From Vibrio sp. 10N.286.49.B1 (GTDB lineage Bacteria > Pseudomonadota > Gammaproteobacteria > Enterobacterales > Vibrionaceae), in NCBI RefSeq assembly GCF_002873335.1, contig NZ_MCUW01000027.1:1-64000 (forward strand): 64,000 nt of DNA, in the 5' to 3' direction. The notes under the pieces are model-generated. The model saw only the letters and a list, made by a program, of their open reading frames with translations. It was not told the DNA's origin and did no database searches. How positions within the stretch are numbered: the first letter of the stretch is position 1; each line of letters starts with the position of its first letter. Both the position numbers and the translations under genes were made by a program. Shown here one piece after another: positions 1 to 64,000 of the stretch.

Positions 1-17
1 CTCTTAAGTGAACGGCA

Positions 18-113
18 TTAAGCCTTGGCTCCTTTTTTATTACCGAAGTTAGATTCACCTGCACTACCGCCTATAGCGCTAAATACAGCGACTACCATTG
101 CTGTGTTGCCTCA
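18..113 (-). other. Short minus-strand reading frame at the left edge
   Basis: A minus-strand frame runs from just after a stop at 111-113 to a stop at 18-20. It could encode a tail of about 30 residues ending GNKKGAKA, with one internal ATG at 96-98. It is too short to assign. It could be the C-terminus of a broken gene or simply open by chance. The sequence next to its stop, TTAAGTGAACGGCATTAAG, resembles insertion-sequence ends as I remember them, but the window starts here and this cannot be tested. The rest of 1-198 shows no feature I can support. Confidence 0.15.
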
Positions 114-198
114 CAGGTCTACCGCGTATTTAACGATACCACTAACAATAAATTGACGAGTAAAACGAATTTTGCGTTAAACTATCGATATTATTGCA

Positions 199-2661
199 AT
201 GCATTGTAAGCCTATCGTGAATCAACTTATCGCTCTTATCCAACGTTTCCCAAAAACGATTCTACTTATTGTTCTCATACTAACCGCCGGCAGTGCCTGG
301 TATGGGCAGCAGCACTTCAAAATGAATGCTGATCTTTCTTCTTTAGTGAAGCAGGAAGGGGGATGGGTAGACAATCTCGTCCGTCTTGATAATACCTTTC
401 CTGAAACGGGTAACGTCGTGGTGTTGATCACCAGCGATGATCCCGAACTCGCCAAACAAAGTGTTGACTCGTTATATGAGAAACTGGCTAAGACGGTCAT
501 CTTCAAAGATGTATTCGCACCCTCATTGCTGTCTTGGTTTCAGCAGTATGCGTTAGGGTTTATCTCAGAGTCCGAGTTTAAGACTTTACAAGATATCACG
601 GGCAAAGAAATGGCGCCGCTAATGGCGGGGGGGCAGTCACAACAACTTGATGTTTATCTTGGGCAATTGATCGCCAAAAATTCAACGCATGATGAGCCAC
701 TTTTAGAAGCGCATGTATTGGACCCGCTTTTGGCCGCGATAAGCGGACATGATATCGATTGGAATCAACGCTTACGTCAAGAGATTACGTCTCCTAATGC
801 CTATGCGATAACGCTAGTGGCGCAGCCTGACGACAGCGTGAAAGAGCCCAACAGAGTTATTATTGAAACGATCCATCAGATCATTAATGAGGCAAATCTG
901 CCGGCAAAAGTGGAGGTCCAGATTACCGGACAAGCGGCGTTGGACTTTGATGAGATCGCCGACGCGAACAACAGTATCGCGATTGCTGGGGCCGCGTCGT
1001 TGGCAGGATTGGTATTGATCCTTGCGATTGGTATTCGCTCCGTTCGTGTGATTATTGCTTGTTACCTCACGGTTATCATTGGCTTAACCTGGACGTTTGC
1101 CGCCGGACTTTTCGTCGTGGGTTATTACAACACGATATCCATTGTGTTTATGGTCATGTTTATCGGGTTGGCCGTCGATTTCTCAATACATTTATGCCTG
1201 CATATTCAAGAGCTGAGGATCAAAGGTGAAGACAATACCCTTAGTCTCACTCATGCGGTAGCGCATTCTTTCAAGCCCCTTTCTTTGTGCGCATTGTCAT
1301 CCGGTATCGGGTTTCTGAGTTTTTATCCCACCGCCTACACTGGTCTCGGCGAACTGGGCATTGTCTCGGCGTTAGGTATGCTGTTAGGGCTGACTGCAAC
1401 CTTCATTGTTATTCCGTTATTTTTTACGTTATTTGGCTACCCAACCGTTAAGCATAAAGGCGACACGCGCTATTTTTCCGCTTTTGGTTCATTGCTGACT
1501 ACCTATAAACGCAGTATTTGTCTGTTGATACTTGGTGTTGCTTGCGTAATGGGTTACGGCGCGACTCAGTTTAAGTTTGATTTCTCAACATTGGTTCTAA
1601 AGAACCCTGAATCTGAATCGGTACTAGGGCTACACGCGTTGCAGCAGCATGGTTTGGGTTCCAGCTATCAATTGTATGCGATTGCAAATAACGAACAGGA
1701 AGCCAAAGAATGGAAGTCTCAATTGGTGCAGCAAGCCAGTGTGAGTCATGTCCTCATTGCCAGTGACTTCATGCCAAACGATCTTCAAAAGCGAACCAAA
1801 ATGCTGTCGGATTCTTTGGCGGTAGACTCGACGGTTAGCCCGGTTTCGTTAAGCAATTTTAAGCAACAAGCGATGGCAATGGGCTGGCAGGGAGCTAAAG
1901 ATATTCCAGACACCATTGATGTCGAAAATACGACTCGCCATTTGTTTAGTGGGTTAGATTCGGGGTTGTTGTCCGCTATCGGGGCGAATAGCAATGAGTT
2001 GGACCTTAAGACCGATCTGCCGAAATCGTTGCTGACCCGATATGTTGGTCAAGCCGGCGAATGGTTAGTTACCGTGACCCCAAGCGGCAATATGAGTAAT
2101 GTTGACGAGCTGAATCAGTTTATTGGTGATGTGCAGTTTATCGCGCCAAATGCAACAGGTCGGGCGGTGGCTGAAAAAGAGGTCGGAGTTATCGTTGTGG
2201 ATGCATTTCGCTCAGCGATTCTTATGTCCGTATTTGCCATCGCACTCATTCTTATTTGGACCGTGGATAAGAAACGCGACATTATTCTTATTTTTATTCC
2301 GTTAGGACTCGCGACGATCACCACATTAGGAATGATGTACTGGCTCAATTTATCGATGAATATGGCGAACATTATTGTTGTGCCGTTGATCTTTGGCTTG
2401 GGTGTCGATAATGGCATTCATATCGTTAAGCGCTTTCGAGCAGTCGGTAGTCTGACGGCATTTTTTACTACCTCAACCCCTAAAGCCTCGTTAATAAGCT
2501 GTCTGACAACACTGGCAACCTTTGGTGCACTGATTATTGCTAAACACCAAGGTATGCACTCGATTGGTTTGGTTCTAACGATTGCGTTATCAAGCATCCT
2601 TCTCTTCAGTTTGGTGTTACTGCCAATTATGCTAGAAGCGACAAAGAAAAAGGCCCGTTAA
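199..2661 (+). CDS. RND/MMPL-superfamily exporter
   Basis: An 820-residue inner-membrane transporter of the RND superfamily (MMPL/HpnN-like branch), probably moving lipids or hydrophobic compounds with the proton gradient; the substrate is unknown. The layout is the usual duplicated one: one membrane segment near residues 18-36, a large periplasmic loop to about 265, five membrane segments to about 420, then the same pattern again to the end. The paired helix motifs are visible, FIGLAVDFSIH near 321-331 and FGLGVDNGIH near 731-740, each with the membrane aspartate expected for proton relay. No periplasmic adaptor or outer-membrane partner is adjacent, which suits MMPL-type rather than tripartite pumps. 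The start has no strong ribosome-binding site. Confidence 0.85.
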   Translation: MHCKPIVNQLIALIQRFPKTILLIVLILTAGSAWYGQQHFKMNADLSSLVKQEGGWVDNLVRLDNTFPETGNVVVLITSDDPELAKQSVDSLYEKLAKTVIFKDVFAPSLLSWFQQYALGFISESEFKTLQDITGKEMAPLMAGGQSQQLDVYLGQLIAKNSTHDEPLLEAHVLDPLLAAISGHDIDWNQRLRQEITSPNAYAITLVAQPDDSVKEPNRVIIETIHQIINEANLPAKVEVQITGQAALDFDEIADANNSIAIAGAASLAGLVLILAIGIRSVRVIIACYLTVIIGLTWTFAAGLFVVGYYNTISIVFMVMFIGLAVDFSIHLCLHIQELRIKGEDNTLSLTHAVAHSFKPLSLCALSSGIGFLSFYPTAYTGLGELGIVSALGMLLGLTATFIVIPLFFTLFGYPTVKHKGDTRYFSAFGSLLTTYKRSICLLILGVACVMGYGATQFKFDFSTLVLKNPESESVLGLHALQQHGLGSSYQLYAIANNEQEAKEWKSQLVQQASVSHVLIASDFMPNDLQKRTKMLSDSLAVDSTVSPVSLSNFKQQAMAMGWQGAKDIPDTIDVENTTRHLFSGLDSGLLSAIGANSNELDLKTDLPKSLLTRYVGQAGEWLVTVTPSGNMSNVDELNQFIGDVQFIAPNATGRAVAEKEVGVIVVDAFRSAILMSVFAIALILIWTVDKKRDIILIFIPLGLATITTLGMMYWLNLSMNMANIIVVPLIFGLGVDNGIHIVKRFRAVGSLTAFFTTSTPKASLISCLTTLATFGALIIAKHQGMHSIGLVLTIALSSILLFSLVLLPIMLEATKKKAR

Positions 2662-2675
2662 GGGCCTCTTTCAAA
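2651..2675 (+). terminator. Terminator between convergent genes
   Basis: An AGGCCC/GGGCCT hairpin (2651-2656 with 2662-2667) is flanked by A-rich sequence on the left and CTTTC on the right. The TAA of the exporter gene lies in the loop. It sits between a plus-strand and a minus-strand gene and could serve both. Confidence 0.7.
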
Positions 2676-2701
2676 AAATGGTTCTATTCTTGGAGGTGTA
2701 T

Positions 2702-3580
2702 CTAGAATCTAGCATCTAACGTCATGAAGAAACTTTTTCTTTGTCCGAAACCGATCTCGCTGATCAATACCCAGTTTGGTGTGAATTCATATTGTGCACC
2801 AACGAGGGAGTTCCAGTTGTTGGCGAGGCTTTGATTCACGGTGAATTTAGCGTCTTGTATAAACCCTAAGTCGCCAATTGATCCGAGTGGTAAATCTTTC
2901 ACATTTCCCGTTAAAGTTTGTTCAATATTTTGATATTGCGCGCCAACCCAAGCGCGAAGTGGCCAATCACTGTTTCTTGAAAAATCATAGCCAATACGAG
3001 GAGATACTACTATCGAATCGATTTCACCATCAATGACCGTGAGTTTTGTTTTGGTGTAGCTGGCATCGACTAAAGCAAATACACTCGCATATCCACCTGC
3101 TATTACTGTTCCCGCCCCATACATATGCCCGTCAAGGTCGAGGCGAAATGGGGCATCAATATTGTCGATATGGAAATCACTTTCACCTATGATGCCTAAG
3201 TCAAGAGTACCGTCTACAGATTTTATTGTGGTTTCCGAATAGCCGTTTAGTTTCCCGCCAATGGCGTAGAAGTTAAGAAATGGTAAAACCCAAACATCTG
3301 CTTTCAATGTCAGAACTTCACTTTCTTGATAGCCACCTTCAGTTTTAATGTTCAGCGCTTTGACTATACTCGGTAATCCTGTCAGTGCTATTGAATCGAC
3401 ATTGATACCTTGAGACACGTTCATATAGCCTAAACTAAGCCCAAATGCTTCAGGCAAGGTATAGCCGCGAGCTTCTGCTTCTTCTTTGAAGAGAGGCAGC
3501 TCGATAGCGCTTAACATAGGTGAGATTGTTGCGCCAACCATAGCGGTAAAGGCAATCGATAGCGAACGAGATGTGACCAT
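2702..3580 (-). CDS. Putative outer-membrane beta-barrel protein
   Basis: A 292-residue protein I do not recognise at family level. It starts with a signal peptide (basic MVTSRS, a hydrophobic stretch to about residue 25). The rest alternates short polar and aromatic strands with glycine-rich turns and ends in an aromatic residue (LDARF), the usual mark of an outer-membrane beta-barrel recognised by the Bam complex. Phrases such as VVSPRIGYDFS and LRAWVGAQYQN look like transmembrane strands. A porin or surface-exposed barrel is an inference. It faces the exporter gene across a shared terminator and has its own promoter region (3581-3836), so the two are not an operon. Confidence 0.6.
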   Translation of the reverse strand: MVTSRSLSIAFTAMVGATISPMLSAIELPLFKEEAEARGYTLPEAFGLSLGYMNVSQGINVDSIALTGLPSIVKALNIKTEGGYQESEVLTLKADVWVLPFLNFYAIGGKLNGYSETTIKSVDGTLDLGIIGESDFHIDNIDAPFRLDLDGHMYGAGTVIAGGYASVFALVDASYTKTKLTVIDGEIDSIVVSPRIGYDFSRNSDWPLRAWVGAQYQNIEQTLTGNVKDLPLGSIGDLGFIQDAKFTVNQSLANNWNSLVGAQYEFTPNWVLISEIGFGQRKSFFMTLDARF

Positions 3581-3836
3581 GAACCTACTCTTTTTAATGA
3601 TGATACGTGTCGTATTGATAGCGAGCGCGGATTTTAAAGGATAGCAGTATTATTGGAAAGGGATTATATCGTTTTAAATATGGTTTTTAGTTGCTTATGA
3701 ATGAATATACCTATTCAAAATGTAACAACTGACAACGAATGTGGGTACTTCGATGGTTTTTAGTCGTAGGACAGCGTTCGATATTGCGTTTAAACAAGGC
3801 GGCTTCGTTAATGACGAAACCACCTAGTGATGACAT

Positions 3837-4292
3837 TCAGTCGTTCGGTTTTTCTTCGCCGGAAAGCTCAAGCCAGTCAATTTTAACCTCGGCTTGTTCA
3901 AACATATCTTGGCTCAGAGAAATCTTGTCACCCCAACGAGAAAGGAAATCCTCAGACTGCGCAGGGCAGTGCACAACAGATATGCCGGTTTGGATGATTT
4001 TTGCTGCGCAATTAGGGCAAGGGAAATGAGTGACCCAAATTTCACAGGCATCCAAATCTCGTTTTGCAAAAAGAATGGCATTTTCTTCCGCATGCAGCGT
4101 TTTGAGGTACTTAGTTTCTCTTTCGTCACTTTCTGCGCTATCAGAAATACCATGCGGATAACCATTAAAACCGACGGACACAATTCGGTTATTTTTTGTA
4201 ATGACGGCACCCACTTGAGTTGAAGGATCCTTGCTCCATGATCCTACGAGCTCTGCCATTTGGATAAATCGTTTTGCCCATTTTGAGACCAT
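3837..4292 (-). CDS. Deoxycytidylate deaminase (ComE/dCMP deaminase family)
   Basis: A 151-residue zinc deaminase of the cytidine/deoxycytidylate deaminase fold. The zinc and catalytic signature is complete: HAE at residues 67-69 and PCPNC at 91-95. The N-terminal half has the WSKDPSTQVGAV segment typical of dCMP deaminases. The likely reaction converts dCMP to dUMP plus ammonia, feeding dTMP synthesis; other deoxynucleotide or RNA substrates cannot be excluded from sequence. It is a single-gene unit. The gap downstream (3581-3836) holds a GU-rich hairpin near 3800-3826 without a clear T-run. Confidence 0.85.
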   Translation of the reverse strand: MVSKWAKRFIQMAELVGSWSKDPSTQVGAVITKNNRIVSVGFNGYPHGISDSAESDERETKYLKTLHAEENAILFAKRDLDACEIWVTHFPCPNCAAKIIQTGISVVHCPAQSEDFLSRWGDKISLSQDMFEQAEVKIDWLELSGEEKPND

Positions 4293-4579
4293 TTCGACTC
4301 CATATCATTGAAAAACATTTGTGAACAAGTTTACAAAAGTTAATAAGGGAACACGAGCGCTAATTGCAAACGATTACATTATATTTATTCGACCCAAGCG
4401 ACAACGGACCAAAAGGTCGTGACCTCTGATATCAAATAAACATGGCTACGTAGAATGAAATGATTTTTGTGACTCGACCGAAATTCTTTGTCAGAGTATT
4501 GCGAATTCTGTTTGAAAACGCTAAAACATTAATGATCATGTGGCAGTATTCGGCTTAATCTTCAAGACAGGAAATAATA

Positions 4580-5359
4580 ATGCGAAAAACACTGTTAGCG
4601 GTTTCACTATGTAGTCTGTGTTTTAGTGCGGGAAGCCTTGCATTTACAAAGGATTGGTCAGCGTCGAGCGTTAAAGCGGTAACCCAAGGAGCAAAACAAG
4701 GCGATTTGTTTGCTCAAATCGAGCTTGGTGATCGTTATGCTGCGGGTAATGGAATTAAAGAAGACGATAGCGTCGCGGTGGACTGGTACGCTAAAGCTGC
4801 TAAGCAAGGCAGTGAAACGGCCATGTATAAACTGGGGATGATGTACGATAATGGGCACGGCGTGCACTATGATGCGAAAGAAGCGGCATCGTGGTTTGAA
4901 AAAGCCTCTGCTATCGGCCATGACCAAGCGCAATATTATCTTGCTGGCATGTACAAATGGGGGCGAGGTGTAGAAAAAAGTAATGCTAAAGCGGTGGAAT
5001 ACTATCGCCTAGCGGCAGAGCGTGACTACGATGTTGCTCAAAATAGCTTAGGTGTTATGTACGCAAAAGGCTTAGGGATTGAGCACAATGATACTGAAGC
5101 GGTAAAGTGGTATCGAAAGGCGGCTGAAAATGGTTATGCTTACGGTCAAAGAAACCTTGCGTTCAAATACTCGCTAGGCGAGGGCGTTGAGCTTGATAAT
5201 ATTCAAGCATTTGCGTGGGCATCAGTCGCGTCTACAAATGGTTATAAGAGTGCAGAACAATTACGTGATGAATTAGCATTGAAGTTGACTCAAGATGAAA
5301 CTCAACAAGCGATGGTGTTTGCAGAGCAATATCTAGAGGCTTACTCGTCACATAAGTAA
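4580..5359 (+). CDS. Secreted Sel1-repeat protein
   Basis: A 259-residue protein with a cleavable signal peptide (MRKTLLAVSLCSLCFSAGSLAF) followed by about five Sel1-like repeats of 36 residues. Each repeat shows the A-x-x-x-LG-x-x-Y-x-x-G-x-G-V pattern, as in LGMMYDNGHGV and LGVMYAKGLGI. Sel1 repeats form TPR-like alpha-solenoids that scaffold protein contacts, so a periplasmic adaptor role is inferred; no enzyme domain is present. An AGGAAAT ribosome-binding site lies 6-7 bases before the ATG. The gene stands alone and ends in a strong terminator. Confidence 0.85.
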   Translation: MRKTLLAVSLCSLCFSAGSLAFTKDWSASSVKAVTQGAKQGDLFAQIELGDRYAAGNGIKEDDSVAVDWYAKAAKQGSETAMYKLGMMYDNGHGVHYDAKEAASWFEKASAIGHDQAQYYLAGMYKWGRGVEKSNAKAVEYYRLAAERDYDVAQNSLGVMYAKGLGIEHNDTEAVKWYRKAAENGYAYGQRNLAFKYSLGEGVELDNIQAFAWASVASTNGYKSAEQLRDELALKLTQDETQQAMVFAEQYLEAYSSHK

Positions 5360-5385
5360 TAGTTCTATCCGCGGTCAGTTAGATA

Positions 5386-5408
5386 GGGAAGCAGTGCTTC
5401 CCTTTTTT
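5386..5408 (+). terminator. Terminator after the Sel1-repeat gene
   Basis: GGGAAG/CTTCCC hairpin (5386-5391 with 5397-5402, small loop) followed by six T residues at 5403-5408. A canonical intrinsic terminator. Confidence 0.85.
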
Positions 5409-5471
5409 GTGCCTTATTTAGTCACACACGTAGTACAGGCTCGATACTATATTTCTTCGATGTCTGTCTAT

Positions 5472-6479
5472 TTACCAACTCAACACTTTCTTCGATGCCG
5501 CCCCGAACTTGCGCTCATATCGAGGGAGCATGGTTTCATTACCCAGTAATCCCCCTTGATGTATGTAGAGTAATGTCGCCTCTTTATTTTCTTCAAGCCA
5601 CGGTACTAAACATCGCCACATGAGCGGGTCGTACAGTAAATCAAACTCGACATGAGTTTGTTCATTCATGGTTTGCCACATCAAATAATCATCTTCATAG
5701 AGCTTTGCGAAGTGATGTTTTTTCTCTAGCTCGAGAATTGTAGGGTGATTGTCATATTCAGCAAGCTCATGGAATTGGCGAATCAAATACTCTTTTCCTC
5801 CTACGCAAGGACAGGTGAGGACCTCAATACCTTCGGGTTGTAGCGTTTTTGCCAAGTATAATGCCGTCGTTCCGGTGCCCGACGGTAGAGCTACCTTAAG
5901 TGCTGAACTTTTTTCGAATCGTGACCAGGTCAAAATTTCTCTGGCAAGTTGTTGAACGCCCAGTTGTGCCGATTGAAAACGCCCACCTTCAGGTATGATA
6001 AGACACGTTTCGTCATTACCATGGTGACGTTGAATAAAGTCTGACGGATGCAACTTAGGCTCCGGCATATAATCAGAATCGTTGATGTCAGCTAGGGAGA
6101 CAATGGTCGCTCCGAGTTCTAGTGCCATGCGATAATTCCCCATTGGTTTTTCATCCAACCAGCTGGGTTTGTGGTCAACATAATAGGTTAGAGACCAGCC
6201 TTTAATTTTTGCTAGGGCTGCCAGCGTCGTGAGTGAATTAGCCTGAACTGAACCCCAACCGATCAACCGAGTCACCTGCGGGTATTGTTGTTGCAGTGTA
6301 TCGGCAAACTTACGTGCTTTATTACCATTAAAATGACTATGCAGTAGGTCATCCCGTTTTAAGTAAAACGTTCGACCATTCAGATTGTGCTGTGTGATGG
6401 GGCTGTCTTGTAGTTTCACTGGGTACACCGCCTGAAAATTCGGGGAAAGAAGTCTAACGCTAATGGTGCGGTGTGACAA
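5472..6479 (-). CDS. PLP-dependent D-cysteine desulfhydrase / ACC deaminase family protein
   Basis: A 335-residue fold-type II PLP enzyme of the ACC deaminase/D-cysteine desulfhydrase family. The N-terminal YLKRDDLLHSHFNGNKARKF block carries the probable PLP lysine in GNK (K54). GWGSVQANSLTTLAALA is the substrate-binding loop, and GTGTTALYLAK near residue 200 binds the PLP phosphate. True ACC deaminases and D-cysteine desulfhydrases cannot be told apart by eye; in Vibrio a D-cysteine or related desulfhydrase role is more plausible. The gene is divergent from the arn operon across a 396-bp gap. Confidence 0.75.
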   Translation of the reverse strand: MSHRTISVRLLSPNFQAVYPVKLQDSPITQHNLNGRTFYLKRDDLLHSHFNGNKARKFADTLQQQYPQVTRLIGWGSVQANSLTTLAALAKIKGWSLTYYVDHKPSWLDEKPMGNYRMALELGATIVSLADINDSDYMPEPKLHPSDFIQRHHGNDETCLIIPEGGRFQSAQLGVQQLAREILTWSRFEKSSALKVALPSGTGTTALYLAKTLQPEGIEVLTCPCVGGKEYLIRQFHELAEYDNHPTILELEKKHHFAKLYEDDYLMWQTMNEQTHVEFDLLYDPLMWRCLVPWLEENKEATLLYIHQGGLLGNETMLPRYERKFGAASKKVLSW

Positions 6480-6875
6480 ATGATTGGCGTTACAAATGCA
6501 TACATTGGCAACCTAACAGGTATGCGATACTTGTCATTAATTGGTGTGGTGAATTAGAGGCTGAGCCAGAAAAAGGTATCTTTTTTTTTGACAAAAAACT
6601 GACGTTCACAGTAGTTGACGAGCAGATTTCGTGAAAATATACCGGTCTCGTGGTTACTCAGTATAATTTAGAGGCCATAAAAGTAGATAATTTGTTAAGT
6701 TCTTTTGTCTTCTGTCGATAAAAGAATGCATTTAATGAATGTTTGCTTTAATAGTGTCCTAAAAGGTTAATAATTTAGACCTCAGAAGTACAACAACCCT
6801 TTTAATTCTTTGAACGCCCTAGTAAACTTTAATGTTCTTCGTGCTAGCATGCACGGTTATCTGTGAGTTAAATAT
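6480..6875. promoter_or_regulatory. arn control region (divergent intergenic)
   Basis: 396 bp without a gene, between the PLP enzyme gene and arnB. It is AT-rich and has a -10-like TATAAT at 6662-6667. Four TTTAAT hexamers lie on the arn strand at 6731, 6747, 6801 and 6828. TTTAAT fits one half of the enteric PmrA box (YTTAAK-N5-YTTAAK), but none of the four is followed by a good second half at the right spacing. Two-component control is therefore possible but unproven. Confidence 0.3.
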
Positions 6876-8036
6876 ATGAGCCAGTCATTTCTCCCTTTGT
6901 GTCGACCAGCGGTAGATGAAAACGATATTCAAGCTGTCGTTGATGTTCTTCGTTCTGGATGGATTACCACCGGTCCAAAAAACGCGGATTTAGAAAAAAA
7001 AATATCAACCTATACTGGCGCACCACAAGCCGTCGCATTGAGTAGTGCGACCGCAGGAATGCATCTGGTGTTGCTAGCGCTGGGCATTGGTCCAGGCGAC
7101 GAAGTCATCACACCATCATTGACATGGGTATCGACCATTAACATGATTACCTTAGTGGGGGCAAAACCTGTCTTTGTTGACGTTGATGCCGAAACCTTGA
7201 TGACAGATGCCGAAAAAATTGCCCCTCTAATCACGGATAAAACGAAACTCATTGTCCCAGTGCATTACGCAGGTGCTTCGCTGGATCTTGACCCTATCTA
7301 TGCACTTGGTGAGCAACATGGTATCCCTGTAGTGGAAGATGCCGCTCATGCACTTGGCGCAGAATACAAAGGCCAACCGATTGGTTCGCGCGGAACTTGT
7401 TTGTTCTCCATGCATGCGATTAAGAACGTGACCACTGCAGAAGGCGGTGTCATGACGACCTTCGATTCTGAGCTCGCTGACAAAATTCGTCGTCTTAAAT
7501 TTCATGGGCTAGGTGTGGATGCGTTTGACCGCGAAACACAAGGTCGAGCGCCGCAAGCTGAGGTGATTGAACCAGGCTTTAAATACAATATGCCAGACAT
7601 CTGTGCAGTATTGGCTTTAGGGCAAATGGACCGTATCGCTGACATTACGCAAGCGCGTACGGACTTAGCCTTAAATTACCGCGCGAAACTGAGCTCGCTT
7701 AAAGGTGTCACGCCACTTGGGTTGGCCAGTCATGATCACAAGCACTGCTGGCATTTGATGATCGTTCGTATCGACCCTGCACAAGCGGGTCTAACACGTG
7801 ACGAATTGATTGCTAAATTGAAAGAAAAAGGTATCGGTGCAGGCATCCACTTTAAAGCTTGCCATACTCAAAAGTATTATCGTGAGAATTACGCGGACAA
7901 GTTCGGTGCAATCACGCCTAACCTAGCGAATACCGAACGTAATAGCGATCAAATTTGTTCACTACCCTTGTTTCCTGATATGACTCAGGAAGACGTAGCG
8001 CGTGTAGTGAATGCCGTTTCAGAAATAATTGGGTAA
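6876..8036 (+). CDS. arnB: UDP-Ara4O aminotransferase ArnB
   Basis: A 386-residue PLP aminotransferase of the DegT/DnrJ/EryC1 family. It converts UDP-4-keto-pentose (UDP-Ara4O) and glutamate to UDP-4-amino-4-deoxy-L-arabinose in the cytoplasm. The PLP lysine is K183 in SMHAIKNVTTAEGG; VVEDAAHALGA at 152-162 holds the aspartate that pairs with the pyridine nitrogen. SGWITTGPKNADLE near the N-terminus is typical of ArnB. It is the first gene of a tight arnBCADTEF operon, which makes the assignment firm. The ribosome-binding site is weak (GTGAG about nine bases before the ATG). Confidence 0.95.
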   Translation: MSQSFLPLCRPAVDENDIQAVVDVLRSGWITTGPKNADLEKKISTYTGAPQAVALSSATAGMHLVLLALGIGPGDEVITPSLTWVSTINMITLVGAKPVFVDVDAETLMTDAEKIAPLITDKTKLIVPVHYAGASLDLDPIYALGEQHGIPVVEDAAHALGAEYKGQPIGSRGTCLFSMHAIKNVTTAEGGVMTTFDSELADKIRRLKFHGLGVDAFDRETQGRAPQAEVIEPGFKYNMPDICAVLALGQMDRIADITQARTDLALNYRAKLSSLKGVTPLGLASHDHKHCWHLMIVRIDPAQAGLTRDELIAKLKEKGIGAGIHFKACHTQKYYRENYADKFGAITPNLANTERNSDQICSLPLFPDMTQEDVARVVNAVSEIIG

Positions 8037-8039
8037 CAC

Positions 8040-9035
8040 ATGAAACAGAATGACACCATTAATTTCGTATCTATCGTCATACCGGTATACAACGAAGAGA
8101 GCTGCTTACAAGAGCTAATTGAACGTACGACGAAAGCGGCAGACAGTTTAGGCAAAGACTACGAGCTTGTGCTTGTTGATGACGGCAGCCGCGACCGTAG
8201 TGTCGAGATCATCGAGGCAGCGGCTGCAGAAGAAGGCAGCCATATTGTTGGGGTGATCCTTAATCGCAACTATGGTCAACATAATGCGATTATGGCGGGC
8301 TTTGAACAGGTTCGTGGTGATTTAATTATTACGCTTGATGCTGACTTACAGAATCCACCCGAAGAAATTCCGAATCTTGTATCAAAGGCGGAAGAGGGCT
8401 TTGATTCTGTTGGTACGGTTCGCCAAAACCGCCAAGACAGTGCACTTCGTCGTTACCCATCAAAAGTCATTAATAAGCTAGTGAAACGTTCAACTGGCGT
8501 TGAAATGAACGACTATGGTTGCATGTTACGTGCTTATCGCCGTCATGTTGTTGATGCGATGCTAGAATGTCATGAGCGCAGCACATTTATTCCGGTATTA
8601 GCGAACGGTTTTTCGCGTCACACGACAGAGATCCCGGTTCATCATGATGAGCGCGCAGACGGAGAATCAAAATACAGTTTCATGAAGCTTATTAGCCTCA
8701 TGTTTGATTTGATTACGAGTATGACGACCGCACCACTTCGCTTACTTAGTATTTTTGGTGGCATGACAGCCGCCGCAGGTATTGCGTTTGGTATCATACT
8801 GATGTTGATGCGCATCATATTCGGTTCTGAATGGGCGGGTGACGGCTTGTTTACGTTATTTGCTATTCTATTTGTATTTGTGGGTGGACAGTTTGTCGGC
8901 TTAGGTTTGTTAGGTGAGTACATTGGTCGAATTTATTCTGATGTTCGAGCAAGACCGCGTTATTACGTGCAAGATGTTTTAGTGGGTGAAGCGACTAAAA
9001 ACGCACGTGAAACAGACGAATCAAAAAATAAATAA
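8040..9035 (+). CDS. arnC: Undecaprenyl-phosphate Ara4FN transferase ArnC
   Basis: A 331-residue GT2 glycosyltransferase that moves 4-deoxy-4-formamido-L-arabinose from UDP to undecaprenyl phosphate on the inner face of the inner membrane. It has the GT-A start IVIPVYNEE, a metal-binding region [14 protein letters not shown] near residues 99-112, and two C-terminal membrane helices (about 235-257 and 267-293), the usual DPM1/ArnC layout. It begins four bases after the arnB stop, so translation is probably coupled. Length fits the E. coli protein (322). Confidence 0.95.
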
Positions 9036-9061
9036 TAAGATTTATATTAGAGGAAAATTCC

Positions 9062-11044
9062 ATGAAAGTAGTAGTGTTTGCCTACCACAATATCGGTTGT
9101 ACTGGTGTTCGTAGCTTGCTAGATGCAGGTGTTAAAATCGAAGCGGTATTTACCCATGTTGATGACAGCAACGAAAATGTATTTTTTGAGTCTGTAGCGA
9201 AGCTTGCGGCGAAAAACGGTATCCCTGTGTATGCGCCGGAAGATGTGAATCACCCTCTATGGGTTGAGAAGATTCGTCAGATGCAACCGGACGCGTTGTT
9301 CTCTTTCTACTACCGCAACATGATCAGCCAAGAAGTATTAGATATTGCCCCTAAAGGTGGTTTCAACCTACATGGTTCTCTACTTCCAACGTACCGTGGC
9401 CGCGCGCCAATCAACTGGGCGCTTGTGAACGGCGAAACAGAAACTGGCGTAACGCTGCATAAAATGGTGCAAAAAGCGGACGCAGGTGACATCGTTGGTC
9501 AAGAGAAAATTGCTATCACTGACGAAGACTCAGCAGAAACACTACATTCGCGTCTTGCGGTAGCGTCAAGCGATCTTATGTCGAAAGTACTGCCAACCAT
9601 CGTGGACGGCAGCGCGGTAGCCACAGCACAAGACGAAACGAAAGCGACATGCTTTGGTCGTCGTACGCCTGCTGACGGCGAAATTAAGTGGTCAACCGAT
9701 TCACGTACTGTATTTAACCTCGTACGTGCAGTAACGGAACCATTCCCTGGCGCGTTTACTTACCTTGGTGAGCGTAAGCTAACGATCTGGAGCGTAACGC
9801 CAAGCGATAAAACGTTTGATGCGACACCTGGTTCTATTGTCGCTACGTCTCCTCTTACGATTGCATGTGCTCAAGGCTCTGTGATTGTGAACTCTGGTGA
9901 AGCTGAAAATGGCCTATACCTTGGTGGTGAGCAGCTAGCGGCGGAATTGCACCTAATCGAAGGAATGCGTTTTGGTCCTCAAGCAAGTGCAATCATCAAT
10001 GCGAAGAAACGTCAAAAAGTATTGATCCTAGGCGCGAATGGCTTTATCGGTACGCACCTAACTAAGCGTCTTCTTGATGATGGCGGTTATGAAGTATACG
10101 CACTAGATATGAGCTCAAACCAGATCTCTGATCATCTAGGCCACCCAGACTTCCATTTTGTTGAAGGTGATATCACCATTCACAACGAATGGATCGAATA
10201 CCACATTAAGAAGTGTGACATCGTATTACCGTTGGTTGCTATCGCAACACCAATTGAATACACGCGTAACCCGCTTAAAGTGTTCGAACTTGATTTCGAA
10301 GAAAACCTGAAGATTGTTCGTGGTTGTGTGAAATACAACAAGCGCATCATCTTCCCGTCGACGTCAGAAGTTTATGGTATGTCAACGGACGCTGAGTTTA
10401 ACGAAGATACATCGCCACTGATTGTAGGTCCTATCAACCGTCAACGCTGGATTTACTCTGTGTCTAAGCAATTGCTTGACCGTGTTATCTGGGCTTACGG
10501 TAAAAAAGATGGTCTAGATTTCACGCTATTCCGTCCGTTTAACTGGATGGGTCCACGCCTCGATAGCCTAGATTCTGCGCGTGTTGGCTCTAGCCGTGCG
10601 ATCACTCAGCTTATCTTAAACCTTGTTGAAGGTACGCCAATCAAACTGATTGACGGTGGCGAGCAGAAGCGTTGTTTCACTGATATCTCTGAAGCGATTG
10701 AAGCTTTGTTCCGTATTATCGAAAACAAAGATGGCCTATGTGATGGTCAAATCATCAACATTGGTGCACCAGAGAATGAAGCGAGCATCAAAGAGCTGGC
10801 TGAAACGTTGGTAGAGAAGTTTGAAAACCACCCACTACGTGGCAATTTCCCTCCATTTGCGGGTTACAACCTTGTAGAGAGCAAAGCGTTTTACGGTGAT
10901 GGCTACCAAGATGTTCAACATCGTAAGCCAAGCATCGCCAATGCGAAGAAACTTCTTGATTGGGCACCAGAAGTGCACATGAACGATACGATTGAAGAGA
11001 CACTAGATTTCTTCCTTAAAGGTGCAGTAGCAGAAGATAAGTAA
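9062..11044 (+). CDS. arnA: Bifunctional UDP-Ara4N formyltransferase / UDP-GlcA decarboxylase ArnA
   Basis: A 660-residue two-domain enzyme. Residues 1-300 are the formyltransferase, with the catalytic triad in place: N102 and H104 in FNLHGSLLP and D140 in KADAGD, matching E. coli numbering. From about 318 an NAD-binding SDR domain (GANGFIG) carries out oxidative decarboxylation of UDP-glucuronate; PSTSEVYG and YSVSKQ supply the Ser, Glu, Tyr and Lys active-site residues. The full fusion is intact. An AGAGGAAAATTCC ribosome-binding region precedes the ATG. The substrate UDP-glucuronate needs a Ugd enzyme, which is not encoded in this window. Confidence 0.97.
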
Positions 11045-11958
11045 TGAATCAGAATGAAGTCACTAAGGTCGGTCTTCGGATCGACGTAGATACTTTTCGA
11101 GGAACAAAACTCGGGGTACCTAAGCTGCTCGAAATTTTCGAAAAGCATGGAGTGATGGCTTCATTCTTCTTTACTGTTGGACCTGATAACATGGGGCGCC
11201 ATATATGGCGCCTTTTGCGTCCTGCATTTTTGAAGAAGATGCTTCGCTCGAAAGCCGCCAGCCTTTATGGCTACGATATCCTTATCCGCGGTACGCTTTG
11301 GCCTGGTCCTATTATTGGCAAAAAACTACGCTCGATTATAGAATCCGCTGATGTCGCCGGTCATGAGATTGGGCTTCATGCGTGGGATCATCACAAGTGG
11401 CAGATGAAGACCGATACGATGTCTGATGCTGAACTTCGCAATCAAATAACGCTAGGTTACAACCTTCTCAAAGACATTACGGGTAAAGACTTGCCTTGCA
11501 GTGCAGTGGCCGGATGGCGCTGTACCGATCAAACCTTGATCGAAAAAGATGCCTTTCCTTTTAAGTACAACAGTGATTGCCGTGGCGATTCCATCTTCTC
11601 TCCAGGGGAAGGGATGGCACCACAAATCCCTGTGACCTTGCCAACGTATGATGAATTGGTTGGACAAGACGGCGTCGATAACAGCAACTACAATGATGCA
11701 ATACTGAAGCTGATTAAACGTGATAGTTTGAACGTTTACACCATCCATGCTGAGGTAGAAGGTATTGTTTGTGCTGAAATGTTTGAAGAATTGATTGTCA
11801 GAGCTAAGCAACAGAATATAGAATTCGTACCTATGATCGATTTGCTAGGCAGCGTAGAGCAACCACTTCCGCGTGATACCATTAGTAATATTGAAATGGA
11901 AGGGCGTGAAGGGTGGTTGACGCATCAAACCTCATTTGTAAAAAAAATGGGATTGTAA
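11044..11958 (+). CDS. arnD: Ara4FN-undecaprenol deformylase ArnD
   Basis: A 304-residue polysaccharide-deacetylase (NodB-like) protein that removes the formyl group from undecaprenyl-phospho-Ara4FN before flipping. The metal and catalytic residues are visible: LRIDVDTFRG (Asp pair near 12-15), HEIGLHAWDHHKW (His residues near 108-117) and VAGWRC near 153-158. The start overlaps the arnA stop by one base (TAATG). A hairpin terminator follows and separates it from arnT. Confidence 0.95.
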   Translation: MNQNEVTKVGLRIDVDTFRGTKLGVPKLLEIFEKHGVMASFFFTVGPDNMGRHIWRLLRPAFLKKMLRSKAASLYGYDILIRGTLWPGPIIGKKLRSIIESADVAGHEIGLHAWDHHKWQMKTDTMSDAELRNQITLGYNLLKDITGKDLPCSAVAGWRCTDQTLIEKDAFPFKYNSDCRGDSIFSPGEGMAPQIPVTLPTYDELVGQDGVDNSNYNDAILKLIKRDSLNVYTIHAEVEGIVCAEMFEELIVRAKQQNIEFVPMIDLLGSVEQPLPRDTISNIEMEGREGWLTHQTSFVKKMGL

Positions 11959-11986
11959 ACCACGCTAGCTGAACATTAAAAAACAT

Positions 11987-12012
11987 AAGCCCATGAATGT
12001 CGTGGGCTTTTA
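11987..12012 (+). terminator. Hairpin with T-run between arnD and arnT
   Basis: AAGCCCA (11987-11993) pairs with TGGGCTT (12003-12009) and is followed by a short T-run (TTTTATT). It has the form of an intrinsic terminator or attenuator inside the operon, ending about 17 bases before the arnT start. Confidence 0.65.
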
Positions 12013-12028
12013 TTCAATTGGATGAAGA

Positions 12029-13678
12029 ATGCAACAATCTCGAATTAACTGGGCGGTCTGGGTACCGCTGTTCTTTATAGCCCTCTATATTTTGCCTTTG
12101 GATATCCGTCCTTTGTGGTCGCCGGATGAGCTACGTTATGGTGAAATATCACGAGAGATGGTCACATCAGGAAACTGGATTGTACCCACTTTTAATGATT
12201 TACGTTATTTCGAAAAGCCTGTCATGGGCTATTGGTTTAATGCGATCGCCCAGGTAATTTTTGGCGAAAACAACTTTTCTGTTCGTATCGCTTCAGCGTT
12301 GGCAACACTTGGTGTTGCGATGAGCCTAGTGTTATTAGTAGGACGTGTGACGAATCGACGCCAAGGTTGGTTAACTGCCGGTGTCTTCTTGAGTATGTTC
12401 ATGGTCGCTGCCGTGGGCACTTATAGTGTTCTTGATGGAATGCTCGCATTTTGGTTAACGGGTTGCTATGTCGCGTTCTTCTTTGCGACACAATCTCAAA
12501 CCACCGCACAGCGTTGGCTTAATTACGGCCTAGCGGGTTTTTTCTGTGGCTGCGCGGTACTAACGAAAGGCTTTCTTGCATTGGCGCTTCCCGTCATTGT
12601 GGTAGTGCCTTACATGATCATGCAAAAACAGTTCTTAGAGATCCTTCGTTGGGGCTGGTGGGTCATGCTGGTCGCTCTTGTTACCTGTTTACCGTGGTCG
12701 TTAGCCATTCATGCAGTGGAACCAGACTATTGGAATTACTTCTTCTGGGAAGAGCATATTCATCGCTTTACCGCGGAAGATGCTCAACACGTTGCGCCGA
12801 TGTGGTACTACATCCCATTCCTATTTTTGGGGACACTGCCTTGGGTTTTCTGGGCACCATCAGCGGTCGCGCAGCTAAAAGGAGAGTTGAGTAAACCTTT
12901 GATTCGTTATGCTCTGCTTTGGGCTATTATCCCGTTCCTGTTCTTTTCTTATGCGAGCGGTAAGCTTGCTACGTACATCTTGCCATGTATGGCACCTATT
13001 GCGATTTTGCTGACTCACGGCTTAATTAAAGCGGGTGACAAAAAGGTGCGCGGTCTCACAATTGGTTCGTTGCTCAATGGTGCATTCTTCACTGTGGTCG
13101 CCATTACATTGCTGGTCATGTTCTTCATGGGCAAGCTGCCTCTAGAGGCTTCTGAGTCTTACCGTCCTTGGGTTGCTGCATTTATTCTGGGCTTCTGGGC
13201 GTGTTGCGCATTTTATGCAGTAAAAGCCTCATCGTTTGAGAAAAAATGTGCGGCCTATATGGTGTCGCCTCTCGCCTTATTCACGCTGTTTACCTTCGCA
13301 GTACCAAACACGGCTGTTCATTCGAAAATGCCTGAACAGTTTATGGCAAAACTTGCGCCTATGGTTTCGGATGACATGGTATTGATTGCGGATTATCCCG
13401 ACACCATGTCTGGGTTGAATTGGTACTTGAAGCGCAGCGATGTTTACTTAACCAGCGGTATGGGTGAGGTGGATTATGGTCTCAAGTACGAAGATTCAAA
13501 ACATCGTTATATTGAATGGAACATGCTGGGTGAGTTTATAAAAGATAAGCAATTAACGGGACCGGTGCTTTTACACTTTAGGGACCTACCAACATTACCA
13601 GACGGTTTTCCAGAATCCAGCGATCACGTTGATCTTGGTCGTTATCATGCGTTGATCTTTAACAAGAAAGATCAGTAA
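12029..13678 (+). CDS. arnT: Lipid A 4-amino-4-deoxy-L-arabinose transferase ArnT
   Basis: A 549-residue GT83 integral membrane glycosyltransferase that transfers Ara4N from undecaprenyl phosphate to lipid A phosphates on the periplasmic face, giving cationic peptide and polymyxin resistance. The N-terminus has the family pattern [17 protein letters not shown] with the catalytic-loop Asp and Glu near residues 32-38, and [13 protein letters not shown] near 62-74. About 12 membrane helices precede a soluble C-terminal domain from about residue 430. Length equals the E. coli enzyme (550). Confidence 0.95.
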
Positions 13679-13680
13679 AC

Positions 13681-14028
13681 GTGACCACTTTTCTTTTTGT
13701 GCTCTCGGTTATTGCGAGCTCGTTGAGTCAATATTGGCAAAAGCGAGCCGCGATGCATTTTGAAGAGCATCCCGATCTATCCGCACTAGGAAAGCTATTT
13801 AGCTTTCCTATGATGCTAGGCATTGGGTTCCTAGGGACGAGTGCGCTGACGTGGCTTGGTGTTTTGAGTCAGTGGGATGTGTCCATGGCTTACCCATTAC
13901 TGAGTATTAATTTTGTCATTATGTTATTGGTGTCCAAGTTTGCTTTTGGTGAGGTGATTGTGCCTAAACAGTGGATAGGCGTCATGTTTATCATGGTTGG
14001 CGTTGGGATATTGGGAGGCGCGAGTTAA
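13681..14028 (+). CDS. arnE: Ara4N-undecaprenol flippase subunit ArnE
   Basis: A 115-residue EmrE/SMR-like protein with four predicted membrane helices. With ArnF it is proposed to flip undecaprenyl-phospho-Ara4N across the inner membrane. [17 protein letters not shown] is the helix-3 signature of this family. The start is GTG, three bases after the arnT stop. It overlaps arnF by one base (TAATG), consistent with a coupled heterodimer. Confidence 0.93.
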
Positions 14029-14450
14029 TGGTGCTGAAAGACTTAAAGGCTGGCTTACCGGTCGCCTTATTAAGTGTCTCATTAATATCTATTGCTCAGC
14101 TCTCAATGAAGTGGGGAATGGGCAATTTATCCGATTCATGGATGACGCTGCAGACAATGTTCGAACAAGCACAATGGCAAGCAGTTTGGATTCAGGTTTG
14201 GCCTGCGCTGTTGTGCGTTGGGTTCGGCTTACTTTGCTACGCAATGTCGATGGCATGCTGGGTGATGGCGCTTAAGCATTTGCCTTTGGGTGTTGCCTAT
14301 CCACTACTGAGTTTAAGCTATGTGGTGGTTTATGCACTCGCAGTGAGCCTGCCTTGGCTAGATGAGCCTTTCGATGGGGTGAAGTTAATTGGCATTGCTT
14401 TTATATTGCTCGGACTTGGGCTTATCTTTACCGCTAAAAAATCCAGTTAA
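14028..14450 (+). CDS. arnF: Ara4N-undecaprenol flippase subunit ArnF
   Basis: A 140-residue partner of ArnE with four membrane helices. LPLGVAYPLLSLSYVVVYA near 90-108 matches the ArnE signature. The frame is open for 19 codons further upstream, but the ATG at 14028 overlaps the arnE stop as expected, and the upstream codons (rich in Arg, Trp and His) do not look like membrane protein. It is slightly longer than E. coli ArnF (128). It is the last gene of the operon, and its stop codon lies within the loop of the terminator. Confidence 0.93.
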   Translation: MVLKDLKAGLPVALLSVSLISIAQLSMKWGMGNLSDSWMTLQTMFEQAQWQAVWIQVWPALLCVGFGLLCYAMSMACWVMALKHLPLGVAYPLLSLSYVVVYALAVSLPWLDEPFDGVKLIGIAFILLGLGLIFTAKKSS

Positions 14451-14464
14451 CACTGGATTTTTTT
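14436..14464 (+). terminator. arn operon terminator (convergent with syp)
   Basis: AAAAATCCAG (from about 14437) pairs with CTGGATTTTT (14453-14462), with the arnF TAA in the loop and a T-run after it. The A-run on the left could also make it work for sypR transcripts arriving from the other side. Confidence 0.85.
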
Positions 14465-14491
14465 GTATTACCTACCTAGATATTTAGCTGC

Positions 14492-15133
14492 CTATCTGCC
14501 GTGTCTTCCCACCATGATCTTCAAGGTAAGAATGACGATGTGAACGTCAGTGATTATCCAGGTTTTGAATGATGATAACGACAGAGCATAACTATGGTCA
14601 AAACCTACCTTGCGTCTCACGTCGTCAATGCATGTATCATAACCTTGATTGACTTGTGCGAGTCCGGTAATTCCGGGTAAAACGTCATAAGTACGTTCCA
14701 CAAAATACGGGATATCATTTTCAAGTCTTTGGTAAAAATCCGGGCGTTCGGGTCTCGGTCCAATGAGTGACATTTCGCCTTTTAATACATTGATAAATTG
14801 TGGGAGTTCATCGAGTCTTGTTTTTCTTAAAAAACGACCTACAGGTGTAATTCTAGGGTCATCTTCAGTCGCCCAGGTCGCGCCACTGCGAGACTCCGCA
14901 TCAATGTACATGGTTCGATATTTGATCACATGAATAAAATCCATCTTGGTTGGTGTCCACTTACCGACACGCAACTGCGTATAAAAAATGGGTCCCCGTG
15001 ATGTTAACTTAATCGCGAGTGCCACAGGAATAAACAAACATGCCAAAATTAGCATACCCACCGATGCTCCGATGACATCAAAGATTCTTTTTGACACTTT
15101 AATCGATGGCTTTTCGAATGTGGTAATTTTCAT
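14492..15133 (-). CDS. sypR: SypR-like undecaprenyl-phosphate sugar phosphotransferase
   Basis: A 213-residue monotopic phosphoglycosyl transferase (bacterial sugar transferase family). It would start the repeat unit by moving a sugar-1-phosphate to undecaprenyl phosphate. One membrane segment lies near residues 22-42, followed by the catalytic core: KYRTMY, LRKTRLDELPQ with the Asp-Glu dyad, SLIGPRPERP, and PGITGLAQV. The sugar is unknown. An AGGAG site lies seven bases before the ATG. It is the last gene of the sypP-sypQ-sypR unit, as in V. fischeri. Confidence 0.88.
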   Translation of the reverse strand: MKITTFEKPSIKVSKRIFDVIGASVGMLILACLFIPVALAIKLTSRGPIFYTQLRVGKWTPTKMDFIHVIKYRTMYIDAESRSGATWATEDDPRITPVGRFLRKTRLDELPQFINVLKGEMSLIGPRPERPDFYQRLENDIPYFVERTYDVLPGITGLAQVNQGYDTCIDDVRRKVGFDHSYALSLSSFKTWIITDVHIVILTLKIMVGRHGR

Positions 15134-15142
15134 TTCTGGCTC

Positions 15143-16324
15143 CTAGCGCGTAATGCGTTTCCATTTACCATTCTCCAAACCCAGCAGATAGCGTAGGCCG
15201 CCGATCAGATTAGCTGTATGACCAAGAATGACATAAGTGATAAGTTGAATAACTTTAAGTCTTTGTAATGATGGGATATAAACGCCCAATATCGCAATAA
15301 TGTAAATCAGTATCTGCGCACTAAAAAGAATCGAAAAAATGGGGTAGTTGGATAGGAAAGCACAAGAAACCAACGCAATAATCATTAAGTACGGCGTTAT
15401 CAGACGTAATCCTTTCCCCGAGAAAAAGGCAAAAGCAACACCTTTGTAATGGGGTGAGAGCAAGCCGAATAACTGCATTGTTTGTTGCATATTTCCAGCT
15501 GAAATACGGACTCTCCGTTTGAAATCATTGTCCAAATTGGTGGATTCAAGCTCAACAGCGTTCATATTCTCTGCATAAGTTGCGCGATACCCCGATTTTA
15601 TAATTTGCATCGGGATCAAGAAGTCATCATTAATGGCGTTGGTGGGTAATGGGGTGAATAATGCCGTGCGAATGAAGTACAAAGCGCCATGACTGCCGAT
15701 GGTTGAACCTAACGTGGTTTCTCGGTACTTAATTTGATTTTGGTACTGCCAGTAAGCTGACTCACCGCTGTCGTTGTCGAGTAATTGATACGTCGCGTTC
15801 ACCACACCAACGCTTTGGTCTTGAAATTGCTCAGCTGCGATAATCAGGGCATCGATGGAAATGAGAGCCGAGACGTCTGAAATCGCGGTAATATCAGTGC
15901 TAATCTTAGGAATATAATGATTGAGAATCGCTACTTTCCCTTGGTTTTTTTCGTTCGCAATCACTTCAAAATGGGTGTCGGCGCAAATCGCTTCCTGAAT
16001 GGTTGACTCCGCTTCTTGAACCGTATTATCGGTACACCCATCGCAGACAATAAGTACACGTAATTTGGTTTTTGGGTAATCTAGATAGGCGAGATTACGA
16101 ATTTTCTCCGCAATCCAAGCCGCCTCGTTGTACGCTGGAATAAGGACCGTAACATTTGGCAAAGCTCTGTCTCTTTTTAGAGTTCGATAACCTCGGTCTG
16201 TGTGTGCAACCCGTGTTAATGGGTGCCGACTCGAATACCACTTTAGCAAAAGAGGGTAACCCACATGATGATAAACAATGAGCGATACGCTGATTGCAAA
16301 GGCTCCAACCCATAATCCATCCAT
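15143..16324 (-). CDS. sypQ: SypQ-like membrane GT2 glycosyltransferase
   Basis: A 393-residue GT2 glycosyltransferase with an N-terminal membrane segment, a cytoplasmic GT-A domain and about four C-terminal membrane helices. VTVLIPAYNEAAWIAEKI is the nucleotide-sugar motif near residues 52-70; ISDVSALI is the DxD-region equivalent; FKRRVRISAGNMQ is the QRxRW-like region. The layout resembles processive enzymes of the IcaA/HasA type, but here the neighbours (Wzx, Wzy-like, Wzz-like, PGT) point to a lipid-linked route. GGAG six bases before the ATG fixes the start. Confidence 0.85.
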   Translation of the reverse strand: MDGLWVGAFAISVSLIVYHHVGYPLLLKWYSSRHPLTRVAHTDRGYRTLKRDRALPNVTVLIPAYNEAAWIAEKIRNLAYLDYPKTKLRVLIVCDGCTDNTVQEAESTIQEAICADTHFEVIANEKNQGKVAILNHYIPKISTDITAISDVSALISIDALIIAAEQFQDQSVGVVNATYQLLDNDSGESAYWQYQNQIKYRETTLGSTIGSHGALYFIRTALFTPLPTNAINDDFLIPMQIIKSGYRATYAENMNAVELESTNLDNDFKRRVRISAGNMQQTMQLFGLLSPHYKGVAFAFFSGKGLRLITPYLMIIALVSCAFLSNYPIFSILFSAQILIYIIAILGVYIPSLQRLKVIQLITYVILGHTANLIGGLRYLLGLENGKWKRITR

Positions 16325-16360
16325 AATATACTCCTAGCGCTGGTTAACGACGGTACGACG

Positions 16361-17476
16361 CTATGCTTTAAAAACGAGGTTGCGATACGCTTGACTCATC
16401 ATTCGTACATCGTTATTTTCGACCACGAAATCTCGTGGACTAAATAAGTGTTTAGTTCGGATTGTGGCGTCAAGGGCGTTAACGAGAGAAATGACGCTCA
16501 TTGGACGTGAGACGACTCCAGACAAGGGGCACAAAGTCTCTCTTGCCGCACCTACATCGGTAACAACGACCGGAATGTTACAAGCCTGAGCTTCCAAAGG
16601 AGACAAAGGGAACCCTTCATGAACGGATGGCAAGCAAAACACGTCAAGGGCTTGATAGAACAATGGCATATCGGTCACCAATCCCATGAAATGGACACGT
16701 TCATCAAGCTCAAGTGCCACGGTTAACTGCTTGAGCTCTTGCTCAAGTGAGCCAATTCCTGCCACCGCAAGGTGCACGTGCGATGGCAATCTGACCAGAG
16801 TTTTGATCAAAGAAGCCTGACCTTTGACTTGTTCTAAGCGACCCGCTGTGCCGATAAGCGTAACGTGTGAAGGAAGATTAAGCTCTTGTCTTGCAATAAT
16901 TTGGTCACCCGGAATAAATCGATTGCAGTCTATGCCATTTTTGATGACGGTTGGCTGCGTTTCGGGAAACCAGGCGATGAGTTGCTGCTGAACGGCACAG
17001 GCATCGGCAACGAGGATAGGTTGGACGAAACGCAGCGCGAGACGTTCTACTTTTCTGCGCTTCTCGCAATTGAGATGCCACATATCATGCTCGGTGTGAA
17101 TTCTTACCGGTACGTTCGCCAGTCGAGCGGCAAGGCCTCCATAAATAAGCGGACCGACGTGATGAGTATGGACAACTTGAGGGGAAAGGGCGCGTAAAAG
17201 TCGTGACAATGTACGAAACATGGTGATTTGCGTGCCTGACTGCTTGGTGAGAAAAAACAGGTGCGCTCGGTATGGGCGAAGAGTCGGCCAATGGTCGAGC
17301 GCCTGCTCAAGATTACCCTCCAAACTGACAATAAAGACTCGTTCGGTGTCACTCGCCTGTTTCAATAACTCTAGTACCATTGTTTCAAGTCCGCCTGGCG
17401 CCATATGCTGCACGACATGAACAATTTTGAGGGTTTTCCCAGCGAGCTTTTTGGGAATTAAAGGGGACGTGGTCAT
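16361..17476 (-). CDS. sypP: SypP-like GT4 glycosyltransferase
   Basis: A 371-residue GT-B (GT4) glycosyltransferase. The N-terminal domain begins KIVHVVQHMAPGGLETMV, and the C-terminal domain has the PSVHEGFPLSPLEAQAC nucleotide-sugar motif (E-x7-E). I start it at 17476 because GGAG lies six bases upstream. A longer in-frame start at 17527 has no ribosome-binding site and coincides with the sigma-54 promoter. First gene of the sypPQR unit, behind its own promoter and SypG-type site. Confidence 0.86.
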   Translation of the reverse strand: MTTSPLIPKKLAGKTLKIVHVVQHMAPGGLETMVLELLKQASDTERVFIVSLEGNLEQALDHWPTLRPYRAHLFFLTKQSGTQITMFRTLSRLLRALSPQVVHTHHVGPLIYGGLAARLANVPVRIHTEHDMWHLNCEKRRKVERLALRFVQPILVADACAVQQQLIAWFPETQPTVIKNGIDCNRFIPGDQIIARQELNLPSHVTLIGTAGRLEQVKGQASLIKTLVRLPSHVHLAVAGIGSLEQELKQLTVALELDERVHFMGLVTDMPLFYQALDVFCLPSVHEGFPLSPLEAQACNIPVVVTDVGAARETLCPLSGVVSRPMSVISLVNALDATIRTKHLFSPRDFVVENNDVRMMSQAYRNLVFKA

Positions 17477-17510
17477 AATACACTCCGTCGTATTAGTAAT
17501 GGTTACATGT

Positions 17511-17526
17511 TGCACGTACTGTGCCA
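17511..17526 (-). promoter_or_regulatory. Sigma-54 promoter of sypPQR
   Basis: Minus-strand TGGCACAGTACGTGCA has the GG (-24) and GC (-12) dinucleotides exactly ten bases apart. It lies about 35 bases before the sypP ATG and 60 bp downstream of the palindrome at 17586-17600. Confidence 0.85.
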
Positions 17527-17585
17527 TGTTTTTATTTGTGAAATTTCAATAATTTAGTGGGTTTTTTTATGCCCTTTACTCCGTG

Positions 17586-17600
17586 TTCTCAAATTGAGAA
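17586..17600. promoter_or_regulatory. SypG-type enhancer palindrome upstream of sypP
   Basis: TTCTCAAATTGAGAA, a perfect 7-1-7 palindrome, lies in the gap between sypO and sypP. The same 15 bp recur at 21110 and 33315. V. fischeri SypG sites also contain TTCTCA. Confidence 0.85.
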
Positions 17601-17625
17601 TCATTTTTAATCTTGGCGCTTTAAG

Positions 17626-19050
17626 TTAGTTACATTTCGGTATGGCGGTAACAATAGGAAGTCCCGACACTTGTTTTAGCTGTTGCTTGGTTCTGATAGT
17701 GGTATCAAACAGCTCTAATAAAATGGCAGTTCCAATCCCTAATGCAATCCCGCCGATTATTCCCGCTAAGATAAAGAAGAACGTGGGCAGGTTAGTGGGT
17801 ACGCTGGGGGTAAATGGCCTGTCGATGATCTTTACCCGTTTGTTTTGTTCGAAGACACTGAGTGATCCAGTCAACTGAGCCATCTCATACCGCTGTACTA
17901 ATTCATCATAAAGCTGGCGTTTCAATCCTACGTCTCGGGTGAGCTCTAGTAGTTGCTTCGCATTGCTCCCGTAGGTTTGTGACGTTGACGTGAGATCGTC
18001 AATCATCGTTGTTAGGCTCGCTGTTTCTTGTTTGAGCGATTCGTATTTTCCCCGAACGAGCTGTAAGCTGTGTAACTGCGTAATCAAAAGAGGTTGCAAG
18101 TTAGTCCTGTCATTACCTGATGACGCACTAGCAATTCCCCATAGTTGTTCGCTGTCCAAAGAAGACTGTTCGGAATTGAGCAGTAACGTTCTTTCTTGTT
18201 CTAAACGTTGCAGTTCGCGATTTTTAGCCTGAACGGCACTATGATTGCTGGTGTATTTGGCTTTAAGTAAGGTAAGTGCACTGCGTGTTTCAATGATTTG
18301 TTCTTCGATTCGCCCGACTATCGGGTTGGTTTTAGAGAGCTGTTGATCGAGTGTACCCAGGCTTTTCTCGACCCCTGAAAGTTCCGCTTCCTTTTCAGCT
18401 AGAGTCTGCCTTAGGGAAGCAAGGCGACTAAGGTTTTCGTTTTGCATTTCAGGTGTTGATGACGAGAAACGATTATAATAGTCCGCTAACGCGAGCTCGG
18501 CTTCGTTGAGCTCCTTTTTCCGTTTGTCGATGTGAATCGCAAGGAACTCACTGGAATCACGGATGGATGATCGTTCCGGCGCGAGAAGCTCTTCAATGAA
18601 GTGGATACTGACCGATTCGAGTAACGCTTTCATGCCGTCAGGGCGGTCAGCGGTGTGCTCAATTTTGATAAAGTCTTTGCTTAACTGCGTCACCTTCAAG
18701 CTAACGGCTATCTTGCTGATGATACGTTCGATATCATCGGGACGCATATTGTCATTGATTAGTCCAAGGTCAAATGCCACGGATCTCAATACATGACGAC
18801 TATTTAGCAATGTTTTCAGAGCCGTGATTCGGTCTTTTAGCATGGTTGAGACGGCCAAATCTTCAAGGAAAGGATTCATTTTTGCCGTTTCTTGAATCAA
18901 CATACTGGTATGCGCTTTATATTTAAGTGGAGCAACACCGCTGATGGCAAACGCAATAATTGGCATCAGTAAGATAGGAATCACAATGGCGTATCGGCGT
19001 CGCCAAGCTGCACTGAAAATAATTAAAAGGCGAAATTTTAGTTCATTCAT
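17626..19050 (-). CDS. sypO: SypO-like polysaccharide chain-length (Wzz/GumC-type) protein
   Basis: A 474-residue polysaccharide co-polymerase with a membrane helix near residues 15-35 (IPILLMPIIAFAISG), a long periplasmic part rich in coiled coil (about 180-380), and a second membrane helix near the C-terminus (FFFILAGIIGGIALGIG). It probably sets polymer length together with SypL and the exporter. There is no C-terminal kinase domain; SypD would be the separate ATPase partner. The ATG at 19050 overlaps the sypN stop (ATGA) and follows GGAG; the 15-codon upstream extension is not used. Confidence 0.85.
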   Translation of the reverse strand: MNELKFRLLIIFSAAWRRRYAIVIPILLMPIIAFAISGVAPLKYKAHTSMLIQETAKMNPFLEDLAVSTMLKDRITALKTLLNSRHVLRSVAFDLGLINDNMRPDDIERIISKIAVSLKVTQLSKDFIKIEHTADRPDGMKALLESVSIHFIEELLAPERSSIRDSSEFLAIHIDKRKKELNEAELALADYYNRFSSSTPEMQNENLSRLASLRQTLAEKEAELSGVEKSLGTLDQQLSKTNPIVGRIEEQIIETRSALTLLKAKYTSNHSAVQAKNRELQRLEQERTLLLNSEQSSLDSEQLWGIASASSGNDRTNLQPLLITQLHSLQLVRGKYESLKQETASLTTMIDDLTSTSQTYGSNAKQLLELTRDVGLKRQLYDELVQRYEMAQLTGSLSVFEQNKRVKIIDRPFTPSVPTNLPTFFFILAGIIGGIALGIGTAILLELFDTTIRTKQQLKQVSGLPIVTAIPKCN

Positions 19051-20168
19051 AGCGACTCCAAGTAACGTTCTAATGTTACGACTCGGTTGTCCCAACTTTC
19101 GTTATCAACAATCCCTTCTGGCAACAGGTCAGGGCGTGCCTCAAGTTGTCTGAGTGTCGAAATCAACGATGTTTTGTCTTCTACAATATTGATGTGAGTA
19201 CGATAAGGGTCGAGCGCTGGAAACTCTGTAGTGACAATAGGGCGTCGTGCGGCTAGGTATTCTTTTAGTTTTAAAGGATTGCAGGCTTCTATCTGGGAAT
19301 TATTTAAAAACGGTAACAAGCTAACCGTCCAGTGTTGACTATAACTAGGCAATTCAGAGTGAGGTCTAGGCCCAAGGACAAAGACGTTATCTGCCTTTAC
19401 GAGAGGGTTCGACTTCATTTCATTTGGCCCGATGAAGACGAAATCCCAATCAGGCATTTCGACGATAACTTGGTTAAGAAGCTCATAATCGAGCCAACTA
19501 GAAAGGCTGCCATAAAAACCAGCGATAGGTCGGTCGCCATCAGGGAGATCGTTCGCCCGTATGCTTGGGGAAGAAAATAATTGGCAGTCAACCCCATGTG
19601 TTAGTAGGCGCTGTTTATCTACGGGAAATTTGTGTTGTAGCTTCTCACTGGCGGTGAGAATCATATCAGCTTGTTCAACAAGGCGTCTTTCATGCTCGCG
19701 AACCGTGTGGTGGTCTACGCCGGCGAGTGCTGAAAAGTCATCGCCACAATAATACACCACACTTGATTCCCCAAGGGTGCCGCAAAGATCCGCGACTGTT
19801 GGCAGGGATGTCCATAAAATGGGGCTATTAAGGTTGAGTTTTCGTATCCATGGCTTTATTTGAGCACGAGTGAGTACCGCTGCTACTATGCGCCCAAACT
19901 TCGAACTAGGAGCCGGAATAGTTCGCACGTTGATCACTTGAATCGAAGATGGGATGTCCGAAGATTGCATGCCAACCTGTGCAGACTTTCCTCGGCCAAG
20001 TAATTTTTGGCCCACTCGTGTTAGGTCTGCTTTGTTGAAGCGAGGCTGGCGTAAGCCTATGGAATTGACCCAAAGCACTCGTCTTGTATTCGCGATGCGG
20101 CTGATGAGATGTTGCGTGCTAGAAGGCAGAGCCCCGTAGTCTTCGCCAAAAACGATGAGATCATTCAT
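19047..20168 (-). CDS. sypN: SypN-like glycosyltransferase
   Basis: A 373-residue GT-B glycosyltransferase of the TuaH-like type. Its N-terminal part reads NDLIVFGEDYGALPSSTQHL; the C-terminal half has VFVLGPRPHSELPSY and ACNPLKLKEYLAARRPIV, the nucleotide-sugar region. The ATG at 20168 overlaps the end of sypM by eight bases; the frame is open for 49 codons further upstream inside sypM, but those codons do not look like protein. The sugar it adds is unknown. Confidence 0.83.
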   Translation of the reverse strand: MNDLIVFGEDYGALPSSTQHLISRIANTRRVLWVNSIGLRQPRFNKADLTRVGQKLLGRGKSAQVGMQSSDIPSSIQVINVRTIPAPSSKFGRIVAAVLTRAQIKPWIRKLNLNSPILWTSLPTVADLCGTLGESSVVYYCGDDFSALAGVDHHTVREHERRLVEQADMILTASEKLQHKFPVDKQRLLTHGVDCQLFSSPSIRANDLPDGDRPIAGFYGSLSSWLDYELLNQVIVEMPDWDFVFIGPNEMKSNPLVKADNVFVLGPRPHSELPSYSQHWTVSLLPFLNNSQIEACNPLKLKEYLAARRPIVTTEFPALDPYRTHINIVEDKTSLISTLRQLEARPDLLPEGIVDNESWDNRVVTLERYLESL

Positions 20169-20988
20169 GGGTATTCTCCTGCTCGTTATTCTCAACATCG
20201 TGGTCTTGGTGAATCTTTTGTTCACGGATAACAGAGAGGACGTCTGCGTCTGATGACGCAGTGTCAGCAGTGATAGATTTGATGACTTTCGCCGGAGAGC
20301 CTGCGGCGATGACAAAGGGCGGTAAATCGTGGGTCACAACGCTGCCGGCGGCGACAATGGTACCTTGTCCAATGCGCACTCCAGTTTGTACCGTGACATC
20401 TGATCCTAACCAAACATCTTGCTCCAAAACTATGCTGCCAACACGATAATCTTCATCGGGTTCACCTTTTGCTCGCTTGACTGCGTCCAGTGGATGACCA
20501 GAGTAGCCGAAAAGTTGGCAGCGACCCGCGATACGTACATTGTCTTGTAGCTCAATAGTTTGCCCTATTGCCATCGTCACTTGCCAGCCGATGCCGACAT
20601 TGTTACCAATGATAAGTTGAGGGACACTAGCGCTGGGTGTGGTAGTCGAACGCCCGCTGAATGTTGTCTGGCCAGAAATTCTACATTGATTGCCCACACT
20701 GATGCTCACCGGTCCTGAGATGAATGGCAATCCACCGTAAAGATAGAGAGCCTGCCCACACTGTTGCAGACGCCCTTTAAAAGCAGGTGTATAAACAAAT
20801 ACTCGGGTGAGCGTTGCAAAAGCATCTCGAGCAGATGTACAAACAATATAGAGACTTTTGTTGAACCAGCGAGGCGTAGGTAAGCTTGCGTTGCGACACT
20901 GTTTTAAGAAGACAAAAAGACGCGGCCCCCAGGGGCTAGGATGATTCTTCAACCAATACTTTAAATTGTGCGCTGTGACAAAGCTCAT
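20161..20988 (-). CDS. sypM: SypM-like hexapeptide acetyltransferase
   Basis: A 275-residue left-handed beta-helix acyltransferase. From about residue 120 it shows the hexapeptide repeat pattern (IGNNVGIG, VRIAGRCQLFGYSGHPLD, VWLGSDVTVQTGVRIGQGTIVAAGSVVTHDLPP), ending with the AGSPAKVIK motif of sugar O- or N-acetyltransferases. It probably acetylates a syp sugar. The acidic C-terminal tail is unlike the usual family end. AGGA about eight bases before the ATG. First gene of the sypMNO unit. Confidence 0.87.
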   Translation of the reverse strand: MSFVTAHNLKYWLKNHPSPWGPRLFVFLKQCRNASLPTPRWFNKSLYIVCTSARDAFATLTRVFVYTPAFKGRLQQCGQALYLYGGLPFISGPVSISVGNQCRISGQTTFSGRSTTTPSASVPQLIIGNNVGIGWQVTMAIGQTIELQDNVRIAGRCQLFGYSGHPLDAVKRAKGEPDEDYRVGSIVLEQDVWLGSDVTVQTGVRIGQGTIVAAGSVVTHDLPPFVIAAGSPAKVIKSITADTASSDADVLSVIREQKIHQDHDVENNEQENTHE

Positions 20989-21034
20989 TCTGATCGTCCT
21001 TTTAGTATCAAGCGTTTGAGTTAACTAAGAGGGT

Positions 21035-21050
21035 TACAAGAATTGAGCCA
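21035..21050 (-). promoter_or_regulatory. Sigma-54-like promoter of sypMNO
   Basis: Minus-strand TGGCTCAATTCTTGTA. The -24 GG is present; the -12 element is GT instead of GC, so it is weaker than the other three. Support comes from its position: exactly 60 bp from the enhancer palindrome, as at sypP, and 47 bases before the sypM ATG. Confidence 0.65.
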
Positions 21051-21093
21051 TAAAATAATTAGCTAATTATCAATGGCTTGGGTTTGAATTCTA

Positions 21094-22470
21094 TTATTGC
21101 TGAGGACGATTCTCAAATTGAGAAGCAATTTGTGATACCGCAATAGTGAGAGCGGCCAGAATGTAAATGGGCCAGTTGAATCCTTGTGTCAAAAAGGTAC
21201 CAGATATTATCGTGCCGATTAAGCCGCTGTAGACAGCGATAGCCATGGCTTTTAAATAAGGTGGTGCCGAGGTTGTGCTGTCGAGTTTGCGAAGTGTACT
21301 TGTCGCACAGCGAACAAGAGAAACGATAAAGATAATAAACAGTCCTAGCCCCAAAAAACCGGTCTCCGCTAACACACCAAACCATGTACTGTGAACCGCG
21401 TGATTGAGGCCATCCCAATGCGGGCTGTAGAAGTAGTAGTTGTAATAGAAGTTGTTCAAACCGACGCCGAAAATGGGATTGTCGAGTGCCATTTTAAACG
21501 CGGCTTCCCAAGCGTAAAGACGCCCCATTGCTGATGCATCAATGCCAGCTTCTGCTGCTCCTCCGGATGCTCGACTAGAAATACCCGCTACTGCATAGAG
21601 TACAACCATGGCTGTGGAAGCCACAAAAACAAGCAAAGTTTTAGACGGGATTAATCGCCAAGCATAAACGCCCAATACTGCCAGAGAGCCTAGTAAACCG
21701 CCACGGCTTTGCGTCGCAATGACGGCCATCATTAATAGGAGCGAGGTAATGAAAGATAGGGTTCTAAAGCCTTTGTTGATACCGTTGGTTGTGGCGATCG
21801 CCACTGAAAATGCTAATGGAAACATCAATACCAAGGCTAAATCGTTGGGGTCGCCTAACATTGACCCGAAGTCCCGTCCAATTGTGACTCGTGAACCTTC
21901 CACCAATCCAATCCCATTCACCGAATTGAACAATGCAACGCAGCTCACTAAGAAACCCGAAATAATCATGAGAACAGAAAATCTAGACAGCTCCTTGGGT
22001 GAGGTAATGAGCCATGCAATTGCCAACGTCATTATCATGATTTTCCAATAGGTGCCTTTAAACATGGTCATCGCGACGTCACGGTTGGCTGCTAGGAGGA
22101 CTCCAATCAGGACGATACCCCAGAAGGCGAATAGCCAAATAAAGCAGCGGTGCCAAAATAGCGTGACCTGACGGCTGATGAGTGTATGCCAGAGCAGCGC
22201 GGCAAGTGCACCGGCGGAGAGCATTAACGGAATTCTAAGGGGGTAGAGCGCTGGAAATACTTCATGGATTCGAAAAAAAGAAAACACAACAAACAGTAAT
22301 ACAAGCCAAAATGTTTGGCTCAACACCACTAAAATAGCAATAGGTAATAAGCTAATCACCACTGCGAGAATAGGGTGCGGGACCAAATACCAAATAAAAC
22401 CAACGGTCAGCGTCAACACGATACTCAGTGTGCAGTGATGCTCTGTAGTGCTTTGGTGAGTGACTGACAT
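21094..22470 (-). CDS. sypL: SypL-like O-antigen ligase/polymerase family protein
   Basis: A 458-residue multi-spanning membrane protein (10-12 helices) of the Wzy/WaaL O-antigen ligase superfamily, presumably polymerising syp repeat units in the periplasm. The large loop near residues 320-360 contains GVGLNNFYYNYYF and HAVHSTWFGVLAETG; the latter holds the conserved His-containing motif of the family. It directly follows sypK (TAGATG). Its last codons (SQFEN) overlap the SypG-type palindrome used by sypM. Confidence 0.85.
   Translation of the reverse strand: MSVTHQSTTEHHCTLSIVLTLTVGFIWYLVPHPILAVVISLLPIAILVVLSQTFWLVLLFVVFSFFRIHEVFPALYPLRIPLMLSAGALAALLWHTLISRQVTLFWHRCFIWLFAFWGIVLIGVLLAANRDVAMTMFKGTYWKIMIMTLAIAWLITSPKELSRFSVLMIISGFLVSCVALFNSVNGIGLVEGSRVTIGRDFGSMLGDPNDLALVLMFPLAFSVAIATTNGINKGFRTLSFITSLLLMMAVIATQSRGGLLGSLAVLGVYAWRLIPSKTLLVFVASTAMVVLYAVAGISSRASGGAAEAGIDASAMGRLYAWEAAFKMALDNPIFGVGLNNFYYNYYFYSPHWDGLNHAVHSTWFGVLAETGFLGLGLFIIFIVSLVRCATSTLRKLDSTTSAPPYLKAMAIAVYSGLIGTIISGTFLTQGFNWPIYILAALTIAVSQIASQFENRPQQ
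21110..21124. promoter_or_regulatory. SypG-type enhancer palindrome inside the sypL 3' end
   Basis: TTCTCAAATTGAGAA overlaps codons for SQFEN near the sypL C-terminus, so the site is kept within coding sequence. It is identical to the sites before sypA and sypP. Confidence 0.83.
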
Positions 22471-23877
22471 CTAGCGCTCCCTCAGGTATAGGGAAGGGAA
22501 ATTGATATGAGAGAGACGTTGCAATATGAGCGTGACCACTAGCACACAAATAGGGGCGAGCAACGATAGCACAAGGCGTGATTCAACTTGCGTTACTTGG
22601 CTTGATAATGAGATTAAGACGACGGTTAAAAGTATGATAAACGCGACAGGTAATACATTGTATTCTAGTCGCAATAGCCGTTGGCTGACGATATAAACGG
22701 CAATAAAGCGAACAAACCCGACAGTACATAACGTGGTCAAAATACCCATGATGCCCCACTGACTAGCAATGGTTGCTAATAGGATACCTGCGGCTGCGCA
22801 TGCGGAATTAATCACCAGCAATTGTTTGGTTTGCTTGCGATAAAGAATACCAATATTGGTGATTTCAGACAGCTCTTTGAACAAGGCAATAATGAGGACT
22901 GGAACAATATAGTTAATTGCTGAGTGGTAGGTGTCTGGCAACGCGGCGGTAATAAACAAAGGGGCGATGAAGCTCATGCAGGTGGTGACGATACAGACAT
23001 AAATAAGGCCGGCTTGGGTGATTTTAACCGTTTGACTATTTCCGGCTGTTCTAAGGACATTGAATCGTTTTGGCATCCACCACATCCCAAATGGTTGCAC
23101 TAACAAGCAAGCGGCAAGCGCAAACTTTGCCGCGATGGCATACCAACCTAACTCAAGTAATGATGTGCTTGCAGCGAGTATCCATTTTTCTGCCCCACTT
23201 AACCCAAAGGCAACCACACCCGAGCCAACGATAGGGAGGGTGTACCATGTGTAAGTCTGTATCGATTTCAAACTTGATGTTCTGAGCGAGAGTCGATTGA
23301 CCCACTGCAGCGCGATGATTTGAATCAATGTTGAAATGAGGGCCGCCCATAAGATACTGGCAACGGATGCTTGTGTGGTAAGCGCAACGACAATCCATAA
23401 CACTTGGACAAGGCTCGCGGCTGAACTGATGGCTAAGAACAAGCGAGCTTTGTCTTGCATTCGCAACCAAGCGGTGGCAATAGACAACGGCCCGGTAAAC
23501 ATCACAGTGATGAGGGTAAGGACAAGTTCTTGGCGAGTGATGGGCAGTAGCGACTCATTAGGGATGAACAGCGACGCCACTAAGACGATCATAGTGATAA
23601 TGATGGCGACGAAACAAGACAACGTAAACAGCTTACTGGCGATGACATATTGTTTTATTAATGAACGGTAATGTCCTGCGAAGCGATACAGGGCCTCGTG
23701 AAGGCACACGGTGATGAACAAACCAATAAACACGCCGATGGTGGCAAGTAATTCTAATCTACCTATTTGCTCAGGCGCTAGATAACGCGTGATAAAAGGC
23801 AGCATGATCAAAGAAAGACCTCGAGTGATAACAATGCTTAGTGCATAGGTGAGAAACTGATGCCATGATTTATTCAT
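22471..23877 (-). CDS. sypK: SypK-like polysaccharide flippase (Wzx/MATE-type)
   Basis: A 468-residue protein with about 14 membrane helices, of the MVF/polysaccharide transporter superfamily, likely flipping the lipid-linked syp unit to the periplasm. The N-terminus FLTYALSIVITRGLSLIMLPF and the PEQIGRLELLATIG loop are typical of Wzx. I start it at 23877, where GAGG lies about seven bases upstream; a start four codons earlier would include that site. It overlaps sypJ by eight bases. Confidence 0.86.
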   Translation of the reverse strand: MNKSWHQFLTYALSIVITRGLSLIMLPFITRYLAPEQIGRLELLATIGVFIGLFITVCLHEALYRFAGHYRSLIKQYVIASKLFTLSCFVAIIITMIVLVASLFIPNESLLPITRQELVLTLITVMFTGPLSIATAWLRMQDKARLFLAISSAASLVQVLWIVVALTTQASVASILWAALISTLIQIIALQWVNRLSLRTSSLKSIQTYTWYTLPIVGSGVVAFGLSGAEKWILAASTSLLELGWYAIAAKFALAACLLVQPFGMWWMPKRFNVLRTAGNSQTVKITQAGLIYVCIVTTCMSFIAPLFITAALPDTYHSAINYIVPVLIIALFKELSEITNIGILYRKQTKQLLVINSACAAAGILLATIASQWGIMGILTTLCTVGFVRFIAVYIVSQRLLRLEYNVLPVAFIILLTVVLISLSSQVTQVESRLVLSLLAPICVLVVTLILQRLSHINFPSLYLRER

Positions 23878-25069
23878 TGGAAGCCTCATGCAGCATGGCT
23901 GGCTTCGACAAGGACATGATCGACGTTAGGATATCACGATAAACATTATCGGCTTGGTAGTGCTGAGCGTACTCGAGAGCGGCAATACTGATGTTTTCTC
24001 TTGCTAAGTGGTGTTGAGCGATAAACTGGAGCTTGCTCGCCAGAGATGATGCGTCATTGGCGGTGTATTTGATGCAGTTTACCCCGTCGGTGAGTTGGTT
24101 GTCCCAATAAGCCCCGTCGTGCGGTATAACTGGACACAATCCTGCCGCCATTGCTTCTAATATCGATAAGCCAAATGGTTCGTTAACACTTGTTGAGACG
24201 AAGATACTCGAGTTCATACGAATTTCATCAAGATTATTGGGCTGTTGGTGCCAGGTGATTCTAGGTGTATTTTGTGGCGCGACACATTGATCTTGCAGTG
24301 CAACCATCTTACTGGGTCTTATATAGCAAACGTCGCCGCTTATTGGCTGTGTCTGCCGAGAAAGTGCTTCGGTCAATAAATCTAAATTTTTCCATTTGAG
24401 TAATGATGCGGCCCAAAATACACGTGCACGGCTTTGATTGCGTAACCTTGGCCATTGCGCCACGCTCAACCCATTAATAAAGCGTGACGCATTAATATCC
24501 TCTAATGTGAGAGGTTTTGTAGCGGCAGTCGCGGCGAAGTCGCTGTGCTGACTCGGTTGGGGACTCAAGTTTAACGCAATCAAAATCGACTCTACTGCAC
24601 TATCGAGATAATAGATTTTATCAGCGTTCTTTAAACACCAAGCGACAGAGCGTGAGTTTCCAACGGGACCGTGAATAAATTGTAAAACGGGGTAGCCAAA
24701 CCAGCGTTTAAGAAAATACAAAGGCATATCAGAACCAGGCTGTGTCGAGCCAACAAGAAGCGATACTTTTGGTAACCAAGCGAGATAAATCAGGCACCAG
24801 AATAGTCGGTAGGCTAACAACAAATAGAATGCGCGACCTTTTAATTTAGAGACCACTGAAGCGAACGGAATAGAGAGAATATTGACGGGAATGTGGCCCT
24901 GCAGACCCGTGTTTTCCCACCCTTTTGGATGAGCCGTGATAACGCTGACGGTCATATTCGGTTCGTCACAAAGCGATAAAATACTTTGAGTTGCTACTTT
25001 AGAGCCGCCATGAAATGGCATAGGGTCAAAAACAACGATGTGACGTGATAATGTGTTTTGATTAAGCAT
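23870..25069 (-). CDS. sypJ: SypJ-like glycosyltransferase
   Basis: A 399-residue GT-B (GT4) enzyme. HIVVFDPMPFHGGSKVATQSI near the start is the Gly-rich acceptor loop. The C-terminal VSTSVNEPFGLSILEAMAAGLCPV is the nucleotide-sugar motif with both glutamates. It starts within the last codons of sypI (eight-base overlap), so the pair is translationally coupled. Confidence 0.86.
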   Translation of the reverse strand: MLNQNTLSRHIVVFDPMPFHGGSKVATQSILSLCDEPNMTVSVITAHPKGWENTGLQGHIPVNILSIPFASVVSKLKGRAFYLLLAYRLFWCLIYLAWLPKVSLLVGSTQPGSDMPLYFLKRWFGYPVLQFIHGPVGNSRSVAWCLKNADKIYYLDSAVESILIALNLSPQPSQHSDFAATAATKPLTLEDINASRFINGLSVAQWPRLRNQSRARVFWAASLLKWKNLDLLTEALSRQTQPISGDVCYIRPSKMVALQDQCVAPQNTPRITWHQQPNNLDEIRMNSSIFVSTSVNEPFGLSILEAMAAGLCPVIPHDGAYWDNQLTDGVNCIKYTANDASSLASKLQFIAQHHLARENISIAALEYAQHYQADNVYRDILTSIMSLSKPAMLHEASNE

Positions 25070-26264
25070 TGTGCATGACTCCTGTCCAATAACGTTGCGC
25101 TAAGGTTTTTAATGGTCTGAACGCTGCGAAAAGAGAGGTTTGGCGATTGTTTTGATTGGAAATCATGACGTCATATACACGTTGTAATGCATGCGTATTC
25201 GCTTCAATGCTCAGATTATTGGAGATATAGTTGTGAGCTTGTTGGCTAATCTTTGGTGCTAATGTGTCATATTGCTCGATAAGAGTCTGCCAACAGTCCA
25301 GTAACTCACGGTCGTTGTCATACAGTAAGGCACTGACATTGTGTGTGACAAATTCAGGGATACCACCAATGTTTGGAGCAATAATTGGCAGTTGCGCGAG
25401 CCCCGCTTCTGCCACTACTAACCCGAAAGCCTCTTCTCTCGCCCCGCTAATGAACCCGTCGACACCACCTTGTAGCCAAGCCGCCACGTTATCTTGCTCA
25501 CCAACAAACGTGACCTGGTTATCTACCTTTAGGTGCGTAGCCAGAGATTGCAACGCCTGATTAAGCTCACCGTCACCAATAATGAGCAGGTGCGGAGGGT
25601 TGAGTGTTGTCTTCAGCGTGACCAGTGCATTGAGCAGCCTGTCGATACCTTTACGATGTATCAGGGAACCGACCGTAGCAAACAACAAGGTTGAGTGTTT
25701 GATGCCGAGCCTATCTTTAACCCAGCTTGGTTGATGGGTGATAACTGAGGGGTTTGCGATGCCGTTGTGGATGACCTCTAATCTTTGTTTTGGGAATCCA
25801 TCTGATAGTAGGCTCTCTGAAATGGCATGACTCACGGTGACGACCGTTGGTGATAGGTGTATCGCTAACCAGAAACGATCACTCAGTAAGTAATCGGAAT
25901 GCAGCTGTGTGACCAGCGGTGTTTTGGTGTACTTAGCAACGAGATTCATCCACTGGCATGGTGCGCCGCTGTTGACGTGTATCGCATCGACAGTGTTGTT
26001 ACGAATTAGTGTTCTTCCTTTCAATACGAGCGACAACCAATTTTTCACATCAAAGTTAGGCTGGTATCCGCCCATCATCAAAGTGAACGAATCAAGATAC
26101 GAGGACACGCCTTGGGAGATAAGTTTATCGTGTAGCGCTGGGTTATTGGTCCAAACGATGGGGCAGAAGCGCTGGGTTTCTAAGCTGCCAATTAATTGAA
26201 GTAAGCATTGCTCACTTCCTCTAATCCAGTTATCACCAAAATGAACGTATAAAATATTTTTCAT
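25062..26264 (-). CDS. sypI: SypI-like glycosyltransferase
   Basis: A 400-residue GT4 glycosyltransferase. The N-terminal domain begins ILYVHFGDNWIRGSEQCLL, and the C-terminal motif is SGAREEAFGLVVAEAGLAQLPI near residues 273-295. First gene of the sypIJKL unit, with a sigma-54 promoter about 40 bases before the ATG and an enhancer half-palindrome further up. Sugar specificity cannot be read from sequence. Confidence 0.86.
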   Translation of the reverse strand: MKNILYVHFGDNWIRGSEQCLLQLIGSLETQRFCPIVWTNNPALHDKLISQGVSSYLDSFTLMMGGYQPNFDVKNWLSLVLKGRTLIRNNTVDAIHVNSGAPCQWMNLVAKYTKTPLVTQLHSDYLLSDRFWLAIHLSPTVVTVSHAISESLLSDGFPKQRLEVIHNGIANPSVITHQPSWVKDRLGIKHSTLLFATVGSLIHRKGIDRLLNALVTLKTTLNPPHLLIIGDGELNQALQSLATHLKVDNQVTFVGEQDNVAAWLQGGVDGFISGAREEAFGLVVAEAGLAQLPIIAPNIGGIPEFVTHNVSALLYDNDRELLDCWQTLIEQYDTLAPKISQQAHNYISNNLSIEANTHALQRVYDVMISNQNNRQTSLFAAFRPLKTLAQRYWTGVMHNA

Positions 26265-26303
26265 ACTTGCCTCTGATTCTATGCTTATTTAATAAAGGAA
26301 TAG

Positions 26304-26319
26304 AGCAAAGACAATGCCA
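26304..26319 (-). promoter_or_regulatory. Sigma-54 promoter of sypIJKL
   Basis: Minus-strand TGGCATTGTCTTTGCT, with GG and GC ten bases apart and a TTGC -12 core. It lies in the 202-bp sypH-sypI gap, about 40 bases before the sypI ATG. Confidence 0.83.
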
Positions 26320-26390
26320 ATTAAATTTTAACCATAATAACAGTGGGTTAGTGGTTTTTTATAACACAGGTCAGTTCAATGGATGGAATG

Positions 26391-26405
26391 TTCTCATTAT
26401 AGGAA
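26391..26405. promoter_or_regulatory. Degenerate SypG-type enhancer upstream of sypI
   Basis: TTCTCATTATAGGAA: the left half matches the palindrome of the other three sites and the right half keeps only GAA. It lies 72 bp from the sypI promoter, close to the 70 bp seen at sypA. Weaker SypG binding here is an inference. Confidence 0.6.
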
Positions 26406-26466
26406 TCAGATTGAGACGACCATTGAGTAAGGGAGCAAGGACGATGGCTAACGATCAAGAAGGGGC

Positions 26467-27531
26467 TTACTTGATTAGTCGTTGATACAAGCTGATAAAC
26501 TGCGGTACGACAACATCGGTTGAATAGGCGTGTTTAATGCGTTCTCTTGCGGCTTGGCAAATACTACGACGTTGCTGCTGAGATAAGGTCATCCAATGAT
26601 TTACTTGAAGTATCATCTCTTCAGAGGTGTCGACAATCCAACCACTCGAACCCGTCGTAATCAACTCGGGCAGCTGACCAAGAGGAAAACTGATGACGGG
26701 AATGCCTCGCGACATGGCTTCGAGTGCAGCCATCGGTAATCCTTCGAATTGAGAGGTTATCAGGAGTATATCAATGGTTGGCCAGACGGTATTCATTTGG
26801 CTCTGCTGACCATGAAAAACGACGTTATTAGAGGCATGGTTGATGAGGGCTTCTCGCATTGGCCCATCACCATAGATATTAAACTGAGCGAAGTGGCAGT
26901 GCTTGGCGATAGATAAGAAACGTTGGGGGTCTTTTTCTTCACTCAAGCGCCCTACAAACCCTATGGACACGTTTTGGGTCTTATTACTGTCTTTTTTGCT
27001 GTTATCTTCATTAGGGACAGGGACGAAATTATTAATGAACCTTGCACGTGACGATAAAGGCAGCTTGTTAAGAATGAGCTGACTGACGGCAATTCGCTCA
27101 TGATTCATTAGGGAGCTGTAGCGATCAATCCAATCATATATTTTCACACGCCCAGTTGGTGTTTCACCTGCGTGAAAAGACGCGACGTAGGTAATTTTGA
27201 AGGAACGGTGGCGTAATTTCGTGAGTCGACAGAGAATATTGGCTTTATAGCCGTGAGAGTGAATGGTTGTCGGTCCATTGCCATCGAGTTGCGCTGCCTT
27301 GATGGCCAAACCAATGTGCGACCATTGAGGTTGGTCAGGGTAATGGGTGCTCAATACCATGTGGGGCACATCATTTTGGTCGAGCTTATCAACGACCGCG
27401 GAGCGTTCCCCGTAGTCGCTGAGCAGCACGACGTTCACTTGTTGTCCATGGCTTATTAACCCTTTGGCAAGTTCAACCACATGGGTTTCGATCCCACCAA
27501 ACCCGCTGCTATCAAGTACTAGCCAAATCAT
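26467..27531 (-). CDS. sypH: SypH-like glycosyltransferase
   Basis: A 354-residue GT4 glycosyltransferase. LDSSGFGGIETHVVELAKGL is the N-terminal acceptor loop; TSQFEGLPMAALEAMSRGIPV near 260-280 is the C-terminal nucleotide-sugar motif. It lies 18 bases after sypG, so regulator and enzyme share a transcript. Confidence 0.86.
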   Translation of the reverse strand: MIWLVLDSSGFGGIETHVVELAKGLISHGQQVNVVLLSDYGERSAVVDKLDQNDVPHMVLSTHYPDQPQWSHIGLAIKAAQLDGNGPTTIHSHGYKANILCRLTKLRHRSFKITYVASFHAGETPTGRVKIYDWIDRYSSLMNHERIAVSQLILNKLPLSSRARFINNFVPVPNEDNSKKDSNKTQNVSIGFVGRLSEEKDPQRFLSIAKHCHFAQFNIYGDGPMREALINHASNNVVFHGQQSQMNTVWPTIDILLITSQFEGLPMAALEAMSRGIPVISFPLGQLPELITTGSSGWIVDTSEEMILQVNHWMTLSQQQRRSICQAARERIKHAYSTDVVVPQFISLYQRLIK

Positions 27532-27549
27532 GATGCGTTGAACTTAGTA

Positions 27550-29034
27550 TTAGTACGCACGATCTTCCGCTTCCCAAGCTTGTTTCTTTCGATAGACGGT
27601 GGACGGGCTTAGTTCTAGTAATACTGCTGCTGTCAGGACATTGCCATCACAAAAATCAATCGCCTGCTGGATGGTTTCTCGCTCAATTTGCCACATTGGC
27701 CGTATATTATCGGTTTGAGTCACGGAGTTGGTTGACACATCTGTGGAAACATCAATCATCGCTTGGGCATCACTTTGCGTCGCTTCGTTTTGGCTAACAG
27801 GAGGCAGGGTCGTTGGTGCCTCGAAAGTCGAAGGCTGGGGAACGAGGTGTGGTTTAGTGATTGACGCTCCTTTGATTTCTTTTGGTAAATGCTCAATACC
27901 AAGTGATTTATCGTCGTTAAGTACCACTATATTTCTAATGATATTTTGCAGCTGCCTGACGTTGCCAGGCCACTGATATTTCTTGAAATACCTCTTTGCA
28001 TCTTGAGTGATGGATTGGAAACTTCTCTTATCTTGTTTTGCGTATTGCAACAGAAAGTGTTCAGCAAGTGTCACGATATCGTCACCACGTTCACGCAAAG
28101 GCGGCATATGAACCGGTACCACATGCACTCGGTAGTAAAGGTCTTCTCGAAAGCGGCCCTCTTGGACTTCGAGTAATGGATCTCGGTTGGTGGCACAGAT
28201 AATTCGAGTATCGACCTGGTGCTCCTTTGTCCCACCAAGTGGAGTAAAGGTTCCAGTTTGCAGAAAACGAAGTAGTTTCTTCTGCATCTCTAAATCCATC
28301 TCGCAAAGTTCATCGAGAAATAGGGTCCCGCCATGAGCGAGAGAAGCTGCGCCTTTTCGATCGGTGGTTGCCCCTGTGAATGCTCCTTTCATATGACCAA
28401 ATACTTCACTTTCCATAAGATCTTTGGGTATGGCACCACAGTTGATGGCGATAAAAGGCTTGTCTCTTCTGTCGCTTTCATTGTGGATAGCATTCGCACA
28501 CACTTCTTTTCCGGTGCCACTTTCACCGATAACAAACACACTGGCGTTGGTGTTCGCAACTGCATCGATAATTTTGTATACCCCTTGCATGGGAAGGCTA
28601 GCACCAATAAAGCCATGAAAATGCTGTCGATCCATTCGTTGTTGAATATCATCAAGCATCGTTTCGAGTTTTGCTTGCTTCAAGTGGATGCGAATTGAGG
28701 TTTTTAATCGGTCAGCACGAATCGGCTTTTCTAAAAAGTCTTTGGCACCCTTTTGGATAAGGTTGACGGCAATGTCGACACTACCATGTGCTGTCGCGAT
28801 GATGACGGGCACTTGCAGATTTTGTTCTGCAATCCACTCCAATATGACTTCGCCTTGCATATCAGGTAATTGCAGGTCAAGAATCACTAATGAAGGTAAC
28901 GTCCGCTCTAAGACTCTTTTAGCTTCACCGCCAGTCGCAACGTGTATGACGTCGTAAGGCTCATCTTTTAAGAACTGCGTGTAGAGTACTGCCAAAGACG
29001 ATGAGTCCTCAATCAGAAGTACTTTCGGTGTCAT
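27550..29034 (-). CDS. sypG: SypG-like sigma-54 response regulator
   Basis: A 494-residue NtrC-type activator: receiver domain (residues 1-120) with the acidic pocket at IEDSS and phospho-acceptor D53 in ILDLQLPDM; AAA+ domain (about 145-375) with Walker A GESGTGKE, the GAFTGA sigma-54 contact loop and Walker B GTLFLDEL; and a C-terminal Fis-type helix-turn-helix (NVLTAAVLLELSPSTVYRKK). It is expected to bind the TTCTCA palindromes and activate the four sigma-54 promoters. The start at 29034 follows AAAGGA; a 13-codon upstream extension is unlikely. In V. fischeri sypE and sypF precede this gene; here sypD does. Confidence 0.93.
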   Translation of the reverse strand: MTPKVLLIEDSSSLAVLYTQFLKDEPYDVIHVATGGEAKRVLERTLPSLVILDLQLPDMQGEVILEWIAEQNLQVPVIIATAHGSVDIAVNLIQKGAKDFLEKPIRADRLKTSIRIHLKQAKLETMLDDIQQRMDRQHFHGFIGASLPMQGVYKIIDAVANTNASVFVIGESGTGKEVCANAIHNESDRRDKPFIAINCGAIPKDLMESEVFGHMKGAFTGATTDRKGAASLAHGGTLFLDELCEMDLEMQKKLLRFLQTGTFTPLGGTKEHQVDTRIICATNRDPLLEVQEGRFREDLYYRVHVVPVHMPPLRERGDDIVTLAEHFLLQYAKQDKRSFQSITQDAKRYFKKYQWPGNVRQLQNIIRNIVVLNDDKSLGIEHLPKEIKGASITKPHLVPQPSTFEAPTTLPPVSQNEATQSDAQAMIDVSTDVSTNSVTQTDNIRPMWQIERETIQQAIDFCDGNVLTAAVLLELSPSTVYRKKQAWEAEDRAY

Positions 29035-29167
29035 ATCGAGATCCTTTGCTTTTCTTGGTATATCCCTATGCATTAATCATAGACGAAAAGTCAGGCGGTG
29101 TTATTGAAAAGTATCAGTAACAACCTGAAACTAATAGCGATAACACAAAAACTCATCTCAACAACAC

Positions 29168-29890
29168 TTAAATTGACAGCGACAAAAACGAACTGTTGTT
29201 CACTTTGTTCTTCAAACGAGTCATTAAGCTTTGAGGTAGCCAAGGCAGCCGGTTTAATTCCCGACAAATCTCTGCAGATAACGTAGGTTGATGTTGGTAA
29301 TTAAGAATGGTCCCTAATATTTGGGTGTGCTCTCCTTGGGAAAGGCGTCGCACCGCTTGCGAGACTTGATTAACGAGCGTAACACCACCCAAAACAACAA
29401 GGAATGTGCCATCGCAAGCATTGGCAACACAAGATGCAGGGATATTATTTTTGTTAACGTTAAGAATGGGAGAGGTATCGATGATTACTCGATCAAATTC
29501 GGTAAGCCAATTCGCCACTTCTTGCCTTAAAAAATGTGGGTCTTTATAGGCTAAACGCGTTCCTGGGTCACTAGGGGCAGAGACGCCAAGAAAAACCTTT
29601 GGTGAGTCATTGTGTTGCACCCAAGTGCTAGAGCCATGAGCTTGCTCGTTGAGAGAGTCATCCTGTTGTGACCCAATTGACAGCGGAGAAAGTGTCGGAT
29701 GATTGAGGTTTAGATCGACCAGTAAGGTCTTGTGTCCCGCAAGGAGGTATCGTTCAGTTAAGGCTTGAGCGATGGATGTGGTTCCCTCGGCCTCGTTACA
29801 CGCAGAGATACATAATGAGCGGCATTGATGCAGCTCAGCACTAAGATAAATGTCTTCAATTTCTGAATGCGTAGACGGAATCGTCATCAT
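29168..29890 (-). CDS. sypD: SypD-like CpsD/CapB-type ATPase with degenerate P-loop
   Basis: A 240-residue protein of the polysaccharide-associated tyrosine kinase (BY-kinase) fold. Walker A' LLVDLNLNHPTLS (near 57-69) and Walker B VIIDTSPILN (near 135-145) are recognisable. The Walker A region reads ACNEAEGTTSIAQAL where active kinases have a GKST-type loop, so the conserved lysine appears to be missing. The C-terminus lacks the usual tyrosine cluster. It probably works with SypO in export or length control, perhaps without autokinase activity. ATGA overlap with sypC. Confidence 0.82.
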   Translation of the reverse strand: MMTIPSTHSEIEDIYLSAELHQCRSLCISACNEAEGTTSIAQALTERYLLAGHKTLLVDLNLNHPTLSPLSIGSQQDDSLNEQAHGSSTWVQHNDSPKVFLGVSAPSDPGTRLAYKDPHFLRQEVANWLTEFDRVIIDTSPILNVNKNNIPASCVANACDGTFLVVLGGVTLVNQVSQAVRRLSQGEHTQILGTILNYQHQPTLSAEICRELNRLPWLPQSLMTRLKNKVNNSSFLSLSI

Positions 29891-31995
29891 AGTGCTCCTA
29901 TTAATACGATAGTGGTTGTTAGTCTTAGGATATCAGTAAGCCCGATTCGCGCTTTTTCGGCGAAGCTGTCACGTCGATCTGGGATGTAAATGGTATCGCC
30001 CGCACGTAGGACTGGCAGTTTTCGAATGTCGGCTGTTTTACTGAAGGAGACTAAGTCAAAGGTGCGAGCTTGGCCTTGGCAGCAAGACATATTGACGACA
30101 CTGATTTTTTCCATGTAGGCTTTGTCGCTTGGACCGCCAGCTTCGGCTAAAATGTCCAGAATCGTCATGTTGTCATTAAAGCTATATCGACCTGGGTTGT
30201 TGACTGCGCCTAGTACTCGAATGGTTTCTTCCTTAGGCGTATCTAGCCAGTTTTTGTCTTTTTCTGGCAGGTAAATGGTATCGCCTGGTCTTACGCTTGG
30301 TAAGATAGTCTCATCACCGGTTTCAAAATAAAGAGACAAATTAAGTTTACTCACTTTAGCGTACGTTTTATCACGGTGAGTGACGCGGATATTGTGAATG
30401 TCAGCATCCTTGGTAGGCCCATCGGCTGCCGATAAAATATCAAGAAAATGCATCTCATTGGTGAATCGATAACGTCCGGGTGCGTTCACTTGTCCGAAAA
30501 CATAAATCGAGGCGTCTGAGCTTTGACGAACCCATTGAGATTTGTTGTCGGATGGGTCTTGTGGCAGGTCATGGATACGTATAAGGGTACCCGCTGTGAT
30601 GTACGGGAGCTCTGATTGTGGTGCGCCTTTTTTTATAAAGGTATCTAGATTGAAAACTGTCGTCTTGCGTCCGTTTGCAATTTCAATTTTTGTCGTATCA
30701 GCACGAAGCGTTGGACCACCCACGTGGGCAAGTAGATCCATTAAATCCATTTCATCAGACCATTCAATACGGCCCGGTCTCACTACCTCGCCGATAACGT
30801 TCACCGCGCGGTCAGGTGCAATCTTTAGCCATGATTTTTCATTCATGTCTGTTTTTTCAGGGACAAAAATAGCATCACCAGGCCCAATATCCGGTGCTTG
30901 GCCACCCTTCAAGCCTTCGGTGAAAGCTGTCATATCAAATCGAACCACTTTTCCCGTTGATTTAATGACGCGAATTTGTCGGGACTCTGCAAAACGAGTG
31001 GGGCCGCCAGCGTTGGCGAGAATATCCATAAAGGTGGCACCACGCTTGCCTTCATAAGCACCAGGGCTTGCGACTTCGCCCATGACATAGACGGTGTTTG
31101 CACCTGATTTTATTTCTTCTTCTTGGCGAGGAACAAAAATAGTCGCGCCTGCTTCAAGGGGAGGTAGCATGGAGACGTCCCCTGAATCTAAATAACGTTT
31201 TAAATTAAACAATGTCGGCGTGTTGTTACTGATAATCCTGATCTGCTCTACGCCAGCGTATCGTGTCACTCCTCCCGCTCGCATCAACACATCAACAAGG
31301 TCTGTGTTGGGCTTGTATGAAAATGAACCGGGCGCGTTGACTTCGCCAAATACTTTGACAGCCCGTCTTGCGTCAGCGCTGTCGCCTGCATCAGCCAGTT
31401 TAGCGGGATCAAATTCTTGTTCGATATTACCAACAAGAGGGGACGCTGGAACAAACAATGTGTCTAAGGACTGCAGTTGCGGTAAGTTGTCATTGTCGCC
31501 CGTATCCAAAAAACGTTTGTAATCAAAATTTTGTCGCTCAGCGCCACGCTTCAATATCATCTTGTTAAGTTGGGCGCCAGAGCGTAGCCCGCCTGCCGCG
31601 TGAAGTGCCATTTGAACATTAGAATTAAACGGCAGCGTATATTCACCAGGAGAGGTTACGTACCCTTGTACTGAAACAAGAATCTGTCTTTCAGCGATGT
31701 AGACCTGGGCATTGCTGGTATCACGAAAAGCTTGCGAAAGAGCCGTGCTCACAGTAGTGGCGAGCTGGGTTTCATCATAACCTGCCACAAAGATAGCACC
31801 GACTTCGGGTAGGGTAATACGACCTCGTTTATCAACTTGAAAACCGCGATTGAGTGTCGGTTCCCCCGGGAGATCAACTTGTATGAGGTCGCCTACCTGA
31901 ACCTGCTTGTCATCGGCAAGTGCATTAGGGGTAACAACCAGCCCAAGTAGGCACAATAAAGTCAAGATGTGAGCCAGCATTGCTTTAAACATCAT
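29887..31995 (-). CDS. sypC: SypC-like polysaccharide export protein (Wza-type)
   Basis: A 702-residue exporter with a signal peptide (about residues 1-27), a Poly_export domain beginning VQVGDLIQVDLPGEP, and then at least six SLBB-type repeats. These are marked by VQGYVTSPGEY, VFGEVNAPGSF, VMGEVASPGAY, VIGEVVRPGRI, VFGQVNAPGRY and VLGAVNNPGRY, about 90-100 residues apart. E. coli Wza (379 residues) has fewer, so this would build a tall periplasmic channel. The C-terminus has a hydrophobic or amphipathic helix (LTDILRLTTTIVLIGAL) that could form the outer-membrane pore. ATGA overlaps on both sides show strict coupling with sypB and sypD. Confidence 0.9.
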   Translation of the reverse strand: MMFKAMLAHILTLLCLLGLVVTPNALADDKQVQVGDLIQVDLPGEPTLNRGFQVDKRGRITLPEVGAIFVAGYDETQLATTVSTALSQAFRDTSNAQVYIAERQILVSVQGYVTSPGEYTLPFNSNVQMALHAAGGLRSGAQLNKMILKRGAERQNFDYKRFLDTGDNDNLPQLQSLDTLFVPASPLVGNIEQEFDPAKLADAGDSADARRAVKVFGEVNAPGSFSYKPNTDLVDVLMRAGGVTRYAGVEQIRIISNNTPTLFNLKRYLDSGDVSMLPPLEAGATIFVPRQEEEIKSGANTVYVMGEVASPGAYEGKRGATFMDILANAGGPTRFAESRQIRVIKSTGKVVRFDMTAFTEGLKGGQAPDIGPGDAIFVPEKTDMNEKSWLKIAPDRAVNVIGEVVRPGRIEWSDEMDLMDLLAHVGGPTLRADTTKIEIANGRKTTVFNLDTFIKKGAPQSELPYITAGTLIRIHDLPQDPSDNKSQWVRQSSDASIYVFGQVNAPGRYRFTNEMHFLDILSAADGPTKDADIHNIRVTHRDKTYAKVSKLNLSLYFETGDETILPSVRPGDTIYLPEKDKNWLDTPKEETIRVLGAVNNPGRYSFNDNMTILDILAEAGGPSDKAYMEKISVVNMSCCQGQARTFDLVSFSKTADIRKLPVLRAGDTIYIPDRRDSFAEKARIGLTDILRLTTTIVLIGAL

Positions 31996-32813
31996 TGAGA
32001 GCCTCCCGTATCATACGAGCTATCATCATCGGCGAGGACTTCAATACTCACGCGACGATTAGTCAGCTTCACGCCTTCTGAATCGCCTTCATAAAGCGGG
32101 AGTTCGTCACCTAGTGATTGAGTGTCAACACGATTGGGGTTAAGGCCAAAAATAGACAAGTAACGTTTCACTTGTTTAGCCCGGCCTAATGCTAGGCGTT
32201 CGTTATACTCTTCACCACCCGTGGCGTCAGCGTGGCCGGTGACGGACAAACGTATGGTAGGGTGTTGTTTTAGGATGTTGGTTGCTTCGGCTAAATGGCC
32301 CATGTACTTTGGGTTGACTTCAACTGAATCGTAGGCAAATTGATTATCAATATTTAGCAACCCATAGACTTCCTCAACCACAGCCATTAGGTTATCGAAA
32401 TCTTGTCCTTGCATGGGAGGCGTGCAAGAGGCTTGAGTGCGCACGTAATCAAGGCGAAGTTCAAGGTCATTCAGTTTCTGGCGTTGAATGACGATATCGT
32501 TGGCTGCGTCAATCCACAGTCCGCCCTCTAATTCTCTCGCGATTCTATTTTGCTTTTCTTGAGCCTGCAGTACCGCAGCAGGAAAACACCAATTGGCGCC
32601 TTCTCGAATGAGCGTTTCTAAATGCAGCTTACTGAGCTTCCAGTCGAACCTGAGTCCATGCTCTGGACCTAATGGCTCATCAGGCATGACCGGTGAAAAG
32701 TCAGACCCTGCATATTGTTCAGCGATGCCTCCGGTTCCTTCATCAGGATAACTGGTACATGCCGATAGAAGCATGACTAAACTGACCACTTTTAGGCGAG
32801 AAATTACATCCAT
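31992..32813 (-). CDS. sypB: SypB-like OmpA-family lipoprotein
   Basis: A 273-residue protein with a lipoprotein signal (SLVMLLSACTS, lipid-modified Cys near residue 19). Its C-terminal OmpA/MotB domain (about 150-260) has the peptidoglycan-binding pattern IRLSVTGHADATGGEEYN and LALGRAKQVKRYL. The middle section is probably helical (QEKQNRIARELEGG). It may anchor the export complex to the cell wall. It shares the sypA transcript, 42 bases downstream of sypA. Confidence 0.87.
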   Translation of the reverse strand: MDVISRLKVVSLVMLLSACTSYPDEGTGGIAEQYAGSDFSPVMPDEPLGPEHGLRFDWKLSKLHLETLIREGANWCFPAAVLQAQEKQNRIARELEGGLWIDAANDIVIQRQKLNDLELRLDYVRTQASCTPPMQGQDFDNLMAVVEEVYGLLNIDNQFAYDSVEVNPKYMGHLAEATNILKQHPTIRLSVTGHADATGGEEYNERLALGRAKQVKRYLSIFGLNPNRVDTQSLGDELPLYEGDSEGVKLTNRRVSIEVLADDDSSYDTGGSQ

Positions 32814-32855
32814 ATAACCATCCCTAGCTTAACGTGATGACGTGTCACGCTGTTA

Positions 32856-33191
32856 TTATAAGTATTCGTTGCTGACGTGTGTGTTGATCGGAATGGCTTG
32901 CCCAATCCGTAATAACTTCATGATTTGTAGCGGTTGTCCTGTTGCATTCTCGATTCGCATCACGCGTTCACGTTCAACAAGACGCTTATATAGATAAACA
33001 ATAGCACCGATGCCTGAAGAATCCATAAAGTGAACCTGCTTGAGATCAACTTCTACTTCATGATGTCCATCATTATGAATAATATGATCTATTTCTGTCT
33101 GAGCTTCACGGCTTCCTTTGGCATCAAAATCACCAAATAGTTGTACATGAAGTGTTTGGTTATTGTTGGCTTCTGCTTTGAGTAATTCCAT
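32856..33191 (-). CDS. sypA: SypA-like STAS-domain protein
   Basis: A 111-residue single STAS domain of the anti-sigma-factor-antagonist type. The phospho-acceptor loop reads HFMDSSGIGAIVYLYKR, with D57, S58 and S59; S58 is in the place of the serine of V. fischeri SypA whose phosphorylation by SypE blocks biofilm formation. No SypE is encoded next to it. GAGG lies about eight bases before the ATG. First gene of the syp locus, behind a strong sigma-54 promoter. Confidence 0.9.
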   Translation of the reverse strand: MELLKAEANNNQTLHVQLFGDFDAKGSREAQTEIDHIIHNDGHHEVEVDLKQVHFMDSSGIGAIVYLYKRLVERERVMRIENATGQPLQIMKLLRIGQAIPINTHVSNEYL

Positions 33192-33229
33192 GATTGTTGC
33201 CTCAGTGTTGGGTTAGACAACTAGGGAAC

Positions 33230-33245
33230 TGCAGCTTACGTGCCA
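33230..33245 (-). promoter_or_regulatory. Sigma-54 promoter of sypABCD
   Basis: Minus-strand TGGCACGTAAGCTGCA, close to the -24/-12 consensus TGGCACG-N4-TTGCA, with GG-N10-GC exact. It lies 39 bases before the sypA ATG and 70 bp downstream of the enhancer palindrome. Confidence 0.88.
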
Positions 33246-33305
33246 GAAATTAATTTGTTTTTAATCAATATGTTAGGTTTTGTAAAAAACAGAGTTCCCA
33301 AAATA

Positions 33306-33338
33306 AAAAAACGCTTCTCAAATTGAGAAGCGTTTTTT
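33306..33338 (-). terminator. ygiQ terminator containing the SypG-type enhancer (33315-33329)
   Basis: A perfect hairpin with 16-bp arms: AAAAAACGCTTCTCAA pairs with TTGAGAAGCGTTTTTT around one central base. On the minus strand it ends in a T-run 40 bases after the ygiQ stop, a textbook intrinsic terminator. Its core, 33315-33329, is exactly the TTCTCAAATTGAGAA palindrome found before sypM and sypP, so the same DNA probably serves as the SypG enhancer for sypA. Confidence 0.85.
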
Positions 33339-33378
33339 AACAGGTTCAATATTGGGTCTAACCTACATCGCTGTCGAT

Positions 33379-35610
33379 TTATCTGGCGTTAGGTCGTCTA
33401 TTCTTGTTTGGCTTTTTAGCGGGTGGCGTTTCGCTATTGCTTCGGCTACCCGGCTTTTTTTTGCCATTTCGTTGGTTTTGTCCATCGGTACGAATGTCTG
33501 GTTGACCTTTGGTGTGCTTAGTTGCGAAGCGATGTGCACCGTGACGGCCTGATTTTCTACGTTGAGCTGGGGTTTTTGAATCCAGATCTTCGGCCGGAAC
33601 CAAGCAGCTGTCTTTTTCGCCAATCAAATACGCCTTACCCATGGTAATGAGGGCCTCACGTATAATTGGCCAGTTAGATGGATCGTGGTAGCGAAGTAGC
33701 GCCTTGTGGAGTCGACGCTGACGTTCACCTTTTGCAACGGGTATATCGATTCGTTTTTTGTACTTCACTCGCTTGAGCGGGTTGGTCTCCGAGTAATACA
33801 TGGACGTGGCATTACACATTGGAGATGGGTAGAAGTTTTGGACCTGATCGCACTCAAAGTTGTTTTTCTTTAGCCAAAGCGCCAAGTTCAGCATGTCTTC
33901 GTCTTCGGCGCCTGGGTGCGCTGAGATAAAGTAAGGGATAAGATATTGTTTCTTACCTGCTTCCTTGCTGTATTTTTCAAACATTTCTTTGAAACGATCG
34001 TACGTGCCCATACCGGGCTTCATCATCAGATCCAGCGGGGCTTTCTCTGTGTGTTCAGGGGCAATTTTTAGATACCCACCGACGTGATGTGTAACCAGCT
34101 CACGGACATACTCTGGTGATTCAATTGCCAAATCGTATCGAACACCAGAAGCGATCAGGACCTTCTTAATGCCATCGACTTTTCTCGCTGAGCGATAGAG
34201 GTCGATGGTGTGCTTGTGGTCGGTATTAAGCTTGTTACAGATGCCCGGGAACACGCACGATGGTCGACGACAGTTTGCTTCTGCTTTAGGGTCGGAACAC
34301 CCTAAGCGGTACATGTTAGCCGTTGGTCCGCCAAGGTCAGAGATGGTGCCGGTAAATCCTGGCACTTTGTCACGAATTTCTTCCAGTTCATTGATGATGG
34401 AATCTTTAGAACGGTTCTGAATGATGCGTCCTTCGTGCTCGGTGATAGAGCAGAATGAACAGCCACCAAAACAGCCACGCATGATATTGACCGAGGTTTT
34501 GATCATCTCGTAAGCTGGAATCTTGGCTTTGCCGTAGGCAGGATGAGGTACACGAGCATAAGGCAGCCCAAAGACGTAATCCATTTCATTCGTAGACAGT
34601 GGGATTGGTGCTTGGTTAACCCAAAGTTCACGGTTTCCGTGACGTTGAATGAGCGCTCGACCAGAATAAGGATTGGTTTCCAAATGCATGATTCGGCTAG
34701 CGTGCGCATACAAAATACGGTCGTTATTGAGCTTTTCAAACGGCGGAAGCCGAACGGCCGTTGTTTTTGAGTCGTGGCGGGAAGGTCGAATCGCAATTGG
34801 TTGAGCTTCTACTGTGACATCGGTTTCTTTTTTGTTTGTATCGCAATTTGTTTCGACTTCATAAGGATTCTGTGGGACAAACGCTTTGCCCGGTTTTTCT
34901 ATTCGCGATGAGTCGATAATTTTGTAGCCTTCTGGCTCTGCAGGAAGGTTAATGGCAGTACCGCGGATGTTAGTCAGCGTTGTTATCGGCTCGCCATCAG
35001 CCAACCGATGGGCGACTTCAACTAGGGCTCGCTCTGCGTTACCAAACAATAAAATGTCGGCTTTTGCGTCAAATAGTACGGAGCGGCGTACTTTATCTGA
35101 CCAATAATCATAGTGGGCAATTCGACGTAAGCTTGCTTCAATGCCGCCTAGCACAATAGGTGTCTCTTTGAACGCTTCACGACAGCGCTGAGAATAAACC
35201 AATGTGGCTCGGTCTGGGCGTTTGCCGCCTTCATTATTTGGCGTATAAGCATCATCATGACGCAGTTTTTTGTCAGCCGTATAACGGTTGATCATTGAGT
35301 CCATATTACCAGCCGTAATACCAAAAAATAGGTTCGGCTGGCCGAGCGCCATGAAGGCGTCTTTGTTGTTCCACTCAGGTTGAGCGATGATACCGACTCG
35401 AAAACCTTGAGCTTCTAATAGTCGACCAATGATTGCCATACCAAAGCTAGGGTGGTCCACATACGCGTCGCCCGTTACAATAATAATGTCACAGCTATCC
35501 CAACCAAGAGCATCCATCTCTTTCCTACTGGTGGGTAGAAATGGAGCAACACCGTAGCACTCAGCCCAGTATTTTTTGGTTTCATGGATTGGGGTTATAT
35601 CGTTGTACAT
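33379..35610 (-). CDS. ygiQ: YgiQ-family radical SAM protein
   Basis: A 743-residue radical SAM enzyme of the YgiQ (UPF0313) family, function not established. The 4Fe-4S site is CFGGCSFC at residues 380-387 (Cx3Cx2C). The N-terminal half contains the DUF3362-family features such as [18 protein letters not shown], and the C-terminus is a basic, disordered tail rich in Lys, Arg, Asn and Pro. I start at the ATG at 35610 with AGAGG upstream; ten extra in-frame codons lie before it. It is not part of syp and is insulated from it by the terminator at 33306-33338. Confidence 0.88.
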
Positions 35611-35768
35611 GTTTTGACCTCTAACTTTGGAGGCGCGCATTATATACTTCTAATCGAGAGACTTCAAAATTAAAGCTTTGTCAATAAAGAGCGTAGGGTT
35701 ATATGGAATGGGCATTGAGAGCAACAATAGTAAAGTGACTCAAGCTGATATATCATCAGCGCACTTTT

Positions 35769-36473
35769 ATGTCTGTGAATAATGGAATTATGGTTTCTTC
35801 AATTCTAACGCTACTAGCGCCATCTATTACGGTGACATTGCTCATTCTTACGCTCATATTGGCTAAAGGTGATATCTGTCCAGGTCAGCGCGGCCGAATT
35901 CATAAATTGTTGCCAGCTATTGGCTTACTGTGGTTGGCCATTGCCTCGCTTAAAGTAGAGGCCTTTCTTGTCGTTTTTGCTATTTTCTATTTTTATTCAA
36001 AAGTAAAAACGGGCAAAACGCGAGAGCGAGGTCCGTTTTGGGTTATCCATCTAGCCAATGGGTTTGGCATTGCCTTTTCCGCTATTCTTATTTCTTCGCA
36101 GGCAACATTTGGTCATGGGGTAGCGCTGTTAAGTTCCGGTCTTTTGCTTGGTACGGCCTTTGCTCACCTTTTGTTGACGATTGCTCGTACCCGTCTGCAA
36201 GCTTTTCACAGAATTCTCCCTGTTTCTGGAGTGATACTTGCGATCGTATTCGCCGTTAGCTTTTTAGGAAATGCCTATCACTGGCAAGAAAGTGTTGCGC
36301 AACATTATGTGATTGAGCTCGTGATGTCTTTTGTCATGTTGCTGGTGGGTATTACTTGTTGGGTCTGGCATCTTGTTCGCCATCATGCCCCTGAAAAACG
36401 TCAGCTCAGTGTTGCCTTTTTTTGCTTACTTTCTGCTAATGTCGGCTTGTTCCAGCTTTACGCGGTGATGTAG
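35769..36473 (+). CDS. Conserved inner-membrane protein of unknown function
   Basis: A 234-residue hydrophobic protein with about seven predicted membrane helices. I do not recognise the family. Conserved-looking charged and aromatic points sit in loops (RGRIHKLLP near 40-48; HRILPVSG near 143-150). The start is uncertain: M1 at 35769 has no clear ribosome-binding site, and an ATG at 35790 has a weak GGA. A strong terminator follows. No operon partner. Confidence 0.6.
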   Translation: MSVNNGIMVSSILTLLAPSITVTLLILTLILAKGDICPGQRGRIHKLLPAIGLLWLAIASLKVEAFLVVFAIFYFYSKVKTGKTRERGPFWVIHLANGFGIAFSAILISSQATFGHGVALLSSGLLLGTAFAHLLLTIARTRLQAFHRILPVSGVILAIVFAVSFLGNAYHWQESVAQHYVIELVMSFVMLLVGITCWVWHLVRHHAPEKRQLSVAFFCLLSANVGLFQLYAVM

Positions 36474-36552
36474 GGCGGATGCGAAAGTTTCATGTGAACA
36501 TAGTCTGACATCTTGAATATGAGCAGCGTGTCGCTTTCTATTTCTTTAAACC

Positions 36553-36583
36553 AAGCTAGTCTTTAAAAGACTGGCTTTTTTTT
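36553..36583 (+). terminator. Terminator after the membrane protein gene
   Basis: AAGCTAGTCTTT (36553-36564) pairs with AAAGACTGGCTT (36566-36577, one G-T pair), followed by eight T residues. The Shine-Dalgarno of the next gene (GGGGAGAG) begins right after the T-run. Confidence 0.85.
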
Positions 36584-36596
36584 GGGGAGAGTGACG

Positions 36597-36797
36597 ATGG
36601 ATTTAAGTAATGTCAGTGGTTTTGATAGCATCATTTTACTGGGAATCGTGAACGAAAAGCTGCGTTTAGAGTGTGAATCCTTTGAAGAATTGGTATGTGC
36701 GTATGAGTTAGATATTGAAGGGGTTGTCGGTAAGCTTGATATGCTAGGCTATAAGTACGACCCGTTGACCAATCAATTTAAAGCGTATCAGCAATAA
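36597..36797 (+). CDS. DUF4250 family small protein
   Basis: A 66-residue protein matching DUF4250: the pattern FDSIILLGIVNEKLRLEC, then SFEELVCAYELDIEGVVGKLDMLGY, then NQFKAYQ at the end. Function unknown. The ATG at 36597 follows a strong GGGGAGAG; an in-frame TTG 15 bases upstream lies inside that site and is not used. It stands alone. Confidence 0.78.
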   Translation: MDLSNVSGFDSIILLGIVNEKLRLECESFEELVCAYELDIEGVVGKLDMLGYKYDPLTNQFKAYQQ

Positions 36798-36910
36798 ACA
36801 CGCTCTAAAATAACATTGATATAGTAAGCTTGTCAGTTGTGTATCATTCGCAGGACAAGCTTATTGGCGTTATCTATTCAACGAAAGTAACCGGAGTGTT
36901 CAAGGGGCGG

Positions 36911-37399
36911 TTATCCACAGCACTTCTTGTGTTTTTTCTTGCTACCGCAAGGGCAAGGATCGTTTCTGCCGACTTTCGATGATTCAATCGTGATAGGGCG
37001 AGGTGGTAGGCTATCATCTAGCTCCCCATCGACGTAATACCACTGCTCGTTTTCAAACAGAAATCGTGAGCGTTCAGACAAGCAATGTTCAAATCCATTC
37101 TCTTCTAAATACGCTTTAAAAGTGACATAACCTTCATGCGAGTTTGCCCCATTTTCTGTACTTGTCACTTCTAACTTGGTCCATTTTCCATCAATTGAAT
37201 CGGCAATAGAGTTACGCTCTTCTTCGGCCTGGCAGCTTGGATGGTAAGTATCAACAACGAAATCGACATTCTTTGTGACGTGTGCGCAGAAACGTGCTCG
37301 CATTAATTGTTGTGGTGTTGCGGCAAGGGCTGGGTTGAGATGGATTGGTTGGCAACAAGCTGAAAACTCTAGCTGGCTGCCACAAAAGCAAAGTGACAT
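36911..37399 (-). CDS. ychJ: YchJ-family SEC-C motif protein
   Basis: A 162-residue YchJ/UPF0225 protein. It has an N-terminal [14 protein letters not shown] zinc motif, a central NTF2-like domain (residues 25-130), and a C-terminal SEC-C zinc motif, [17 protein letters not shown]. The SEC-C motif resembles the SecB-binding tail of SecA; the cellular role is unknown. Thirteen bases separate its start from the stop of the upstream EAL/HDOD gene, so they may be cotranscribed. A perfect DnaA-type box (TTATCCACA) overlaps its stop codon. Confidence 0.88.
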
Positions 37400-37411
37400 A
37401 GTGAACCTAAA

Positions 37412-38653
37412 TTAAGCGTGAGTGTGATAGTCAGATTCGATCGTGAGTAGATCTTCTGTCCATTTTATCGCATCGTCATAGTGCTTTGCTAGTCTCTCAT
37501 CATTAAGTTCAAGCTTATCGCGAAGTTGAATCACAGAAGACCAATCGGCAGCCTCGTAAGCTTTGACTAAACTCAATATATCCCCAAGCTTGCCTTTCTT
37601 AATCACCAATGCTGACTTTACTAGGTTATTGATTGGCATTTTATGCACAAGCTCTTCAAGCGGCTGATCAAACAATGAATCAAGTAATGAGAACATACCA
37701 GTAAGAAAGCCGAGACCATCTTCGATATTACTATTCATATCTTGCAAAATCAGTTCACAAAAGCGAGCTCGTTGGATCGATAAACTGTACAGAGAATCTG
37801 GTTTGTCGTCTTGCGTAGACGTGATTGCGACCAAGGAAATGAATTTACGTAAACGATCCTCACCGAGGTAAACCAGTGCTTGTTTAAACGATTTGATTTC
37901 TGCACGGATGAGATAAGAAGAGTTTACAAACGTTAGCAGCTTGTAGGATAAGGTGACATCGAGCGAGAATAAGCGTTCTAGTTCATCATAATTTATATTT
38001 GGGTTGGAGATTTCTTTACATAGCTGAACAACCGTTGGAAATGACGGTTTTATCTGTTTGCGACGAATAAGTTGCGGCTTACTAAAAAAGTACCCTTGAA
38101 ATTGGGTAAACCCTACCGATTTAGCCAGTTCAAATTCTTCATAAGTCTCAACTTTTTCTGCCAAGAAAATGATGTCGTGAGCATGTAGTTTGTTGATAAG
38201 CGCTTTGGCTTTATCAAGCGGATACTGACGAATATCGATCTTGATGATCGAGGTATACGGTAAGAACGGTAACCACTCCTTTTTAGGGATGAAATCATCT
38301 AAGGCAATAGTGTAACCCGCTTCCGCCATTTTTCGAACGGCAGACAACAGCTCCTTGGTCGGCTCGCAACTCTCGAGTATTTCGATGACTAAGTTATCTT
38401 TAGGAAATAGCGTAGGGACAAGGTTAACCAAACTCTGATAGGGAAAGTTAACGAAGCCAAGTTTATCGCCTATCGTACTGTAATGCGTGGCTAAAAAGTG
38501 CTCGGAAAGCAAACGATTTGTCGCGATATCGGGGTCAATATCAGGAAACGTATTATTCGGACCGTCCCTAAAAAGCAACTCATAACCAATGGTTTTTTGT
38601 TGATTATCTAGAATAGGTTGTCTAGCAATGTACGAGTATTTCAAATTTGGCAT
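37412..38653 (-). CDS. EAL-like/HDOD signalling protein
   Basis: A 413-residue protein of the YuxH type: an EAL-like domain (about 5-200) followed by an HDOD domain (about 205-400). The signature position reads YELLF rather than EALLR, and other metal ligands look altered, so c-di-GMP hydrolysis is doubtful. Members of this group act as regulators of motility and biofilm, for example CdgJ-like proteins in V. cholerae. It starts before ychJ on the same strand. A second role in controlling the nearby syp locus is only a guess. Confidence 0.82.
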   Translation of the reverse strand: MPNLKYSYIARQPILDNQQKTIGYELLFRDGPNNTFPDIDPDIATNRLLSEHFLATHYSTIGDKLGFVNFPYQSLVNLVPTLFPKDNLVIEILESCEPTKELLSAVRKMAEAGYTIALDDFIPKKEWLPFLPYTSIIKIDIRQYPLDKAKALINKLHAHDIIFLAEKVETYEEFELAKSVGFTQFQGYFFSKPQLIRRKQIKPSFPTVVQLCKEISNPNINYDELERLFSLDVTLSYKLLTFVNSSYLIRAEIKSFKQALVYLGEDRLRKFISLVAITSTQDDKPDSLYSLSIQRARFCELILQDMNSNIEDGLGFLTGMFSLLDSLFDQPLEELVHKMPINNLVKSALVIKKGKLGDILSLVKAYEAADWSSVIQLRDKLELNDERLAKHYDDAIKWTEDLLTIESDYHTHA

Positions 38654-38722
38654 CGTGATCTCATAAACGTATCAACTATCTTAACGTCTAATAAGTAACG
38701 TTGACCATCGATCTGTCGGATT

Positions 38723-39469
38723 TTATGTGGAATGGCTCATGCTTTTAACAAAATCTCGGATTTGCAGTTCCTGATTTCCAGGTGTGCAGACCAATACAGA
38801 GCCTTGTGTGTACCAATCACCAAGGACGATACGGGTGTATTCTTCGCCTTCGATATCAAATGTATGAATATTCGGACGGTGTGTGTGCCCATGAATCATG
38901 AGTTTGACATTCTCTGCTTGCATGACCACTTCAACTTCATGTTGTGTCACGTCCATAATATCAAGCGATTTTCCGATCTTTTCTTCTTTGATATCGCCTT
39001 GTATTTTATTAACAATACGACGTCTTGTAAAGAAAGGAAGTCGATTAAATAACCATTGAAGCCATGATTGGTTAACTTTTGCTCGATAGGCGAGGTATTT
39101 AACGTCATCGGTACAAAGGGTATCTCCGTGCATGACGACAGCGCGTTGCCCGTATAAGTCAATGACGGTTTGTTCATTCAACAAGGTGATGCCCGTGTCG
39201 CGACAGAATCTTTTTCCAAGTAAGAAGTCACGATTACCCTGTAAAAAATAGCATGGGATACCCGATGATGTCAGTGCTTTGAATTCGTCTCGAATCGTGT
39301 GAGCAAAGTCAGAGGGATCATCGTCTCCGATCCAAAATTCAAATAGGTCACCCAACACATAGAGTGCGTCAGCGTGAATCGCTTCGTTGCGCATGAACTG
39401 GATGAAGCATTCTGTCGTATCGGGGAGAGAAGGCGAGAGGTGCAGGTCAGATATGAATAAAGTCGTCAT
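38723..39469 (-). CDS. lpxH: UDP-2,3-diacylglucosamine diphosphatase LpxH
   Basis: A 248-residue calcineurin-like metallophosphoesterase that cleaves UDP-2,3-diacylglucosamine to lipid X and UMP in lipid A synthesis, at the inner-membrane surface. Metal-binding motifs are in order: DLHLS (residues 6-10), [13 protein letters not shown] (41-53), GNRD (near 79-82), HGDT (near 114-117), and GHTHRP (near 194-199). It follows ppiB with a 37-base gap containing a hairpin. No clear Shine-Dalgarno. Confidence 0.93.
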
Positions 39470-39478
39470 AATATGAGG

Positions 39479-39499
39479 AAAAGGAGAGCCACGCTCTCC
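39479..39499 (-). terminator. Hairpin between ppiB and lpxH
   Basis: GGAGAGC (39483-39489) pairs with GCTCTCC (39493-39499), loop CAC. On the minus strand it is followed by TTTTCC. It may attenuate readthrough from ppiB into lpxH. Confidence 0.6.
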
Positions 39500-39506
39500 C
39501 TAACCA

Positions 39507-40001
39507 TTACTCGTGGATAGTTGTGCTAGTAATAAGCACTTCTTCTAGTGGTACATCTTGGTGCATACCCATAGAGCCAGTGCTAACGCCTTTGATTTTT
39601 TCTACGATATCTAAACCTTCAACTACTTCAGCAAACACGCAGTAACCCCAACCATCAAGACTTTCTGAGCGGAAATCTAGGAATTTGTTGTCGTTAACGT
39701 TAATGAAGAACTGAGAGCTAGCAGAATGTGGTTCCATTGTACGAGCCATTGCTAGTGTGCCAACTTTGTTGCTCAGGCCATTGTTTGCTTCGTTTTTGAT
39801 CGTTGCACGTGTTGTTTTTTCTTTTAAGCCAGACGTCATGCCGCCGCCTTGAATCATGAAACCATCGATAACACGGTGGAACAAAGTGTTGTCGTAAAAA
39901 CCATCACGGCAGTACTGTAGGAAGTTTGCACTTGTTTCTGGTGCTTTCTCTTCGTTTAATTGAACCTTGATGTCGCCGAAATTAGTATGAAGGGTGATCA
40001 T
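39507..40001 (-). CDS. ppiB: Cytoplasmic peptidyl-prolyl isomerase PpiB
   Basis: A 164-residue cyclophilin without signal peptide, catalysing cis-trans isomerisation of X-Pro bonds in the cytoplasm. The active-site block [14 protein letters not shown] (residues 41-54) has the catalytic Arg and Phe; [17 protein letters not shown] (85-101) completes the groove. Length matches E. coli PpiB (164). It is divergent from cysS across 241 bp, the common arrangement in gammaproteobacteria. Confidence 0.95.
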
Positions 40002-40242
40002 GATGAATACCTATTTAACGTGTTTTTATGTTGAACCACCGATTCTAGCTTAAGTGACAAGACAAGCAAACGGTCAAATTCGCAGAATATCTAATTGGTG
40101 CGTGGTTTTTACACGATATTGGAAAGATCAACGGTAAAGTACCGGAGTAATTGTGAGTTTTCTTTGTTTAAGCGCTCCATTATGTCGGCGATTATGGTTA
40201 TAATCTCACATAACTTTACACGTAATTATCCAGATAGAGATC

Positions 40243-41625
40243 ATGCTAAAAATATACAATACGCTGACGAGACAAAAAGAGGAATTCAAACCTATCCATG
40301 CTGGCAAAGTAGGTATGTATGTGTGTGGGGTCACCATTTACGATCTCTGTCATATTGGCCATGGCCGCACCTTTGTATCTTTTGATGTGGTTTCTCGCTA
40401 CCTTCGCTATGTAGGTTATGACCTGACGTTCGTTCGCAACATTACTGATATCGATGACAAAATTATTAAGCGTGCGAATGAAAACGGTGAGACGTGTGAC
40501 TCGCTCACTGAACGATTGATAGGCGAAATGCACGCTGATTTCGATGCGCTGAATATGAAACGCCCAGATGTCGAGCCTCGTGCGACGCAATTTATTACTG
40601 AAATCATTGCACTTGTAGAACGCCTCATTGAGCGTGGTTTTGCTTATGTGGCAACGAATGGCGATGTGATGTTTGAGGTGAGTAAATTTGAGGATTATGG
40701 TCGTTTGTCTAAACAAGATCTCGACCAGCTTCAAGCAGGCGCTCGTGTTGATATTGAAACGGCAAAGCGCAGCCCACTTGATTTTGTATTATGGAAAATG
40801 TCGAAGCCTGGCGAGCCAACATGGGAATCACCTTGGGGGCCGGGTCGTCCAGGTTGGCATATCGAGTGTTCAGCAATGAACTCATCGATTCTTGGTGACC
40901 ATTTTGATATTCATGGCGGCGGTTCGGACCTACAGTTCCCGCATCATGAGAATGAAATTGCTCAGTCTTGCTGCGCACATGATACGCCTTATGTAAACAC
41001 ATGGATGCACAGCGGCATGGTCATGATTGATAAAGAAAAAATGTCTAAGTCATTGGGCAACTTTTTTACCATTCGTGACGTATTATCTCATTATGATGCT
41101 GAAACGGTGCGCTACTTCTTAATGTCTGGTCATTATCGCAGCCAGCTGAATTACAGTGAAGACAACCTGAATATGGCGAAGTCAGCGCTAGAGCGTTTGT
41201 ATACTTCACTGCGTGGGTTAGATATCCAAGCTGAACCGACGGGTGGCGAGGAGTATGTAACTCGCTTCTCAACGGCAATGAATGATGACTTTAATACGCC
41301 AGAAGCTTATTCCGTTTTATTTGATATGGCTCGTGAGATTAATCGCCTTAAAACGGTTGAGTTAGCTCAAGCAAGTCAATTAGGTGCAGTGATGCGCGAA
41401 CTTGCTGATGTTATTGGTATTTTACATCAAGATCCTGATGCATTCCTTAAAGGTGACGCAGGCAACAATGATGAAGTAGCCGAAATTGAAGCACTAATTA
41501 AACTTCGTAATGACTCTCGCGCGTCAAAAGATTGGGCAAATGCTGATTTAGCTAGAACGAAATTGACTGAAATGGGCATCGTTCTTGAAGACAGTTCAGA
41601 AGGCACAACGTGGCGCCGTAAATAG
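40243..41625 (+). CDS. cysS: Cysteinyl-tRNA synthetase
   Basis: A 460-residue class I aminoacyl-tRNA synthetase that charges tRNA-Cys. The HIGH motif occurs as CHIGHGRTF (residues 36-44) and KMSKSLGN near 266-273. The zinc site includes C28 in YVCGVTIYD and Cys and His further on. The C-terminal anticodon-binding DALR-like region is complete. Length fits the E. coli enzyme (461). Confidence 0.97.
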
Positions 41626-41708
41626 CGTAAGCGTTTTCCTTTTATAAGAATAATCTCAGCCCTTGCTTGCAAGGGTTTATTTTTAAGTTTTAGCTTTGGT
41701 GTAATGTT

Positions 41709-42287
41709 TTGGCTCAAATGTATTTTTATTACTCTGCAATGAATGCGGGTAAATCGACCACACTGCTTCAGTCGTCATTTAATTATCAAGAGCGAGGTAT
41801 GAACCCGCTTATCTATACGGCAGCGCTTGATGACCGTTATGGTACTGGTAAGGTGAGTTCGAGAATTGGTTTGCAATCGGATGCACAGTTATTTAAACCA
41901 GACACTGACCTTTATACTGCTATCTCTGAGCTTCATAACGAGGCGACTCGACACTGTATCTTGGTCGATGAATGCCAGTTCTTATCCAAAGAACAAGTGT
42001 ACCAGCTGACAGAAGTGGTTGATAAACTTCATATCCCAGTACTGTGTTACGGTCTACGCACCGATTTTTTAGGTGAGTTGTTTGAAGGAAGCCGACAGCT
42101 ATTAGCATGGGCCGATAAACTGGTTGAGCTCAAAACGATTTGTCATTGTGGCCGCAAGGCGAATATGGTTATCCGTACCGATGAGCATGGTGTGGCGATT
42201 GCACAAGGTGACCAAGTGTCGATCGGGGGAAATGATAAGTATGTTTCCGTTTGCCGCCAACACTATAAAAGCGCCCTAGGTAAGTAA
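41709..42287 (+). CDS. tdk: Thymidine kinase
   Basis: A 192-residue type II thymidine kinase (thymidine + ATP to dTMP). P-loop [11 protein letters not shown] (residues 9-19), the catalytic DE in LVDECQF (about 86-92), and a zinc-binding lobe with CHCGRKA and a later Cys-x-x-His. The reading frame begins with TTG at 41709 (MAQMYFYY, the usual Vibrio N-terminus); an ATG three codons later is the alternative. No strong Shine-Dalgarno. Confidence 0.95.
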
Positions 42288-42320
42288 TAAGAGTTACGGA
42301 CCCTACGCGGAGTCAGGCAC

Positions 42321-42351
42321 AAAAAAAGGAAGCGAGTCGCTTCCTTTTTTT
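42321..42351 (+). terminator. Bidirectional terminator between tdk and the epimerase gene
   Basis: A7GGAAGCGA pairs perfectly with TCGCTTCCT7 around a single G. The A-run and T-run make it work for both convergent genes. Confidence 0.92.
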
Positions 42352-42375
42352 ATCTGGCGCTATTAGGTTGATTTA

Positions 42376-43233
42376 TTACTCAGTCATATCGATGTCGAGT
42401 GCATCGAGCGTATGTTGGTATTTAAATGTGAAACCAAAAGCCTGTAGTTTACCGCTTGATATGGCCTTGTCTGGGGTAGAGTTTACCGCGTTTAGTGACG
42501 AGTCTACCCCTGCCGCTTTCAATGCAGAGCGATAAAAAGTGGCTTTATCACAGGTGTCTGGCGTCGTCACATTGAGCACTTCGTTTTTGATTTCTTTTAA
42601 TACAAAGCTGACTGCAGCAATGGCATCATGAAGATGGAGCATATTTGCAGGCGCTCTATCACTGACCGATTTAATCTTAAGCGCAAAGCGAGAAGGATGC
42701 CGATTGGGACCAAAAAGTCCACTGCAGCGCACGATCGCGTAATCAAGCTGAGAACGAACAACATGCTCTTCTGCGGTAAGCATAACAACGGATTTATCAC
42801 TAAAGTCAGCTTGTGTTTGGCTTAATGATAAGCTTGCCATCTCTTCGGTCATCAATGTTGGCCGGTCGGGATAGACGGAGGTTGAGCTAATCATAATGAC
42901 TTTGCGGACATTAGCTTGTTTCGCGAGGTCGACCAGTCGAGCCCATTGTGTCGCGTACATTGTGCCACGACCTTGTCGAAATCCTGGTGGAAAACAACCG
43001 ATGATAGTGGTGATTTTTTTCTGCTGTAACGCCTTAACGAATGTGTTTTGATTGTCATCGTTAATAGCGGTGAGATTACACTGCAAAGCATCGATCCCAT
43101 CACCTTCTAGTGCCGCAACACCTTGTTCTGATGTCTTAGTCGCCGTTACGTTGTAGCCTTGGTTCATTAAGTGCTCAGCGAGTGGGCGGCCTAGCCAGCC
43201 TGCGCCGACGATTAATACAGAAGAATCTTGCAT
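42376..43233 (-). CDS. SDR-family NAD(P)-binding protein (YeeZ-like)
   Basis: A 285-residue short-chain dehydrogenase-like protein. The Rossmann start VLIVGAGWLGRPLAEHL has the GxGxxG motif; SSTSVYPD near residues 116-123 supplies the Tyr position of extended SDRs, but the following Lys is not in the normal spot. This fits the YeeZ group, whose substrate is unknown. It follows the LysR gene by one base, so they form an operon. Confidence 0.75.
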   Translation of the reverse strand: MQDSSVLIVGAGWLGRPLAEHLMNQGYNVTATKTSEQGVAALEGDGIDALQCNLTAINDDNQNTFVKALQQKKITTIIGCFPPGFRQGRGTMYATQWARLVDLAKQANVRKVIMISSTSVYPDRPTLMTEEMASLSLSQTQADFSDKSVVMLTAEEHVVRSQLDYAIVRCSGLFGPNRHPSRFALKIKSVSDRAPANMLHLHDAIAAVSFVLKEIKNEVLNVTTPDTCDKATFYRSALKAAGVDSSLNAVNSTPDKAISSGKLQAFGFTFKYQHTLDALDIDMTE

Positions 43234-43234
43234 G

Positions 43235-44119
43235 CTACGAGTCCTTAAACAAATGCCTAGTTAGCTCACGAAGTCGCTTATGAGCGGCATCGTTACTTTT
43301 GCTTGAATGCTGAATAATGTCGATATTGACGACAGCGGAAAGTTTTTCAAATGCTAAGGGCACAGTAACCAATTGCCCTTGTCTCAATGCTTCTTTTGCC
43401 AGATAGCTAGGAGCAAATGTCCAACCACAACCCGCGATGCACCAATCTATAATCATACTATAGCTATCAGAGTGCCACACATCGGGGCTGAGAACTTGAT
43501 GGAAGCTGCTCGCTTGGGAATTGCGCGCGCTGATGACAAGCTGCCTATGCAAACTTAACATTTCGATATGGGGAGAGCGTGTCTGTGCGAGCGGGTGTTT
43601 TGAAGAAACATAAATATCAAAGGCGATTGTGCACACATGTTCAAAATCGAGGGAGAAAGGAATGAGGTGTTCGCCGTAAAGCAATCCAGATGTCGCTCGA
43701 CCAGACTGTACCATATCAATAATATCGACACTGGAAGCGAGCAAGCATTCAACCTTTAGAGTAGGAAATTCTGTATCTAGAGTTTGCAAAATAGGGGTGA
43801 TTTGTTCAAGAGGAATACCTTCGTCAACGGCTAAAACTATGGGGTGAACCTTAGTTTGTGCTAGATTGGCGACTTGTTCACTGAGCCTATTGTGTTGAAC
43901 CATCACAGCCTTGGCGTACGGGAGTAACGTGTGACCAGCCTCAGTTAATACAGGGTATCGGCCTCTCCGATCGAATACACTCACACCACAATCTATCTCT
44001 AGATTTCCAATATTTTGACTAATGGCAGATTGAACCTTTCCAAGTTGCCTTGCTGCAGCTGAAAATGAGCCTGTTTCTACCGTCGTAATAAATGCTTCAA
44101 TTTGCTCGATACTTAACAT
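43235..44119 (-). CDS. LysR-family transcriptional regulator
   Basis: A 294-residue LysR-type regulator. The N-terminal winged helix reads IEAFITTVETGSFSAAARQLGKVQSAISQNIGNLE (split across residues 6-40), followed by the effector-binding domain. It is divergent from a PACE efflux gene, 89 bases away, the same arrangement as AceR-AceI in Acinetobacter. Control of that gene by this regulator is likely but inferred. Confidence 0.87.
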   Translation of the reverse strand: MLSIEQIEAFITTVETGSFSAAARQLGKVQSAISQNIGNLEIDCGVSVFDRRGRYPVLTEAGHTLLPYAKAVMVQHNRLSEQVANLAQTKVHPIVLAVDEGIPLEQITPILQTLDTEFPTLKVECLLASSVDIIDMVQSGRATSGLLYGEHLIPFSLDFEHVCTIAFDIYVSSKHPLAQTRSPHIEMLSLHRQLVISARNSQASSFHQVLSPDVWHSDSYSMIIDWCIAGCGWTFAPSYLAKEALRQGQLVTVPLAFEKLSAVVNIDIIQHSSKSNDAAHKRLRELTRHLFKDS

Positions 44120-44208
44120 ATCAGTAATCCTGATGTTACCTAACTTTCACTAGTCATAAGCATAGACCATAATCGTTACCATGTTGAATGTGAGTTATGG
44201 TTATCTAT

Positions 44209-44625
44209 ATGAATAATAAAGAAAGAGTATTCCACGCTATCATATTTGAAGTATTGGCGTTAGCTATCATTATACCTGTGGTTTCTTGGGTTTCCGGGAC
44301 AAGGTCTGGGTCGTTGGTCATTGTTGGGGTTGGAATGAGCGTATTCACGGTGATCTGGAATTATTTCTACAATATTGTGTTTGATAAATACATGGGGGAG
44401 AATCGCGAAACTCGCACTATGAGCGTCAGGGTCATGCATGCGTTGGGCTTTGAGGCTGGGCTTATAGGATTTACTATTCCAGTTATCGCATGGTTCTTGC
44501 AGGTTTCGTTATTCGCGGCATTGTTGATCGAGGCTGGGTTTCTTGTTTTCTTCTTCTTTTATACAACGCTATTCAACTGGGCATATGACAAATGGCAACC
44601 TTATCAACGTCTATTTATGTGTTGA
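44209..44625 (+). CDS. PACE-family efflux pump (AceI-like)
   Basis: A 138-residue protein with two bacterial transmembrane pair repeats, four helices in all. RVFHAIIFEVLAL in helix 1 holds the conserved Glu needed by AceI; the second repeat begins RVMHALGFEAGL. PACE pumps export biocides such as chlorhexidine, and short-chain diamines in some cases. The start may be at 44209 or the ATG four codons upstream (44197); neither has a strong ribosome-binding site. Confidence 0.85.
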   Translation: MNNKERVFHAIIFEVLALAIIIPVVSWVSGTRSGSLVIVGVGMSVFTVIWNYFYNIVFDKYMGENRETRTMSVRVMHALGFEAGLIGFTIPVIAWFLQVSLFAALLIEAGFLVFFFFYTTLFNWAYDKWQPYQRLFMC

Positions 44626-44736
44626 TGAACTCGCTGGCTGTGGCGCTATAAAGACGGAAAAAGCGAAGTTGTGGAAACGGATAGGGGATATCACATAGAC
44701 GGCTTCAAACGGTCGCCTATGTGTTATCGAGGTGTT

Positions 44737-44976
44737 TTACAGTCGAGCGTTTAGTACGCGTAGCACTTTGTCGGCATGCTCTGCGACTTCAATGCCTTCA
44801 CCTGTTAAGTATCCACCATCTGGCATAGTACACAAACCTTTCGCATAGAGCGCTTGAACCGCTTTTTGTGTCTCTTCGTTGGCGTCGGTATGAACTTTGA
44901 TTCCTGTGGCTGAACTGCTTAGGTCAAATTGCAGGAGCAAGTTAAGTTCGGCAAGGTGTTCTAACGTTAATTTCAT
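44737..44976 (-). CDS. TIGR02647 family small protein
   Basis: A 79-residue protein I recognise as the TIGR02647 family of gammaproteobacteria, function unknown. It opens with LTLEHLAELNLLLQFDL and ends with GGYLTGEGIEVAEHADKVLRVLNA, a winged-helix-like layout. It stands alone; the 263 bp upstream hold only its promoter and that of the next gene. Confidence 0.7.
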   Translation of the reverse strand: MKLTLEHLAELNLLLQFDLSSSATGIKVHTDANEETQKAVQALYAKGLCTMPDGGYLTGEGIEVAEHADKVLRVLNARL

Positions 44977-45239
44977 AGAGGTGCCTTTTCATTTAGATTG
45001 TTCGATCAACATAGTGCGATTTGAGTTCATTGACAATCATATAGTGAATAATTTGTTAGCTAACCCCGTGTTCTCAGAGAGAAGGGTGAATATTTTATGC
45101 TAAGTGGATGAATTGTAATCAGTTGGAACACTAAGTCATGTCTTTTATCGTGAACTTTGAATATAGTTCATGGTCCATTATATTGTTGTGCCTTTACTTC
45201 ACTTAGATTGATAAGCAGTCTGAGTCTACGGGAGAAAAA

Positions 45240-46430
45240 ATGTCTACACGCAAAGCGATAGTAGTACTGACGTGTGTTTTGGGCATTGCTTCTTGTGCTT
45301 CAACGCCTACCGCGGTTGATCGAGACCCAAACCTTAGCGCTGAGCAAATTCAGACAGCGCAAAAACAAGAATATAACGAAATTTTGGCGACTCATTCATT
45401 GTGGACTAAACGTTTAGAAGACGCAGAGTCACTGCGAATTTATGCGCCCGAAAATTACCGCGATATGATGTCTTCTTGGAAAGATGCTCATGAGCTTTTT
45501 ATCGAAATGAGAAAAAACCCAGCGCAAGTAGATGTTAAGCACTCTGTGTTTTCCAGTGAAACTTACGCGATTGCATTTCGAGATAGAATGAATACCGTCG
45601 AATACAATTTTACCGCTATCCAGCGTCTAAAAAAACAAGCCGACGAACTGCTTGCCCCGGCAATGACTCAGATGGCCTACCTGAGAAAGCTTGATGCCGC
45701 AAAATACTTTAGACATGCAAATACAACAGTTACGCGAGAATACGAACAATTGTTTCAGTATCTAGTGGTGTCGGAGGTGGATCGAGCTGAAAATTACCAA
45801 GCGATTTTCCTTGAAAAAGCAACGGCGTTAGAAGTTCGTGTTATTGATGCTATGTATGTAGACCCGCTTGCGAGTAAGTTATCTAATCTTTCAAGTGCGC
45901 GCTACAATATATTGGCGCCAATCAGCTTTAGTTATGTCGATCAAGGTATCATCGAGCTAAGAAAATTTGTTAGTCAATCACCTCGAGATTTTGAAACTAT
46001 CGAACGCGATGTTGATAGCATTAATTTTCAATTTCGCCGATTAGAAGTCGTTGTAACAGAAGTAACAAAGCTGAATGATGTAGAAAAATCTAATTTTGAG
46101 CCACTGGTTCTTGCTGCTGAGTCGCGACTACATAAAATTTCCACTGTAGCCAAAGGGAATGATTATCGAGATCAAGATCTTACCACGCAATCTGAGCGAA
46201 TTGCTCATGATGTGGAGATGTTGAATAAAGCAGAACAGTCTTCTGCCTTGCGTAAAGAAAATGCGCAGTTGAGACAAGAAATCGCACTGCTTGAATTACA
46301 AAATAGTAGTGACCAAGGTAATACTGAACAAGTGGTAACAGAAGTGATGGACAAAGCCGCTTACAATCGACTTGAGATAGAAAACCTAAAGAAGTTGGTG
46401 AGTGCGTTGCAAGAAAAAACGACGGACTAA
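45240..46430 (+). CDS. Coiled-coil lipoprotein of unknown function
   Basis: A 396-residue protein with a lipoprotein signal: VLTCVLGIASCAS, modified Cys at about residue 19. The mature part is almost entirely helical with heptad repeats, strongest near the C-terminus (ALRKENAQLRQEIALLELQ, about residues 338-356). No enzymatic motif was seen. A structural or envelope-spacing role is plausible. The ATG follows GGGAG by six bases. A strong terminator ends the gene, so it is monocistronic. Confidence 0.75.
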   Translation: MSTRKAIVVLTCVLGIASCASTPTAVDRDPNLSAEQIQTAQKQEYNEILATHSLWTKRLEDAESLRIYAPENYRDMMSSWKDAHELFIEMRKNPAQVDVKHSVFSSETYAIAFRDRMNTVEYNFTAIQRLKKQADELLAPAMTQMAYLRKLDAAKYFRHANTTVTREYEQLFQYLVVSEVDRAENYQAIFLEKATALEVRVIDAMYVDPLASKLSNLSSARYNILAPISFSYVDQGIIELRKFVSQSPRDFETIERDVDSINFQFRRLEVVVTEVTKLNDVEKSNFEPLVLAAESRLHKISTVAKGNDYRDQDLTTQSERIAHDVEMLNKAEQSSALRKENAQLRQEIALLELQNSSDQGNTEQVVTEVMDKAAYNRLEIENLKKLVSALQEKTTD

Positions 46431-46475
46431 GGAGTCAACTCCTGCCTATTTAACTACGGCAAAAAACATTAATAA

Positions 46476-46518
46476 AAAACCTAAAAAGCACTGCCTAAAG
46501 CGGTGTTTTTTAGGTTTT
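46476..46518 (+). terminator. Terminator after the lipoprotein gene
   Basis: AAAACCTAAAAAGCACTG pairs with CGGTGTTTTTTAGGTTTT (46501-46518), loop CCTAAAG. A long stem with T-rich 3' arm. Confidence 0.8.
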
Positions 46519-46708
46519 CTAAGGATGAAAAATAAGGCTGCAAAAATACATACCTATATATTACTTATTGTTTTCTTATGACTATTTTCCATAGTGATGG
46601 CGTGATGTGTGTTTTATATTGATTAGCGCTGAAAATGTCACTTGCCATATCAATTGATTGGGCGCATTATCCGCCACCATCAAATTGTAACTAAATATGT
46701 GCTTAAAA

Positions 46709-47551
46709 ATGGAAATGAACCAGTTCGATTCTTTGTTACCACCACAAATGGCTGAACGCGCCGCTGAAGCTGGTGTAGGTAAAGCAACGAAAGACCCAAT
46801 GAAATCTTTCTTACTCGCAATTACAGCAGGTTTGCATATTGGCATTGCTTTTATCTTTTACACAACGATTACAACTGGGGCTGGAGACCTGCCTTGGGGT
46901 TTAACTCGGTTTATGGGCGGCCTTGCATTTAGTCTTGGGCTTGTACTAGTGATTATTACCGGCGGTGAGCTGTTTACTAGCTCAGTCTTAACCTTAGTCG
47001 CAAGAGCAAGCGGCAAGATCAGCTGGGGCGCATTATTTAAGAATTGGGCGGTGGTCTACTTTGGCAACATGCTGGGTGCGCTGTTCCTTGTTGCCATCAT
47101 GCTCACCGCGAAACAATACTTGTTCGATGATGGCCAGGTTGGGTTAAATACGATGCACATCGCTCAACACAAGCTTCACCATGGATTTTGGCAAGCGGTA
47201 GCGTTGGGTATTATGTGTAACGTTTTGGTTTGCGTTGCCGTATGGATGACATTTAGCGGTCGCACATTAACGGATAAGATTATCGTTATGGTTCTCCCAG
47301 TTGCCATGTTCGTATCCGCTGGGTTTGAACACTGTATTGCCAATATGTTTCAAGTCCCAATGGCCATTGGTATTAAGTATTTTGCACCGGCCGAATTCTG
47401 GCAAAACATAGGCGCAACACCGGCTGACTTTGTCGATTTAAATCTAATCGGGTTCGTCACAAATAACCTGATCCCTGTCACCCTAGGTAATATCATCGGT
47501 GGTGGTATATTTGTTGGAATGTTGTACTGGCTAATCTATTTGCGTGATTAG
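46709..47551 (+). CDS. focA: Formate channel FocA
   Basis: A 280-residue FNT-family pentameric channel with six membrane helices, passing formate across the inner membrane. The start MEMNQFDSLLPPQMAERAAEAG is almost identical to V. cholerae FocA as I remember it. The omega loop LVIITGGELFTSSVLTLVA and the gate His in FEHCIANMFQVP (near 208-219) are present. A start four codons earlier is possible, but the family starts at the second ATG. No pflB or pflA is adjacent, unlike the enteric focA-pflB operon. Confidence 0.93.
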   Translation: MEMNQFDSLLPPQMAERAAEAGVGKATKDPMKSFLLAITAGLHIGIAFIFYTTITTGAGDLPWGLTRFMGGLAFSLGLVLVIITGGELFTSSVLTLVARASGKISWGALFKNWAVVYFGNMLGALFLVAIMLTAKQYLFDDGQVGLNTMHIAQHKLHHGFWQAVALGIMCNVLVCVAVWMTFSGRTLTDKIIVMVLPVAMFVSAGFEHCIANMFQVPMAIGIKYFAPAEFWQNIGATPADFVDLNLIGFVTNNLIPVTLGNIIGGGIFVGMLYWLIYLRD

Positions 47552-47592
47552 CATGGTTCGACCGCCGTTTAAGGTGGTTGATTAATACGTTA

Positions 47593-47656
47593 CCTGATAC
47601 TGAACATTGCTTATTGCTTATTGCTTATTGCTTATTGCTTATTGTTCAGTGTCAGG
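47593..47656. repeat. Tandem TTGCTTA repeats inside a hairpin
   Basis: CCTGATACTGAACA (47593-47606) and TGTTCAGTGTCAGG (47643-47656) are inverted repeats matching at 13 of 14 positions. Between them TTGCTTA is repeated five times exactly (47607-47641) and begins a sixth time. The copy number could vary between strains. It lies 41 bases after the focA stop and might act as its 3' structure. Confidence 0.85.
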
Positions 47657-47997
47657 AATCTCGACACTAAAACCAAAGTATATTTTTTGTTGTTTGTCTC
47701 CAATCTTTAGGTTCTGTAGAGTCCCTTCCATCCCTCTTTGGTGGGGGATTCGCATCAACTGCCCTTGGTGTCTGAATCAACCAGTTTTTTGAATCGTCTA
47801 GCGGCGTACTTGATATAGGCCGCATTTCTTCACCCACCATTCTTCCGTCTCCTAAGTTATCAATACAACATCGCTACTCAATCCATAGCGCGTGTCATCG
47901 CTTACTTTCATTACCGTATCCCCCTCTTATGACGATTTAATGAAGCTGATGATGTGGAATGCAGGGTGTGGTTAAAAAAATATCGACAAGTCAGTGG

Positions 47998-48030
47998 CTT
48001 GGTTATCCACATATACTGTGGATAACCAAG
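47998..48030. other. Inverted pair of perfect DnaA boxes forming a hairpin
   Basis: CTTGGTTATCCACA (47998-48011) and TGTGGATAACCAAG (48017-48030) form a perfect 14-bp stem with a TATAC loop. Each arm contains the DnaA-box consensus TTATCCACA, in opposite orientation. There is no T-run, so it is a weak terminator candidate for the minus-strand permease gene. DnaA binding or titration is possible. Confidence 0.6.
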
Positions 48031-48075
48031 TTTAAACTAGGTGTGTAACGTCCGATTTGCTGATTATTTGTTCTA

Positions 48076-48870
48076 TTACTGCTCACTAGTGGGGAGGATG
48101 AGTGGCTTGCCGGAGGACGTAAAGTTGCGCCTAATAATTAGGTTCAAGTTGATGGTAATCGATACGGTCATCATCACAAATATGGCCAGCATAATAAGCA
48201 GTTGATATTTTATCGCAACCAGTGGATTAGCACCGCCTAAAATCTGACCAGTCATCATTCCCGGCAATGAGACTAAACCGGTTGTAGCCATTGTCGCGAG
48301 GATCGGTGCTAGAGATTTTTGCAACGCAACACGCACGAACGGCAATGTCGCAATGGAGACTGACGCCCCCAAAGAGATGGCGGCTTCATACTCAGCCCAG
48401 CGATCTTGTAACGCCCCAAAAAAGTTTTGCAGTGCAACGATATTGCCACTAATACTGTTCCCCAAAAGCATCCCCGCGAGAGGAATGACATATTGTGCAC
48501 TGTAAAAAGGAGTGGGTTGGATAATGGCGATACAAAGGATAGCAACGACGGGAAACAACCCAAATGATAGCGAAGCGACTACATAAGGTAACAAATGACG
48601 TTTAGGGAGTTTTGCCTTACTTAAAACAGCGCTGGCACCAACCACAATCATGACAGCAAGCCAGATGATATTGACCACAATACTATTTAAAAAGAACAAA
48701 TATTCGAGATAGAGGCCGACAAGCGCAAGCTGAACTGACATTCGAAGGATGCTAAGGCAAGCATCTTTATTGAGGTTAAGCTTGTAATAATGACTTATTG
48801 AAAAAGGGATCAACAATACCACTGAAAAAGCCAACAGTTGCCACCAGCTGATATCTATAACGTCTTGCAT
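48076..48870 (-). CDS. FetB/UPF0014-family ABC transporter permease
   Basis: A 264-residue membrane protein with about seven helices, of the UPF0014/FetB (YbbM) family. The signature LAGMLLGNSISGNIVALQNF and the EYEAAISLGASVSIAT loop, which contacts the ATPase, are present, as is GLVSLPGMMTGQILGGANP. E. coli FetAB exports iron under oxidative stress. Here no fetA-like ATPase gene is adjacent on either side. I start at 48870 (MQDVIDISWWQ); ten extra codons upstream are open. Confidence 0.82.
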   Translation of the reverse strand: MQDVIDISWWQLLAFSVVLLIPFSISHYYKLNLNKDACLSILRMSVQLALVGLYLEYLFFLNSIVVNIIWLAVMIVVGASAVLSKAKLPKRHLLPYVVASLSFGLFPVVAILCIAIIQPTPFYSAQYVIPLAGMLLGNSISGNIVALQNFFGALQDRWAEYEAAISLGASVSIATLPFVRVALQKSLAPILATMATTGLVSLPGMMTGQILGGANPLVAIKYQLLIMLAIFVMMTVSITINLNLIIRRNFTSSGKPLILPTSEQ

Positions 48871-49315
48871 ATTCGACCGTTTATAAAACAAAGTTGCCAC
48901 TATTCTACTTGACTCGCGTATGCCTCACACCGTTTATTTGGGGCGGTTTCTTATCATTTTTATAACATTCTGGTGTCTTTTATTCGGTAAATAGCGCTGA
49001 ATTCGTCAATATCTACCACGTGAATCTCACTGTCTACCACGTAGATTTGGTCGAAATGTTGCATATTTGCTGTGTTGTTTACATACTTATAAAAACATTA
49101 ATTCTTCACATCCATTCATAATTTTTCATATTGGCATTTAATTGATTACAACTCAGGATGACCTCAAAAAAGTGTGGATTAACAAGACGTGAGGGGGCGG
49201 AAACGGTTGAACCTTACATAAGGTATGGTTTAGCATTTTCGGCAGATAGTTTTAATAATTGGTTTATTCATCAGAATAAATCGCAGCTTTAACACGATAC
49301 AAAATAGGCAAATGT
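48871..49315. promoter_or_regulatory. Divergent control region of the FetB-like gene and torECA
   Basis: 445 bp with operator-like repeats. TCTACCACGT occurs at 49012-49021 and 49033-49042, 21 bp apart. Two tandem decamers, CATTCATAAT and TTTTCATATT (49113-49132), resemble E. coli TorR boxes (CTGTTCATAT), which are also direct repeats. The region is otherwise AT-rich with no open gene. Confidence 0.5.
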
Positions 49316-49492
49316 ATGAGTGATGTTAACAAAGTTGAGAGTACTGAAAAACATGGTATGGAATGGAAGTCATTCTTTTTCATCTGCGCAGTTTTCTTTC
49401 CTCTCTTGAGTGTAGCGATCGTCGGTGGTTACGGCTTTACGGTGTGGATGCTTCAAATATTTGTATTTGGTCCTCCAGGTATGCACGGCTAA
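49316..49492 (+). CDS. torE: TorE (NapE/TorE family small membrane protein)
   Basis: A 58-residue protein too short for most gene callers. A hydrophilic N-terminus (MSDVNKVESTEKHGMEWKSF) is followed by one membrane helix (FFICAVFFPLLSVAIVGGYG) and a short hydrophobic tail ending PPGMHG. This is the NapE/TorE layout found before torC in Vibrio and Shewanella. Role unknown, perhaps assembly of the tor respiratory complex. It lies 43 bases before torC in the same direction. Confidence 0.88.
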   Translation: MSDVNKVESTEKHGMEWKSFFFICAVFFPLLSVAIVGGYGFTVWMLQIFVFGPPGMHG

Positions 49493-49535
49493 TTAACCGC
49501 TAATTCAATCTATTACGAGTTCGAGAGAGTAAGTC

Positions 49536-50717
49536 ATGAAATCCTTTTTAACCAAACTTTGGCGTACCATCAGTAAGCCAGCTGTCCACATCAGTTTAGG
49601 TGTACTCACCGCTGGTGGTTTTTTAGCCGGCGTGATCTTTTGGGGTGGCTTTAATACCGCTCTAGAGGCAACCAACACCGAAGAGTTCTGTATTAGTTGT
49701 CACACTATGAGTGAGAATGTATACGTTGAGCTTCAAGAAACGGTTCACTGGAAAAATAATTCTGGTGTTCGTGCGACTTGTCCCGATTGTCACGTACCCC
49801 ATAACTGGACCGATAAAATTGCCCGTAAGATGCAAGCTTCTAAAGAAGTGTTTGCGCAAATCTTTGGTGATTTAGATACACCAGAAAAATTTGAAGCGCG
49901 CCGCTTCGCGCTAGCTCGCCACGAGTGGGACCGTTTTTCTGCCAATGGGTCTTTGGAGTGTAAAAACTGCCACGCTTATGAGTCGATGGATTTTGAAACC
50001 ATGTCTCCTACTGCTCGTATTCAAATGAAATCTGCGGCAGAGCGTGACCAGAGTTGTGTCGACTGCCATAAAGGCATTGCCCACCACCTACCAAAAGATA
50101 TGGCGCAAGCGTCTGGTATTGTTGGTGAACTAGAACAAGTCGCAAGCAGCACGTCTTACTCGAAAGGTAACGATGTCGTTTCTATCCGTCATTTACCGCT
50201 GTATACCGACGAGACAGGTGCAACTGAAGCGGGTCTATTAAGCCCAGCAAGTGAAGTGGCAATCGTTGACACCAAGGGAGACATGATCGAAGTCCAAATC
50301 GATGGCTGGCGTAAAGCGAAGGGCTTTGGGCGAGTAATCCAAGAAGACTTTGGTATGAATATCTCGACAGCGATCCTAAATAAAGAAGTATCGCAAAGCG
50401 CTGACGTAACGGTTGGTGAGAAAAAAGAAGACGAGCTTACAGGTCTACCTTGGGAAGAAGTTACAGTTAACCTTTGGATGAAAAAAGAGTCCATGTTGCC
50501 TGATTACACTCCAATTTGGAACGCGGCAGGTCAAGCGTATCAAACGAACTGTTCTACGTGTCACACACAACCAGATGTTGCACACTTTAGCGCGAACGGT
50601 TGGGTCGGCATGCTGGACGGTATGATCGCATTTGTGAACTTCGATAGAGATACAGAGGCATTGGTTCTTAAGTATCTACAGAAGCACTCATCAGATTTCT
50701 CTGAAGGCCACCACTAA
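49536..50717 (+). CDS. torC: Pentaheme cytochrome c TorC
   Basis: A 393-residue membrane-anchored c-type cytochrome that passes electrons from menaquinol to TorA. After the N-terminal anchor (about 17-40) come four CxxCH heme sites of the NapC/NirT domain, CISCH (52-56), CPDCH (82-86), CKNCH (142-146) and CVDCH (174-178), and a C-terminal CSTCH at 339-343 in the TorC-specific domain. Five hemes in all, as expected. A weak ribosome-binding site (GAGAGTAAGTC) precedes the ATG. Confidence 0.95.
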
Positions 50718-50740
50718 TAGACGTTAATTGGAGTAACAAA

Positions 50741-53203
50741 ATGGCAATTACACGAAGAAGCTTCCTTAAGGGTGTGGCCGGCACAAGTGCTGCATCTCTA
50801 ATCGGTCCTAGCTTGTTAGCTTCGGCGTCTGCTAGTGCAGCTGAAGTAGACGGAACCTGGAAAACATCAGGTTCACACTGGGGTGCGTTTCGTGCCCGAG
50901 TGTGGGGCGGTAAGGTTCAGGAAATTAAACCACTAGAAGTCGACAAATACCCAACTGAGATGCTTAACGGCATCAAGGGAATCATCTATAGCCCATCACG
51001 TGTACGTTACCCAATGGTACGCCTAGATTGGTTAAAGAAACATAAATATGCGGCTGAGACGCGCGGCAACAATCGCTTTGTTCGTGTTACATGGGATGAG
51101 GCGCTTGACCTTTTCTACCGTGAGCTTGAACGCGTACAAAAAGATTACGGTCCTTGGGCGCTGCATACCGGTCAAACGGGTTGGCGACAAACCGGTCAGA
51201 TGCACAGCTGTAACAACCATATGCAGCGTGCAATGGGTCTACATGGCTACTCTGTAAAAAAAGTAGGTGATTACTCTACTGGTGCTGGTCAAACGATCTT
51301 ACCTTATGTCCTGGGTTCTACTGAGGTGTATGCACAAGGTACATCTTGGGAGTTGATCCTAGAGAATAGTGATAACATTATTCTTTGGGCAAACGATCCT
51401 GTGAAAAACCTGCAAGTCGGTTGGACATGTGAAACTCACGAGTCGTTTGCTTATCTAGAGCAACTGAAAGAAAAGGTCGCGAAAAAAGAGATTAACGTTA
51501 TCTCTGTTGACCCTGTGAAGAACAAAACGCAACGTTACCTTGAGAATGAGCACTTGTATGTGAACCCTCAAACCGATGTGGCGTTTATGCTTGGTATGGC
51601 GCATACCCTTTATAATGAAGACTTGCACGATCAAAAATTCATCGACACTTACTGTCTCGGATTTGAAGATTTCGTAAGCTATCTTCAGGGTGAGTCAAAG
51701 GACAAGATTGAGAAGACACCTGAATGGGCTGCAGAGATCTGTGGTGTATCTGCGGACAAGATTCGTGAGTTTGCCCGTATGCTGGTGCAAGGTCGTACTC
51801 AATTCTTGTTTGGCTGGTGTATTCAGCGTCAAGAGCACGGTGAGCAACCTTACTGGATGGGTGCTGTATTGGCATCGATGATTGGTCAGATTGGTCTTCC
51901 TGGTGGTGGTGTATCTTACGGACATCATTATTCTGGTATTGGTGTACCGTCGACTGGTTTTGCCGCGCCTGGGTCATTCCCGCTGAATATTGATCAGGGC
52001 CAAACGCCAAAACATACCAACCAAGACTTTAATGGCTACAGTCGTGTTATTCCGGTTGCGCGTTGGGTGGATGCCTTATTAGAGCCGGGCAAAAAGATTA
52101 ACTCCAATGGTTCGGTTGTTACGCTACCGGATGTAAAAATGATGGTATTTAGTGGTAACAACCCTTGGCATCACCACCAAGATCGTAACCGAATGAAGAA
52201 AGCCTTCAGAAATTTGCACACCGTGGTTTCAATTGACTTTGCTTGGACAGCGACGTGTCGCCATGCCGATATCGTATTACCTGCATGTACTCAGTGGGAG
52301 CGTAACGATATCGATGGCTACGGGGCATACTCAGGTCGTGGTCTTATAGCGATGCATAAGCTCGTTGATCCTTTGTTCCAGTCTAAGACTGACTTTGACA
52401 TTATGACTGAGCTAACACGTCGTTGGGGTGTGTCTGATGATTACACTCGTGGCATGTCAGAGATGCAATGGGTTAAATCACTTTACGATAACTGTAAAGA
52501 AGCCAACAAAGGCAAGTTTGACCTTCCTGAATTTACAGAGTTCTGGGAGAAAGGCTTCCTCGACTTTGGTACCGGTAAGCCTTGGGTTCGTCATGCTGAT
52601 TTCCGAGAAGATCCGGAGATCAATGCACTTGGTACGCCATCTGGTTTTATCGAGATCACGAGCCGTACTATCGGTAACATGGGCTATGAGCACTGCCAAG
52701 AGCACCCAATGTGGTTTGAAAAATCAGAGCGTTCTCATGGTGGACCAGGTTCTGAACAGCATCCGTACTGGCTGCAATCATGTCACCCGGACAAGCGTTT
52801 GCACTCTCAAATGTGTGAATCAGAAGATTTCCGAGCGACTTATGCAGTACAAGGTCGCGAGCCAATCTACATTAACCCTAAAGATGCGAAAGCAAAGGGT
52901 ATTAATGATGGTGACTTAGTCCGTGTGTTTAACGACCGTGGTCAATTATTAGCTGGTGCCGTCGTGACGGACAGTTATGCTCCTGGTGTTGTGCGTATCG
53001 AAGAAGGTGCTTGGTATGGGCCTCTTAACGAAAAAATAGGTGCGCTTGATACTTATGGCGATCCAAACACGTTGACGCAAGATATTCCGTCTTCAGAGCT
53101 TGCTCAAGCAACGTCAGCAAACACCTGCTTGGTTGATTTCGAGAAGTTCAAGGGTAAAGTGCCACCAGTAACCGCCTTCGGTGGACCGATTGAAGTCGCT
53201 TAG
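50741..53203 (+). CDS. torA: Trimethylamine-N-oxide reductase TorA
   Basis: An 820-residue periplasmic molybdoenzyme of the DMSO reductase family that reduces TMAO to TMA in anaerobic respiration. A Tat signal ([11 protein letters not shown], residues 4-14) is followed by the SHWGAFRA start of the mature fold. The molybdenum serine lies in DYSTGA near residues 177-182. It has no iron-sulfur cluster motif, as in TorA. The dedicated chaperone gene torD and the torRST sensor genes are not in this window. It ends in a strong terminator. Confidence 0.95.
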
Positions 53204-53241
53204 CGAGCAAGGTCTTCTACAGAGTTTTAACTAGCACACAA

Positions 53242-53268
53242 AACCCATTCTTCGGAATGGGTTTTTTT
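53242..53268 (+). terminator. Terminator of the tor operon
   Basis: AACCCATTC pairs with GAATGGGTT around a TTCG tetraloop (53251-53254), then a T-run to 53268. Confidence 0.92.
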
Positions 53269-53318
53269 GTGCTTGAGAATATACTTATCATGTAATCTAT
53301 TAACTAGGTCGAGGACGT

Positions 53319-55070
53319 ATGACCGAATATATACCTTTCTCCAAAGAGGTTGATGCGCTTGCAATTAACCCTGATATTTGTATTACCACATCCTCTGGTG
53401 AGTTGAACTTCACTTACACGAGCCTAAATTTTACCCCGCTTTCTTCCCGAACAGCATTAGCACGATTTGAAAACCAAGTTGAGACAGACGCAAGGTTGCT
53501 CGGAGATGGCTTTCAAATGCTGTGTCAAACCTCCGGTACTGTCAATCAGCTCATCGATATTGGTCGCTGCCCTGACAACAGTGCCAGCTATCGTATTTAC
53601 GATGAACATGCTCCCAAGCGTTTTTACAATTATCTGTTGGTTGAGCAGTCTGCAGGCTTTACGCTATTTGGCTTTACCTCCTGTCACCGGTTTGCCGGTT
53701 ACTTTGAATTGCAAGCTGGCGTTCATGGTATTGATGTGGTGGCATTTCTCGATGGTGAGCATAGTGAGCCTCAGCATTGGCAAGATAACCAGTTAGAGTC
53801 GTTAGTCGTGCTACATGGTGAGGCGATGGACAGCGTATTTGAACAATTTTCTCGCCTGATTGCTTGTCATCATCCAGTGAAACCCGGCGTATTGAAACCA
53901 AGCCCGATAGGGTGGTGTTCATGGTATGCCTATTATGCCGATGTGAACCGTCAAAATGTAATTGATAACGTTCAGGTGATGGAGCAAGACCAAGCCGATC
54001 TTGAATGGGTGTTACTTGATGATGGTTATCAGGCTTTTATGGGGGACTGGTTGACGCCTTCAGAGAAATTTGACGGCGGGATAAAGACGCTGATTGCGAG
54101 TATTCGTCGCAGTGGAAAAAGGCCTGCAATTTGGATGGCACCATTTATCGCCCAAGCAGAATCAGACGTGTTTAAGCAACATCCAGATTGGTTTCTTAAA
54201 CATGAGGATGGGTCATTACTCAAGGCGGAAGACGTGACCTACGGCGGCTGGCGATGCACGCCTTGGTATATTCTTGACTGCTCGAACCCAGACGTTCTCG
54301 CTCATTTGACTCACGTAGTAAAAACGATGCGTGAAGAATGGGGCGTTGAGCTGTTTAAGCTGGATGCTAACTATTGGGGAACACTGCCAGGGCAACGCTG
54401 TAAACCGGGAGTGACCGGTGTAGAAGCCTATCGCTTAGGAATGGAGGCCATTACGGAAGGTGCTGGAGAGGCGTTAGTATTAGGTTGCAATGCGCCTATG
54501 TGGCCGTCGCTTGGGCTTGTGGATGGCATGCGTGTATCGGATGATGTTGAGCGCGATCCCGCTCGCTTCGAACAAATAGCAAAAGAGACCTTTTTGCGCA
54601 GCTGGCAGCATCAACGACTGTGGTTAATTGATCCCGACTGTGCCACTTTTACCTCATTGCCTAATCAAGGCACAGACCGAGCGAGTTATGAATTTCATCG
54701 CAATGTGCTCTTGGCATCGGGTGGGTTGTTGTTATCGGGTGACCCACTACCAGAATTGACGCTGTTTGCAAAAGAAACATTGGCAAGCTTAGTCAGTCGT
54801 CAGAAACAAACCGATCATACCTCTATCTTTCAATCGTTGACAATGAATCACTCAACCTTAAAGTTGACCGAGCAGCGCTGGCTGCACTGTTTGTTTCATT
54901 ACGATGAAATTGGTACTGACTATACCCTAACATCAGAATACCCATGCGATTGGTTCGACTTCTGGACAAGAGAAAAGCTTAACGCTGACCCTACACACAT
55001 ACAAGTGGTCCCTCTCAATCGAGCTCGTGAAAGTCGTGCTGTGGTTGCCGTGTTTGCTGGTGGAGAGTGA
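53319..55070 (+). CDS. GH36-type alpha-galactosidase-like glycosidase
   Basis: A 583-residue glycoside hydrolase of clan GH-D, closest to GH36. The barrel domain begins PIGWCSWYAYYADV near residue 193. WVLLDDGYQ follows, and the nucleophile is probably the Asp of LFKLDANYWG near 349. The acid/base is likely the first Asp of MRVSDDVERD near 407. An N-terminal beta domain (1-190) and a short C-terminal domain complete the fold. No signal peptide, so cytoplasmic. Raffinose- or melibiose-type galactosides are likely substrates, but no transporter or regulator is nearby. Confidence 0.82.
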   Translation: MTEYIPFSKEVDALAINPDICITTSSGELNFTYTSLNFTPLSSRTALARFENQVETDARLLGDGFQMLCQTSGTVNQLIDIGRCPDNSASYRIYDEHAPKRFYNYLLVEQSAGFTLFGFTSCHRFAGYFELQAGVHGIDVVAFLDGEHSEPQHWQDNQLESLVVLHGEAMDSVFEQFSRLIACHHPVKPGVLKPSPIGWCSWYAYYADVNRQNVIDNVQVMEQDQADLEWVLLDDGYQAFMGDWLTPSEKFDGGIKTLIASIRRSGKRPAIWMAPFIAQAESDVFKQHPDWFLKHEDGSLLKAEDVTYGGWRCTPWYILDCSNPDVLAHLTHVVKTMREEWGVELFKLDANYWGTLPGQRCKPGVTGVEAYRLGMEAITEGAGEALVLGCNAPMWPSLGLVDGMRVSDDVERDPARFEQIAKETFLRSWQHQRLWLIDPDCATFTSLPNQGTDRASYEFHRNVLLASGGLLLSGDPLPELTLFAKETLASLVSRQKQTDHTSIFQSLTMNHSTLKLTEQRWLHCLFHYDEIGTDYTLTSEYPCDWFDFWTREKLNADPTHIQVVPLNRARESRAVVAVFAGGE

Positions 55071-55127
55071 TGGCATGTTTGATGTCTGATCGAATCTCGT
55101 CGCTAGGGGAGTAGGAACGTAGACCTT

Positions 55128-55165
55128 TTACCCGTTAAAGCCTTAAGTCGTGCTTTAGCGGGTAA
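55128..55165. terminator. Hairpin between the GH36 and transporter genes
   Basis: TTACCCGTTAAAGC (55128-55141) pairs with GCTTTAGCGGGTAA (55152-55165) at 13 of 14 positions. It lies between convergent genes but has no clear T-run on either side, so termination is tentative. Confidence 0.45.
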
Positions 55166-55167
55166 GA

Positions 55168-56436
55168 TTAAATCTCAAATAACCAATAGTAGCTATAGCC
55201 AACAACCAAGGCTGGAATAGCCGAATAAACGGTAGCCACTAATGCCGCTTTCGGTGCCATTGCGATCGCTGGGAAAAGTGCATCGCCGTCATTTGAAATT
55301 GCGTTAGAAAGCTGCGTAGACATCGGCACCGCACCGGTAAGATAAAGGCTTGTCACCAGAATTTGAGGCCCGCAACCGGGCAATAGTCCGATGGCGACTC
55401 CCATCAAAGGCATGTAGACACCCCAACCTGAAAATGAAGTGCTAAGGTCAATGTGCGCAAAATGTAGGGTGAGTTCAAATGCTAAAAACGCAACGATCAC
55501 CCAAGCACTCACGAAGTGGGTGTCCTGCGCTGCTTTTTGCATAGGATGCGAGGTGGGCAATTTGTCATCTTCAGCGACCGTGCTCTGATAGTCTTCAATC
55601 TCTTTGGTAAATGCCCATAAAGACATAATTACTACCGCTAAAACGGCACCAAGCCACTCAATGGTATTTGGACTTAACCCAAGCAGTGTATTAACGTCAA
55701 TTTGGAACGACATCGTAAAAGCCACGATAAGTGAGGGGAGTATCATCCATTTCCAAAATAACCCTTGAAGATTGATTGCCATGAGTTGTATCGGACTGGA
55801 AAGCTCGTCTTGCTGACGAGTATTCGGATCGTGAGAATCACAACCGCATGCTTGCTTCGTTGGCGTGATAGCTTTAGTTGACCTAACAGCATCAACAAGT
55901 TGAGTGACTTTGGGACGTAGAAAGTCTGGTTTATGAATAGCATTGACGACCAGTCCACTCACGATACCGACGGCGACACCTGCTGCGACTAATCCGAGAC
56001 CAGTACTTGGGCGACTAGCTAAGATTAAAAATGCGGCATCGCCCATCGTTGCGGTTAGTACGGCAACGATCGATCCAAATCCAACTTTTCCTGAAACAAA
56101 TTGAGTGGTGACGATAATAGCGCCACCACAACCTGGCAGAGCGCCTAACAAAGAGGAAAAGACCACTTGATGCTTAGGCGAGTGTTGATAGAGCTCGACA
56201 AGCGCGTGTTTGCTGGAAACAAATCGAGAAATATGGTGATACACGGCAAGGGTGAATACCACATAACATGCGACGGCCCAGTACGCATCAGAAAGTGCGG
56301 CAACCGCAAGGCTTCGAGTTGGTTCGCTAACCAGCAATGCGATCAAGGTTACCGGAAGTAATAAGCGTTTGTATGCGGGTTTGAATTGTTCTAATGACAA
56401 TCCATTCAAGCTTCCAATATTCTTAATGTGTTCCAT
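55168..56436 (-). CDS. LPGCG-motif membrane transporter (putative Mn exporter, MneA-like)
   Basis: A 422-residue protein with about 10 membrane helices and an internal duplication. LGALPGCGGAIIVTT near residue 97 and IGLLPGCGPQILVTS near 355 mark the two halves, each followed by an acidic GD motif (MGDAAFL, DGDALFP). A cytoplasmic loop is rich in Cys and His (ACGCDSHD). I think it belongs to the putative manganese/arsenic exporter family that includes V. cholerae MneA, but I cannot confirm this without a search. Start at 56436, after GGCGGGA; a TTG four codons upstream is less likely. A perfect Fur-type box lies upstream. Confidence 0.62.
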   Translation of the reverse strand: MEHIKNIGSLNGLSLEQFKPAYKRLLLPVTLIALLVSEPTRSLAVAALSDAYWAVACYVVFTLAVYHHISRFVSSKHALVELYQHSPKHQVVFSSLLGALPGCGGAIIVTTQFVSGKVGFGSIVAVLTATMGDAAFLILASRPSTGLGLVAAGVAVGIVSGLVVNAIHKPDFLRPKVTQLVDAVRSTKAITPTKQACGCDSHDPNTRQQDELSSPIQLMAINLQGLFWKWMILPSLIVAFTMSFQIDVNTLLGLSPNTIEWLGAVLAVVIMSLWAFTKEIEDYQSTVAEDDKLPTSHPMQKAAQDTHFVSAWVIVAFLAFELTLHFAHIDLSTSFSGWGVYMPLMGVAIGLLPGCGPQILVTSLYLTGAVPMSTQLSNAISNDGDALFPAIAMAPKAALVATVYSAIPALVVGYSYYWLFEI

Positions 56437-56480
56437 AAATCCCGCCAATGCAAATGAGAACTGTTATCATTGTATATGTT

Positions 56481-56495
56481 TGATAATGATTATCA
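56481..56495. promoter_or_regulatory. Perfect 7-1-7 Fur-type box
   Basis: TGATAATGATTATCA is a perfect palindrome equal to the 7-1-7 Fur consensus. It sits 45 bases before the transporter start and about 150 bases before ppaC. Fur, or a Fur-family Mn sensor (Mur), is the probable ligand. Confidence 0.85.
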
Positions 56496-56643
56496 ATAGC
56501 AATTTTAATGTTTTGTCCGTCAAGAAATTCATTTAAAGCACTTACAGGCGATGACAAATTCGCAAAATCAGGTAAAGTATCGCCCTTGTGAGCAGTTGTC
56601 GTGGGGCACATACCCACAAGATTAAACATAGTTAGGAAGTATA

Positions 56644-57549
56644 ATGATTCTAGTTGTCGGTCATAAAAACCCAGATAGTGATAGCATTTGCGGTGCACTA
56701 GTAGCGACAGAACTACTAAAAGCACGTGGTCTTGAAGCTAAACCTATTCGCCAAGGCGAAATCAATCGTGAAACTCAGCACATTCTTGCAACCGCTGGTG
56801 TTGAGCAGCCTGAATTGCGTACCAGCGTAGCGGGTGAAAAAGTTTGGTTAGTAGACTATACCGATTTGGCTCAGGCGCCAGACGATATTAACGAAGCCGA
56901 AATTCTAGGTATTGTTGACCATCACCGTCTTGGTGACGTGATGACAGTGAATCCACTTGAAGCGTGGATTTGGCCTGTAGGCTGTACTTGTACTATTTTG
57001 TTCAACCTATTCAAAATGGAAGAAGCTGAGATCACTCGCCCGCTAGCGATTCTGATGATGTCTGCCATCTTGTCAGACACGGTTGGCTTTGCGTCTCCTA
57101 CTTGTACGCAAAAAGATAAAGATGCAGTAGAAGCATTAGCGACTATCGCAGGCGTTACAGACCTAGACTCATTCATCAAAGACCTGTTGATCGCCAAAAC
57201 AAACATCGAAGGCCTCACAGCTGCAGAACTGGTTGAAAAAGATCTGAAAGCCTACCCATTCAATGGACGTGATGTGGTTGTTGGCCAAGTTGAGCTTGCG
57301 ACATTAGAACAAGTAGACGGAATGATTGAAGCGCTTGAGCAAGATCTTGTTCGTCGCTGTGATGACGATGCTTTAGCGTTTGCCGCTGTGATGTTAACCG
57401 ATATTACGACAGCACAAACACGCTTGATTTATAAGGGTGAGTGGGCAGATAAATTGGTGAAGCATGAAGTTGAAGGCATGTTGATGATGGAAAATACGTT
57501 GAGCCGTAAGAAGCAAGGTTGGCCTTGGCTTCAAGGTGAACTTGTTTAA
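56644..57549 (+). CDS. ppaC: Manganese-dependent inorganic pyrophosphatase PpaC
   Basis: A 301-residue family II pyrophosphatase of the DHH superfamily, hydrolysing PPi with Mn as preferred metal. Metal-binding motifs: GHKNPDSDSICGAL (residues 5-18), DYTDLAQ (near 74-80), DHHRLGD (near 96-102), and the C-terminal SRKKQ (near 288-292) that binds substrate. It is complete. It is divergent from the putative Mn transporter, and an AGGA ribosome-binding site lies about seven bases before the ATG. Confidence 0.95.
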   Translation: MILVVGHKNPDSDSICGALVATELLKARGLEAKPIRQGEINRETQHILATAGVEQPELRTSVAGEKVWLVDYTDLAQAPDDINEAEILGIVDHHRLGDVMTVNPLEAWIWPVGCTCTILFNLFKMEEAEITRPLAILMMSAILSDTVGFASPTCTQKDKDAVEALATIAGVTDLDSFIKDLLIAKTNIEGLTAAELVEKDLKAYPFNGRDVVVGQVELATLEQVDGMIEALEQDLVRRCDDDALAFAAVMLTDITTAQTRLIYKGEWADKLVKHEVEGMLMMENTLSRKKQGWPWLQGELV

Positions 57550-57567
57550 TCATCCCCAAGATTAAGT

Positions 57568-57636
57568 AAGCCCTAGCACTGTTTGTATTTTGTCGCCAAT
57601 GGCCTTTGAATACAATTATTAGTGCTAGGGCTTTTT
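57568..57636 (+). terminator. Long terminator after ppaC
   Basis: AAGCCCTAGCACT (57568-57580) pairs with AGTGCTAGGGCTT (57621-57633), then a short T-run. The 40-base top contains a second GTATT/AATAC pairing, so the stem continues. Confidence 0.82.
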
Positions 57637-57687
57637 ATTAGGTATAAGCTTGTACCAATAGTAACACTCTATATAAGGCATGAAACC

Positions 57688-58074
57688 ATGGCACTAGAGC
57701 AAAATCAAATCGAAGAAATTGTGCGTTACGACGAAGAAAAGCGCTTTAAATATAGCGTGAAGACAATGACGCAAGAGCGTCAAATCTGGATTCTTACCGA
57801 CGAGCATGGCTGCGTGATGTTAAACACAGAAGAAGAAGACTGTGTGCCAGTTTGGCCAAATCAAGAGTTTGCTGAGCAGTGGGCAACAGGTGAGTGGTCA
57901 GAGTGTAAAGCTGAGTCTATCTCGTTGAACAAATGGCACAGTCGCTGGACGACAGGCTTGGAAGACGATGAACTGGCTGTCGTGGTATTTCCAAATCAAA
58001 ATGAAGAAGGGGTAGTAATGTTCCCTGATGAGTTTGATTTTGAACTCAAAAAACAAGCGTCAAAAACACGCTAA
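57688..58074 (+). CDS. DUF2750 family protein
   Basis: A 128-residue acidic protein recognised as DUF2750 from the pattern RQIWILTDEHGCVML, PVWPNQEFAEQWATGEW and a C-terminal VVVFPNQNEEGVVMFPDEFDFEL. Function unknown. The ATG at 57688 follows AAGG; the upstream GTG extension lies in the ppaC terminator and is not used. It ends in a strong terminator, so it is a single gene. Confidence 0.8.
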   Translation: MALEQNQIEEIVRYDEEKRFKYSVKTMTQERQIWILTDEHGCVMLNTEEEDCVPVWPNQEFAEQWATGEWSECKAESISLNKWHSRWTTGLEDDELAVVVFPNQNEEGVVMFPDEFDFELKKQASKTR

Positions 58075-58123
58075 GTTGACGGTCAAACGGTAGTACACCC
58101 TGCGGTCGCCAAACCCCATTTAG

Positions 58124-58152
58124 AAAAAAGCTCAGCCTAGGCTGAGCTTTTT
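58124..58152. terminator. Bidirectional terminator
   Basis: AAAAAGCTCAGCC pairs with GGCTGAGCTTTTT around TA, with an A-run on the left and a T-run on the right. It serves the DUF2750 gene and probably the convergent yciU-like gene. Confidence 0.9.
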
Positions 58153-58226
58153 GCATTCTAATGAGACGGCGATTTTAATCGTGTACCTTACCTTCAATAC
58201 CTAAGATGAAGAAGTACTAAAACGGT

Positions 58227-58544
58227 TTAGTCGCGCTTCCATAAGATATGGCAAAATTTATTGTCTGGATCACGGCTGACGAGAAGGCGAGCAAAGACAT
58301 CATCCAGCGCATCATCTTCTTCGTTGACAAGGCCAATACGGACTTCGGCAAAGGTTTCGTCCACAGCGAACCCAACGTGCTCAGGCCAATCGCTACCGGT
58401 CTCCACGAGTTCAGCAGCGCCACGGTCTTCAAATTGAGCAGTAAACAGAATAACGTCTACTGCTTCAAGGTTGTCCGGTGCCATCTCTAAAAAAATGTCG
58501 TAGGCAGCATCGATCACGTCGTCGTATGAAATGAGTTCTGACAT
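58227..58544 (-). CDS. yciU: DsDNA-mimic protein of the YciU/HI1450 (DUF440) family
   Basis: A 105-residue, strongly acidic protein (many Asp and Glu across its whole length) of the DUF440 family, for example FEDRGAAELVETGSDWPEHVGF. Structures of HI1450 show a surface resembling double-stranded DNA, suggesting it binds HU-like proteins. It is four bases downstream of efpL, so they share a transcript. Confidence 0.85.
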   Translation of the reverse strand: MSELISYDDVIDAAYDIFLEMAPDNLEAVDVILFTAQFEDRGAAELVETGSDWPEHVGFAVDETFAEVRIGLVNEEDDALDDVFARLLVSRDPDNKFCHILWKRD

Positions 58545-58548
58545 AATA

Positions 58549-59115
58549 TTAAGCTCGGTTCATGTATTTGCGTTCAGCGGTGTTAATCACAACGCGATCG
58601 CCTGTTGCAATGTATTCAGGTACTTGAATAGTAAGACCTGTCGCAAAGCGTGCTGGCTTAGAGCGAGCAGAAGCAGAAGCCCCTTTGATTGATGGGTCTG
58701 TCTCTTCAATAACTAGTTCAACGGATGAAGGTAACTCTAAACCTGCAGTTCTGCCATCAATCAAGACAACTTGTACGCCCTGCGTATCTTCGGTGATGAA
58801 TAACAAATCATCCGCAATTTCGTCTTGTTTAAACGTAAACTGAGTGTAGTCTTCGTTATCCATAAAGATGTACTCATCACCATCTACATAAGAAAACGTT
58901 ACGTTTCGTTTGTTCATTTCAACGGTATCAACAAGTTCATCAGACTTATATCGTTCTTCGATTTTTGAGCCAGTTGCTAAATCTGTGCAGCGCAGTTTAT
59001 AGATTTTTGCACCACCGCGACCGCCAGGGGTCGTAATCTCGATATCTTTAATTAGCAACGTCTTACCATTTGACTCAATCGCAAAACCTTTTTTAAGCTC
59101 ACTTGCCTTTGGCAT
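58549..59115 (-). CDS. efpL: Elongation factor P-like protein EfpL (YeiP)
   Basis: A 188-residue translation factor of the EF-P family, YeiP/EfpL branch. The domain I loop reads TTPGGRGGAKIY, where Arg at the tip (R33) replaces the Lys modified in EF-P; this is the mark of EfpL. KON, OB and C-terminal domains are complete. It relieves ribosome stalling at proline and some other motifs. The companion yciU-like gene follows by four bases. Confidence 0.93.
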   Translation of the reverse strand: MPKASELKKGFAIESNGKTLLIKDIEITTPGGRGGAKIYKLRCTDLATGSKIEERYKSDELVDTVEMNKRNVTFSYVDGDEYIFMDNEDYTQFTFKQDEIADDLLFITEDTQGVQVVLIDGRTAGLELPSSVELVIEETDPSIKGASASARSKPARFATGLTIQVPEYIATGDRVVINTAERKYMNRA

Positions 59116-59320
59116 GAAATTTTTCCTTCGTTTTAATTAGACAGCTGATTATACGACCGAATACTATCTTTGCTCAAGAACCAAGTTCGTTCGACCCGTT
59201 AGATTGCTCAATAAAGGGGTGGCGTGAGAAAGTCCTCACGACGACGTGGTCGATTAGATCTTTGAAGTTATTTGAATCTGAGTCGATGCGAACGTACACT
59301 GGCCATATTCTCAAGTTGAA

Positions 59321-60100
59321 ATGAAACAGTCAGTGCCAGCAATTAACAACGACGCTCAGTCTATCCCTCAGGCGCATTATCAGCCCGCTATCAACGATCT
59401 TCTCTCGTGCTTGAAGAGTGGGTTACGTGGCAACCTTCACAGCGTGTATATCTATGGTTCGGTGGCATACGGAAGGGCGGTTCCTGGTCTCTCAAACCTT
59501 GATGTTGTAGTGGTCACTCATCAGCCATTTTCAAGTAGTGAGCTCAAACTGCTCAATACGATTAACTGGCGTTTTCAAAAAGATTTCCCTTTTATCGATG
59601 GCGTGCTAATTCGGCGGACGGTGGTCAGTGAAGTCGCCTCTTTAGAGGCATTGTTTACCTGGGGCTTTTTGATTAAGCAATGTTGTATGTGTGTACTAGG
59701 GGATGACCTATCGGAATGTTTTGGTGATTATGTGCCCAGTTGGGAAATTGCCAAACAATGGAATATGGACATAGCGCAGGCACTGCCTATAGTTCGCCAT
59801 CGTGTTGCGACCGCTCAAACCCAAAAGGAATTGCTGAAAGCGCAGCGTTTTATGTCTAAAAAGCTGCTTAGAGCCGCTTATGGCTTGGTGATGCACAAAA
59901 CAAAAATCTGGCGCGACGAACCGAAGCAATGCGGAGAGCACTTTCTTCGCTACTACCCTGACCAGAAAGTGGTTGTGGAGCGGCTCCAGATATTACTCGG
60001 ACCACGAGCTATTCCAAAACGTTCGGTGGTTGGGCTACTTGATGACTTCGGGGCTTGGCTCATTAAAGAGTACAAGAGAACCGAGTTTAGGATTGGTTGA
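59321..60100 (+). CDS. Nucleotidyltransferase-fold protein
   Basis: A 259-residue protein with an N-terminal polymerase-beta-like fold: VYIYGSVAYGRAVPGLSNLDVVVV (split, residues about 42-65) has the GS motif, but the place of the first catalytic Asp appears as Asn (SNLDV instead of SDLDV). The rest is helical and resembles aminoglycoside nucleotidyltransferases and similar proteins. Catalysis is uncertain. The start ATG is near a TTCTCAAG sequence with no promoter of sigma-54 type. Convergent with polB across 32 bases. Confidence 0.65.
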   Translation: MKQSVPAINNDAQSIPQAHYQPAINDLLSCLKSGLRGNLHSVYIYGSVAYGRAVPGLSNLDVVVVTHQPFSSSELKLLNTINWRFQKDFPFIDGVLIRRTVVSEVASLEALFTWGFLIKQCCMCVLGDDLSECFGDYVPSWEIAKQWNMDIAQALPIVRHRVATAQTQKELLKAQRFMSKKLLRAAYGLVMHKTKIWRDEPKQCGEHFLRYYPDQKVVVERLQILLGPRAIPKRSVVGLLDDFGAWLIKEYKRTEFRIG

Positions 60101-60128
60101 AGAAACACAGGGAAAGCGGGTTTCTTCA
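60098..60128. terminator. Hairpin between convergent genes
   Basis: TGAAGAAAC (60098-60106) pairs with GTTTCTTCA (60120-60128), with the plus-strand stop codon inside the left arm. The T-run is weak. Confidence 0.45.
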
Positions 60129-60132
60129 GTAT

Positions 60133-62511
60133 TTAAAAGAGCCCCATCTGAGGTGCACTAAGATCATCAAAATTTTTGCCAATGAAAGGCAAAATGGCCT
60201 CGGCGACAGGGCGTAACTGCTTATCGATGTAATGTTGATAGTCAATGGGCGAGGTAATGTACTCTTTCGGCTCAGGACCATTGACCGTGAACACATATTC
60301 AATACGTCCTTTATTTTGGTATTGCAATGGTCGACCAAGTTGTTGATTAATTTGGTCAGCCATTCGAGCTGCTCTGACTTGCGGCGGTATGTTTTTAACG
60401 TACTCATGAAGCTTTCGTCTCAAACGTTTTTGGTACACTAGCTTGTGATCATATTCACCATTTGCGGTGGATTCGACAAAAGCACGAATGTAAGCGTCTG
60501 GGTCTTGGTCTGAAAATACCATTTGGTAGAGCTGCTTTTGAAACTCTTGCGCAAGCGGTGTCCAATCGGTACGCGCACTTTCTAACCCTTTAAATATTAA
60601 AGACTCGCCCTGTGCGGTTCGTCGCAACCCGGCATAGCGTTTCTTTGAGCCCATTTCTGAGCCACGAATCGTAGGCATGAGAAACTTTCCATAATGCGTT
60701 TCATATTCCAACTCGAGAATAGAGGTGAGTTGGAACTCATCACGCAAGTGCTTTGTCCACCACGCATTAATCTGTTCAACAAGCTCGCCTCCGATGGCAT
60801 CGGCCTTGTCGTTGGCAAAACGGTCATTAAGTGAAACAAAAATGGAGTCAGTGTCTCCGTAGATGACCTGATACCCTCGTTGTTCAATCAGCCATTTAGT
60901 TGTCTTCATTATTTCATGACCGCGCATGGTAATCGAAGAGGCGAGGCGAGTATCGAAGAAGCGACAGCCTGATGAACCCAAAACGCCGTAAAAAGAGTTC
61001 ATGATTATTTTTATTGCTTGAGAAAACGCTTTTTCATTATTGGCTTTAGCGACATCTCGAGCTTTCCATAGTTCTTCAATCAAGTTTGGAAGAAAATGCT
61101 GAGTCCTATGAAATTGACCACCACGAAATCCTGCTACGGCTTGATTGTTGTCTTTGCCAACATCGATCTTTAATCCTTCAATCAGTCCCATAGGGTCAAT
61201 TAAAAAAGAACGGATGATAGAAGGGTATAAGCTTTTAAAATCGAGAACTAATACAGAGTCGTATAGACCAGGTATTGAGTCCATCACGTAGCCTCCAGGG
61301 CTCGCGACCCAATTTTCTGGGTGTAGGTTTGGAGCCGCGTAGTTGGCGCGATGTAAGCGTGGCAGGTAAAGGTTGGTAAAAGCGGCAACAGAGCCCCCAA
61401 TGCGATCAAGCTCTACGCCAGTGAGTCGACTGCGCTCAATGGCAAAATCAAGTAAATGTGTGGTTTGAAAGATGCGATTTACCAGCACACAGTCTTGCAG
61501 GTTATATTTTGCCAAGGAAGGTTTATCTTCACGAAACATTCTATTGATTTCATCCATGCGGTCGTGAACGTTATGGATGGCTTTTCCTTCCCCGAGAAGT
61601 GCTTGCGAAACGGCTTCCAATGCCCATGAGCGAAAGTGATAAGTAGCGGTTTTAAGTGTATCGATGCCGTCCAGTACGACGCGTCCTGGAATCGTGATAA
61701 AACTTTGTTGGCTAGAGGTCAGTGTGCGGAAGTATACACGCTGTTCATTTCTGCCGAGATTGAGTGCGATATGATGGTATTCCGCGCGTTTGGTTAAGAG
61801 CTTAAAATCAAAATCGATAACACTCCAGCCTACAATCACATCGGGGTCAAAACGCTTAAACCATTGGTTTAGCGCAATGAGCAAGGCTTTTTCGTCAGTT
61901 ACCCATTGGATTGTTGTTGTTGAGTCTTGAGGCTGTCCCACCATGATCACTCGGCTGTCATTGGCTGCATCTAGGCCGATAGAATAGAGTTGCCCCTTGT
62001 CAGAACACTCAATATCAAGAGATAAGACGTTGAGGTTCGGTGCGTTATCTGCGGCTTTACATTTGGCATCTGTGATTTGAACAAATTGATTGGGTTGCCC
62101 TGAGTTGATGACTTTACGGCGCCCGGTAAACGCCATGCTACCTTGAATAAATCGTTCCATTAGGAATCGGTCGGCGAGTTTAATATCGCTTTCAAGTACC
62201 AGAATATCTTGGGCTTTTAATGCTTCTACGAGCTTACGAGATTCTGCAATAGAATCGCAATAAACAACGTTAAGTGGCTCACTGGCAAAGCTCATAAGTG
62301 CAATTGGGTTGTTGGATATCGCTATAGCCAGAGTGGACGCGCGCTCGGAGACAGCCAATGCACTTTCTTGTAGAACAAAAAACAGTGGACGCTGGTCGTG
62401 AATTAATAACTGCGTTGGGCCTTGTTCTGTGGCGAGCCAAAGTTCAATTTGAGGTCCGGAACGGGTATCCCTCGCTTGGCGGGTAAGAAGAAAGCCAGTT
62501 TGTATATCCAA
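60133..62511 (-). CDS. polB: DNA polymerase II
   Basis: A 792-residue family B DNA polymerase, used in replication restart and translesion synthesis. The 3'-5' exonuclease part carries LSLDIECSD (Exo I, near residues 160-168), GWSVIDFDFKLL (Exo II region) and YNLQDCVL (Exo III). Polymerase motifs follow: DFKSLYPSIIRSF (motif A), KIIMNSFYGVLGS (motif B) and YGDTDSIFV (motif C). Length is close to E. coli PolB (783). No convincing LexA box was found upstream, unlike in E. coli. Confidence 0.95.
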   Translation of the reverse strand: MDIQTGFLLTRQARDTRSGPQIELWLATEQGPTQLLIHDQRPLFFVLQESALAVSERASTLAIAISNNPIALMSFASEPLNVVYCDSIAESRKLVEALKAQDILVLESDIKLADRFLMERFIQGSMAFTGRRKVINSGQPNQFVQITDAKCKAADNAPNLNVLSLDIECSDKGQLYSIGLDAANDSRVIMVGQPQDSTTTIQWVTDEKALLIALNQWFKRFDPDVIVGWSVIDFDFKLLTKRAEYHHIALNLGRNEQRVYFRTLTSSQQSFITIPGRVVLDGIDTLKTATYHFRSWALEAVSQALLGEGKAIHNVHDRMDEINRMFREDKPSLAKYNLQDCVLVNRIFQTTHLLDFAIERSRLTGVELDRIGGSVAAFTNLYLPRLHRANYAAPNLHPENWVASPGGYVMDSIPGLYDSVLVLDFKSLYPSIIRSFLIDPMGLIEGLKIDVGKDNNQAVAGFRGGQFHRTQHFLPNLIEELWKARDVAKANNEKAFSQAIKIIMNSFYGVLGSSGCRFFDTRLASSITMRGHEIMKTTKWLIEQRGYQVIYGDTDSIFVSLNDRFANDKADAIGGELVEQINAWWTKHLRDEFQLTSILELEYETHYGKFLMPTIRGSEMGSKKRYAGLRRTAQGESLIFKGLESARTDWTPLAQEFQKQLYQMVFSDQDPDAYIRAFVESTANGEYDHKLVYQKRLRRKLHEYVKNIPPQVRAARMADQINQQLGRPLQYQNKGRIEYVFTVNGPEPKEYITSPIDYQHYIDKQLRPVAEAILPFIGKNFDDLSAPQMGLF

Positions 62512-62985
62512 TGAGGTATTTCCTACGCAATCACGATTTAACTGAATATTGTAAAATAATCAGTGGCTGATAAAAGCCATTTTATTTTAGTGTATCAAAG
62601 CTCAAGGAAGAGCGAAAATCACAATGAAGACACTAAGTTACAAAAATGATGGGCATTTTTGAATAGTGACTTGTGTCGAGTTTTTGTTAATTAACAGATA
62701 ATCATGTGGTTGTGGTTTCATAGTGAAAGCCATTAATTTGTTGTGATAAAACGTGAGCTTACGCCGGTAATGGCTTCCTTTGTATGTTTTGTAACCTAAT
62801 GATTTTTAAGTTTTTATGATTGACGATCTGACAACTTCATCGTAATGTGTTTGCTAAAGTTTGCGGTCGTGCACGATATGCGCGAAAGCTTTTTTGTATA
62901 ATTTGCGATATGATACGCAGCTTAGCTGCTATCCACTAACCTTGAGTGGTCGCAGAGCCAATTTGATAAGTGTGGAGATACAAGT
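62512..62985. promoter_or_regulatory. 474-bp control region between polB and uvrY
   Basis: AT-rich divergent intergenic region that must hold the promoters of polB and uvrY. I see no ORF, RNA gene or clear operator. GTGGAGAT (62973-62980) is the ribosome-binding site of uvrY. Confidence 0.4.
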
Positions 62986-63630
62986 TTGATTAATATTTTC
63001 CTTGTAGATGATCACGAACTGGTTCGCACAGGGATACGACGTATTATTGAAGACGTCCGTGGTATGAATGTAGCAGGGGAAGCTGACAGTGGTGAAGAGT
63101 CTGTAAAGTGGTGTCGAAGTAACCATGTCGACGTTATTTTAATGGATATGAACATGCCTGGAATCGGTGGGTTAGAAGCAACAAAAAAAATTCTACGCCA
63201 CAATCCAGATGTTAAGATCATCGTACTAACTGTACATACAGAAAATCCATTTCCGACGAAAGTTATGCAGGCGGGCGCAGCGGGTTATCTAACCAAAGGC
63301 GCAGCACCTGATGAAATGGTTAATGCTATCCGTTTGGTCAACAGCGGTCAGCGTTATATCTCACCTGAAATTGCACAGCAAATGGCGTTGAGCCAATTCT
63401 CGTCAGCTTCAGAAAACCCGTTTAAAGACTTATCCGAGCGAGAGCTCCAGATCATGATGATGATCACTAAAGGACAAAAAGTAACGGATATTTCTGAACA
63501 GCTCAGCTTAAGCCCAAAGACTGTTAACAGCTATCGATATCGTTTGTTTAGTAAGCTTGATATCACTGGTGATGTTGAACTGACTCACTTAGCGATTCGA
63601 CATGGAATGTTAGATACTGAGACCTTGTAG
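62986..63630 (+). CDS. uvrY: Response regulator UvrY (VarA/GacA)
   Basis: A 214-residue NarL/FixJ-type regulator: receiver domain with DDHELVRTG and phospho-acceptor Asp in [10 protein letters not shown] (near residue 54), linker, and LuxR-type helix-turn-helix ([28 protein letters not shown]). With BarA it controls CsrB-type small RNAs and so virulence, biofilm and quorum signalling in Vibrio (VarA). The start is TTG with GGAG eight bases before it. The uvrC start overlaps its stop. Confidence 0.94.
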
Positions 63631-64000
63631 TGTCAGAACCCATTTTTGATTCAACCTCTTTTCTAAAAACAGTCACTAACCAGCCCGGCGTCTACCGTAT
63701 GTACGACGCTGAGTCGGTTGTGATCTATGTGGGTAAGGCAAAAGACCTTAAAAAGCGCCTCGCGAGCTATTTTCGCAAAAAGGTCGATCGCGAAAAAACG
63801 CGAGCCTTGGTGAGCCATATCGCCAAAATTGATGTGACGGTAACGCATACAGAAACAGAAGCCCTCATCCTCGAACACAATTATATCAAGCAGTATTTAC
63901 CCAAATACAATGTATTACTGCGTGATGATAAGTCTTATCCTTACATCCTCATCTCAAATCACAAACATCCCAGATTGTCGCTTCACCGTGGTGCTCGGCG
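63630..64000 (+). CDS. uvrC: Excinuclease ABC subunit C (5' part)
   Basis: The first 123 codons of uvrC, cut by the window end. GTG start at 63630 overlaps the uvrY stop (TAGTG). The N-terminal GIY-YIG nuclease domain is visible as [25 protein letters not shown], followed by [21 protein letters not shown]. It makes the 3' incision in nucleotide excision repair. The uvrY-uvrC operon is the usual gammaproteobacterial arrangement. Confidence 0.95.

Follow-up and report, generated by a model that had tools for sequence, protein, structure and literature searches.

Closest described systems and the locus of the window

Control of syp by SypG and sigma54 is already known from Vibrio fischeri and is not new. 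The part of PMC10804989 that was available describes four SypG-bound syp promoters in that species, with sypA, sypI, sypM and sypP leading the operons, while the available part of PMC10162802 gives the SypG site as TTCTCANNNTGMDWN and reports that SypG also activates qrr1. Two syp-like loci, scv of V. parahaemolyticus and rbd of V. vulnificus, are without sypE and have a SypG orthologue in control, as far as the partial accounts at hand go; scv is also without sypF, the SypF phosphodonor being a V. fischeri feature and not a defining one, and was mapped as two operons without sypM. Sigma54 promoters assisted by IHF, such as nifH, Pu and glnH, have an upstream activator site, a -24/-12 box and a bend site between the two. 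The portion of PMC4573307 that could be consulted speaks of one predicted IHF site at the syp locus; reference 38 of that paper is work by E. A. Hussa.

The locus of the window (the whole 64-kb stretch of DNA analyzed) shared with V. fischeri syp the gene order, the predicted promoters at sypA, sypI, sypM and sypP, the sigma54 boxes and the operator TTCTCANNNTGMDWN, as far as described in the parts of PMC10804989 and PMC10162802 available. It differed in lacking sypE and sypF, in having three exact full palindromes, in the placement of the sypA operator within a terminator-like hairpin behind ygiQ, and in the sypM operator being inside sypL. Unlike scv, as partially described, it had four modules and kept sypM; given the scv and rbd precedent, the lack of sypF is not new. 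Compared with IHF-assisted promoters, with which they share the order of parts, the syp promoters would have one activator for four co-inherited promoters, with a spacing that moves in whole turns.

Observed sequence, spacing, positional conservation and hairpin covariation together make the following arrangement quite probable. Four SypG-activated sigma54 promoters, dependent on rpoN in the strain of the window, would drive four predicted operons led by sypA, sypI, sypM and sypP. Phosphorylated SypG would bind the 15-bp palindrome, and IHF, at a fixed position some 17 bp upstream of the -24 box, would introduce a bend that brings SypG to RNA polymerase-sigma54. The loop being short, the operator would have to sit on one helix face, and nearly all evolutionary changes in its distance would be by whole turns, with gaps near 37, 48, 59, 70 and 80. 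In the ygiQ-linked clade, the sypA palindrome would also form the stem of ygiQ's intrinsic terminator.

Gene content and phosphorelay input

The genes followed the order sypABCD-GH-IJKL-MNO-PQR, with a SypG orthologue; the syp names were assigned by order and similarity.

32856..33191, minus strand: sypA, STAS domain (order, domain match)
29168..32813, minus strand: sypB (OmpA domain), sypC (SLBB/export) and sypD (no Pfam match) (order, domains)
27550..29034, minus strand: sypG, with REC, sigma54 AAA+ and HTH_8 domains; within the ORF at 29073, its second ATG was taken as the start
26467..27531, minus strand: sypH (order, likeness)
21094..26264, minus strand: sypI, sypJ, sypK and sypL (order, likeness)
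17626..20988, minus strand: sypM, sypN and sypO (order, likeness)
14492..17476, minus strand: sypP, sypQ and sypR; sypP taken from the in-frame ATG downstream of the box

Only about 95 bp separated sypD from the sypG ORF, so that there is no sypE or sypF at the locus. The regulator shared 66% identity with the SypG of a relative that has ORFs where sypE and sypF would lie in its locus, and 48% with the LuxO encoded in the window's genome; it scored below the LuxO model cut-off (602 vs. 800 bits). The identification of the four units with those of V. fischeri, made in the first-pass annotation, agrees with this gene order, with the fit of the operators to TTCTCANNNTGMDWN and with the available part of PMC10804989.

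Without sypE and sypF, the input to the locus would differ from that in V. fischeri. No SypF-type HPt domain was found at E 0.1 in the six clade genomes searched, that of the window included, and all three controls, among them the query's own genome, were positive. LuxU was present in the window's genome. In V. fischeri without sypF, the syp biofilm that remains when hahK is overexpressed is LuxU-dependent, according to the part of PMC12369376 available, and by this analogy LuxU is a likely phosphodonor in the window's strain.

Operators and sigma54 boxes

A scan of the window revealed TTCTCAAATTGAGAA without mismatch at three places, each a 15-bp palindrome of two 7-bp arms and one unpaired central base, and a fourth, degenerate copy at 26391, just as had been noted at first. 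The operator TTCTCANNNTGMDWN preceded sypA, sypM and sypP in exact form and sypI in degenerate form. All four operator/box modules were on the minus strand.

33315..33329, minus strand: predicted operator for SypG at sypA, an exact palindrome that also belongs to the hairpin stem 3' of ygiQ
33295..33309, minus strand: second, degenerate operator at sypA, TTTTTATTTTGGGAA, 3 mismatches; 20 bp downstream of the first and 49 bp from the box
26391..26405, minus strand: predicted degenerate SypG operator of sypI, TTCCTATAATGAGAA, 2 mismatches (2 of 12 arm positions off); the same 15-mer is ahead of sypI in a relative (G195/L052)
21110..21124, minus strand: predicted SypG operator of sypM, exact match, within the 3' end of sypL
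17586..17600, minus strand: predicted SypG operator of sypP, exact match
33231..33245, minus strand: sigma54 -24/-12 box of sypA, TGGCACGTAAGCTGC (sequence match)
26305..26319, minus strand: sigma54 box of sypI, TGGCATTGTCTTTGC (sequence match)
21036..21050, minus strand: sigma54 box of sypM, TGGCTCAATTCTTGT, non-standard -12 (sequence match)
17512..17526, minus strand: sigma54 box of sypP, TGGCACAGTACGTGC (sequence match)

With up to 3 mismatches, the operator had 14 strand-matches in the window against a chance expectation of 3.55, a number reached in none of 100 shuffles. In the 5.15-Mb genome, TTCTCANNNTGAGAA was exact at four places, three of them the window operators, and with up to 1 mismatch it had 20 places compared to 8 for a reversed control pattern. 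Another candidate for sypI, at 26403-26417 (GTCTCAATCTGATTC), has by our own reading 1 mismatch to the published loose consensus, but at 83 bp from the box it falls outside the spacing classes.

Each of the four operators had a -24/-12 box downstream, as announced for sypP, sypM, sypA and sypI, except that the sypM box ends in GT and not GC: GG-N10-GC was found at sypA, sypI and sypP, and GG-N10-GT at sypM. Among the syp loci compared, the -12 of sypM was GA or GT in 62 of 63.

The comparison drew on the window and 80 fetched syp loci; 186 genomes matched, the weakest of which may carry LuxO paralogues and were left out of the fetched loci. With up to 2 mismatches allowed, 58/69 sypA, 60/64 sypI and 65/73 sypM promoters had an operator, but only 32/56 sypP promoters did. 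Tandem operators 20–23 bp apart were common at sypA, and the sypM operator was inside sypL in 52 of 64 loci. The sypA operator was mostly weak in genus g11 (2/10), and six g3 loci fitted poorly.

A position-fixed IHF-like site

The initial description of a palindrome plus a sigma54 element was right about both parts and missed a third, an IHF-like motif fixed in position between them. The motif was matched to what we take to be the IHF consensus.

33263..33275, minus strand: IHF-like site of sypA, TAACATATTGATT, 0 mismatches
26338..26350, minus strand: weak IHF-like site of sypI, TAACCCACTGTTA, 2 mismatches
21068..21080, minus strand: IHF-like site of sypM, CAAGCCATTGATA, 0 mismatches
17544..17556, minus strand: IHF-like site of sypP, TAAATTATTGAAA, 1 mismatch

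Across the loci, the motif lay within 1 bp of its fixed place before the box at sypA in 55/57, at sypM in 58/63 and at sypP in 30/32, the shuffle means being 3.0, 3.3 and 1.4, respectively. At sypI it was inverted in 45 of 60 (3.7 when shuffled), and in the forward sense in only 4 of 60. By sequence, then, an IHF consensus lies between activator site and box, weakly so at the window's sypI, and IHF is named here as a probable partner in syp activation. The fixed motif could also serve another DNA-bending protein.

The modules might instead work as in V. fischeri with no role for IHF, the motif being either A/T-rich sequence of the promoter or an additional half-site for SypG. TTGA is indeed common to the operator and the motif, the spacer is A/T-rich, and the window's sypI motif is weak. 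Such a reading is nonetheless unlikely, as a YAA element is conserved four bases before TTGATW (A 81% at -29), TTGA is followed by T (51%) or A (41%) where the operator has G, shuffled spacers gave about 3 matches against the 55–58 observed, and the motif is inverted at sypI.

Operator-to-box spacing

On recount, the distances first given from operator to the GG of the box were confirmed, at 60 (sypP), 60 (sypM), 70 (sypA) and 72 bp (sypI); from the 15-mer to the T of TGG they correspond to 59, 59, 69 and 71 bases. Syp modules were also present across relatives, beyond the four window promoters. Spacing counts took sigma54 scores of at least 13.5, operators with up to 2 mismatches and gaps below 100 bp, two sypM gaps >100 bp being set aside. 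The spacing was quantized in turns of about 11 bp (R 0.81 at period 11.0): of the 92 cluster-collapsed values, 91 were in phase and one, of 40 bp, was not. The classes were at about 37, 48, 59, 70 and 80. In a genome-wide module scan at spacings of 46–76 bp, the empty bins held none of the 48 matches, of which 27 came from 19 genomes outside the first set. V. aquaticus had three module places, with gaps of 48/70, 72 and 59, assigned by position to sypA, sypI and sypM. This suggests a strict layout across relatives, of an activator site placed in whole DNA turns, a probable bending site and a promoter, and recasts a known regulon as a geometric rule, testable by promoter spacing.

Related genomes do have the same spacings, and the switching between 48 and 70 at sypA is partly accounted for by tandem operators set two turns apart; a reading of the classes as common ancestry rather than helical phase is nevertheless very improbable, since at least 34 class changes were counted on the SypG tree over the four promoters, and control distances in the same genomes were without a period (R 0.09 for operator-to-start, 0.12 for box-to-start).

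The sypA operator and the hairpin after ygiQ

33306..33338, minus strand: terminator-like hairpin 3' of ygiQ, containing the sypA operator; 15 pairs, 3-nt loop, T run; z -4.71
33379..35640, minus strand: radical SAM gene of the YgiQ family; the sypA operator is in the hairpin on its 3' side (domain/sequence match)

A G+C-containing stem followed by a T run, as in intrinsic terminators, was found after ygiQ, and the sypA operator formed the stem of such a hairpin, with compensatory changes, in all seven ygiQ-adjacent loci seen. In these seven stems, 96.2% of cells were paired and 4 of 15 pairs had changes on both sides. Of the 105 cells, four did not pair, two of them at the edge pair of the operator; further pair types were no more numerous than in shuffles (5 vs. 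5.6). The palindrome extended beyond the operator by 8–10 bp in five ygiQ-linked loci, compared to 0–4 bp in 47 loci elsewhere. Terminator-like sites between 17000 and 35000 were no commoner than chance (17 vs. 17.5). The terminator finder, which requires unbroken stems, missed L137 and L139; L137 and L046, the latter from the same genome as L139, fold as hairpins.

It is scarcely credible that the sypA palindrome is a mere terminator hairpin resembling an operator by chance: the fold is strong with its T run, and ygiQ was followed by a hairpin no more than 240 nt past its stop in 24 of 26 loci without adjoining sypA, but none of those 26 3' regions held an operator (<=1 mismatch), the arms are identical to the letter to the sypP and sypM operators and in phase (69 bp), and where ygiQ is not adjacent, sypA has an operator without the stem. 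As a terminator stem and an operator in one, the palindrome would insulate syp from read-through while serving as enhancer, a naturally occurring example of an enhancer contained in a terminator-like hairpin. More tentatively, the two levels may be coupled, with the DNA acting as phased SypG enhancer of sypA and the RNA as ygiQ terminator; termination would prevent transcription of ygiQ from dislodging SypG from its enhancer, and SypG, once bound, may make termination sharper, a possibility we regard as rather doubtful.

Extent of the regulon and qrr

The label of a complete SypG regulon is unproven, because SypG activates qrr1 in V. fischeri, according to the available part of PMC10162802, and qrr was not found here: a 2.1-kb stretch of the window's genome including the region before luxO had no Qrr match and no LuxO-type site (<=1 mismatch). 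In 61 genomes, 47 of 48 full modules were at syp. Inspection of 15 of the 20 operator places (<=1 mismatch) revealed in-phase boxes only at the three syp sites, with scores of 16.5, 16.0 and 14.0 (sypM). The best non-syp boxes among these 15 scored 15.0 (L008, at 63 bp) and 14.5 (L007, at 101 and 159 bp), with a background 95% point of 14.5, and a wider regulon was rejected.

A looser module search had a box one base too short (GG-N9-GC), and its 10 matches, with 1 in the control, have no bearing on the extent of the regulon. Further matches to this short box, 26 in 26 of 61 genomes and none in the window's (G000), are not evidence of qrr boxes; in the eight loci inspected, the Qrr RNA was on the strand opposite the match. 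In all eight of the relatives' Qrr loci inspected, a TGG-N9-TGC box was on the Qrr strand, 60–63 bp from a LuxO-type 13-mer. This distance resembles one class of SypG, a LuxO paralogue (48%), but those eight Qrr loci had a single spacing class.

The syp Locus of the Window and the Known SypG Regulon

The minus strand of the window carries a syp-type polysaccharide locus running from sypA (33191) to sypR (14492). The gap between the sypD and sypG ORFs is only ~95 bp, and sypE and sypF are therefore missing from the locus. The first-pass annotation had proposed a 15-bp palindrome, the putative SypG operator, at exact copies (17586, 21110, and 33315) and a degenerate one (26391), lying 60, 60, 70, and 72 bp from the GG of a sigma54 -24/-12 box; positions and distances were both confirmed in the window sequence. 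The features concerned were:

29034-27550, minus strand: sypG, with the second ATG of the 29073 ORF used as start
near 17476, minus strand: likelier start of sypP, an in-frame ATG; the longest ORF (17476-17527 region) begins at the -24 box
sigma54 box of sypP: TGGCACAGTACGTGC
sigma54 box of sypM: TGGCTCAATTCTTGT
sigma54 box of sypI: TGGCATTGTCTTTGC
sigma54 box of sypA: TGGCACGTAAGCTGC
33379..35640, minus strand: ygiQ, a YgiQ-family radical SAM gene upstream of sypA

The window operator agrees with the SypG site TTCTCANNNTGMDWN given in an excerpt of the published description (PMC10162802), and a second excerpt describes SypG binding at four sigma54 promoters within the syp locus, whose operons are led by sypA, sypI, sypM, and sypP (PMC10804989). 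The window locus is a true, well-built example of this known regulon. To it are added a helical quantisation of the spacing between operator and box, an IHF-like site at a constant position, and an enhancer lying inside a terminator-like hairpin.

In the sypD-sypG gap, a sigma70-like match (9/12) at 29076-29104 is a possible SypG-independent promoter of sypG; sigma70-like matches in that region of the window are not above chance (22 vs 28.9).

Comparison Set and Promoter Calling

Of 296 genomes in the window's family, presumably the Vibrionaceae, 186 gave a SypG match at E 1e-150 or better, and the weakest of these matches may be LuxO paralogues. Eighty loci of ~20 kb were fetched, and genes were placed by comparison with the window proteins. 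The highest-scoring element close to each homologous start was taken as the sigma54 box; among the 15-mers lying ~10 to 245 bp ahead of this box, the one with the lowest mismatch count served as the operator, whatever its spacing. An operator with two mismatches or fewer was present at 58 of the 69 sypA promoters covered, 60 of 64 for sypI, 65 of 73 for sypM, and 32 of 56 for sypP.

In two near relatives, G035 and G273, ygiQ and sypA are separated by 5.8 and 4.1 kb (L050 and L051); sypI, sypJ, and sypK were not seen at their usual places, and weak sypI and sypK matches (28-31%) lie upstream of sypA.

Helical Spacing of Operator and Box

The gaps, counted as bases between the operator 15-mer and the T of TGG in the box, fell into classes of 37-38, 46-51, 57-62, 68-72, and 80 bp, with none at 52-56 or 63-67; the values outside the classes came from sypP (one, 40) and sypM (two, 108 and 145). 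After reduction to a single gap for each promoter in each SypG cluster (34 clusters at 85%), 91 of 92 gaps were in phase, with R 0.81 at 11.0 bp, and control distances to the start codon gave R 0.09 from the operator and 0.12 from the box. Fitch counting on the SypG tree indicated at least 12, 8, 7, and 7 class changes for the four promoters.

A pattern search of 61 genomes of the genus returned 48 full modules (operator plus box), vs 1 for the reversed pattern; 27 of the 48 belong to 19 genomes not in the first set. None fell in the empty bins, with the search open to all gaps of 46-76.

Multiple operator-like sites (at least two, each with ≤3 mismatches) occur at 51 of 69 sypA promoters, and even one such site occurs in 241 of 3000 random stretches. 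Among these tandem sypA operators, 50 of 65 pair distances are 20-23 bp. The tandem operators account for some of the switching between 48 and 70 at sypA.

A Position-Fixed IHF-Like Site

Box-aligned promoters have the motif TAA-N4-TTGATT in common. Its start lies at a constant position, 30 bp before the T of TGG, and the motif fits YAANNNNTTGATW, which we take to be the IHF consensus. Matches, defined as two mismatches or fewer to this consensus within 1 bp of that position, were found at 55 of 57 sypA, 58 of 63 sypM, and 30 of 32 sypP promoters (shuffle means 3.0, 3.3, and 1.4, respectively). At sypI the motif is inverted in 45 of 60 promoters (vs 3.7 shuffled) and in forward sense in only 4 of 60. 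The window sites show 0 mismatches at sypA and sypM, 1 at sypP, and 2 at sypI. In an excerpt of PMC4573307 (reference 38 there is a work by E. A. Hussa), a single IHF site is noted as predicted for the syp locus, and IHF at syp is therefore an earlier suggestion; full-text literature searches on SypG/syp and IHF did not find a fixed-place IHF site at the four syp promoters.

By position, 37 of the 48 modules lay ≤13 kb from a SypG match, 10 adjoined syp genes in the fetched stretches, and 1 was elsewhere, in genome G176. In this module (L185:2580) the operator is exact, the gap is 62 bp, and the inverted IHF-like site is perfect. The module lies 192 kb away from SypG, and the stretch around it holds no syp genes; it is possibly an extra SypG target or a relocated sypI-type promoter.

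The sypA Operator Within a Terminator-Like Stem

In the window, the sypA operator lies within a 15-pair hairpin with a T run, directly after ygiQ (fold z -4.71). Such an operator-containing hairpin was present in all seven loci seen with ygiQ adjoining sypA, five others having fold z of -4.2 to -8.9. Ten of the 15 stem pairs are invariant and 4 show compensatory changes, including the operator's outer pair. Pairing holds in 96.2% of stem cells, falling to 33-73% when the partner is slid 1-3 columns; the number of further pair types in the stem does not beat shuffles. The sypA operator is extended by 8-10 bp in ygiQ-adjacent loci (the five passing the filter) vs 0-4 bp in 47 other loci. Where ygiQ lacks an adjoining sypA, 24 of 26 loci have a hairpin of other sequence ≤240 nt from the ygiQ stop (script calls, a raw count), and an operator with ≤1 mismatch was found 3' of ygiQ in none of the 26. 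In G035, with 5.8 kb between the two genes, a separate hairpin (L138) belongs to ygiQ, and none is present at the sypA operator.

The sypM Promoter

The -12 dinucleotide is GC in 53 of 58 sypA, 60 of 60 sypI, and 32 of 32 sypP promoters, and GA or GT in 62 of 63 sypM promoters, although the box-picking score favours GC. In 52 of 64 loci the sypM operator is embedded in the coding region of sypL, in a single frame throughout, encoding SQNE, SQIE, SQFE, or near variants close to the SypL end; among the remainder, 2 overlap the sypL stop and 10 follow it.

Signal Input to SypG

No SypF-type HPt (phosphotransfer) match was found at E 0.1 in the window genome and five clade genomes; all three controls were positive, one being the query's own genome. 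In the window genome, full-length SypF gave nothing beyond weaker matches, the best 34% over residues 217-708. Seven HPt matches occur in this genome, two of them in short ORFs; of these two, the one after luxO scored 129.7 bits to the NCBI LuxU model, just below the cut-off of 140, and luxO passes the cut-off of its own model. Excerpts of earlier work report that sypF loss is common in vibrios (PMC8941931), and that in V. fischeri without sypF, with hahK overexpressed, the residual syp biofilm needs LuxU (PMC12369376). We infer that SypG here is probably fed by LuxU or by the second lone HPt.

In three loci (L060, L069, and L074), a single ORF the size of an HPt (129-143 aa) occupies the sypF position between sypD and sypG. 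The L074 product shares 43% identity with the HPt at the C-terminus of a SypF; we read this ORF as a step between a full sypF and none.

Qrr Loci and a Riboswitch Match

Eight relatives (L195-L202) carry Qrr RNA genes; in these loci 60-63 bp separate a LuxO-type 13-mer from a sigma54 box, and a conserved TGGCTAGG-TATGC element stands across the 13-mer region from that box. Beyond luxU in the window genome, L183:3039-3186 matches a molybdenum-cofactor riboswitch (95.1 bits).
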